Part shown: positions 1 through 31,067 of the stretch, piece after piece
How the letters are laid out: each line of letters starts with the position of its first letter
How positions within the stretch are numbered: position 1 is the stretch's first letter
Notes under the pieces: generated by a model
Told to the model about the DNA's origin: nothing
The model's input: the letters and a program-made list of their open reading frames with translations, nothing else
Databases searched by the model: none
Source: a virus
IMG/VR virus record: IMGVR_UViG_3300035670_000909
Span: 1 to 31,067 of that record
Direction: 5' to 3' (one strand)
Length of the DNA stretch: 31,067 bases
Translations under genes and position numbers: made by a program

Positions 1-45
1 ATACTTTTTTCCGTACTTTACTATGTAATAAATGAATAAACTATT

Positions 46-1698
46 ATGAAACAATCTATTAAGATTCTAAATAAATTAAGTAACACAGATTTTGTTGCGG
101 CTACCGGTGTGTATAATGTTAGAAATTTACACCATGTAAAATCAAAGGAATTTGAATCTAAGGTTTTGGCATTATTAATACAACATAAATTAATCCCCGC
201 TACTGATCTAAAGGGTTCTGAATTTTCTCAGAAACCGCTTACAGTATGTGGTATTGATAGTGATGGAAAATTATTTGATTCATATCAAAAATTGGTAGAT
301 TTTTATTTACCGGTGGAAAATTTGTATATAGAATGTACAGAGCGTGCTTCCGATGGTAAAGAACATGAAACATATTCAATTACACAAGGATTAACTCATA
401 AGGCGAGAATTAGTGATAAAAATGATACTTTAGGTGTTACACCTGATTATGTTTTGTTTCATGAAAAACCATTATCTCCAACTATTGAACGTAGATTATT
501 GGATAATGGTGTTAAATATATAGTCGGATTACCTGCAATTGATAAATATTTATCTGATATTTCTAAAAAACGAAAAAAAATACAACGTTTAATATTAAAC
601 ATGGGGTATGTTAAGATGATTAAATTTACCGATTTGGTTGATAATGACATTAATCGAAAAATTAATTGGCCACATGTATATAAATTGGTTAACAGTATTC
701 GGACATTACTAAACGGTGGTAAGATTGAAGTTGGTCTAATTAGACCATTTACTGCAATCTATGTTAAGAAAAAATTGATGTTAGTTGATGCACATCATTT
801 AAAAGAAGCTGTTAAAATATTGAAGGATTTTTACAATTACAAAGTAGATTCAGTGCCGGTCATGGTGTTAGGTCACTTAAACAATTTAAGTGCGGATGAG
901 GTTGCTCAATTGATGAGTTCTCTAAACACAATTACATTAAAGTGGGATAATTTTTCATATGTTAATTCTTGGGAAGTTACTTTTTATAAATTAATCGCTC
1001 AATTTACCGCAAAAAAGAATGTAGAAAAGGTTAAGATTTATAAAAATAAACATTATCCATACAAAACCTTACGTGATGATATTTTGGAAGTTGCAGGGCA
1101 TTATGGTGGAAAAAAACCATTAACTGGTGGAGTATCAATATTACCTGCATATGGATTTACAGATTTGGCATCTGTATCAAATTGGGGTAGTAATATGAAT
1201 TTGGTTAAAATAGGAGAGTTATCATATAATGAGCATGAATATATGAAGTATAGAAATCCTATTAAAAATGCTATCATAAATTTAATAACTGCACACTATG
1301 AATCTAGAAAATCACATACAAACTTATTGAAAGTTCATAAAGGTGGACTCTTTATAGTTAATGAGAATGACGATACTAAACGTAAATTCATATTTCCTAA
1401 AATTAGTAGTAAAATATTACAACAATTAGCTACATCATTGAGAGTATTATCGTTTAAAAATGAATCTCTATTTGAAGAAGTGGTTGAATTATTAACTAAG
1501 GAATTTTGGAAGAATACATTTTTACCAGAATTTAAAACACAATCTAATTTCGAGAAAGTGACTAGTAAAAAAATATTATCATTTCCAGATGATGCTAATA
1601 AAATGAAGCTCTTTATAGAAGGAGATGACGAAAACGGAATACGTGGTGGGGTTATTAACTTTATGACAAAACAACTGAAAATAGCCGCAAAGAAATAG
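46..1698 (+). CDS. ParB/Srx-like domain protein
   Basis: This gene encodes 550 residues. Residues about 229-260 read like the N-terminal ParB/sulfiredoxin fold: a strand ending in GLIRPFTAIYV, then LMLVDAHHLKEAV, which resembles the family pattern of a preferred value followed by D/G-x-H-R/H and a helix. Phage members of this superfamily include DNA-binding and nuclease-like proteins, but the ParB arginine motif is not obvious here and no helix-turn-helix was recognised. The N-terminal 200 residues and the C-terminal 200 residues match nothing I know. The start at 46 follows an A/T-rich leader with no Shine-Dalgarno. A hairpin terminator lies 25 bases after the stop, so the gene ends a transcription unit. 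The function is unknown; DNA binding is an inference. Confidence 0.5.
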   Translation: MKQSIKILNKLSNTDFVAATGVYNVRNLHHVKSKEFESKVLALLIQHKLIPATDLKGSEFSQKPLTVCGIDSDGKLFDSYQKLVDFYLPVENLYIECTERASDGKEHETYSITQGLTHKARISDKNDTLGVTPDYVLFHEKPLSPTIERRLLDNGVKYIVGLPAIDKYLSDISKKRKKIQRLILNMGYVKMIKFTDLVDNDINRKINWPHVYKLVNSIRTLLNGGKIEVGLIRPFTAIYVKKKLMLVDAHHLKEAVKILKDFYNYKVDSVPVMVLGHLNNLSADEVAQLMSSLNTITLKWDNFSYVNSWEVTFYKLIAQFTAKKNVEKVKIYKNKHYPYKTLRDDILEVAGHYGGKKPLTGGVSILPAYGFTDLASVSNWGSNMNLVKIGELSYNEHEYMKYRNPIKNAIINLITAHYESRKSHTNLLKVHKGGLFIVNENDDTKRKFIFPKISSKILQQLATSLRVLSFKNESLFEEVVELLTKEFWKNTFLPEFKTQSNFEKVTSKKILSFPDDANKMKLFIEGDDENGIRGGVINFMTKQLKIAAKK

Positions 1699-1723
1699 TA
1701 TATACTGACATAATTTCCGAAAG

Positions 1724-1757
1724 AACCCCATATCATTCATTGGTATGGGGTTTGTTA
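1724..1757 (+). terminator. Rho-independent terminator after ParB-like gene
   Basis: A 9-bp perfect stem, AACCCCATA pairing with TATGGGGTT, encloses an 11-base loop and is followed by a T-rich but interrupted tail (TTGTTATT). It lies between the ParB-like gene and hsp20 and should separate the two transcripts. Confidence 0.7.
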
Positions 1758-1792
1758 TTATAGGAGTAGATTTAAACTAAAAACTAAATATT

Positions 1793-2218
1793 ATGATTAT
1801 GCTAACAACACAATTAACAAAACGTCCATCAATGTTTGATGAGTTCGATTCACTATTTTATGGTTTCCCAAAATTAGATGCATTCCAAAATTGGGATACT
1901 TCACCTTTGTACTCTCAAACTTCATATGCATCGAGAGTGGAAAACGATACGCTAGAGGTTGTTATTTCGGTTATAGGCCACGATCCTAAGAATGTGAATG
2001 TGGAACTAACCGAAGATAAAATCACCGTTAAAGCAAAGAAAAATACCGATGATAAAACGTTGGCTTCTACCTTAATTAAAGATATAGATGATACCTTTAG
2101 ATTGGGTAAAGATTTTAACGGATTGAGTGCCAAAGCTAAAATCGAAAATGGTATATTGAAAATTACGGTTGAGAAGAAAGAAGAATCGAAACCAAAAAAA
2201 TTATCAATATCATTTTGA
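1793..2218 (+). CDS. hsp20: Small heat shock protein, Hsp20/alpha-crystallin family
   Basis: This 141-residue protein is a typical small heat shock protein, an ATP-independent holdase that binds unfolding proteins. A short variable N-terminal arm (1-43) is followed by the alpha-crystallin domain (about 44-130), with the family signature AKIENGILKITV near residues 113-124. A lysine/glutamate-rich tail ends in ISF, resembling the I-x-I/V tail that docks on neighbouring subunits. Hsp20 genes are common in T4-like phages of cyanobacteria and other marine hosts, where they are thought to help virion assembly or protect proteins during infection. The start could be 1793 or the methionine two codons later. 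Terminators flank it on both sides, so it is probably its own transcription unit. No TATTTATA motif precedes it, which suggests a different timing from the virion genes. Confidence 0.93.
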   Translation: MIMLTTQLTKRPSMFDEFDSLFYGFPKLDAFQNWDTSPLYSQTSYASRVENDTLEVVISVIGHDPKNVNVELTEDKITVKAKKNTDDKTLASTLIKDIDDTFRLGKDFNGLSAKAKIENGILKITVEKKEESKPKKLSISF

Positions 2219-2244
2219 TTTGATAAAAAAATGTGTTACAATGT

Positions 2245-2273
2245 AAGGAAGGATGCAAATCCTTCCTTTTTTT
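2245..2273 (+). terminator. Strong Rho-independent terminator after hsp20
   Basis: A 10-bp perfect stem (AAGGAAGGAT with ATCCTTCCTT) closes on a GCAA tetraloop of the GNRA type, and the sequence continues as a run of seven T. This is a textbook intrinsic terminator. Confidence 0.93.
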
Positions 2274-2282
2274 ATTTACGTA

Positions 2283-2290
2283 TATTTATA
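2283..2290 (+). promoter_or_regulatory. TATTTATA motif, candidate late promoter
   Basis: The octamer TATTTATA lies 12 bases before the ATG at 2303 and just after the hsp20 terminator, where a new promoter is needed. The same octamer recurs before six other genes in this window. The promoter role is inferred from recurrence and position. Confidence 0.5.
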
Positions 2291-2302
2291 TAATAAACAC
2301 TT

Positions 2303-2479
2303 ATGGCAAAATTCAGACAAAGAATTCAAGACAATAACGAAGCAATTAAACAAAGATTGCGAATTGTGCTTGATATGATGGGTGGTAATAGACCCGCATC
2401 TAACACAGAAGCAATTCGTTTGCTTAATGAGGTTAAACATTTAATAGATACTAATAACGATTTGTTAGACTTAGGATAA
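2303..2479 (+). CDS. Small conserved-looking protein, 58 aa
   Basis: This short gene starts MAKFRQRIQDNNE and ends NDLLDLG. It is mainly helical by eye and rich in charged residues (for example AIKQRLRIV and AIRLLNEVKHLID), with no membrane segment or cysteine. It begins 12 bases after a TATTTATA motif and its TAA stop at 2477-2479 is followed one base later by the ATG of the membrane protein at 2481, so the pair is probably co-translated. I do not recognise the family. The good start context, tight junction and position directly after a terminator and promoter support it as a real gene. Confidence 0.72.
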   Translation: MAKFRQRIQDNNEAIKQRLRIVLDMMGGNRPASNTEAIRLLNEVKHLIDTNNDLLDLG

Positions 2480-2480
2480 T

Positions 2481-3839
2481 ATGAAATTGAGAACCGTACT
2501 ATTAGGGTTGTCAGCTTTCTTTATCGCTGCGGCTGCAGCGTATTTTTCGGTTACAGGTTTATCTAAGTTATTTGCTGGTGCAACTACTGCTGTTATATTA
2601 ATGGCAAGTTCATTAGAATTTGGAAAGCTGATATCCGCTTCATTTTTATACGTATATTGGGAATCTATAAATAAAGTACTTCGAACCTATTTGTTAATAG
2701 GCGTGTGTGTATTAATAATCATTACATCCGCAGGTATTTATGGATTCCTAACATCCGCCTACCAAACAACAGCCGATCAATTGGATGTTATTAAGAAAAA
2801 GACAGAAGTTGTTGAATTGAAAAAACAACGATTCGAAGAACAGTTATTAGGATATACAACTGAAAGAACTTCTCTTAATCAATCTATTAGTGAACTATCC
2901 AAAGGTATTTCGAACAATGTTATACAATACACCGATGCAAATGGTAATTTGGTAACGACAACATCATCTGCTACTAGAAAAGCATTGGAAAAACAATTAG
3001 ATGATGCGAAACAACAAAGAGATGCAATTTCCTATAAAATAGAATCCCTCTCCGATTCTGTTACCAAATTAGACTTACAAGTAATAGAAATCACTTCCAA
3101 CAATGAGTTAGCAGCAGAAGTTGGACCTCTCAAATATATGGCAGAAATTACTGGTCAACCTATGAGTAGAGTTGTTAACTGGTTTGCTCTTTTAATAATC
3201 TTTGTATTCGACCCTCTTGCAGTAACATTAGTTATTGCTTTTAATACTGCCTTAAAAGTAGATAGAGGTGAATTACCAAAAACAACTTCATCTAAACCAT
3301 ATAAAGTATATGGTGATGCTGTAAATGATGCTGTAAATGATGCTGCAAATGATGGTGAACTAAAAAATAAATGGCGTAAAACGGGCATATTAGATGGTTT
3401 AAAACCAATTGATGCAAACAGACAAGCAGAGTTAGGTAAAGTATTCGAATCCGCTCCTGTACAAAAAATAGAAACAGATGAATCCGATTTTGATGAATTG
3501 GAATCATTTGATACTCCTTCAACCCAATCATTTGAAGATACCATCGCTTCGAACGAAGATACTTATGACACAGGTGAACCCACTCCTGATCCAGAATTAT
3601 CACAATTAACACAAGTTGTGGGTAAATTACCAATTGATTTAAATGAAGATGGTGAAGTTGATGGATGGGATACAAATGGTGATGGGTTGATTGATAAATT
3701 TACATATAAAGGTGCGTTGTTGGAAAATGGCAATGCACTTCCATATTATGCTAAACCAGGCTTTGATTGGAATAATAAAGCAGCTTGGATTAATGACCAA
3801 AACGCTGTTAATTATTGGATAACACATAGAAAAATTTAA
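2481..3839 (+). CDS. Multi-pass membrane coiled-coil protein with EF-hand-like loops
   Basis: This 452-residue protein has hydrophobic spans near 5-26, 30-52, 70-93 and 233-256. Between the third and fourth spans lies a coiled coil (about 100-215) rich in K, E, Q and S. After the last span a long acidic linker holds three near-copies of DAVN/DAAN. Near the C terminus two adjacent calcium-loop patterns appear, DLNEDGEVDGWD (386-397) and DTNGDGLIDKFT (397-408), which match the D-x-N-x-D-G EF-hand/dockerin-type loop. The segment after them ends WITHRKI. It should sit in the host inner membrane. A role in sensing, lysis control or superinfection is possible, but nothing in the sequence settles it. 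The ATG follows the preceding stop by one base (TAATATG). Confidence 0.8.
   Translation: MKLRTVLLGLSAFFIAAAAAYFSVTGLSKLFAGATTAVILMASSLEFGKLISASFLYVYWESINKVLRTYLLIGVCVLIIITSAGIYGFLTSAYQTTADQLDVIKKKTEVVELKKQRFEEQLLGYTTERTSLNQSISELSKGISNNVIQYTDANGNLVTTTSSATRKALEKQLDDAKQQRDAISYKIESLSDSVTKLDLQVIEITSNNELAAEVGPLKYMAEITGQPMSRVVNWFALLIIFVFDPLAVTLVIAFNTALKVDRGELPKTTSSKPYKVYGDAVNDAVNDAANDGELKNKWRKTGILDGLKPIDANRQAELGKVFESAPVQKIETDESDFDELESFDTPSTQSFEDTIASNEDTYDTGEPTPDPELSQLTQVVGKLPIDLNEDGEVDGWDTNGDGLIDKFTYKGALLENGNALPYYAKPGFDWNNKAAWINDQNAVNYWITHRKI
3315..3350 (+). repeat. Three tandem 12-bp in-frame repeats
   Basis: The unit GATGCTGTAAAT occurs twice and is followed by GATGCTGCAAAT, with a partial fourth unit starting GATG. 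It encodes the repeated tetrapeptide D-A-V/A-N in the linker of the membrane protein. Being in frame, changes in copy number would alter linker length without breaking the gene. Confidence 0.9.
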
Positions 3840-3848
3840 ATTAGTTAT

Positions 3849-4418
3849 ATGAAGAAGAAAAAAATACAAGTAATTCCACCCACAAAAAGTTACAGTGCGG
3901 AGGATGAAGTTAAGTTAAAAGATAAATTATCAAAATATTGTGAGAAACATAAACTCTATGCAGTATCCACTCAAACATTGGGGGCACCTTTTAGAGCAGT
4001 TTATATTAATACTCCTGAAACTAAACTATTACTAATTAATCCATATATCAAAACATTAGGAACGGATTTCATAAATTCATCAGAGGTATCCGAATTTGAT
4101 GACAACGGTAAGAAGGTTAGAGTGGTTAAGAGATATACACATGTAGATGTTGAAACCGATAATTTAGGATTGGTACGATTTGAAGGAGATATAAAGGAGA
4201 ATACTGCTGGTTTAAATGAATGTATTCTTGTGCAACAAATGATTGATCTTTTAAATGGTATTACGATACGAGATAAAAATATTAATCAACCGGTTGTGAA
4301 GCGTGTTAATTATGAACGCAATCAATTGGTATTGGCACGCTCTCCAAAGGGAATCGTTGAGCAAGTTAAATACAAACATATACAATCATTTGTTGATAAA
4401 GGGTACACAATACTATAA
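3849..4418 (+). CDS. Peptide deformylase-fold protein lacking the metal site
   Basis: This 189-residue protein follows the order of conserved blocks in peptide deformylase. YAVSTQTLGAPFRAVYIN (37-54) resembles the GLAAPQIG...R...V block, LINPYI (62-67) resembles the INP block, and ECILVQQMIDLLNG (124-137) aligns with the helix that normally carries HEXXH before a DHL-x-G sequence. Here the helix reads Q-M-I-D-L, so both histidines and the glutamate are gone, and the EGCLS cysteine block is replaced by NSSEVSE (76-82). It therefore should not bind the catalytic metal or remove formyl groups. Active deformylases are known auxiliary genes of marine T4-like phages, so this looks like a repurposed or decayed relative. 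It lies 9 bases after the membrane protein gene. The fold call rests on motif order only. Confidence 0.55.
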   Translation: MKKKKIQVIPPTKSYSAEDEVKLKDKLSKYCEKHKLYAVSTQTLGAPFRAVYINTPETKLLLINPYIKTLGTDFINSSEVSEFDDNGKKVRVVKRYTHVDVETDNLGLVRFEGDIKENTAGLNECILVQQMIDLLNGITIRDKNINQPVVKRVNYERNQLVLARSPKGIVEQVKYKHIQSFVDKGYTIL

Positions 4419-4422
4419 TATT

Positions 4423-4683
4423 ATGACATACATTTTAATTACATTACTTTTAATTTCAATTGGTATAAACGTTGCTTTATATATAGGAAGTAGTAGAGCA
4501 TTATCTAAAATTGAATATTATGAAAATTTTATATACTCTCGTAGAGATGCATATAAATTATTATTAGCTAACATACGCTTGTTGGATTCTAAACAAATCT
4601 TTGAAAAAGATGACGAAGTTGGTGTTACATTTACTGCAATAAAAAATGAAGTAGAAGAATTTGAAAAAATAATTGAAGAATAA
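4423..4683 (+). CDS. Small single-span membrane protein, 86 aa
   Basis: The longer reading frame opens at 4303, but the better start is the ATG at 4423, which follows the preceding stop by 4 bases in the usual TAATATTATG context and gives an immediate membrane segment. Residues about 2-21 are hydrophobic (YILITLLLISIGINVALYI). The remaining residues are charged and helical, ending in an acidic tail (EEFEKIIEE). The predicted layout is one N-terminal anchor with a cytoplasmic or periplasmic coiled coil. The last base of its TAA is the A of the sigma factor ATG, so the two are translationally linked. I do not recognise the family. Confidence 0.75.
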   Translation: MTYILITLLLISIGINVALYIGSSRALSKIEYYENFIYSRRDAYKLLLANIRLLDSKQIFEKDDEVGVTFTAIKNEVEEFEKIIEE

Positions 4684-5408
4684 TGGGAAGAACTAAAAAA
4701 GCTACTACTGCTCCAAACAAGCAGTATTTCACACAAGAAACAGAAGATGCTATCGTTGCTTATAATAAAAGCGAATCTGATAGAGAAAAAAATGCACTAT
4801 ACTCAGAATATATAAAATATCCATTTGAAAAAATTTCTGAAAATGTTTTAAACACTTATAAGTTTTCATATTTTGATGATTCTCCCGCTGATGTTAAAAG
4901 AGAAGTAGTTGCGCATATGATATCAAAAATTTATATGTATAAACCAGAGTCTGGAAAAGCATTTTCTTATTTTACTAGAATGGCTTTAAATTATTTAATA
5001 ATATTAAATAACGCAAATTATAAACGATATAAGCAGACTGATGTAATATCTGCAATGCCTGAAAATTGGGATAGTTCGGAAGATCCTGCGGTATTGGAAG
5101 CAAGTGAAACTCATTCAGAATTTAGAAATCTAATGTTACAATATTGGGATAAAAAATTGAACACTGTTTTTGACAAACAAAGAGATATACAAATAGCAGA
5201 CTCCGTTTTAGAGTTATTCAGACGAGTTGATTATATTGAAAACTTCAACAAGAAGAATTTGTATTTGTTAGTAAGAGAAATGACTGGGTATAAAACACAT
5301 TATATTACAAAAGTTATTTCTACTATGAAAAAACACCAGGATATAATTTTAGAGGAATACTTAAATTCTGGAGATATTACAATAGAGGATGAGATTTTTT
5401 TTAAATAG
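4683..5408 (+). CDS. gp55: Late-transcription sigma factor, T4 gp55-like
   Basis: This 241-residue protein resembles the gp55 family, reduced sigma-70 factors that direct host RNA polymerase to phage late promoters with the sliding clamp and gp33. The similarity lies in the sigma region 2 helices: an opening YFTQETEDAIVAYN, then VKREVVAHMISKIYMY, then GKAFSYFTRMALNYLI and NNANYKRYKQ at about 90-120. T4 gp55 is about 185 residues, so this one is somewhat longer. The final residues IEDEIFFK are acidic and aromatic, like the C-terminal clamp-binding motif of T4 gp55, though this is an inference. It begins by a one-base overlap (TAATG) with the preceding gene. A TATTTATA motif follows its stop directly. 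Its presence fits the repeated upstream octamers as its targets. Confidence 0.72.
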   Translation: MGRTKKATTAPNKQYFTQETEDAIVAYNKSESDREKNALYSEYIKYPFEKISENVLNTYKFSYFDDSPADVKREVVAHMISKIYMYKPESGKAFSYFTRMALNYLIILNNANYKRYKQTDVISAMPENWDSSEDPAVLEASETHSEFRNLMLQYWDKKLNTVFDKQRDIQIADSVLELFRRVDYIENFNKKNLYLLVREMTGYKTHYITKVISTMKKHQDIILEEYLNSGDITIEDEIFFK

Positions 5409-5416
5409 TATTTATA
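5409..5416 (+). promoter_or_regulatory. TATTTATA motif, candidate late promoter with minimal leader
   Basis: The octamer begins on the base after the sigma factor stop codon and ends only 4 bases before the ATG at 5421. If it acts as a -10 element, transcription would start at or next to the ATG, giving a leaderless or nearly leaderless baseplate mRNA. Confidence 0.5.
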
Positions 5417-5420
5417 ATAT

Positions 5421-5876
5421 ATGGCAGCTAGCAATTCAACAAACTTTGTATTATTTGGTGAGAAAAAATTATCAGATTTATTCGAAGAAATCTATTCTAA
5501 TCAGCGCACTAAAAAACAGAAAATTGCTGATTTAATAGAAGAATTTAGAAAAACAATTAGACATGCTGGTGATATTCCAGAAGTAGGAGTTGTCATTAAA
5601 GATTTAATAAAATTTTCGGTAGATAATGATGCATTGTTATTACAAATGGCAACCATTGCACAGAGATTAATAGCTGCTGAAAATAAATCACCTGGTGATG
5701 ATGGATTTTTAACACAAGCTGAAAGAGAACAATTATTAGAAGAATTAGAACAATCTACAAAACAAGCCGAAACCGCACCTGTTAAGAAGATAGAAAATTT
5801 TGATGATGAATTGGAGGTTATTAAAAATAAACTTAATAAGATAAGCAACCCAAATGGTGGAAAGATTTCTTCCTAA
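5421..5876 (+). CDS. Unrecognised protein preceding the gp5-like gene, 151 aa
   Basis: The protein is largely helical. Residues 15-75 are amphipathic (LFEEIYSNQRTKKQKIADLI, VVIKDLIKFSVDN), followed by QMATIAQRLIAAE and a glutamine/glutamate-rich coiled segment (EREQLLEELEQSTKQAE). The C terminus, NPNGGKISS, overlaps the start of the next gene by 23 bases in a different frame. There are no cysteines and no membrane segment. As the first gene of the baseplate block it may be a hub component or an assembly chaperone, but I do not recognise the family and this is based on location only. Confidence 0.72.
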   Translation: MAASNSTNFVLFGEKKLSDLFEEIYSNQRTKKQKIADLIEEFRKTIRHAGDIPEVGVVIKDLIKFSVDNDALLLQMATIAQRLIAAENKSPGDDGFLTQAEREQLLEELEQSTKQAETAPVKKIENFDDELEVIKNKLNKISNPNGGKISS

Positions 5877-7131
5877 ATATACAACTGAGCATGCTAGAAC
5901 ATCCACTCAAACGAATACGACTTCAAAACCCGTTTCGATTTTTGCAGTTGTAAACAAAGTATATTATGTATATACCGAAGATGAATCAGGAAAATCTGTT
6001 AAAATTCCTGGTACAATTGAAGTATCTCCCATTGGTTCTGGGTATCAATCTGCTATTATTACTGCATATCCTTTAGATGAATACAACTTAACAATGCCAT
6101 TGCCAAATGAGATTGTTGAAGTTTTTATGCATTTGAATCCTAAATTTTATAGGAGACCTAGTGTGAGTGCAACAATTAATTATTCTGGATTTAATATTGA
6201 TGGTTCTTCACCTGATAATATAACTCCTATACAATCTAAAGCGGATTATAAAAATCAATTAGTAACTAAAACTGGTGCGTCATCTAAAGAACGAAAGTTT
6301 GGTGATACGTTCACACCATCTGATAACGTACACCGATTAAAAATATATGATGGTGATACTATTATTCAGTCTAGATTTGGTCAATCTATTAGATTTAGTG
6401 GGTATAATAATGTAGAAGGTAAAGAACACCCTACTATAATAATTCGGAATAAAGAGTCCGCAGATAGTGCTAATAAACCATTATCACATACTACGGAAGA
6501 GGATATAAATAAAGATGGTTCTACTTTACTAATTGGTAGTGGCAAATATACATCTAATTTTCTTCCTGGTACAGTAAACAATGGTAAGAGTAATTTTAAA
6601 TTAAAAGTATATGAACCACAAAAATCTAGAAATGCTTATAATTTTTCATCCAATAAAACTAAATATGGATTTGAAGAGTATCCTAGAAAACTTGATGGTA
6701 ACCAAATAATAATAACAAGTGATAGATTAATTTTTTCTAGTCGATTGAATGAGATTATTTTTTGGTCTAAAGGCCAATACGGTGTAATTACTGATTCGGT
6801 TGCATCGATTGATGCGGAAAAAGGTATTAATTTAATCTCACATAATGGTGATATTGATTTAGAAGGTAATAATATAAACTTTAATACTAAGAACGGAACT
6901 TTAAATCTTGGTACTGGTAAAGGTAAAACATTAACACCCACAGTTGACGGTAAAGCATTAGTTGAATTACTTGGTAAAGTAATAGATGAGATGGAAAATC
7001 TTTGTTTGGGTGGAGTACTAACTCCATCTGGACCAGCGAGTGGTATAAATCCTGCTAATAAAGCTAGGTTAGCAAATATAAGAAACACGTTAACTTCATT
7101 ACTATCACAAACCGTTTGGATAGCAAAATAA
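5854..7131 (+). CDS. gp5: Baseplate hub/spike protein, gp5-like
   Basis: This 425-residue protein resembles the gp5 family of T4-like marine phages, the central spike that pierces the outer membrane. Residues about 25-100 look like an OB-fold domain (PGTIEVSPIGSGYQSAIITA, then MPLPNEIVEVFM). A family hallmark follows at about 170-200: DTIIQSRFGQSIRFSGYN, then PTIIIRN. The region from about 285 to 365 has short beta repeats (IIITSDRLIFSS, GVITDSVASIDAEKGINLIS, DIDLEGNNINFNTKNGTLNL), consistent with a trimeric beta-helical needle. I see no lysozyme domain, which T4 gp5 carries between these parts, so cell-wall cleavage must be supplied elsewhere or is absent. The start overlaps the previous gene by 23 bases. 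Confidence 0.75.
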   Translation: MVERFLPKYTTEHARTSTQTNTTSKPVSIFAVVNKVYYVYTEDESGKSVKIPGTIEVSPIGSGYQSAIITAYPLDEYNLTMPLPNEIVEVFMHLNPKFYRRPSVSATINYSGFNIDGSSPDNITPIQSKADYKNQLVTKTGASSKERKFGDTFTPSDNVHRLKIYDGDTIIQSRFGQSIRFSGYNNVEGKEHPTIIIRNKESADSANKPLSHTTEEDINKDGSTLLIGSGKYTSNFLPGTVNNGKSNFKLKVYEPQKSRNAYNFSSNKTKYGFEEYPRKLDGNQIIITSDRLIFSSRLNEIIFWSKGQYGVITDSVASIDAEKGINLISHNGDIDLEGNNINFNTKNGTLNLGTGKGKTLTPTVDGKALVELLGKVIDEMENLCLGGVLTPSGPASGINPANKARLANIRNTLTSLLSQTVWIAK

Positions 7132-7132
7132 T

Positions 7133-7741
7133 ATGAGTTGGAATAGGTTTAAAAGAAATATATTACGGGTGATGAAAAGCAAACCATCATCTTCTGATCA
7201 ACTAGCTTCCGCAATAGTAAGAGAATATGATTTTGTAGTTCGTTCATTTAAATCAGGTGATATGGTAGCGGGTAATACGGTTATTAAAGGTAATACTCGT
7301 GCTATGGAAAGATGGATTCGTGTTATATTTAAACAACAATCTAAAAGTGTTGTGCCATTAGAAATGATTAATCTTATATCGTATGGATATGTGTTATATT
7401 GGACGGGTGCAAAATTATCATTAGCAAAACCACCTGCACTATGCCCTATCCCAGGTGGAGTAAATATTTCACTAGTTTCAAATGATGTTATTTTTCCTGG
7501 TAAACCACCATATGTTAGATATAGAGTTGGCAACCCAATGACATCTGAACAATTTGTTGATTTTTTGATAATAGCCGCACAACAACATTTACCTACGATA
7601 ACTGGATTGATGCAAGTATCATGGATATATCCAACTGCTCCGCCTGGAGGTGGTATAGCACCCTCTCCATGGACGGGATATAGAGTTCCAATGCAACTAC
7701 CATCTGCTTACACCCCTCCGGTTAAAGTTCCGTTTGTTTAA
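7133..7741 (+). CDS. Unrecognised baseplate-block protein, 202 aa
   Basis: The protein has a basic N terminus (MSWNRFKRNILRVMKSK), a helical region to about residue 70, then a proline- and glycine-rich second half (LAKPPALCPIPGGVNISL, PGKPPYVRYRVGNP, PTAPPGGGIAPSPWTGYRVP). The helical front and loop-rich back suit a virion protein that binds others. The gene starts one base after the gp5-like stop (TAATATG), so it is expected to be co-expressed with the spike protein. I do not recognise it; a hub-associated role is inferred from position. Confidence 0.72.
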   Translation: MSWNRFKRNILRVMKSKPSSSDQLASAIVREYDFVVRSFKSGDMVAGNTVIKGNTRAMERWIRVIFKQQSKSVVPLEMINLISYGYVLYWTGAKLSLAKPPALCPIPGGVNISLVSNDVIFPGKPPYVRYRVGNPMTSEQFVDFLIIAAQQHLPTITGLMQVSWIYPTAPPGGGIAPSPWTGYRVPMQLPSAYTPPVKVPFV

Positions 7742-7761
7742 CCCAAAATCGTTAATTATCA

Positions 7762-7769
7762 TATTTATA
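7762..7769 (+). promoter_or_regulatory. TATTTATA motif, candidate late promoter
   Basis: The octamer lies in the 43-base gap before 7785 and ends 15 bases before that ATG. It would drive the block containing gp25 and gp6. The sequence continues ATAA, as at several sister sites. Confidence 0.5.
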
Positions 7770-7784
7770 ATAAATTAATACACT

Positions 7785-8255
7785 ATGGATACCGAAAAAT
7801 TATTCAAAGCGATACAAATTGTAGTAAAAGAAGAAGTAAAAAAACAACTTTCTCTTATAAAGGAAGAAATTCGAAAAGAAATTTTAACTGAAATTTCTAA
7901 TTCCAATGTAAGTAAACCAAGAGGTACTTCATTGCGAGAAGTTGTAGAGGAAAGTTCTGACCCATTTGAGTTAGCTAACAAAATACTATCATCTGATAGA
8001 AAGGAACAGAAACAATACAGTAAGAATCCGTTATTGAATCAAATTCTAAACGAAACAACTGTTCGACCTAATTTTTCTAAAACAGATGGTACGTTTGGTA
8101 CAATTACTCCAGAAATGGTTGGTTATGGAAACCCTCAAATGGGAGTACAACCACAAACACCTGCTCAAATTCCTTCAACTGGTAATGATTTAATTGATGC
8201 AGCAATTGCTAGAAGTGCAAAAGTTTTGGCAGCAAGTAAGAATAAACAGCGATAA
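7785..8255 (+). CDS. Coiled-coil protein upstream of gp25, 156 aa
   Basis: Residues 1-45 form a strongly charged amphipathic helix (VVKEEVKKQLSLIKEEIRKE) likely to be a coiled coil. The middle is disordered and rich in N, S, T and P (GYGNPQMGVQPQTPAQIPST). A short terminal helix (LIDAAIARSAKVLAAS) precedes a basic end, KNKQR. There are no cysteines. It is followed 3 bases later by gp25, so the two should be produced together. It might be a baseplate wedge partner or chaperone, but no family is recognised. Confidence 0.75.
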   Translation: MDTEKLFKAIQIVVKEEVKKQLSLIKEEIRKEILTEISNSNVSKPRGTSLREVVEESSDPFELANKILSSDRKEQKQYSKNPLLNQILNETTVRPNFSKTDGTFGTITPEMVGYGNPQMGVQPQTPAQIPSTGNDLIDAAIARSAKVLAASKNKQR

Positions 8256-8258
8256 TAT

Positions 8259-8690
8259 ATGCCAATTATATTAGGTTCAAAGTTAGTAAAAGATTTACCT
8301 GAGAAGGATAGAACTGCGATAGGTATAATATTACCTATTCAAAGAGGTAGTACTGGGTTTTTTGCTCAATCATATGAAACTATTGAGCAAGTAAAATCCA
8401 ATATACAAAATTTATTATTAACTAAGCCTGGTGAGAGATTGATGCAACCAAATTTTGGATGTCCGTTGTATAATTTATTATTTTCGCAAAATACTGATGA
8501 TCTTGAAGTACGTATACAAACTGCTATTCAGGATTCAATGGCGCAATGGTTACCGTATGTAAACATTCAAGAAATTTATGTAGAACAAACCAATGATTCT
8601 ATTGATCAAAATATATTTAAAATATCAATAGTATTTACAGTTGGTGACAGACAATCATTGAATACAGTAACATTTAATATAACACAATAA
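8259..8690 (+). CDS. gp25: Baseplate wedge subunit gp25
   Basis: This 143-residue protein matches the GPW/gp25 family in length and in its landmarks: a segment resembling a short helix then VKSNIQNLLLTKPGERLMQP, the near-invariant P-G-E-R...P-x-F-G-C block at about 63-75, and a following helix and strand pair (VRIQTAIQDSMAQWLPYV, IFKISIVFTV). gp25 sits in the inner baseplate next to the sheath and is thought to trigger sheath polymerisation and contraction. It is followed directly by gp6, with a one-base TAATG overlap, the same partnership as in related phages. Confidence 0.92.
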   Translation: MPIILGSKLVKDLPEKDRTAIGIILPIQRGSTGFFAQSYETIEQVKSNIQNLLLTKPGERLMQPNFGCPLYNLLFSQNTDDLEVRIQTAIQDSMAQWLPYVNIQEIYVEQTNDSIDQNIFKISIVFTVGDRQSLNTVTFNITQ

Positions 8691-10723
8691 TGGCTATAAA
8701 AATAATAAATAAGAAATTAGGAAGAACAGGTCGAGATATAAATTATGTTGGTAAAGACTTTGTTTCTTTTCGTAATAACTTGATTGAGTACGCAAAGACG
8801 TATTTCCCTAATACATATAACGATTTTAATGAAACATCACCTGGTATGATGTTTATAGAAATGGCTTCATACTTAGGAGATGTACTAGGATATTATACAG
8901 ATGCGTCATTAAAAGAATCTTTTATTCAATTTGCGAGTGATGAATCAAATGTTTTTGCACTCGCACATATGTTAGGTTATAAACCAAAAATAACTACACC
9001 TGCGGTAACAACACTTTCTGTATATCAATTATGTAAAGCGGATAATAATGGTGAATTGGATACAAAATATTTATTACGCATAAACGATGGATTAACTGTA
9101 CAATCTTCTACAAATGGTTCTATTAGATTTAGAACAACTGAAACATTAGATTTTAATGATCCCTCTAACAGAGAAGTTACAGTATATAGTGTAAGTGAGT
9201 TAAATAATAAACCAGATTATTTTTTAGTAAAGAAAAAAATACAAGCAATATCTGCGGAAGTTAAAGAAGTTACGAAAGAATTTACTTCACCACAGGCATA
9301 CTCTACAATTAATATAACAAACGACAGTAACGTCATAGGAATAGAATCTGTCACCGATAGTAATGGTAATAGATGGTATGAAGTGCCTTATTTGGCACAA
9401 GAAATGGTATATATAGATTATCCAAATATTGATGAATATGATCCTGATTTGGCTCAGTTTAAAACAACTGTCCCCTATATTTTAAAATTATTAAAAACTA
9501 ATAGAAGATTTGTAACAAAAATAAATTCAGATTATACTGTAACATTAACATTTGGTGGTGGAGATAGTAGTTATGCAGATGAGTTAATTGTACCTAGCGT
9601 AAAAAATGTTGGATTAGGATTAAACAATTCAATTAATAGAATTGGTGAATCATACGATCCTACTAATTTCTTAAAAACTACCACATACGGACAAGCACCT
9701 GCAAATACAACTCTTACCGTAAAATATTTAGTGGGAGGTGGTGTTGAATCAAACGTATCATCTGGTGATTTAACAACAATAACAGGTATAACATTTAATG
9801 ATGATGTTGTAAATTCTATGATGGATGTTGATAGACAAATCTATGAATTTGCTAAATCATCAGTTGCGGTTGATAATGAAATACCTGCAACTGGAGGAAA
9901 GGGTGTAGATACTATTGAAGAAATACGTGAAGCTGCATTAGCAAATTTTGCATCTCAAAATAGAGCAGTAACCGCAAAGGATTATCAGGTTAGAAGTTTA
10001 TCAATGCCTGAGAAATATGGTTCAGTTGCAAAGGTTTATGCAGTTAGTGATAATACATTAAATAGTAACTCTCCACAATCTGTTTTAAATTCAACTTCAA
10101 ATTTGGATGAATTTACTGAAATAGTAAAAGGTATAATTCAAACCAATTCAGTTGAGCGAATGAAAACCACACAGATAAAAGATTTGATTAAAAACTTTGT
10201 GGATAAAAATGCAAAAGACGGTGAATTGGCAAATCCATTTGCTATAAATTTATATTGTTTAGGATATGATTCGGAAGGTCGATTGACTAGATTAAATCGT
10301 GCGGTAAAAGAAAATTTAAAAACACATTTAAATGAATTTAGAATATTAACAGATGGTGTTAATATAATAGATGGATTTATTATTAACATAGGAGTGAACT
10401 TTGAAATATCTGTATATAAAAATTATTCACAGAGAGAAGTGTTATTAAATTGTATTAATGAATTAAAAAGTTTTTTTGATATTTCTAATTGGCAATTCAA
10501 TCAACCAATTTACATATCTGATATTGAGGTTACATTAGCTTCAATTGACGGAGTTGCATCGGTTAGAAACGTTGAAATTGTAAATAAATGTGGTGGTGGG
10601 TATTCTACCAATAGTTATAATATATCGGCGGCTACTAAAAACAAAATAGTGTATCCATCATTGGATCCATCAGCGTTTGAAGTAAAGTATCCTGATAAAG
10701 ACATTAAAGGAAAAGTGGTATAA
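8690..10723 (+). CDS. gp6: Baseplate wedge subunit gp6 (baseplate J-like)
   Basis: This 677-residue protein, close to the T4 gp6 length, forms the inner iris ring of the baseplate. The N-terminal region is characteristic: GKDFVSFRNNLIEYAK, then NETSPGMMFIEMASYLGDVL, YYTDASLKESF and AHMLGYKP (residues about 20-100). The middle carries DTIEEIREAALANFASQNRA and VTAKDYQVR, the conserved baseplate-J-type segment before a putative domain joint (about 405-435). The C terminus has the gp6-type ISDIEVTLASIDGVASVRNV (about 620-640). It overlaps gp25 by one base and is followed by TAATATG for the next gene. Confidence 0.93.
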   Translation: MAIKIINKKLGRTGRDINYVGKDFVSFRNNLIEYAKTYFPNTYNDFNETSPGMMFIEMASYLGDVLGYYTDASLKESFIQFASDESNVFALAHMLGYKPKITTPAVTTLSVYQLCKADNNGELDTKYLLRINDGLTVQSSTNGSIRFRTTETLDFNDPSNREVTVYSVSELNNKPDYFLVKKKIQAISAEVKEVTKEFTSPQAYSTINITNDSNVIGIESVTDSNGNRWYEVPYLAQEMVYIDYPNIDEYDPDLAQFKTTVPYILKLLKTNRRFVTKINSDYTVTLTFGGGDSSYADELIVPSVKNVGLGLNNSINRIGESYDPTNFLKTTTYGQAPANTTLTVKYLVGGGVESNVSSGDLTTITGITFNDDVVNSMMDVDRQIYEFAKSSVAVDNEIPATGGKGVDTIEEIREAALANFASQNRAVTAKDYQVRSLSMPEKYGSVAKVYAVSDNTLNSNSPQSVLNSTSNLDEFTEIVKGIIQTNSVERMKTTQIKDLIKNFVDKNAKDGELANPFAINLYCLGYDSEGRLTRLNRAVKENLKTHLNEFRILTDGVNIIDGFIINIGVNFEISVYKNYSQREVLLNCINELKSFFDISNWQFNQPIYISDIEVTLASIDGVASVRNVEIVNKCGGGYSTNSYNISAATKNKIVYPSLDPSAFEVKYPDKDIKGKVV

Positions 10724-10724
10724 T

Positions 10725-11690
10725 ATGATTTATTTAATAACAGCCTCAAAGGATGCAACCGTATATGAAATTGATCCAACATTTAATGCTGGCTTAGATG
10801 AAATGCTTCAAGTTTCTAAAGCATATACTAGACTTAGTCAGAGTGATACATCACGTACGTACATTCAATTCAATTTTGATTCATTGCCATCTTATGTAAC
10901 TGCGTCATCTGTAACATTACAAATGTTAACATATGAAAGTGAAGAACTTCCACTGAACTATACTATATATGCATACCCAGTTACAGAAAATTGGGATATG
11001 GGTGTTGGTAATGCAATTGAATCAATTTATACTGATGGTATCACGTGGAATTCACAACCTGCATACGAACCGAATGTAGTTGCAACTCAGTCATTCTCAT
11101 ATTCTAGTGCGGATATTAATATGAATATAATCGAACTTTACAATTATTGGAGTTCTATGAATAATTATGGTATACGTTTATGTCATACTGAATCCATTGA
11201 GAGTTCATCTTATAACTATGGTTATTTAAAGCTATATTCAAAAGAAACCAATACATATAGACAACCATTGGTTAAAATTGCGTGGGATGATCAAATCTAT
11301 AATACTGGATCGTTATCTGCATTACCAGAAGGTGAGGCAGTGGTAAAGACTACAGATTTAAAAGATGTTTATATTGGAGGAAGTTTGGTAAAAATAAATT
11401 TAATTGCTAGAAAAAAACATCCTTTAAAAACGTTTGATGCATCTTATCCATATTTTGATAATAGATATTTACCATCTACCTCGTATTACGCAATAACAGA
11501 CGTTATTACTAAAACAAAATTAGTCGATTTTTCTGAATATACTAAAATAAGTTGTAATGGAAGTCAAAATTATATAGTATTGGATACTACAAATTATCCA
11601 TTAAATAGACCGTTGAAATTATCATTTAAAATAAATAGAGATGGATATGTGGAGTATTATGAAGATGATTTAACATTTATGATTAAATAA
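10725..11690 (+). CDS. DNRLRE-like beta-sandwich surface protein
   Basis: This 321-residue protein begins like a DNRLRE (carbohydrate-binding) domain: KDATVYEIDPTFNAG, LQVSKAY, SRTYIQFNFDSLP, then SVTLQMLTY, and the telling GITWNSQPAYEPNV and the closing RQPLVKIAWD at about residue 185. This fold occurs in cell-surface polysaccharide-binding proteins. The last 120 residues form a second beta-rich domain (KHPLKTFDASYPYFDNRYLP, LKLSFKINRDGYVEYYEDD). It lies directly after gp6 where T4 has gp7, so it may be a wedge-attached receptor-binding or decorating protein that touches host glycans. The binding role is inferred from the domain family. Confidence 0.6.
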   Translation: MIYLITASKDATVYEIDPTFNAGLDEMLQVSKAYTRLSQSDTSRTYIQFNFDSLPSYVTASSVTLQMLTYESEELPLNYTIYAYPVTENWDMGVGNAIESIYTDGITWNSQPAYEPNVVATQSFSYSSADINMNIIELYNYWSSMNNYGIRLCHTESIESSSYNYGYLKLYSKETNTYRQPLVKIAWDDQIYNTGSLSALPEGEAVVKTTDLKDVYIGGSLVKINLIARKKHPLKTFDASYPYFDNRYLPSTSYYAITDVITKTKLVDFSEYTKISCNGSQNYIVLDTTNYPLNRPLKLSFKINRDGYVEYYEDDLTFMIK

Positions 11691-12808
11691 TGGAAGGTGT
11701 AAATAAAGATGGTACGGCTATAACTGAATTGCAAATAAAAGAAGGTTTGCAAAAGAGTGGTTCATTGGTGTCTACAACACGTGAAAATGTTGTGTTTGAA
11801 GCATCAGTTGATGATCCAAGAACTGGATATGTATATGCACCTACTCAAAAGAAAATATATAATACCGATGAATTAAAGAAAGCGTTAGATATAGAGGTAA
11901 CAGAATTGTTACCAGATGATCAAACGCAAGATTTAGATTTAGTTCCTCGCCCTCTATATGAAGATGCCGTTAATGCTCTTATTATTGCAGAAGCAACGAT
12001 AGAGGAACAATCGATTACTATTTCAAACTTAGAAGCAACCGCTTCATTTTTGGAAAGTAGAATTACGGAATTAGAAGTAGAAGTTGATAATGAAAGACTT
12101 CTTAGAATATTGGCAGAAGCAAATGCGGATAATATTAGAGAACAATTAGTTTTAATAAATGAAAACGCACAAATGGCGTTGCAACGCTCGGTGCTAGAAG
12201 GAATAGAACGCTCGGCATTAGAAGCGAGAAATAGTGGATTGGTATCACAAGTGCAAGCGCTTAAATCAGAAGTTATTAATTGGAGAATACAAACTCAACA
12301 AGCTCAGATTAGACAGGCCGCTGCACAAGCATTGGAAGGATATGTTGGTACATATGAGCAAGGAGATTTGGCGGGTTGGAAGATTCCACAGTCGGAAGTT
12401 TCAAACACAGGTAGACAACTTTATATTGCTACATGGAATGATAATGATCCGAGAGAGATTCAAGGAACAGCACTCAATCTATTTAATTTTGATGATGAAC
12501 GAGAACAAACATTTACATTTACTGTAAAAGGGAAGGCAGTGAGTTGGATAGAATTTCCAACATCCATTACAGTGCCAAAAAGAGTGGGTGTAAATCCTGG
12601 AAAAGGATATGTTACAATGAAGTGGAAAGCGTATAAATTAGATAGAGATCAACCTAGAGGAACTGTATTTGAAGGTGCGGTAACTGTAACGACCTCATTT
12701 GGCGAAACCTTTACGATAAGTTGTGATTACAGAAGGGAAGTAAGCAGAGCGGATACATGGGGTAGTCGTGGATCGGTAACTACGGTTGTTGGAAAAGAAA
12801 AAACTTAA
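11690..12808 (+). CDS. Coiled-coil baseplate or fibre protein, 372 aa
   Basis: Residues about 92-218 are a long alanine-, leucine- and glutamate-rich coiled coil (EATIEEQSITISNLEATASF, RITELEVEVDNERLLRILAE, QRSVLEGIERSALEARN). A beta-rich C-terminal domain follows from about 225 (LAGWKIPQSEVSNTGRQLYI, FTVKGKAVSWIEFPTSITVP, AVTVTTSFGETFTISCDYRR). An N-terminal region of about 90 residues is mixed. A trimeric stalk with a globular tip would fit this order, but the family is not recognised. It overlaps the DNRLRE-like gene by one base (TAATG) and precedes the first Fn3-containing gene. Confidence 0.72.
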   Translation: MEGVNKDGTAITELQIKEGLQKSGSLVSTTRENVVFEASVDDPRTGYVYAPTQKKIYNTDELKKALDIEVTELLPDDQTQDLDLVPRPLYEDAVNALIIAEATIEEQSITISNLEATASFLESRITELEVEVDNERLLRILAEANADNIREQLVLINENAQMALQRSVLEGIERSALEARNSGLVSQVQALKSEVINWRIQTQQAQIRQAAAQALEGYVGTYEQGDLAGWKIPQSEVSNTGRQLYIATWNDNDPREIQGTALNLFNFDDEREQTFTFTVKGKAVSWIEFPTSITVPKRVGVNPGKGYVTMKWKAYKLDRDQPRGTVFEGAVTVTTSFGETFTISCDYRREVSRADTWGSRGSVTTVVGKEKT

Positions 12809-12814
12809 TGTAAT

Positions 12815-14320
12815 ATGCAAATTACAAAATATAAAAATATTGAAGATTTAATCATCAAAAAAGAAGAATATCTCGGTAGAGAAATTGAAAAACGAGATTT
12901 AGCTCTTATTGATAAAGGATATAGTCCAACTACATTTAATATTGGTATCAATGATGTAATGGAGTTTGCATTATATGATTCTGCAAATAACGTATTAGAA
13001 CAAGAACGATATGGTATGATACGTTATATCAAAGGTAATGATATTGCACAATATTTACTTCGAAGTGAAAATATTGATGATAAAACGAGCGGTGGTGGAT
13101 TTTTAATTGATATAAAGCGTCTTATAAAAGAGGCTGGATATAATACAGGATATTTTAGAGTTCAGATTAATTTTTCTAATAATAGAGTTGGTAGTGATTA
13201 TCCAAAAGATAAGCTTTGGATACAAGAAATATCACCTAGTAAAAAAGAAGTTCGATTATTACCTTTTAACAATTTCGATGAAACTAATCCAGTTGATAGA
13301 GATGTAAAAAATGATTTAAATCAAGCGTATGATAGTTTCGTAAGAGGTAAGTTTAGTGGGGATGAGGTATATATGGAGATTGATACTATTTTAGATAGAT
13401 TAAATGAAAATGACATTGCTAATATGCTTAGTTCTAGATTTTCCGCAGATTTTATAAATGGTATTAAGCGAGAATTTGGATTAACTTCATTGGAAAGTTT
13501 TTATTCACTTGTATTAAACGATATGCGTAAAGCAGTTAGATATCATTTGTTATATAGAGATTCTACTATTGGTGGTAATAGATTTGGTAAACCATTATCA
13601 GACACTGCGCGTGAAAAAATTAGTGAGTTGGATTATAATTATTATACCAAAGAAGATATTATTAATTTATTAAACAGAAAATTCAGAGAAAGTGTTGAGT
13701 ATCATTTACCAAAACGAAACTTAAATGAACAGTTAACAATTGATCCAGAAACAAAGGCTTCATTAGATGAGTTAAATAAGTTCGTACAAACATTATCGTC
13801 AACTACTACATTCGGATTGCCTGCTATTCAAAAGGATACATATATTCCACCTGTTGATGTGCCTCCTACGGAAGAGATTCCGAATCCAGTTGATGATTCT
13901 CCACCAGATGATATAACTCCTATTCCTACTCCTGTAAATCCTACGTTTTTAGATTTTACAGTTTGGCCAAATTCATTTAGTATAACAAAGGATTCCGCTA
14001 TAATAACTTGGAAAACAAACATACCATCTACCGCAACATTAACATTTTTGGATAGATGTCCAGCGGATGGTTGTGTTTTCTATTTGGATCAGTTTAATAA
14101 CAAGCAATCTATTACTATAACCAAATTGGCGCCATATACAACATATAATTACATTATAGAATGTGTAACCGAAACTGGTTTAGTGGTTAAGAGTACGGTA
14201 ACTTCGTTTACAACATTAGGCGAATCGTCAAAAATTAATATTACAAACGAACAAAATTCTTCAAATAGTGGATATGTATATACTGATACAACTACTCCTC
14301 CTGTGACAAGAGAGCGTTAA
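12815..14320 (+). CDS. Virion protein with C-terminal Fn3-like domain (CPADGC)
   Basis: This 501-residue protein has an alpha/beta N-terminal 320 residues of unknown type, then a proline-rich linker (VPPTEEIPNPVDDSPPDD and neighbours, about 345-375). A fibronectin III-like domain follows at about 385-475: SAIITWKTNIPSTATLTFL, SITITKLAPYTTYNYII, TSFTTL. Inside it two cysteines, C415 and C420, lie in CPADGC. The same domain and motif occur at the N terminus of the 1567-residue protein two genes downstream. Fn3-like domains in phage tails commonly bind carbohydrates or act as spacers. The protein most likely projects from the baseplate; that is an inference. Confidence 0.7.
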   Translation: MQITKYKNIEDLIIKKEEYLGREIEKRDLALIDKGYSPTTFNIGINDVMEFALYDSANNVLEQERYGMIRYIKGNDIAQYLLRSENIDDKTSGGGFLIDIKRLIKEAGYNTGYFRVQINFSNNRVGSDYPKDKLWIQEISPSKKEVRLLPFNNFDETNPVDRDVKNDLNQAYDSFVRGKFSGDEVYMEIDTILDRLNENDIANMLSSRFSADFINGIKREFGLTSLESFYSLVLNDMRKAVRYHLLYRDSTIGGNRFGKPLSDTAREKISELDYNYYTKEDIINLLNRKFRESVEYHLPKRNLNEQLTIDPETKASLDELNKFVQTLSSTTTFGLPAIQKDTYIPPVDVPPTEEIPNPVDDSPPDDITPIPTPVNPTFLDFTVWPNSFSITKDSAIITWKTNIPSTATLTFLDRCPADGCVFYLDQFNNKQSITITKLAPYTTYNYIIECVTETGLVVKSTVTSFTTLGESSKINITNEQNSSNSGYVYTDTTTPPVTRER

Positions 14321-14328
14321 TTTAAAAT

Positions 14329-14865
14329 ATGACAAGTACAACTATATCAAATGGATTATTAACTGAATATAATGGATCATCTATATCAATAGATGGTGTA
14401 AAATATGTTTGGAATGGTACTACGTATGAACCTACTAACCAATTGGATCCAGATACAGAATCTAAATTAGGATATCGAAAAAAGGTTGTTTTGCAATTTT
14501 CATTATATATAGAACCTAGTACACCACTTAGACCTGATGAGGTAGAAGTATTAATTGATGGTATTAAGGTAACAGATCCAACTATTTTACAAAAAGGAAG
14601 TTCCTTAATTACAATAACTTTAAGTGAAGCATATTTATTAACACGACGTATTATAACGTTTGAGTGTAATAGAGCAGCCGCTATGTTTAAATATATTGTA
14701 CAGGCAAGAGTAACCTCGTCGAATGATGTTGTAGTAGAACAATATCCTATCGATGATACAATTCTAAATGATGTTGATTTGGTAGAATCGCCGGTTATAA
14801 ATGATGATACCACAGTTGTCGTTCAACCAGATGAAACTGGTCGAATACGTGATAGACTTAGATAA
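14329..14865 (+). CDS. Unrecognised beta-rich virion protein, 178 aa
   Basis: The protein is beta-rich throughout the first 130 residues (SSISIDGVKYVWNGTTYEP, KKVVLQFSLYIEPSTP, EVEVLIDGIKVTDPTIL, LITITLSEAYLL, ITFECNRAAAMFKYIVQARV) and ends with an acidic tail and a basic cap (ETGRIRDRLR). One cysteine is present and no membrane segment is seen. It sits between the two proteins that share an Fn3-like domain, 8 bases after the first and 3 bases before the second, so it is probably part of the same complex. The family is not recognised. Confidence 0.72.
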   Translation: MTSTTISNGLLTEYNGSSISIDGVKYVWNGTTYEPTNQLDPDTESKLGYRKKVVLQFSLYIEPSTPLRPDEVEVLIDGIKVTDPTILQKGSSLITITLSEAYLLTRRIITFECNRAAAMFKYIVQARVTSSNDVVVEQYPIDDTILNDVDLVESPVINDDTTVVVQPDETGRIRDRLR

Positions 14866-14868
14866 AAT

Positions 14869-17800
14869 ATGGCAGATAAAATAATAAAATATTTTGTAAA
14901 TGACACGTTGGTATTTGATGTTATCGCTGTGCCTTTCAAGGCGAATTCAGATGCAGCAGGAGAAGATTTTCTACCGATAAATGATGTAACAGTAACGCAA
15001 ATAACTGAAAACAGTGCAACTATAAATTGGTCTACTGCTAGAGGTACTACGGCAATTGTTTCATTTTTGGATAATGTATGTCCAATAGATGGCTGTCAAA
15101 TAACCGTTGACGAATATAAAGCGCAACATTCTGTAACTGTTACTGGATTATTACCAAATACTAAATATAAATTTTTTATAAAAGGGCAAACTAAAGGATT
15201 GGTTAATTTTCAATCCATTGAAACATCATTCAATACAATCCGTTCTGTGGTAATACCTACTCCTTCGATAGAACTTCCTAAAATTGTAAATGGATTAGCA
15301 AGTTCTTATACGTGGAATATTGAAAAAGATAACTCTTTTACTATAACATTTAATGTAAATGAAACTACTGATTACGTTAAATATTACTACCCTAATCAAC
15401 CAAATTCGGATGAAAATTATGGTATAAGGGTACAAGTTCCTGCTGATAATAAAAAGGTTACTATTAAATTAGAAAATCCTGGAATAGTTGGTATATATGA
15501 TTTAACTTTAATTCCTGGTAACAATACAATTAAAGACGGCGAAGAGAGAACTGTACAGATAAACGTAGTAAAAGAATTTTATTATGGAGAACCTGATGTA
15601 ACCGAAATCTTTTATAATAAAACTATAAAAGAAGCTGATTTAAAACCGTTAGATTTTTATTTTGATTTCAATATACGTTCTGTTAATTCAGAAGGAATTA
15701 ATGTATATCTAGGAAATGATGTTGCTACACCAATAACTGTATTATCAACCAATGATAATAAGAGTAGTTTAAATTTATATGCAAAAGATTTATATCAATT
15801 ATATAAAGAAAGATTCAACGAAACACAGGATACTTACACTTTAACATTTTCATTTCATCCATTTTTTAATGGAGTAACTGGTAAGATATTTGGTAGACTA
15901 GAACCAATAACTGTTACTGTTACTAAGACAAAATATATTTTAACAAAGAATGAAGTGTTAGACGCACTATCATCTGCATTTAAAGATTTATTTTCAGGAG
16001 ACAGTACTAAAAAGGATTATGAGGATAAGATTATTTTTGAAGATGATAAATATCTTTATTATAGAATAAAATATCAAAATTCACCGTTTGATTCCTTTGT
16101 GATAAATAACATTGCAGAGGATACCATAACATATTCATTAACTGGTTCATCTGATCCTAAAGTTGTTAAAACTGAATTTATTGTAAACCCTATAACGGGT
16201 AATACAGAGAGAAAACAAAAAACTCCATATTCAACTTTAGTTCTTAGATTGTTAGAACCACTTCCTGCGGAGATAGTTGAGAATACACAAGTTTGGATTG
16301 CAAAACAAATAATTCCAACAGTTGTTGAGGATATAGTAATAACAGATGATGATGATAATATTTGTACACCGCTTCGACCAAACTTCTCAATTGATGTATT
16401 GGAAGATTCCGGATATGAATATTTGGAACAGATAGTTGCCAGTGGATCTCTTACATCTGCTAATATCGTAAATAAATATTTAGGTAAAAATGAGTTTTCA
16501 TTAGAAGATTTAAATATTACTTATACAAGCGGAAGTAATGTAACAGGTTCTGAATTTATTGTATTTAAAAACTTTGTAAATTATTCTAGTGCAAAAACTA
16601 GAATTGAGAATTATCAATATAAATTAGAAACTATTGAATTCTGGGAGAATAAAATATTTACAACAACATATTCTGCATCAATTGCTTCAACTTCTTCATT
16701 TGCGATGGCAACTAGCCAATCATATTTGGATAAGATTCAAACATTGAAAAATGGATTTGATGGATTTGAAAAAACTTTATACGATGATTACAGTATAACT
16801 GGATCAAATAATACATTCTTTGAAGTGCAATCATTTTATGCAGAAGAGTATGATAAATATAATAAAAACTATTTAGTAAATCACTTACCTGAATATTTGA
16901 AAGTTGGTGAAATCGGACAAAACAGTGAGGAGTTTTTAGTATTTGTACAAATGATTGGAAACCATTTTGATATAATATGGTCTTATATAAATGGAATTAA
17001 TCGTACAAAGAGAATAACACATACATCCGAAAATGGTATTGCCGACAAATTTTTGCATACGATGTTGGAATCAATGGGATGGGATCCAAAATCACCATTT
17101 AATGGGTTACAACTATGGAAAGAAGCGTTCGGTCTAAATCAGGATGGAAGTACCCCTACAAACAGTAACGTTTTAGGAGTAAACATTCCTTCGACTTATA
17201 CACCGTTTGAAGCTAAAAATGAAGTATGGAGAAGAATTCTTAATAACTTACCATATCTTTTAAAATATAAAGGCACAAGAAGAGCAATAAATGCAATACT
17301 TGCGTGTTATGGCGTACCTGCATCTTTATTAACGGTTGTTGAATTTGGTGGACCTTCACCTAATCCAGAAAACTTATACAAGTTTACATATGAAGATAGA
17401 AGTGCTGCATTGAATCTAAGCACATCTGAATATGTTGCACTGCCATGGTTATCTGGAAGTTACAATCCAAATTCAGTGCAAATAAGATTTGCAACTGATT
17501 ATAAACCTACAACCGCTTCCACTGGATCACAATTGCTTAGAATGATTGGTGGAGGTAGTAATTATTGGAAAATTAATTTAATACCAACTTATACTGGTAG
17601 TTATGGAAATGTTTTATTTGAAATTGGAAACGGTGTAACGACTGGAAGCATATTAATAACTGGTAGTGTATTATTTGATGATTACTACAAAAATATAACA
17701 CTTCAACAAGAAACCGTAACTAGTGCTTCGGTTGATTATGATAGATTTACATTATATGTAAAAGAAGCATTGGATGACAGAATTATAATGAATCAATCTG

Positions 17801-19572
17801 GTTCATTATATTTACCTACAAATACCTCACTACCAAATGTATTTAATGGAGCAGGTGTATTATATATTGGTTCGGATACTACTGGTAGAGCCGGTATAAG
17901 TGGTTCGGTGGATGAATTCAGATTGTGGAAAACTGCATTGAGTGAATCTGCTATAACTTCACATGCATTAAATCCAGATGTTATCTACGGTAATAACATC
18001 TATTCAACTACGGAAGATTTGTTTGTACGGTTAGATTTTGAATATGTGAAAGAAAGAATATCTGACCCATATATTAAAAACGTATCACCTGCTATAATTT
18101 ACACCGACGCAACCGCTAGTAACGGAACTTATTTATATTCAAAAGGATATACTGGATATGCAACTGCTAGTGTTAACACCATAGCAACGGATTATCCATA
18201 TCAATATGAAGTTTACACTAGAATGGTTAGTGCAGAGATGCCTTCTATTGGGTTCGTTGGACAAGATAAAGTTCGATTGGAAGATATTGAATTAGTATCT
18301 CCGTTATCATATCGTCAACGTTCAACTGTTAAATCGTTGGATAGAGCGCCTGCTGATTCGAACAAATTAGGATTGTTTTTTTCTCCAACAAAAGAATTAA
18401 ACCTTGACATATTAAAATCATTGGGGTCAATCAATATAGGTGATTATATTGGTGATTGGCAAGATGAATATGGTACTGATAGATATGCGGATTTGGATGT
18501 ATTACGAAATTATTATTTTCAACGAATAAACCTTAATATTGATGAATATATTAGATTAATAAAATCAATTGATAAGTCTTTATTTGATATGTTATATCAG
18601 GTTATTCCTGAAAGAGCTAATGTAGTTAGTGGTATATTGTTAGAACCTTCTTTATTAGAAAGAAGTAAGATTAAAATAAACAAGCCAACTGCGAATAATA
18701 TTTATCATACCGCTTCAATAAATTTAAACAATAATGCGATAATTGAAGCTTCAATTGATACCATTAATGCAACTGTTGATACAAATGTAAGCAAAGATTT
18801 GGTTGGTACTAATGATACTTATGAAACTTTAATTGTATTAGATGATACATTTGAAATTGAATCTACTACCATATATTATACAAGCAGTATTTCTTTAATC
18901 GATACATCTTTTATAAATGGGGAAGTAAGTACAATTGAGGCGTACATCGATGCTGGTTTATATGAACCTACCATATTAACACAACATCAACAGGAATCAT
19001 CATATCAGTCCGCTGGTAACGATAAAGATTCTCCTTCTGAAAGTGGGTTTGGTATAATGGGAGAAAATGGTGCGGTAGATAGAACCTATTTTGATAATAG
19101 TGGATTTTTAGTACTTTCTGAAAGAATGAATGGTTATATATTAACTATTAAATATACTCGTAAAGTTCCTGATACCGATTTAAATGGTAATACAGTTTAT
19201 GAGAATGTGGCAACTTTTTCTAAAAAATTAGTGTTAGTTGATCCAATTGACCCATTGGCATTGAACGTATTTAAATCTCCTAAACAACACTCATTTTATA
19301 CAAATATCTTAGCCGCGTTGGGTACATACCCATATGATAATGGTGTAGTTACTGCAATTGAAGTATTTAATGGATACACAACTGGACATTATAGATATAC
19401 TAAGGATACCACAAAAGGTATGGAAAATAGTTTTTATAATGGTTCAAAACAAACCTCTCGTACTACATTGGACAACGCACCTGCTGTTGAAGTATTCTCA
19501 ACTAATCCTAACAGATTAAAGGTAACTGATACAGGACGTGGAAGTGGGGAGCCCATCTTGGAAGTTGACTAA
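14869..19572 (+). CDS. Very large tail/baseplate protein with Fn3-like, tail-protein-I-like and LamG-like regions
   Basis: This 1567-residue protein is the largest in the window. Residues about 37-125 are an Fn3-like domain with C71 and C76 in CPIDGC, paralogous to the one at 12815. Beta-rich segments follow to about 620. Residues about 670-820 resemble the P2 gpI/tail-protein-I type core: NHLPEYLKVGEIGQNSEEF, then WDPKSPFNG and EVWRRILNNLPYLLKYKG, TRRAINAILACYGVP. About 845-1030 looks like a LamG/concanavalin-type lectin fold (YVALPWLSGSYNPNSVQIRF, GAGVLYIGSDTTGRAGISGS, VDEFRLWKTALSESAI). The remainder (1030-1567) is beta-rich. By its place after gp6 it may fill the role of gp7, the wedge linker, with added glycan-binding domains. 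The gp7 equivalence is a hypothesis. Confidence 0.7.
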   Translation: MADKIIKYFVNDTLVFDVIAVPFKANSDAAGEDFLPINDVTVTQITENSATINWSTARGTTAIVSFLDNVCPIDGCQITVDEYKAQHSVTVTGLLPNTKYKFFIKGQTKGLVNFQSIETSFNTIRSVVIPTPSIELPKIVNGLASSYTWNIEKDNSFTITFNVNETTDYVKYYYPNQPNSDENYGIRVQVPADNKKVTIKLENPGIVGIYDLTLIPGNNTIKDGEERTVQINVVKEFYYGEPDVTEIFYNKTIKEADLKPLDFYFDFNIRSVNSEGINVYLGNDVATPITVLSTNDNKSSLNLYAKDLYQLYKERFNETQDTYTLTFSFHPFFNGVTGKIFGRLEPITVTVTKTKYILTKNEVLDALSSAFKDLFSGDSTKKDYEDKIIFEDDKYLYYRIKYQNSPFDSFVINNIAEDTITYSLTGSSDPKVVKTEFIVNPITGNTERKQKTPYSTLVLRLLEPLPAEIVENTQVWIAKQIIPTVVEDIVITDDDDNICTPLRPNFSIDVLEDSGYEYLEQIVASGSLTSANIVNKYLGKNEFSLEDLNITYTSGSNVTGSEFIVFKNFVNYSSAKTRIENYQYKLETIEFWENKIFTTTYSASIASTSSFAMATSQSYLDKIQTLKNGFDGFEKTLYDDYSITGSNNTFFEVQSFYAEEYDKYNKNYLVNHLPEYLKVGEIGQNSEEFLVFVQMIGNHFDIIWSYINGINRTKRITHTSENGIADKFLHTMLESMGWDPKSPFNGLQLWKEAFGLNQDGSTPTNSNVLGVNIPSTYTPFEAKNEVWRRILNNLPYLLKYKGTRRAINAILACYGVPASLLTVVEFGGPSPNPENLYKFTYEDRSAALNLSTSEYVALPWLSGSYNPNSVQIRFATDYKPTTASTGSQLLRMIGGGSNYWKINLIPTYTGSYGNVLFEIGNGVTTGSILITGSVLFDDYYKNITLQQETVTSASVDYDRFTLYVKEALDDRIIMNQSGSLYLPTNTSLPNVFNGAGVLYIGSDTTGRAGISGSVDEFRLWKTALSESAITSHALNPDVIYGNNIYSTTEDLFVRLDFEYVKERISDPYIKNVSPAIIYTDATASNGTYLYSKGYTGYATASVNTIATDYPYQYEVYTRMVSAEMPSIGFVGQDKVRLEDIELVSPLSYRQRSTVKSLDRAPADSNKLGLFFSPTKELNLDILKSLGSINIGDYIGDWQDEYGTDRYADLDVLRNYYFQRINLNIDEYIRLIKSIDKSLFDMLYQVIPERANVVSGILLEPSLLERSKIKINKPTANNIYHTASINLNNNAIIEASIDTINATVDTNVSKDLVGTNDTYETLIVLDDTFEIESTTIYYTSSISLIDTSFINGEVSTIEAYIDAGLYEPTILTQHQQESSYQSAGNDKDSPSESGFGIMGENGAVDRTYFDNSGFLVLSERMNGYILTIKYTRKVPDTDLNGNTVYENVATFSKKLVLVDPIDPLALNVFKSPKQHSFYTNILAALGTYPYDNGVVTAIEVFNGYTTGHYRYTKDTTKGMENSFYNGSKQTSRTTLDNAPAVEVFSTNPNRLKVTDTGRGSGEPILEVD

Positions 19573-19611
19573 TGATAAAACGTTATTTTAATTGAAAATT
19601 GAAAACACATA

Positions 19612-19619
19612 TATTTATA
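19612..19619 (+). promoter_or_regulatory. TATTTATA motif, candidate late promoter
   Basis: The octamer lies in the 72-base gap before the gene at 19645 and ends 25 bases before its ATG, the longest spacing of the set. It separates the long baseplate block from the following virion genes. Confidence 0.5.
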
Positions 19620-19644
19620 ATAGAACTTTAAAAAATAATCAAAA

Positions 19645-20259
19645 ATGGCATATTTAGATAATTCGGAAATTATAGTTGACGCTATTCTTACTAAAAAAGG
19701 TAGAGAGAAGCTGGCAGCTGGTCAAGCATTAAACATTACGCAATTTGCGTTGAGTGATGATGAAATTGATTATCAATTATATGATGCAGCACACCCAAAG
19801 GGTTCTGCATATTACGATTCTGCTATAAAAGCAATTCCAATTTTGGAAGCATCACCGGATGAAACTCAAAATTTGAGATATAAGTTGGTTACCTTACCAA
19901 AAGGTACAACGAGAATACCACAAGTATCCTTGGGTATTACTGAAATTAAAACAAATCAATTACAAGGAAAGGTAACATTAACACCTACAACATCACCTTC
20001 TGGAAACTCAACTTCTGGATATACAGCAGTTCTTACAGATAGAAATGCTGGTACTTTAGTTGGATTGGGTATCGCCGCTAGCGGACAACTTTCAGTTAGT
20101 GATAGTTTGTTAGCAACTGCTGATGTGAAGAGAGGATTATCGTTTGAATTTATACCTAATCCTAATTTAACAAACTCAATTGTTACTACTATAACTGTTT
20201 ATGGTAATGAGACGGGTGGTTCGGTTACTATACCTGTAACTATAAATTATGTAGAATAA
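19645..20259 (+). CDS. Virion structural protein, 204 aa
   Basis: The N-terminal region is distinctive: MAYLDNSEIIVDAILTKKG, then REKLAAGQALNITQFALSDD and EIDYQLYDAAHPKG. I recall this style of N terminus from structural proteins of T4-like phages of marine and Bacteroidetes hosts, but cannot name a function. The second half is beta-rich with S/T/G-rich turns, from about 85 on (QGKVTLTPTT, SIVTTITVYGNETGG, SVTIPVTINYVE). It starts a new transcription unit after a TATTTATA motif and precedes the first member of the shared C-terminal domain family. Confidence 0.72.
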   Translation: MAYLDNSEIIVDAILTKKGREKLAAGQALNITQFALSDDEIDYQLYDAAHPKGSAYYDSAIKAIPILEASPDETQNLRYKLVTLPKGTTRIPQVSLGITEIKTNQLQGKVTLTPTTSPSGNSTSGYTAVLTDRNAGTLVGLGIAASGQLSVSDSLLATADVKRGLSFEFIPNPNLTNSIVTTITVYGNETGGSVTIPVTINYVE

Positions 20260-20283
20260 TTAAAAATTAATTAATATAAGAAC

Positions 20284-21525
20284 ATGGCAACAATAACTGG
20301 ACAAGCAGGAGCACAACTTACACAAGATTTAGCAGCGTATTTAACAAACAATGCTAATTCATTGGATACAACTGCTATTGCGAATATTATAAATCAAGCT
20401 CTCCCTCCAAATGAAAAATTGGGAAGTATTAGTGGTGGAGTTGTATCACTTGGTATCTATAAAAGATTTGGTGAATTTGATGTAGTAGACAACAAAGTAG
20501 AAGTTGTTACGGAAGGATTGTGGAGTGATGGTTCAGGAAGTTTAACAACTTTCTTTACCGGATCTGTAGCAAGTATTTCCGGACATAGTGGTTCTAATGC
20601 ATCGTTGTATTACCTAAACGTATATCGCGCGGCTAACGCAACGGGATCTGGAGATCCAGTTGAATTTGCAGTTGCATACGGACATAAAGCAGGAAGCGGA
20701 TCAGTGCAGTTAGCTACTTCTGATGCTGCATTGTTACCAACAAAAGCAACGTATTCACAATACAGAATATTATTGAATAATAATTTTGAAGGAGAAGCAG
20801 ATGAATACTTTACATTCTACACTGGATCAACAGAAGATGGATATGACTCAGACGATATATATGTAATAAACTTATCTAGAGCAAGATACAGACAACAAGC
20901 TGATGCGGGTAACTTAACAATATTATTATCAGGATCAAATGGCAAGTTTTCATTTATTGATGATAGTGGAAAGAAATTTTCTGATAAAGAAGGTAAAGCT
21001 GGATCAGTATTTAATATAGTATCCGGCTCAGTAAATTTAGGTACAGAAGCAGCCGCTACTATTGTATCATATACCGCCTCAAACGGAAGAGGATATGGTA
21101 AATTCTATCCTAAATCTGGTATAATTATATTGAACCCAAGTGCACTAGGTGCAACTGTTGGATCAAGTATTACACCTGTAACAACCGCAACTCCAACCGC
21201 TGAAACATACAATCATATTAGATTGTTTAATGCATTAAAACTAGGAGCAGATTTTGAATTGAGAAGAACAGAAATGGTTAACACACAACATTTCTTTGTA
21301 AGAGCAACTAATAGAGAGTTTAACTTTTCTAATAACCCAACATTTGTATCTGGATCAGATGGTTCATTTAGAGAACCTACATTTGAAGAAGATCCAAAAA
21401 CTTATATAACAACTGTTGGATTATATAATGATGCAAATGAATTATTGGCTGTGGCAAAAACTTCACAACCAATTGCAAAATCCTTCGACAAGGAAGTACT
21501 AATAAAAGTTAAACTTGATTTTTAA
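20284..21525 (+). CDS. Virion structural protein with the shared C-terminal domain, 413 aa
   Basis: This protein is glycine- and serine-rich with many SGS/TGS turns (TTFFTGSVASISGHSGSN), consistent with a beta-rich virion protein. The C-terminal portion (about 335-413) has REFNFSNNPTFVSGSDG, then YITTVGLYNDANELLAVAK and a beta ending VLIKVKLDF. The same order, FN-x-S-x-NPT followed by YIT-x-IGLYD-x-x-x-x-LVAVAK and a final strand, closes the next two genes. A shared C-terminal assembly or attachment domain is implied. It is followed by the strongest GC-rich terminator in the window. Confidence 0.75.
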   Translation: MATITGQAGAQLTQDLAAYLTNNANSLDTTAIANIINQALPPNEKLGSISGGVVSLGIYKRFGEFDVVDNKVEVVTEGLWSDGSGSLTTFFTGSVASISGHSGSNASLYYLNVYRAANATGSGDPVEFAVAYGHKAGSGSVQLATSDAALLPTKATYSQYRILLNNNFEGEADEYFTFYTGSTEDGYDSDDIYVINLSRARYRQQADAGNLTILLSGSNGKFSFIDDSGKKFSDKEGKAGSVFNIVSGSVNLGTEAAATIVSYTASNGRGYGKFYPKSGIIILNPSALGATVGSSITPVTTATPTAETYNHIRLFNALKLGADFELRRTEMVNTQHFFVRATNREFNFSNNPTFVSGSDGSFREPTFEEDPKTYITTVGLYNDANELLAVAKTSQPIAKSFDKEVLIKVKLDF

Positions 21526-21569
21526 GCTTTAAATTTTAACACTTAAACGTAAGGTTAAAACTTAAACCG

Positions 21570-21596
21570 ACCCCGCCCCGTAAGGCGGGGTTTTTT
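21570..21596 (+). terminator. GC-rich Rho-independent terminator
   Basis: The stem CCCCGCC pairs with GGCGGGG around the loop CCGTAA, with one more A-T pair at the base, and is followed by TTTTTT. It stands out as a GC-rich island in AT-rich sequence and lies 10 bases before the next TATTTATA motif. Confidence 0.92.
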
Positions 21597-21605
21597 ATTA
21601 AAGAA

Positions 21606-21613
21606 TATTTATA
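21606..21613 (+). promoter_or_regulatory. TATTTATA motif, candidate late promoter with minimal leader
   Basis: The octamer ends 5 bases before the ATG at 21619, directly after a strong terminator. A new promoter is required here to express the following genes, which makes this one of the better supported sites. Confidence 0.55.
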
Positions 21614-21618
21614 GGTGT

Positions 21619-23064
21619 ATGTTCAAAGCAATCCCATCTTCTGATATATCGATTAGACCGTTTAAAGCGTATAAAAACTATACGTTTGATGAATCTACTT
21701 TACCAATACATCCTGTAAGAAATTTAACTGGTTCATATGATAGTAACATATCTAATGTGTTGAATATAAATGGTATAGATGTGAGTGAGTTCACATTGAA
21801 CAAATCTATACGTTCATTATATTACAACCGTTCTCCTAAAGAAATAGGAGTAGTTGTCAATTGGGATGTTAGAAAACATGCTTCTAAAAAGATATATAAA
21901 TATGAGGTTCATATTAATGGAAAGGGTGGTAGTACAATTTATAATTATTATTTTGATTCATATGCAAATGAATGGGTAGATGAATTTTCTCAATTTTTAA
22001 ATGAAAATGGATACTATGTAAATAGTAATGGGTTAATATTGGTTAGAAATTTTTCGGATATAACCACTCTATTAGGAGAAATGAAAAATGTTGGTTCTAC
22101 ACAAGAACGGTTTATAGGTGATAGATTTTTAATGTGGAGTATTCCTAGAAACTATATAGGAGAACGAATTAAACCAACATCATTTATTATTTCTGATTAT
22201 GGATATACTAAAAAATCCATGTCTAACAAAGACAAAAGTCTTAAAATTGTCGATGATGGGCATGGTAATCTAATAGAAAGTGAAAGAGAATATTTGGGTA
22301 TAGTTGGTGTAGATTTTAATGAAGATACTAATTATTGTTTAATAAAATCAAATGATGGTGAACTATATAATACAACTGTAATAAATTTTGATTTCGGAGA
22401 AGAAACTGCTGGGATAGAAGAAATAAATTTAACATATGAAACTTATAATGATATACAAATAGATGTTGATCAATTTGATGCTCGTAGTGAATACGCCATA
22501 TCTATTTCAAATATGATTTTACCATATCATATACACAATTCGCCAAAAGTTTTGGGAAATATATTTTATTCAAATGGTATAATAACATTGACACATGCCG
22601 TTTCTATAAATGAAGATTGTGGGTGTGGTGATGACAATGCGTTTTTTGGTGGGGAAGGATATGTTATTAATTATAAATCAACGAAAACTATATATGAAAA
22701 TGAAATATTTTTGAATATTCTACCAACCGATTTTAATGTATCAACGAATCCAACTGCAACGACTTGGAATGAGGGAGCATATTATGTTAATAGATATATT
22801 GATATTGATTCTACGGATGGTAGTGATATATTAGATTTAGATTTTAGAATTGTTTCATCATACGATGGTGTTACAAAAATGGGATTTGGTGAATATGAGA
22901 ATAGAACAGAATCCGACCCAACTGGTAGTTACCTAGCTCCATATATAACTTCAATTGGATTGTATGATGATGAATATAATTTAGTAGCCGTAGCAAAAGT
23001 TCCAGCAAAACAAAAAAAGTTACCAGATTACCCTATAAACTTTATAGTTAGGTTTGATACCTAA
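21619..23064 (+). CDS. Virion structural protein, paralogue with an extra central segment, 481 aa
   Basis: This 481-residue protein and the next gene product are paralogues along most of their lengths. Both begin MFK-x-I-x-x-SDISIRPFK-x-YK, contain ERFIGDRF or ERYIGDRF, share the segment KSTKTIYENE, and end with DPTGSYLAPYIT, IGLYD, LVAVAKVP and PINFIVRFDT. This copy has about 85 extra residues after DDGHGNL (coding near 22250-22545), and a cysteine pair CGCGD at C334 and C336 that the shorter copy lacks. The proteins are probably fibre or baseplate decoration components. The ATG follows a TATTTATA motif by 5 bases. Confidence 0.75.
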   Translation: MFKAIPSSDISIRPFKAYKNYTFDESTLPIHPVRNLTGSYDSNISNVLNINGIDVSEFTLNKSIRSLYYNRSPKEIGVVVNWDVRKHASKKIYKYEVHINGKGGSTIYNYYFDSYANEWVDEFSQFLNENGYYVNSNGLILVRNFSDITTLLGEMKNVGSTQERFIGDRFLMWSIPRNYIGERIKPTSFIISDYGYTKKSMSNKDKSLKIVDDGHGNLIESEREYLGIVGVDFNEDTNYCLIKSNDGELYNTTVINFDFGEETAGIEEINLTYETYNDIQIDVDQFDARSEYAISISNMILPYHIHNSPKVLGNIFYSNGIITLTHAVSINEDCGCGDDNAFFGGEGYVINYKSTKTIYENEIFLNILPTDFNVSTNPTATTWNEGAYYVNRYIDIDSTDGSDILDLDFRIVSSYDGVTKMGFGEYENRTESDPTGSYLAPYITSIGLYDDEYNLVAVAKVPAKQKKLPDYPINFIVRFDT

Positions 23065-23079
23065 TATCAACAATTAGAA

Positions 23080-23087
23080 TATATATA
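23080..23087 (+). promoter_or_regulatory. Variant promoter-like motif TATATATA
   Basis: The sequence GAATATATATATCTGTATG here lines up base for base with GAATATTTATAGGTGTATG before the paralogue at 21619. The match suggests the regulatory region was copied with the gene. The octamer ends 5 bases before the ATG at 23093. Confidence 0.4.
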
Positions 23088-23092
23088 TCTGT

Positions 23093-24277
23093 ATGTTTAA
23101 GCCTATTCGTAAATCAGACATTAGTATCAGACCTTTCAAGGTTTATAAATCTTGGGAATTTGATTCTGGATCTATTTCTATTAATGTTATAAGAAATTTA
23201 AGTGGTAGTTTCGAAAATTTTGAAACAACATTTGTTACAGGTAGTAACTATTCTTTCAATGAATATGCATTAAATAAATCCATACGATCACTATATTACA
23301 GAAATGTTCCTAGATTAATTGGTAGTGTTACCAACTGGGATTATTATAAGCATTCTGCAAAAAAACAATATTCGTATTTGGTGACGAGTAGTAACGGATT
23401 GGTAGAATATAAATATTATTACGATAACTCATCTAAATCGTATATCAATGATTTTCAAACTTTTTTGGATACGAATAAATATACTGTCAATTCATCCGGA
23501 GAAATTATTGCTGGATCATATATGGATGTTACCAAAATATATGGGATGGTAAAAAACTTTGGTTCAACTGAGGAACGCTATATTGGTGATAGATTTTTTT
23601 TATTAGGCGTACCACAAAAATATATTGGTGAAGGTATTAAACCCGGATCAGTAATACTTACTGACTATTTTACAACATCTAGTTTTATTGATGATGGGTA
23701 TGGTAACATGGTAAATTCCGTTGATACATCTTCCATAGTTGGAAATGTATTTTATGGACATGGAATTGTTACTATAACAAAGAATACAGAATTGCCTTCT
23801 GATGTATATTATAATTTAGGAACTAAGAACTTTTCGTTGCAGATCAAATCAACTAAAACGATATATGAGAATGAAGTATTCATTCAAGTATCTCCATCCG
23901 AATTTAATATATCAACAAATCCAACTTCAATTACATATTATAATGGATACTCATACGTAAATAGTTTAATACAAGTTGATGCAAGTGGATCAGGAAATCA
24001 AAGTAAAACACTTGATTTCAGATATCGTTCATCTCATTTGTTTACATATCCTACTGTATACGGACCGGCTGGAACAGCAGTAACTAGATCTATTGGATTT
24101 AGTGATTATGAATATAGTTCATCAATTGACCCAACTGGCAGTTATCTGGCACCGTACATTACCACTATTGGGTTATATGATACCGAATATAATTTGGTTG
24201 CAGTTGCTAAAGTTCCAATGAAACCTAAGAGTATTCCCGATTACCCTATAAATTTTATAGTTAGATTTGATACTTAA
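23093..24277 (+). CDS. Virion structural protein, shorter paralogue of the 21619 product, 394 aa
   Basis: This protein starts MFKPIRKSDISIRPFKVYKS and shares with its neighbour ALNKSIRSLYYRNVP, STEERYIGDRFFLLGVPQKY, KSTKTIYENEVF and FNISTNPT. It ends with DPTGSYLAPYITTIGLYD, then LVAVAKVP and PINFIVRFDT. It lacks the roughly 85-residue central segment and the CGCGD motif of the longer copy and instead runs from DDGYGNM straight into VGNVFYGHGIVTIT. The two genes lie head to tail 28 bases apart, which points to tandem duplication followed by divergence. A likely role is a variable virion surface protein. Confidence 0.75.
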   Translation: MFKPIRKSDISIRPFKVYKSWEFDSGSISINVIRNLSGSFENFETTFVTGSNYSFNEYALNKSIRSLYYRNVPRLIGSVTNWDYYKHSAKKQYSYLVTSSNGLVEYKYYYDNSSKSYINDFQTFLDTNKYTVNSSGEIIAGSYMDVTKIYGMVKNFGSTEERYIGDRFFLLGVPQKYIGEGIKPGSVILTDYFTTSSFIDDGYGNMVNSVDTSSIVGNVFYGHGIVTITKNTELPSDVYYNLGTKNFSLQIKSTKTIYENEVFIQVSPSEFNISTNPTSITYYNGYSYVNSLIQVDASGSGNQSKTLDFRYRSSHLFTYPTVYGPAGTAVTRSIGFSDYEYSSSIDPTGSYLAPYITTIGLYDTEYNLVAVAKVPMKPKSIPDYPINFIVRFDT

Positions 24278-24291
24278 ACGGAAAAGTTTTA

Positions 24292-24299
24292 TATTTATT
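24292..24299 (+). promoter_or_regulatory. Near-consensus motif TATTTATT
   Basis: One base differs from the TATTTATA octamer. It lies 16 bases before the ATG at 24316, in the 38-base gap after the paralogue pair. Because this exact variant also occurs inside genes it is weaker than the perfect sites. Confidence 0.3.
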
Positions 24300-24315
24300 A
24301 GTAAATAGTAATAAT

Positions 24316-24645
24316 ATGTCAAAAATATTGGAAATGTACCAAAAATGGAGCAGATTAGATAAAGATAATAATCTTGTTGCGATTACCAGACCAGGTAGAT
24401 ATATAACTGGAACAGAGAATACCGCAAACGGTCAGTCTGTTAACTTTTTAACTACACGAGGTTCGCTATTAGGTGGAGATTATGTTAAAGGATTTATACC
24501 TAGCAGAAAAAAATATGAGTCTGATTATCCACTAACAAATGATGAAGTTTTGGAAAAAGCTAGAATTAGAGAAACTGGTGGAACTCATTCAGTGACACGT
24601 TTAACAAAAGACTTATCATATAGTTTTTTATTTAAACGCGAATAA
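24316..24645 (+). CDS. Unrecognised small protein, 109 aa
   Basis: The protein begins MSKILEMYQKWSRLDKDNNL, is rich in charged residues, and contains RPGRYITGTENTANGQSVNF and LTTRGSLLGGDYVKGFIPSR. It ends with a short hydrophobic-basic tail (YSFLFKRE). No membrane span or cysteine is present. It lies between structural genes and the GIY-YIG-like gene. A virion or assembly role is possible, but the family is not recognised. Confidence 0.65.
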   Translation: MSKILEMYQKWSRLDKDNNLVAITRPGRYITGTENTANGQSVNFLTTRGSLLGGDYVKGFIPSRKKYESDYPLTNDEVLEKARIRETGGTHSVTRLTKDLSYSFLFKRE

Positions 24646-24666
24646 TTTTTTAATAAAAGGTTACAT

Positions 24667-25080
24667 ATGTGGTTATATAAGGAAAGCATCATTGATGATA
24701 TACAACAATTTCCAGAAGGTATATTTGGGTTTGTGTATAGAATTCATCACCTACCAACTAATAAATTTTATATTGGTAGAAAACAGTTAATATCGAATAA
24801 AACATTACCACCACTTAAGGGTAAAAAACGAAAACGTAAGACTCAAAAGGAGAGTAATTGGAAAACATATTACAGTTCACATCCAGAAATTAATAATATA
24901 GTTGCAGAAGGTAGGGAGGATGAATTTGTTAGAGAAATTTTAGAATTTGCATTTTCTCCGAAACATTTGACATATTTGGAAACGAGATATTTATTCTCAG
25001 AAAGAGTATTGGAAAACAGTGATAAATATTGGAATGACAATATACTTGGCAAATTCTTTAGAAAAGATGTTTTAAAATAA
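24667..25080 (+). CDS. GIY-YIG nuclease-like protein
   Basis: This 137-residue protein shows the two tyrosine blocks of GIY-YIG nucleases, GFVYRIHH (21-28) and FYIGRKQL (34-41), followed by a very basic loop KGKKRKRK, then the segment KESNWKTYYSS, and YLETRYLF (103-110) with the likely catalytic glutamate E105. These enzymes cut DNA with one metal ion; phage relatives include Seg-type free-standing homing endonucleases, while others act as ordinary phage genes. The first tyrosine block reads FVY, not GIY, a common substitution. No intron or recognition site can be identified. The placement among virion genes is typical of a mobile endonuclease, but a fixed phage function is equally possible. 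Confidence 0.65.
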   Translation: MWLYKESIIDDIQQFPEGIFGFVYRIHHLPTNKFYIGRKQLISNKTLPPLKGKKRKRKTQKESNWKTYYSSHPEINNIVAEGREDEFVREILEFAFSPKHLTYLETRYLFSERVLENSDKYWNDNILGKFFRKDVLK

Positions 25081-25085
25081 TAATT

Positions 25086-25406
25086 ATGGTAGAAACTAAT
25101 AACGAAACACCTGCTAATGTTAATGATGTAAAGTTATTATGCTTTTATTCAAATACAAATTTTTATAGTCTTACTATAAAGAATAGATTAGAGGAAATAC
25201 AAGAACTTAATGGTGGTGAAGGATTTTTTGTTTTTTATGAGGCCATTAAAAACGTTGAAATGTTTGAGAAACATAAAGTATCTTCCGTTCCAACTGTTGT
25301 AATTTTAAGAAATGATACTGAATATGCTAGAATGATGTATTCAATCAATCCTGTTAAGTGTGCTAAATTATTCGTACACGCGTTTAAAGATACATCGGTT
25401 TTGTAA
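25086..25406 (+). CDS. Thioredoxin-fold protein without CXXC
   Basis: This 106-residue protein has the thioredoxin order: a strand VKLLCFYSN (15-23), a helix (25-41), a second strand GFFVFYE, a helix ending FEKHKVSS, then SVPTVVILRN (67-76) with the cis-proline P69, and a final strand and helix. The usual W-C-x-x-C active site is replaced by YSNTNFYS, and the only nearby cysteine is C19 before the site. It cannot do ordinary dithiol exchange. A structural or binding role in assembly is more likely, since T7 and T4-like phages recruit thioredoxins. The gene follows the nuclease-like gene by 5 bases. Confidence 0.6.
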   Translation: MVETNNETPANVNDVKLLCFYSNTNFYSLTIKNRLEEIQELNGGEGFFVFYEAIKNVEMFEKHKVSSVPTVVILRNDTEYARMMYSINPVKCAKLFVHAFKDTSVL

Positions 25407-25415
25407 AAAAATCAA

Positions 25416-25423
25416 TATTTATA
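25416..25423 (+). promoter_or_regulatory. TATTTATA motif, candidate late promoter
   Basis: The octamer is followed by TAATATA and lies 17 bases before the ATG at 25441. The extended match to the site at 2283 (TATTTATATAATA) is 13 bases long. Confidence 0.5.
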
Positions 25424-25440
25424 TAATATAAAGTAGAAAT

Positions 25441-26001
25441 ATGTATCCATTATTTATAGACAAGAACGAAGAATTTAACTGCAAGATTACAATCGAAGGA
25501 GCAGATAATGGTACTGCAAATCCACGTCTTTTACTAAAGACTAAAAAATGGGATTTAATGTTCGAAGGAGTTGTAAAGAATGGACAGTGTATTATACCAT
25601 TAAAAAAACTATCCAGTTTGATAGGAGAGGGTGAAACCGGTGAAATTAAATTGGAAGTTATTGTAGATGATACTCTATTAGTACCTTGGGAAAATACGTT
25701 TGAAGCAAAAGTTTCCAAAAAAGTAAAAGTAGATGTATCTGAATCATACACTTCTACTAAACCTAAAATAGTAGTAGAAGTTGCACCCGCTAAAAAACAA
25801 CAATACATATCTCCTACTGTGAATGGGTTTTCTTCAATATTAAAAGAACATAATATAAATTCTGCAAACGCTAAATTTAACACTAAAAAAATAAATAAAT
25901 TATTTAAAGAATATATAAGTTTAACATCTGAAAAAGACGCTGCTAAACTTATGAACGGTTATAAAACATTTATAAAAACTGCATTAATTAATAGCAAATA
26001 A
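25441..26001 (+). CDS. Unrecognised structural or assembly protein, 186 aa
   Basis: The first 105 residues look like two beta-sandwich-like halves (FNCKITIEGADNG, RLLLKTKKWDLMFEGVVKNG, CIIPLKKLSSLIGEGETGE, IKLEVIVDDTLLVPWENTF). A lysine/proline-rich hinge (STKPKIVVEVAPAKKQQ) leads to a helical C-terminal region (FSSILKEHNINSANAKFN, KLFKEYISLTSEKDAAKL). It immediately precedes the 463-residue virion protein by 3 bases and shares its promoter-like site, so the two may work together. I do not recognise the family. Confidence 0.7.
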   Translation: MYPLFIDKNEEFNCKITIEGADNGTANPRLLLKTKKWDLMFEGVVKNGQCIIPLKKLSSLIGEGETGEIKLEVIVDDTLLVPWENTFEAKVSKKVKVDVSESYTSTKPKIVVEVAPAKKQQYISPTVNGFSSILKEHNINSANAKFNTKKINKLFKEYISLTSEKDAAKLMNGYKTFIKTALINSK

Positions 26002-26004
26002 TAT

Positions 26005-27396
26005 ATGGCAAAAATTGTTGACCCAGATGAATTAACCCAAGGTATAGAGATTCAATTTATAACCGGCTCAAATCCTAAAAAAATTAAATTTTTTGAAGCG
26101 GGTAATTTTACACAAAGCGCAGGTGTATCCATGCAAACACTTTACTCTTTTTGTAAAGAAGAGTGGAAGAACGATTCAAATCTAATTAAGTTCCCGTTCC
26201 CGATGATTTCAATTACATCGGAACAGTTTGAATTTATTAGTGATTGGGATTTAAGTGGAAGTTTTGAAAAAAATGCTATTAGAGATGGTGGATGGGCACG
26301 AAGAAGTGGATCGGGTGTAGTGTTGGAAGAATGGATGAACGTTACCACACTTGGTGCATTCGTAACAGGATCTGACCAAGCATATTATCAACAATCTGCA
26401 TCTGCCGCTCCGGTTAACTTTACATTCCCTGGAGAAGTAAATGCGGGTGTACAACTTTATGAATCAGGTGCATATGATTATAGAGATTATTATAAGATTT
26501 TCCTTCGTGAGCAAGGTAAAACATATGACTCATATGACTTACCTACTGAACAGAACATTCCTTTCTTAACATATCGTAAGTATGCGATGCCGTTGGCAAA
26601 CAGTAATGATTTGAAAATTGCAGTTGCGGATATTGGCATTGATGCAAACTCTGATAATGTTGCAGATGTTGCTCCATATTCTGGTATGAGTATAACATAC
26701 TTTACCACATCACAACTTAGAACAATTGGTGGTAACCCATATTATTTCAACGTAATTATTGATGGTAATCAGGGTACTGCTGAACAAATTTATGAATTTG
26801 TACAATGGTCATTACGTAGACCTACTGATATTGCGACTGGCGCGGAGGTTGTTAGAGGTGATACTGCGGATGAATTGCTTATCTTCATTGGTAACACATT
26901 AAGAACCTTAAAAACTGATTCATGGGGGCCTACATATATTGATGATTTCCAGACCGTTGATACAAACCGATTGGAATTTACATCTGGATCAAGTATTATT
27001 ACATTCCCATTCGTTGCTGCTGGTAACTTGGTGTTTAACGATAACTTACAGAACGATGCTGATGCAAGATACTTTGTATTCTTTACAAATGATGATGCAG
27101 GTGATAACACTGGCAGAGATTTTGGTACGCAAGATGCAATCATTATAAATGATAATAATGGCTTCCCTATAACAGGAAGTGTAGCAACTTCTGCTTCATT
27201 AGGATTTGACTATGATTATGATAACAATATCCAAAGAGGAACAGATTCATCTGGATCAAACGTACCATATACGGCGGTTGCATTAGGATTGAGTACTGCT
27301 CAATATGTGGTAACTGTGGGAACACTTACTAGAAGTACTTCTAACATTATAAGCTTTGTGGCTGCGTTGGAAAGAAATTATAGTAACCCTATATAA
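26005..27396 (+). CDS. Virion structural protein, 463 aa
   Basis: The protein has aromatic-rich beta segments and many G/S/T/N turns. It begins MAKIVDPDELTQGIEIQF, has KFPFPMISITSEQFEF, RDYYKIFLREQGKTY, FFTNDDAGDNTGRDFGTQDA and ends in ALERNYSNPI. A stretch EQIYEFVQWSLRRPTDI suggests a central helical piece. I recall similar proteins as common in uncultured marine phages but cannot assign a role. The typical tail-sheath landmarks (N-terminal strand extensions and a C-terminal handshake region) were looked for and not recognised. Fibre, baseplate or decoration protein are all open. Confidence 0.7.
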   Translation: MAKIVDPDELTQGIEIQFITGSNPKKIKFFEAGNFTQSAGVSMQTLYSFCKEEWKNDSNLIKFPFPMISITSEQFEFISDWDLSGSFEKNAIRDGGWARRSGSGVVLEEWMNVTTLGAFVTGSDQAYYQQSASAAPVNFTFPGEVNAGVQLYESGAYDYRDYYKIFLREQGKTYDSYDLPTEQNIPFLTYRKYAMPLANSNDLKIAVADIGIDANSDNVADVAPYSGMSITYFTTSQLRTIGGNPYYFNVIIDGNQGTAEQIYEFVQWSLRRPTDIATGAEVVRGDTADELLIFIGNTLRTLKTDSWGPTYIDDFQTVDTNRLEFTSGSSIITFPFVAAGNLVFNDNLQNDADARYFVFFTNDDAGDNTGRDFGTQDAIIINDNNGFPITGSVATSASLGFDYDYDNNIQRGTDSSGSNVPYTAVALGLSTAQYVVTVGTLTRSTSNIISFVAALERNYSNPI

Positions 27397-27414
27397 TAGT
27401 TAATTAAATTTGTT

Positions 27415-27861
27415 ATGGTAAAAGTAGCAGGAATATGGGAACAAGGTTGGAATACTCCCTGGTTAGAATTTGATTTGTGGGAATATCCATTACACGATTT
27501 TGGAGTAGATGAATTTTATATGACTCCAATTTCTGGTATTGCAAAAGGATTTTCTTTTTTAAAAGAAAAAACTGATATACAAGAAGTATTGAACGAAAAT
27601 CCTGATTTGACAGTTGTATGGATAGATGAGAGGGGTACTACAAAACTTAAAGATTTCGTTCATCCTGAAAACGCACTATATATTACAGGAAAAACAACCA
27701 GTAGACCAATGGTAACGTTTGGGCAACCAAACCATCTATCTGTTCAGATAGAAACTAAACCAGATGGTTCTACTCAAGGTGGGTTATGGAGTCATCAAGC
27801 CATAACACTTGTATTATACGATAGAATAAAGAAGAGTAATGGCGATATTAGTAACGGATAA
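27415..27861 (+). CDS. Possible SPOUT (TrmH-like) methyltransferase-fold protein
   Basis: This 148-residue protein starts VKVAGIWEQGWNTPWLEFDL, then PLHDFGVDEFYMTP, and has DLTVVWIDERGT, FVHPENALYITGKTT (81-95), SVQIET and GLWSHQAITLVLYDR (123-137). The H-P-E-x-A-x-Y-x-x-G block and the closing S-x-Q-A...LVLYD resemble the knotted C-terminal motifs of SpoU/TrmH RNA ribose methyltransferases, which bind S-adenosylmethionine. The catalytic N-terminal arginine motif of true TrmH enzymes is not clear. It could modify tRNA or rRNA during infection, or be a structural descendant. It overlaps the next gene by 23 bases. Confidence 0.45.
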   Translation: MVKVAGIWEQGWNTPWLEFDLWEYPLHDFGVDEFYMTPISGIAKGFSFLKEKTDIQEVLNENPDLTVVWIDERGTTKLKDFVHPENALYITGKTTSRPMVTFGQPNHLSVQIETKPDGSTQGGLWSHQAITLVLYDRIKKSNGDISNG

Positions 27862-29554
27862 TAGAACTGTAATATCAGAAGCAGATGCTACAACAGGATG
27901 GACAAGTACTTCTACATTAACTGCTAATACAGTAGAACCTACTCCCGTTGAAGCTACATCTCGTCTTGATCTTACTGTTAGTAACGCTACACAAAACTCT
28001 TATTTTACATTACCCGCCGCAGTTAATTTAACCGGTAGTATAGTTTATTTTTGGTTTTCACATAGAGCTGAATTTGATACAACACAGAATATTGGAGTTG
28101 GCATACAATTAGGAGATGGAACAAACCGAGCCGCATTTGGAATTATGGGGTCTGATGCTGTTGCTTTTTCACATTTTGATGGACCTGTTACGTGGCAATG
28201 TTTGGCGTTAGATGTTGCTAATAGACAACGATATCCATCTGTTAATATTACTGGTACTTCTCAATCACTAAACGTTGGAGGAATTACGCAAATTGGCCTT
28301 TATATGAAAACCATTGTAAAGGCGGTCGGTGGCGCAGTTAATTGTTTTATTGATATCGGACGATATACAAGTTCATCTATCGCAAATGGTACTGCGTTAA
28401 CTATAACCAGCGGTTCATCTTCTGATCCAGGTTCATTTCAGCAAATTGCATTAGCAGATAGAAGAACGGGTAGTTTACAGGCACATGGTGTAGTACGGCA
28501 GTTAGGATCCGGTTTATTCGGTGTACAGGGAGGATTAACGTTCGGTAATGCAACTGGTACAGACTCTTCTTGGTTTGAGGATAAAAACGTATCAGTTTCT
28601 TTTGAAAATAGAAAATTTACAACAGATAAATATAAACTAATCATAGTTGATAATGGAGTTGGTACAACCACTTTTAAATTAGGTACAAAAGTTGGAACGG
28701 GAGTTTCTGCATTAGGTGCAGATGGATGTTCATTCGTAGCAGGATCGGGAGTAGGATGTTTATTCGATTCACAGTCAGATATAGATGTTACAGATGTGTT
28801 TATATATGGATCAACCTTTACTGGATTTACAGAAGGTATATTTTTAAATAGTAATCAAGAATTCATCAATAACACTGTTTCACAAGGAGGTACATTATTT
28901 CCAGGGACAGGATCTGGTGCGATTTTAGTAAATTCATCTTTTTCTAATTTATTAACATCGCGAGCTAGTGCATCTGTTTATTGGAACACACAGTCAGATA
29001 CATCTGGTAAATTAGATGGTTGTAATTTTACAATGGGTGTAACAGGTTCGCATGCTATCGAATTGGGGCCAAATACTCCATCTACTATTGACTTTAATAG
29101 TATTACATTTACTTCTTATGAGGGAACGCCTGGAACAAATTTAGTTTCTAATTCAGGAAATACTGGATCAGCAGTTTATAACAATTCTGGAAAAGCAATA
29201 ACTATTAACATTTCACAAGGAACAGTTCCTGCGGTAAGAAACGGAGCGGGTGCAACTACTACTATTGTAAATGCGATACAGGTAACATTAACTGGACTAA
29301 AAGATAATACAGAAGTTAGAGTATTAGAATTTGGTGCGAATCCACCGGTGGAATTGGCAGGAACCGAGAATGCTACTGATGGAACGATTGATAATAGAAC
29401 ATTTTCATTTTCATTAACTGCTGGTACAATTGTAACAATAGTTGTACATAGTTTAGCATATGAGTATATTTCGATATCACCTTATACAGTACCATCCGCA
29501 CCGTCGGAGTTACCTATTCAGCAGAGAACAGATAGAAATTATATAAATTCATAA
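27839..29554 (+). CDS. Probable tail fibre or fibre-like beta-helical protein, 571 aa
   Basis: The composition (G, S, T, N and V) and repeated short strands (NVGGITQIGLYMKTIVK, SIANGTALTITSGSSSD, SGAILVNSSFSNLL, TSASVYWNTQ-like turns) suggest a beta-helix or stacked beta-sandwich fibre. The N-terminal region, with VNLTGSIVYFWFSHRAEF, may be a lectin-like beta-sandwich. The C-terminal part, after TIVNAIQVTLTGLKDNTEV, resembles a small carboxy-terminal sandwich and ends with a proline-rich tail (PYTVPSAPSELPIQQR). No membrane segment is seen. The ATG overlaps the preceding gene by 23 bases. The fibre role is inferred from composition and context. Confidence 0.6.
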   Translation: MAILVTDNRTVISEADATTGWTSTSTLTANTVEPTPVEATSRLDLTVSNATQNSYFTLPAAVNLTGSIVYFWFSHRAEFDTTQNIGVGIQLGDGTNRAAFGIMGSDAVAFSHFDGPVTWQCLALDVANRQRYPSVNITGTSQSLNVGGITQIGLYMKTIVKAVGGAVNCFIDIGRYTSSSIANGTALTITSGSSSDPGSFQQIALADRRTGSLQAHGVVRQLGSGLFGVQGGLTFGNATGTDSSWFEDKNVSVSFENRKFTTDKYKLIIVDNGVGTTTFKLGTKVGTGVSALGADGCSFVAGSGVGCLFDSQSDIDVTDVFIYGSTFTGFTEGIFLNSNQEFINNTVSQGGTLFPGTGSGAILVNSSFSNLLTSRASASVYWNTQSDTSGKLDGCNFTMGVTGSHAIELGPNTPSTIDFNSITFTSYEGTPGTNLVSNSGNTGSAVYNNSGKAITINISQGTVPAVRNGAGATTTIVNAIQVTLTGLKDNTEVRVLEFGANPPVELAGTENATDGTIDNRTFSFSLTAGTIVTIVVHSLAYEYISISPYTVPSAPSELPIQQRTDRNYINS

Positions 29555-29558
29555 TATT

Positions 29559-29777
29559 ATGAGAAAGTATATATTAGATACGGTTAGTGGCATGGAATAT
29601 GATTCGTTTAAGCAAATATTAGTAAACCATAATATTGAAAAAATAGAATTAATTCCTATTATTGGTGCAATTTATGATATAGGTGGAGTTTCATTAAGAT
29701 GTAGTGAACATAAAAGAGGTATGGCGGTTTTGAAAAATACCAATATTGTAGTTAAGTTAATAGAGGTTAACGCATAA
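29559..29777 (+). CDS. Unrecognised small protein, 72 aa
   Basis: The protein starts MRKYILDTVSGMEYDSFKQI and contains a mixed alpha/beta pattern with IEKIELIPIIGAIYDIGGVS and LRCSEHKRGMAVLKNTNIVV. One cysteine lies near residue 48. It has the standard stop-start junction (TAATATTATG) after the fibre-like gene and ends before the gap leading to the next TATTTATA motif. I do not recognise its family. Confidence 0.65.
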   Translation: MRKYILDTVSGMEYDSFKQILVNHNIEKIELIPIIGAIYDIGGVSLRCSEHKRGMAVLKNTNIVVKLIEVNA

Positions 29778-29807
29778 TAGGGTATACTTGATATTTTAAA
29801 AAAAAGT

Positions 29808-29849
29808 ATCGATTTATTTGGAAAATATTTGTTATTTTAATAAATTGAT
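29808..29849. repeat. Imperfect inverted repeat before the 29849 promoter motif
   Basis: ATCGATTTATT (29808-29818) and AATAAATTGAT (29839-29849) are inverted copies with one mismatch in 11, separated by 20 bases. The distal arm touches the first base of the TATTTATA motif at 29849. It may be an operator-like site, or chance in AT-rich sequence. Confidence 0.3.
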
Positions 29850-29856
29850 ATTTATA
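29849..29856 (+). promoter_or_regulatory. TATTTATA motif, candidate late promoter
   Basis: The octamer lies in the 97-base gap before 29875 and ends 18 bases before that ATG. This gap is the longest gene-free stretch in the window. Confidence 0.5.
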
Positions 29857-29874
29857 CTTATATAATACGTACAA

Positions 29875-30078
29875 ATGAATAATGTAGATATTGCAATATC
29901 AAAAGTAAGAGAATTACAATCATTGATTTACGATCCAAATAGTAGTCAGAATTCTTTATTTAAAAAAACGCAGGAAATTATAAATGTAATGCAACTTGCT
30001 AGTCAGGAAATAAAGATGAATTACGAAGATATTTCAAGAAAGCTGACAGATCATTTAAATACTGGTAAACCACAATAA
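29875..30078 (+). CDS. Small helical protein, 67 aa
   Basis: The sequence is almost entirely helical (MNNVDIAISKVRELQSLIYD, SLFKKTQEIINVMQLASQEI, KMNYEDISRKLTDHLN). There are no cysteines or membrane segments. It follows a TATTTATA motif and precedes the partial gene at 30087 by 8 bases. It may be an assembly or accessory factor for the following virion protein. The family is not recognised. Confidence 0.65.
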   Translation: MNNVDIAISKVRELQSLIYDPNSSQNSLFKKTQEIINVMQLASQEIKMNYEDISRKLTDHLNTGKPQ

Positions 30079-30086
30079 TTTAAGAA

Positions 30087-31067
30087 ATGGCAGATTACAT
30101 ACGCATACCACCAGATTCAACCGGAAAAAGAATACGACATGATGAAATACTTCAAATAGAAGTTAATACAGTTGTATATTCTCTAAACTTATTGAATATT
30201 GGTGATGTTATAACCGGTGGTACATCTGGTGTAACTAGTCAATATATATCGCATGAAACTGAATTGGGTGTAGTTTATATCCATGTAAAGAATGCAACGG
30301 GTACATACACAGTTGGTGAAACTTTGATTCATGAAGGAAACGATGTGGCAGATGTAGTATCATCTACTGTTCAATATGTACAAGCGATTTCAGTTGTAGA
30401 TGGTTTAAATCCGTTAAATAGACAGAAAGTTGATGATAGAGGAAGTGCATATACTAGATTTAGTGAAGGGGATATGTTATTCGATGCATTTGGAAGAAAT
30501 CAAACTTCTCAAGTAAGTACAATAGAAAATCATTCGTTTGTATATACTGATCCAGCTGATGAAAAATATTATACAGATATTCGTACTGGTGGAAATGTAG
30601 TACATTCTTTAGTAGATTCATCTTTAGTATTTTCCACAAACACTGTATCGGGATCATATTCTGCAAGAACCACACATCAATATTACCCATACACTCCAGG
30701 TATCGGTACGGAAACACAAATGTCTGTTTTGGTGGGTGATACTGGTAAAGCAGGTGTAATACGTAGATGGGGATTATTTGATGATAGAAATGGAGCGTTT
30801 TTGCAACTAAGTGGATCAATGCTATCAGTTGTACTAAGAAATGACTCGACTGGTACAGTAGTAGATGAAGTAGTTGATAGAAGTGAATTTAATGGTGACT
30901 CACTAGAGAGTGAAACTACTGGTGAATATCTATTAGATTTAAGTAAATATAATTTATATTGGATCGATTATCAATGGTTGGGAGTTGGTAGAGTTAGATT
31001 TGGAACATTCTCTCCTACTGGTAAAAGAGTTGTGATGCACTCGTTTACAAATCCAAATTCAAAAAGT
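30087..31067 (+). CDS. Virion structural protein, 3' end beyond the window
   Basis: The open frame runs 327 codons from the ATG to the last base without a stop, so the gene is truncated by the window edge. The front part (MADYIRIPPDSTGKRIRHDE, then VITGGTSGVTSQYIS) is beta-rich. From about residue 225 the pattern GVIRRWGLFDDRNGAFLQLS, then VVDRSEFNGD, LLDLSKYNLYWIDYQWLG and VGRVRFGTF resembles a structural protein repeatedly met in marine phage sequences. I cannot name its exact role; tail fibre or capsid surface are options. The leader is short, 8 bases after the preceding stop. Confidence 0.75.
   Translation, partial: MADYIRIPPDSTGKRIRHDEILQIEVNTVVYSLNLLNIGDVITGGTSGVTSQYISHETELGVVYIHVKNATGTYTVGETLIHEGNDVADVVSSTVQYVQAISVVDGLNPLNRQKVDDRGSAYTRFSEGDMLFDAFGRNQTSQVSTIENHSFVYTDPADEKYYTDIRTGGNVVHSLVDSSLVFSTNTVSGSYSARTTHQYYPYTPGIGTETQMSVLVGDTGKAGVIRRWGLFDDRNGAFLQLSGSMLSVVLRNDSTGTVVDEVVDRSEFNGDSLESETTGEYLLDLSKYNLYWIDYQWLGVGRVRFGTFSPTGKRVVMHSFTNPNSKS

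Follow-up and report, generated by a model that had tools for sequence, protein, structure and literature searches.

A recurrent octamer precedes gene blocks in the window

The window, the whole 31,067-nt stretch of viral DNA analysed here, carries the gene of a gp55-like late sigma factor (P0002) and several gene blocks led by the octamer TATTTATA. Genes 8259 and 8690 match baseplate wedge PHROGs and gene 30087 matches phrog_1645, a virion structural protein (E 2.4e-40); most of the window proteins scanned matched nothing clear. The first-pass annotation had listed seven exact + strand copies, each in a short gap ahead of a + strand gene (2283, 5409, 7762, 19612, 21606, 25416 and 29849), with variants at 23080 and 24292. 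All are present, and the gaps of the seven exact copies are noncoding. It had also reported a single exact copy within a gene, at 18130; that copy exists, but a second + strand copy lies at 25451. The features are:

2283..2290, + strand: TATTTATA, candidate late promoter element, following a hairpin-like sequence and a T-run; heads the operon with the gp55-like sigma gene
4683..5408, + strand: P0002, gp55-like late sigma factor, 241 aa (fold, profile match, 61 IMG/VR relatives)
5409..5416, + strand: TATTTATA element upstream of gene 5421, 4 nt from its ATG
7762..7769, + strand: TATTTATA element upstream of gene 7785 and of the baseplate wedge genes
18130..18137, + strand: TATTTATA inside a 1567-aa gene, probably incidental
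19612..19619, + strand: TATTTATA element before gene 19645
21606..21613, + strand: TATTTATA element upstream of gene 21619, 5 nt from its ATG, following a GC-rich hairpin-like sequence and a T-run
23080..23087, + strand: variant TATATATA before gene 23093
24292..24299, + strand: variant TATTTATT before gene 24316
25416..25423, + strand: TATTTATA element before gene 25441
25451..25458, + strand: TATTTATA inside gene 25441, ten bases into the ORF, probably incidental
29849..29856, + strand: TATTTATA element before gene 29875 and virion structural gene 30087

The 755 nt of + strand noncoding DNA in the window hold 7 exact copies of TATTTATA against 0.53–0.64 expected, and none of 2000 simulated sets reached 7 under either Markov order. 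Some 8-mer, whichever it may be, reached 7 copies in 1.9–3.8% of the simulated sets, a correction for word choice that leaves the significance from the window alone moderate; the data from relatives make it decisive. The octamer is real and non-random. Its signal is limited to the noncoding + strand: both strands of the whole window hold 13 copies against 10.7 expected, so global enrichment is absent. The T4 late promoter sequence, TATAAATA, has no copy in the + strand noncoding DNA of the window. The first-pass annotation had seen it only at 6504, within a gene; it lies there and also at 2666, 21895 and 23408, always in-gene. Scanning the window for Rfam families (gathering threshold) and for tRNAs gave nothing.

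The octamer is conserved and enriched in relatives

Upstream regions of homologous genes keep the octamer. For gene 2303, TATTTATA is present in 12 of 12 distinct homologous upstream regions; gene 5421 has the exact word in 18 of 28 and the looser TAyTTATw in 25 of 28, gene 7785 in 20 and 24 of 24, respectively, and gene 19645 the exact word in 4 of 4. The exact word is found in neither of the two regions for gene 21619, both of which carry TATTTATT, nor in the three for gene 23093, all of which match TAyTTATw and two of which belong to the same genes as for 21619. No homologous upstream region was found for genes 24316, 25441 and 29875. Taken together, homologues of six motif-led window genes have TATTTATA in 54/73 and TAyTTATw in 70/73 cases, against 2/236 and 4/236 for homologues of 16 other window genes.

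Carrying the search for enrichment beyond the window gave 131 copies of TATTTATA against 24.2 expected in 765 distinct gaps of the window's clade, counted after genes with identical first 30 bases had been dropped. Gaps of Flavobacterium phage immuto hold 25 copies (3.3 expected) and those of phage Mel-JY01 15 (3.0 expected); the values for G001, G002, G003 and G007 are 26/4.5, 30/3.9, 13/2.4 and 6/1.6. Genes were called as simple longest ORFs with ATG starts, except where annotation is cited, and gaps shorter than 8, 12 or 15 nt (depending on the analysis) or at piece or contig ends were left out.

Gaps of T4 and cyanophage Syn33, run identically to those of the relatives, returned TATAAATA. 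As positive controls, observed and expected counts of that word were 18/2.0 in T4, 6/0.7 in Syn33, 5/0.8 in leB, 7/1.4 in VH7D and 16/1.7 in S-CAM7. All seven T4 copies of TATTTATA lie in divergent gaps and are thus TATAAATA for the opposite gene. Aeh1 and a Kuttervirus gave CTAAATA words, in agreement with the late promoter variant published for Aeh1 (PMC2988020). All seven phages that gave a clear word (T4, Syn33, S-CAM7, leB, VH7D, Aeh1 and the Kuttervirus) keep TAAATA and vary at −13/−12; in phiM19 and Cr30 no clear late word was found. In the 480-kb LR756508 neither exact word is enriched (TATTTATA 4/1.7, TATAAATA 3/2.5). Its grouping with the TT-type phages is based on weaker words chosen by looking at its top-word list, TCTATTTA (8/1.3) and TCTACTTA (7/0.6), and a further word, TCTATGTA (5/0.3), does not fit that type.

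The octamer follows gene orientation: clade gaps carry 131 copies on the coding strand and 15 on the other, 10 of those 15 gaps being divergent; TATAAATA has 15 copies, 10 of them likewise in divergent gaps. The octamer has A just in front of it in 116 of the 126 clade gap copies examined, against 23 of 82 in-gene copies in distinct genes (24/99 over redundant loci), so that the window's clade usually reads ATATTTATA; in immuto the base is A or C.

In T4 numbering the late promoter is T−13 A−12 T−11 A−10 A−9 A−8 T−7 A−6, and the middle two bases read TT in the window's clade. The first-pass annotation had described TATTTATA as the reverse complement of TATAAATA; it is better described as TATAAATA with AA replaced by TT at −10/−9. 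TATTTATA is very probably the −10-like element of a gp55-type late promoter with TT rather than AA at these positions.

A gp55-like sigma factor is the candidate reader

In structure comparison, the AF2 model of P0002 (pLDDT 77.5) had T4 gp55 (7d7c_F) as its top VIA match (Z 10.0, rmsd 5.2, 122 residues), tied with other sigma chains. A profile of P0002 aligned with seven T4-type gp55s (hhalign probability 55.7, E 1.2e-4, 99 columns), beginning at residue 20 and leaving the Asn13 column outside. The first-pass assignment of a gp55-like sigma to the window is thus borne out by fold and profile match, but not by library matches to gp55: P0002 has no PHROG, no Pfam at cut-off and no PDB sequence match of significance. 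Foldseek, run on both the whole sigma model and its C-terminal domain, gave no E-value as low as 0.001. A scan of cellular genome contigs for the sigma gave at least 589 candidate stretches, 3 of them confirmed among the matches listed, and is no gauge of rarity. The data make P0002 a putative gp55-family sigma with the region 2 fold, an assignment of moderate, not conclusive, strength.

The likeness to T4 gp55 (PDB 7D7C) lies in that region 2 fold. The window protein is 56 residues longer (241 versus 185 aa) and differs from T4 gp55 in a conserved C-terminal four-helix domain. Several sigma region 4 chains match this domain with Z of about 4–5.5, tied with signal recognition particle domains, so it is only a candidate region 4.

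In T4, gp55 Asn13 contacts base −9, and gp55 flips the −12 and −8 adenines (PMC7892883). The Asn13 equivalent is Asn in 10 of 10 other gp55s, three of which (phiM19, Cr30 and KMI9) come without a determined word. All eight proteins of the window's group have Thr, Gly or Asp there; this group includes L044, on which enrichment was not run alone, and LR756508, grouped by its weaker words. Every one of the eight retains the equivalent of Tyr97, in the −12 pocket; that of Thr99, in the −8 pocket, is Thr in 5, Ser in 2 and Gln in 1. All eight proteins fall on one side of a branch with 100/100 support. The link between sigma and motif is therefore a single evolutionary event, and the association of Asn loss with changed reading of base −9 by the late sigma is suggestive only. 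A second candidate specificity residue, Phe in place of His95 (a −9 contact), was rejected: Phe also occurs in Syn33 and S-CAM7, which use TATAAATA, and so is not the determinant.

The reader of a late promoter element might instead be another phage factor, such as a second sigma or an activator that modifies the host sigma. This would accommodate the nature of the evidence for the sigma, which consists of fold, profile match and co-occurrence; the co-occurrence is partly built in, because the loci were located through the gp55-like protein. We consider it improbable: the TT-word phages fall in one gp55 group, and the octamer retains both adenines that T4 gp55 flips (PMC7892883).

Late and early sites precede different genes

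In immuto, TATTTATA is present in 17 of the 33 gaps that lie in structural zones and in 8 of the 75 remaining ones (Fisher p 1.0e-5), and sites lie directly 5' of the terminase, gp20, sheath, tail completion, baseplate hub and tape measure genes. Portal, tail tube, baseplate and tail fibre are among the families downstream of late sites; exceptions after some sites are nuclease, exonuclease, cytidyltransferase, 2OG-Fe oxygenase and starvation-inducible regulator families. TATTTATA thus precedes mainly virion genes, with exceptions.

Primase, DNA polymerase and RNA ligase families follow a different pattern, the clade early promoter TTTGG, 16 nt, TCGTAT[AC]TT. Replication genes in the same genomes carry a separate host-like promoter, and no gap matches both the late and the early pattern. 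T4-type late promoters are activated by the sliding clamp gp45 together with gp33. One early-class gene matches phrog_223, a DNA polymerase processivity factor. The clamp profile PF02916 matched T4 alone of 12 records; it missed Syn33 too and is insensitive.

The late sites could in principle be host primary sigma promoters (−33 TTTG, −7 TAnnTTTG) in variant form, a reading that arises because TATATTTATA contains TAnnTTTA. Of the 126 clade gap copies, 69 have TA directly in front of the octamer, and the clade early promoters do fit TAnnTTTG (consensus in PMC6847099). However, the nearly invariant G−5 of the host box is A here (eighth base in clade gaps: A 131, T 38, C 6, G 7). Moreover, TTTGG lies 8–28 nt upstream of only 5 of 123 late sites, as against 52 of 81 early sites, where its spacing is 16 nt in 52. 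The logo of 106 clade late sites shows no signal of a −35 element; it was built from 131 sites after 7 lying more than 60 nt from the ATG had been dropped and near-identical sites merged (124 to 106). Together with the separation of the two classes by gap, these observations make the host-promoter reading very improbable.

Octamer and ATG are 15–26 nt apart in 84 of 124 sites (35.4 expected). In 11 of 124 the distance is exactly 3 nt; a start of the T4 kind, about one helical turn beyond the box, would not fit there, except with a nearer start or a miscalled ATG. That the octamer acts in mRNA, in translation or processing, as the first-pass annotation had allowed, is hardly credible: it does lie near start codons, and no Shine-Dalgarno sequence is evident by eye in the window upstreams, but it occurs within 60 nt upstream of 6 of 832 operon-internal versus 120 of 645 gap-led genes, a rarity that argues against a translation element, its distance to the ATG ranges from 3 to about 60 nt, and a run of six T lies within 30 nt upstream of 47 of 123 sites versus 76 of 508 control points.

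A model for late transcription in the clade

The late promoter family with changed recognition proposed by the first-pass annotation is supported by the gap enrichment in relatives and immuto, mostly before virion genes, and also by the gene-following orientation and the absence of a −35 element. In our model, the host RNA polymerase core would take up the phage gp55-like sigma late in infection; the sigma-bound polymerase would melt the promoter at TATTTATA, and RNA would start a few bases downstream. Such promoters would switch on head, tail, baseplate and probably lysis operons, and early and replication genes would run from the separate host-type promoter. We infer the role of the gp55-like protein as reader of TATTTATA, and likewise where RNA starts, the late timing and any dependence on a sliding clamp or gp33. 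The pattern suggests that the late transcription factor of these phages changed which DNA it reads. The clade consists of aquatic viruses, with Bacteroidetes as their probable hosts.

A broader scenario, which we regard as unlikely in its entirety, concerns one whole lineage of gp55 sigmas. Its specificity would have shifted from A−10A−9 to T−10T−9 via loss of the conserved Asn that contacts −9; a C-terminal sigma region 4-like domain, gained or kept, may do the job of gp33; the sigma operon of sub-clades would have moved between a late, self-activating promoter and a host-type one; and some late mRNAs would be leaderless.

With TT in one lineage and AA in the other at −10/−9, nature would provide two late sigmas that differ in specificity. 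The solved T4 structure (7D7C) names a pocket that may explain the choice, and a few residue swaps could test how a minimal sigma picks its promoter. TATTTATA may also guide the annotation of late operons in large phages with Bacteroidetes as probable hosts, most of whose virion genes have no family match.

Comparison with known promoters

We did not find TATTTATA in print as a phage late promoter, most subscription journals lying outside the search; among the matches listed for TATTTATA, promoter and bacteriophage, no title or abstract start dealt with such a phage promoter. The same letters appear in the T4 structure paper as the template strand of its DNA (PMC7892883).

The Bacteroidetes primary sigma promoter has TTTG at −33 and TAnnTTTG at −7 (PMC6847099). 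The clade early class resembles it and is likely of host type, whereas the late sites have neither the −33 box nor the G of TTTG. The T4 late promoter, TATAAATA, is gp55-dependent, with relatives in KVP40, 44RR, S-PM2 and Aeh1 (PMC2988020, PMC2984593). Like it, the late sites of the window's clade have an 8-bp TATA-like box and no −35 element and lie before virion operons, in genomes with a gp55-type sigma; unlike it, they read TATTTATA rather than TATAAATA or the published −13/−12 variants with TAAATA.

Octamer copies in the window

The first-pass annotation placed the octamer TATTTATA, the reverse complement of the T4 late promoter word TATAAATA, in gaps before genes. All seven exact copies that it named lie on the + strand in short gaps with a + gene downstream:

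2283, + strand, exact octamer
5409, + strand, exact octamer
7762, + strand, exact octamer
19612, + strand, exact octamer
21606, + strand, exact octamer
25416, + strand, exact octamer
29849, + strand, exact octamer

Its count of a single exact in-gene copy is too low, as a second + strand copy lies within a gene at 25451. TATAAATA is confined to genes, as had been stated, but not to one copy at 6504: three more are found in genes at 2666, 21895, and 23408. Over both strands of the whole window TATTTATA is not enriched (13 copies versus 10.7 expected). The 755 noncoding bases of the + strand hold 7 copies versus 0.53–0.64 expected, a number reached in 0/2000 Markov simulations of either order. 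At least one 8-mer attained seven copies in 1.9–3.8% of such simulations, and the reverse complement of TATTTATA has no copy in these bases.

The octamer is kept at homologous genes. Upstream of homologues of six motif-led window genes the exact motif is present in 54/73 cases and TAyTTATw in 70/73, compared with 2/236 and 4/236 for 16 other window genes; protein identity among homologues of led genes goes down to 29%. The exact word is absent from the homologous upstreams of 21619 (0/2) and 23093 (0/3), two of which are common to both genes, and the led genes 24316, 25441, and 29875 have no homologue in the set examined. The neighbours 21619-23064 and 23093-24277 match the same homologous places in the relatives L137 and L122 and have similar end sequences, so that a duplication is likely. 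Window positions 24667-25080 match two homing endonuclease PHROGs and one called NAD synthetase, a name that recurs in immuto and looks doubtful.

Enrichment in relatives and control phages

With P0002, the gp55-like sigma of the window (4683-5408, + strand, 241 aa), as query, 61 IMG/VR loci were obtained, and a phage collection yielded six records: the cultured Flavobacterium phage immuto in four of them (37% identity), Microcystis phage Mel-JY01 (37%), and the uncultured phage LR756508 (44%). An unbiased 8-mer count over 285 distinct gaps from the IMG/VR loci ranks two families highest, that of TTTTCGTATATTTG-like words and that of ATATTTATA, and places terminator-like and unassigned words below them. 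In 765 distinct gaps from the window, the 61 loci, and four relative genomes (G001, G002, G003, and G007), TATTTATA occurs 131 times versus 24.2 expected; 15 clade gaps carry TATAAATA, 10 of them divergent.

As a control, the identical pipeline recovered TATAAATA from T4 (18 versus 2.0 expected), with observed/expected counts of 6/0.7 in Syn33, 5/0.8 in leB, 7/1.4 in VH7D, and 16/1.7 in S-CAM7. It returned CTAAATA words from Aeh1, for which a passage of PMC2988020 already describes this variant, and from a Kuttervirus, and no clear late word from phiM19 or Cr30. T4 also contains TATTTATA (7 versus 2.1 expected); all 7 copies lie in divergent gaps and are thus read as TATAAATA for the opposite gene. 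Among the words enriched in LR756508.1 gaps, TCTATTTA and TCTACTTA agree with a TAyTTA core instead of TAAATA, and TCTATGTA departs from TAyTTA.

Genes behind the sites

In annotated immuto, genes directly following the octamer encode terminase, gp20, tail sheath, tail completion, baseplate hub, and tape measure proteins. The octamer is present in 17/33 gaps of the structural zones, delimited by us from the annotation, versus 8/75 elsewhere (Fisher p 1.0e-5), and a small-ORF cluster carries another word, TTTAGGTA, in 15/30 gaps. We scanned 59 first genes after late sites and 45 after the early word in G001, G002, G003, and G007. Among the 25 most frequent of 67 late-site families are portal, tail tube, baseplate, tail fibre, and head-tail adaptor, together with nuclease, exonuclease, cytidyltransferase, 2OG-Fe oxygenase, and starvation-inducible regulator; the 25 most frequent of 50 early-word families include primase, DNA polymerase, processivity factor, RNA ligase, nucleases, and GroES. 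Operon-internal genes rarely carry the octamer: 6/832 versus 120/645 gap-led genes in the clade, 0/99 versus 21/92 in immuto, and 0/13 versus 6/13 in the window; T4 with its own late word gives 0/112 versus 21/121.

Enrichment in the relatives' gaps over expectation, mostly virion genes downstream, and upstream conservation agree with the late promoter reading of the first-pass annotation, and these sequence comparisons strongly support the octamer as a late promoter element.

Site anatomy and the early promoter class

The base 5' of the octamer is A in 116/126 clade gap copies versus 23/82 copies in distinct genes; immuto has A in 14/23 and C in 9/23. No -35 signal was seen at late sites. A six-T run lies within 30 nt upstream of 47/123 late sites, 15/81 early sites, and 76/508 control points. 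Relative to expectations from 121 other A/T 8-mers, octamer-to-ATG distances (n = 124) are concentrated at 15–26 nt (84 sites versus 35.4), are absent at 7–10 nt (0 versus 8.8) and 0–2 nt (0 versus 12.0), and are in excess at exactly 3 nt (11 versus 2.4). The eleven 3-nt sites are in L001, L046, L050, L104, L106, L111, L119, L124, L127, L128, and L129, and five read TATTTATA-GGT-ATG; window distances are 4 nt at 5409 and 5 nt at 21606. We infer the start site of octamer-led transcription from sequence, and late mRNAs from sites very near the ATG are possibly leaderless.

The early class consists of TTTGG, 16 nt, and TCGTAT[AC]TT, with TTTGG at exactly 16 nt in 52/81 sites, and is found upstream of replication genes in L001-L061, G001, G002, G003, and G007. 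It fits the Bacteroidetes host consensus -33 TTTG / -7 TAnnTTTG given in passages of PMC6847099 and PMC9723704. No gap matches both late and early patterns. Window positions 1-45, before the first gene, resemble the early class (TTTTTTCCGTACTTTAC; cf. TTTTCGTATCTTTAC in relatives). Mel-JY01 (PP395634.1), recorded on Microcystis elabens, contains 9 TATATTTG words versus 1.7 expected, several preceded by CTTGCATA or TTTGGA, which is the Bacteroidetes promoter arrangement. Its sigma falls together with the sigmas of immuto and the window clade, and the recorded host may be wrong.

Control of the sigma gene

Upstream stretches of up to 6 kb, shorter at contig ends, were surveyed in 35 rows, some of them near copies (the window and 34 of the 61 loci). 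Of the 35 rows, 18 including the window have a TATTTATA site 2.3–2.7 kb before the sigma gene, and 9 of these 18 have an early-type site further upstream. Ten rows from a second sub-clade have an early-type site 0.9–1.6 kb upstream of the gene and no late site in the stretch. Late sites are at other distances in L049, L044, and L050, and neither type was found in the stretches of L038, L039, L046, and L056. Sigma control thus seems to differ between sub-clades, with sigma self-activated in one and under a host-type promoter in the other; in the former, read-through would be one way to make the first sigma molecules. A peptide deformylase-like gene (3849-4418; PF01327, E 2.5e-6) lies upstream of sigma in the same gene run. 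Sigma relatives also come from contigs in the bins of Candidatus Nitrosopelagicus, bacterium TMED198, and Saprospiraceae (L250, L251, and L252); the archaeal-binned one is probably a stray phage contig.

The gp55-like sigma and comparison with T4

The AlphaFold2 model of P0002 (28 aligned sequences; mean pLDDT 77.5, pTM 0.46) best matches T4 gp55 of the gp55-promoter open complex (7d7c_F; Z 10.0, rmsd 5.2, 122 residues), tied with other sigma chains; in a helical protein, a Z of ~10 does not decide the matter. Comparison of profiles (28 group proteins versus seven T4-type gp55s) gave an hhalign probability of 55.7 (E 1.2e-4, residues 20-119). From these comparisons we infer the gp55-like protein as the factor that would read the octamer.

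According to a passage of PMC7892883, T4 gp55 flips bases -12, -9, and -8 into pockets (Tyr97; Asn13 and His95; Thr99). Compared with T4, the clade word keeps A-12 and A-8 and has T at -10 and -9. In an alignment of 18 proteins a Tyr97 equivalent is present in 8/8 group proteins, which include LR756508, grouped on weaker words, and L044, covered by the pooled enrichment count. The Asn13 column is Asn throughout the other proteins (10/10) and Thr, Gly, or Asp throughout the group (8/8); lying outside the profile alignment, it is less reliable than that of Tyr97. The His95 column is uninformative. The eight group sigmas form one side of a branch (support 100/100), so the link between sigma and motif counts as a single evolutionary event without independent repeat.

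Across 25 sequences, residues 136-241 of P0002 show strong conservation, and they are modelled as four helices (mean pLDDT 81.5, pTM 0.75). Their best matches include sigma region 4 chains (6ono_D, Z 5.5, rmsd 3.6, 70 residues), with which signal recognition particle domains tie. If region 4-like, this domain could act on the beta flap as gp33 does in T4. The octamer would resemble the T4 late promoter in its way of working and differs from it in the defining word, TATAAATA.

Follow-up and report, generated by a model that had tools for sequence, protein, structure and literature searches.

In phage T4, consecutive genes that follow the baseplate wedge genes encode gp9-gp12, which are peripheral baseplate proteins. 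These proteins have been proposed to be structurally related to each other. The tail spikes of the Ackermannviridae are anchored through their N-terminal parts. PMC8432352 describes such spikes as co-located tail proteins that have common anchoring parts and swappable receptor modules. Fibres of the P2, CTX and R-pyocin type, with an N-terminal DUF3751/PF12571 domain, likewise join a conserved fixing module to an exchangeable receptor-binding part, and in P2-type fibres this collar-fibre domain is thought to mediate contact with the baseplate (PMC6363177).

Far-T4-type phages, a clade with RM378 as its named reference, are widespread in fresh and sea water, and T4 virus-host interaction genes were not detected in them (PMC4360716). 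We analysed a 31,067-base viral record from IMG/VR (hereafter the window), a fragment of a large bacterial virus, which carries a gene cluster of this phage group. Following gene X (19645..20259, 204 aa), the plus strand encodes A (20284..21525, 413 aa), the conserved member of a protein family, and then the variable members B1 (21619..23064, 481 aa) and B2 (23093..24277, 394 aa), which form a tandem pair. To our knowledge, no host-recognition proteins are known for Far-T4-type phages, and a three-gene cluster in which one gene, B, has its middle swapped between near-identical phages is a candidate for this function.

The initial annotation held that the products of A, B1 and B2 end in a common domain, a claim that motifs and profiles both bear out. 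The motif FN.S.NPT is present at residue 346 of A, 372 of B1 and 271 of B2, and YIT[TS][IV]GLY[ND] at residues 374, 442 and 355, respectively; neither occurs in any other ORF of the window. A model of the C-terminal module made from 33 relatives, with the window's own three sequences among its building rows, matches the window at exactly three places with E-values of 2e-34 or better, and hence nowhere in the rest of it. These plus-strand matches are at the ends of A (residues 319-413, 21238..21522, E 2.4e-39), B1 (22654..23061, E 1.8e-34) and B2 (23819..24274, E 4.9e-35). When individual sequences are compared, the last 95 residues of A reach Smith-Waterman scores of 73 against B1 and 64 against B2, for which the maxima among 1000 shuffles are 55 and 60, and BLASTP of A against B1 and B2 gives E-values of 5e-5 and 4e-4 (single comparisons). 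At the level of sequence, the single-sequence evidence for the kinship of A with B1 and B2 is modest, whereas the profile evidence is decisive.

This kinship extends beyond the C-terminal domain that had been described. Profile-profile alignment with hhalign joins the back of A to the back of B at 99.6% probability (E 1.6e-24; reversed control, 0.2%), and a separate upstream block that in A reads 'IYVINLSRARYRQQADAGNLTILL...FIDDS' is also alike (A189-228 versus B2 165-202, 88%, E 3e-6). Reversed and column-shuffled controls for the A-B comparisons give probabilities of 0.4% or less, and those for the upstream block stay at 0.3% or below. A GxxFYxxGII segment likewise matches between the two proteins. 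With front and back aligned separately and with controls, the region of A that is homologous to B covers residues 189-413 (20848..21522, plus strand), and the common region amounts to approximately 230 residues interrupted by a variable insert. Because it reaches past the C-terminal domain, A, B1 and B2 constitute one superfamily rather than three unrelated fronts with one anchor. AlphaFold2 models, whose input rows came only from viral-contig loci, point the same way, since BFVD searches with those of A (pLDDT 67.7) and B2 (pLDDT 76.5) have the same nine viral proteins at the top (E <1e-3); TM-scores to these proteins are low (0.12-0.57), whole-model confidence is moderate, and the last 100 residues of both models rank among the least certain. 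Compared with PDB structures, the models reached no Z-score above 3.5; most entries were unrelated proteins of immunoglobulin-like or spike type, and a fragment of T4 gp6 among unrelated entries had only Z 2.9. Searching PDB sequences with profiles of A and B produced no credible match, and Pfam and PHROGs gave only weak or chance matches to the window's A, B1, B2 and X. A and B have no detectable sequence similarity to any T4 protein, in contrast to their T4-like placement after wedge genes. X was also compared with A and B, and homology to either was rejected.

B1 and B2 had been regarded as paralogues throughout. They are indeed paralogues (44% and 49% identity in two blocks), but not over their whole length: pairwise alignment yields approximately 57% identity at the N-terminal end, 35-55% in the middle and 78% over the last 60 residues, and B1 contains an insertion of about 85 residues (22282..22539, plus strand) that is absent from B2. 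This insertion, seen in both pairwise and family alignments, coincides with the site at which other B proteins carry a laminin-G insertion. Of the first 93 loci arranged, only the window has a tandem B-B pair (three further entries are pieces of it).

Scans of viral contigs yielded hundreds of relatives, including full-length homologues of A with 54-74% identity in at least 80 contigs. The named relatives are Rhodothermus phage RM378, Flavobacterium phage immuto, Microcystis phage Mel-JY01 and LR756508, an uncultured phage of 484 kb. X always lies directly upstream of A in relatives, and more than 100 contigs have the order X-A-B following baseplate wedge genes, among them 83 of the first 93 loci and most of those added later. 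Judged by gene content and order, this arrangement is a signature of RM378/immuto/Mel-JY01 ('Far-T4'-type) phages, and the window, a 31-kb fragment in which no capsid gene was recognised, conforms to it as X-A-B1-B2. Direct homologues in the same order are provided by RM378 p128, immuto gp106 and gp105, and proteins of Mel-JY01, all of which are annotated only as 'hypothetical protein' in their records; those of A comprise immuto gp106, RM378 p128 and proteins of Mel-JY01 and LR756508, and immuto gp105 corresponds to B. Variations on the order also exist. Mel-JY01 has four A-type genes and one B (X-A-A-A-A-B), two of the A proteins being extended at their N-termini to 718 and 954 aa, and RM378 has a single A flanked by two X-type genes (X-A-X). 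In locus L162, a 1082-aa gene at 616-3864 lies between A and B; its product has adhesin-type repeats (MBG_3 and YDG) and weakly matches B.

The module is largely a property of this cluster. Of ten related phages with whole genomes, eight have it twice and Mel-JY01 five times, and in nine of the ten records it is restricted to X-A-B. The exception is RM378, whose single strong copy is joined by a weak match (E 0.0017) in an ORF that is not part of the cluster. The weak match sits in the 661-aa protein p119 (NC_004735, 108935-110920), which may be the missing B of RM378. No other protein of the fetched loci was found to contain the module. Bacterial assemblies have it on seven contigs, mostly short, and the presence of X and A on all seven and of a B-type gene on most suggests that these are phage contigs in metagenome bins.

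Family-wide comparison separates A from B. Mean pairwise identity of A in blocks of 20 residues is 0.40-0.74 over residues 1-320 and 0.69-0.89 over residues 321-413, whereas B is conserved in its first 20 residues and at its C-terminus and variable between them. However far A has diverged, B has clearly diverged further, most strongly in its front. We found no close relatives in the window's own clade, and finer comparison draws on 22 close relatives (L179-L201) from a related clade; some are near-identical contigs, probably from the same sites, and so the set does not represent 22 independent events. Within it, A retains 91-98% amino acid identity and 0.78-0.91 identity at four-fold sites. 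B retains 95-100% amino acid identity over alignment columns 1-40 and 92-98% over the last 66, whereas between the most different types its middle falls to 46-52%, with four-fold sites near saturation at 0.47-0.57. Six types of B middle can be distinguished, and these do not track A, whose identity between types is as high as 0.978. A DNA scan of L140 against L146 gives the same picture, with flanks mostly at 0.87-0.97, the B middle dropping to 0.39 and the 3' part of B at 0.85. Four-fold identity at the B C-terminus (0.46-0.73) is lower than in A, indicating that recent exchange alone does not explain the conservation of this end, which is owed largely to selection.

B of this related clade thus has a hypervariable part between conserved parts, and this variability of the middle is the pattern that would be expected of a host-recognising tail part. 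It is also what allelic replacement of the middle predicts, because silent sites would not become saturated if a conserved gene were undergoing rapid point mutation, and B looks to have been exchanged between close relatives. A diversity-generating retroelement is a poor fit as the cause, given a variable stretch of more than 300 aligned positions with length changes. The initial annotation had pictured a common attachment domain with variable fronts, making the proteins interchangeable virion surface parts. One common C-terminal module and a strikingly diverse B remain of that picture; the variable fronts do not hold for A, which is conserved along its full length among relatives, and variation in B lies in the middle, since its first 20-40 residues do not vary either. 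Nor is the homology confined to the C-terminal domain.

Some B middles contain recognisable domains of lectin-like or propeller-like kind. Laminin-G is found in those of L001-L005 and Mel-JY01 (E down to 1.4e-14), and FG-GAP_2 in B versions of 766-1368 aa (E 1e-13 to 1e-22), often together with dockerin-like calcium sites.

The module also resembles the collar-fibre attachment domain. Its C-terminal motif matches the second half of PF12571 weakly but consistently, and the IGL[FY]D...LxAVAK motif of P2/CTX/R-pyocin-type fibres falls in the same register. In six of the ten whole relatives, the only PF12571 match is the IGLYD segment of the module (profile positions approximately 87-113); the best score is 15.2 bits in whole genomes and 12-13 bits per protein, short of the curated cut-off of 23 bits. 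The IGL[FY]D / AVAK segment is matched by 17 of 53 B members at E-values up to 0.1. Several tail-fibre PHROGs match in this register too, and all of these matches span only about 25 residues and are weak or below curated cut-offs. In the classical fibres the domain is N-terminal, whereas the module is C-terminal in all proteins checked and in B is preceded by the variable part, and here the domain can be recognised only in its second half, below cut-off. If the resemblance reflects a common function, the anchor would lie at the C-terminus, whereas classical collar fibres have theirs at the N-terminus. A relative of X (L027, residues 12-48) weakly matches positions 7-45 of phrog_1780, 'tail collar fiber protein' (E 0.022). 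A quite improbable idea is that the collar-fibre domain has been split, with X supplying the first half (phrog_1780 7-45) and the C-termini of A and B the second (88-113), the halves being joined between chains. Such a split would create a modular socket for any protein ending in the module, with A as its constant user and B as the exchangeable one.

We consider it somewhat probable that A, B1 and B2 form a family of tail-tip proteins in which A is a conserved subunit and B an end-anchored adhesin cassette, duplicated in the window. They would be located at the baseplate periphery of a Far-T4-type contractile-tailed phage, with the C-terminal module fixing each protein to the baseplate in the manner proposed for the collar-fibre domain of P2-type fibres. 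A would be a structural subunit of every virion of the group, and B a host-contacting adhesin whose conserved ends dock it and whose middle is exposed; duplication into B1 and B2 would place two different adhesins on the same socket. Gene position points to the baseplate, the weak collar-fibre match to anchoring, and the variability of B to an adhesin. Among the hits examined, papers naming these phages yielded no virion proteomics, and the genes at 26005 and 27839 of the window, or immuto gp104, gp103 and gp101, may be the main fibres instead. The Ackermannviridae spikes are a further parallel, with no sequence relation seen to A or B and with A not being variable. If B is an adhesin, its middle could serve as a marker for host prediction from metagenomes.

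An unlikely though credible alternative is that all three proteins are ordinary structural subunits of the wedge or periphery, and that B varies through drift in exposed loops. Strict synteny directly after the wedge genes would suit such subunits, as would the fact that B is about twice as diverged as A at every distance, and no receptor-binding fold was recognised in the window's own B1 and B2 by Pfam, PHROG or structure comparison. Drift does not readily account, however, for block-like replacement with near-saturated synonymous sites in the B middle and not in the flanking A, or for the laminin-G and FG-GAP insertions. It is fairly unlikely that the module is a folding, trimerisation or chaperone-like tail rather than an anchor. 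Intramolecular chaperones and trimerisation caps are often C-terminal, and the module keeps this position throughout the variants, even in proteins of 718-1368 aa that differ in their other domains. On the other hand, its motif weakly matches the attachment domain of tail fibres, it is present equally in A, which is without long adhesive domains, and a cursory look revealed no cleavage or trimer signatures.

Exchange of B could also be driven by co-conversion with a neighbouring homing endonuclease. A GIY-YIG gene of the SegE-like type lies downstream of B2 in the window (24667-25080, PF19835, E 8e-29), and in 57 of 100 loci such a gene follows B at a distance of no more than 2.5 kb. Six relatives of the clade with swapped middles (L127, L129, L130, L137, L146 and L147) are without this gene within 2.5 kb, and the endonuclease is thus not required there. 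We regard this explanation as highly improbable. The 'NAD synthetase' label that the SegE-like family bears in PHROG 447 and in the immuto record is probably a misannotation.

The tail-tip reading agrees with the genes upstream of X-A-B on the same strand, which encode gp25 (GPW_gp25, E 1.8e-17; PHROG baseplate wedge, E 6e-21) and a gp6-type wedge protein (E 6e-20). Directly 3' of the gp6-type gene is a gene for a protein with a CBM96 carbohydrate-binding module (10725-11690, E 2.6e-9). A 1567-aa protein of FN3/laminin-G type, encoded at 14869, also lies between the wedge genes and X-A-B; a gpI-type motif suspected in it by eye was not confirmed.

Within the cluster, A and B1 are separated by a predicted intrinsic terminator (21569..21592, plus strand) with a 9-pair stem and a T-run. 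Comparable hairpins with differing stem sequences are present in 75 of 109 distinct A-B gaps of relatives, and none were found in 125 gaps between X and A, in 830 control windows taken within A or in 107 stretches that follow B. The terminator is followed by TATTTATA (21606..21613, plus strand), a promoter-like element that is kept before B in relatives, lying no more than 46 nt upstream in 69 of 83 (A-B gaps longer than 60 nt only). The same element precedes X, and in the window it occurs at 2283, 5409, 7762, 19612, 21606, 25416 and 29849. In the window and loci L013-L092, 175 of 364 occurrences are found on the coding strand 15-45 nt upstream of an ORF start; no such concentration is seen for its reverse complement (12 of 115). 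TATTTATA is the complement of the T4 late promoter core TATAAATA, and we regard it as a candidate promoter element of this phage group. With a terminator between A and B and the element before both X and B, X-A and B look like separate transcription units. Elsewhere in the window, near the phage structural region, positions 1793-2218 encode a small heat-shock protein of the Hsp20/alpha-crystallin family.
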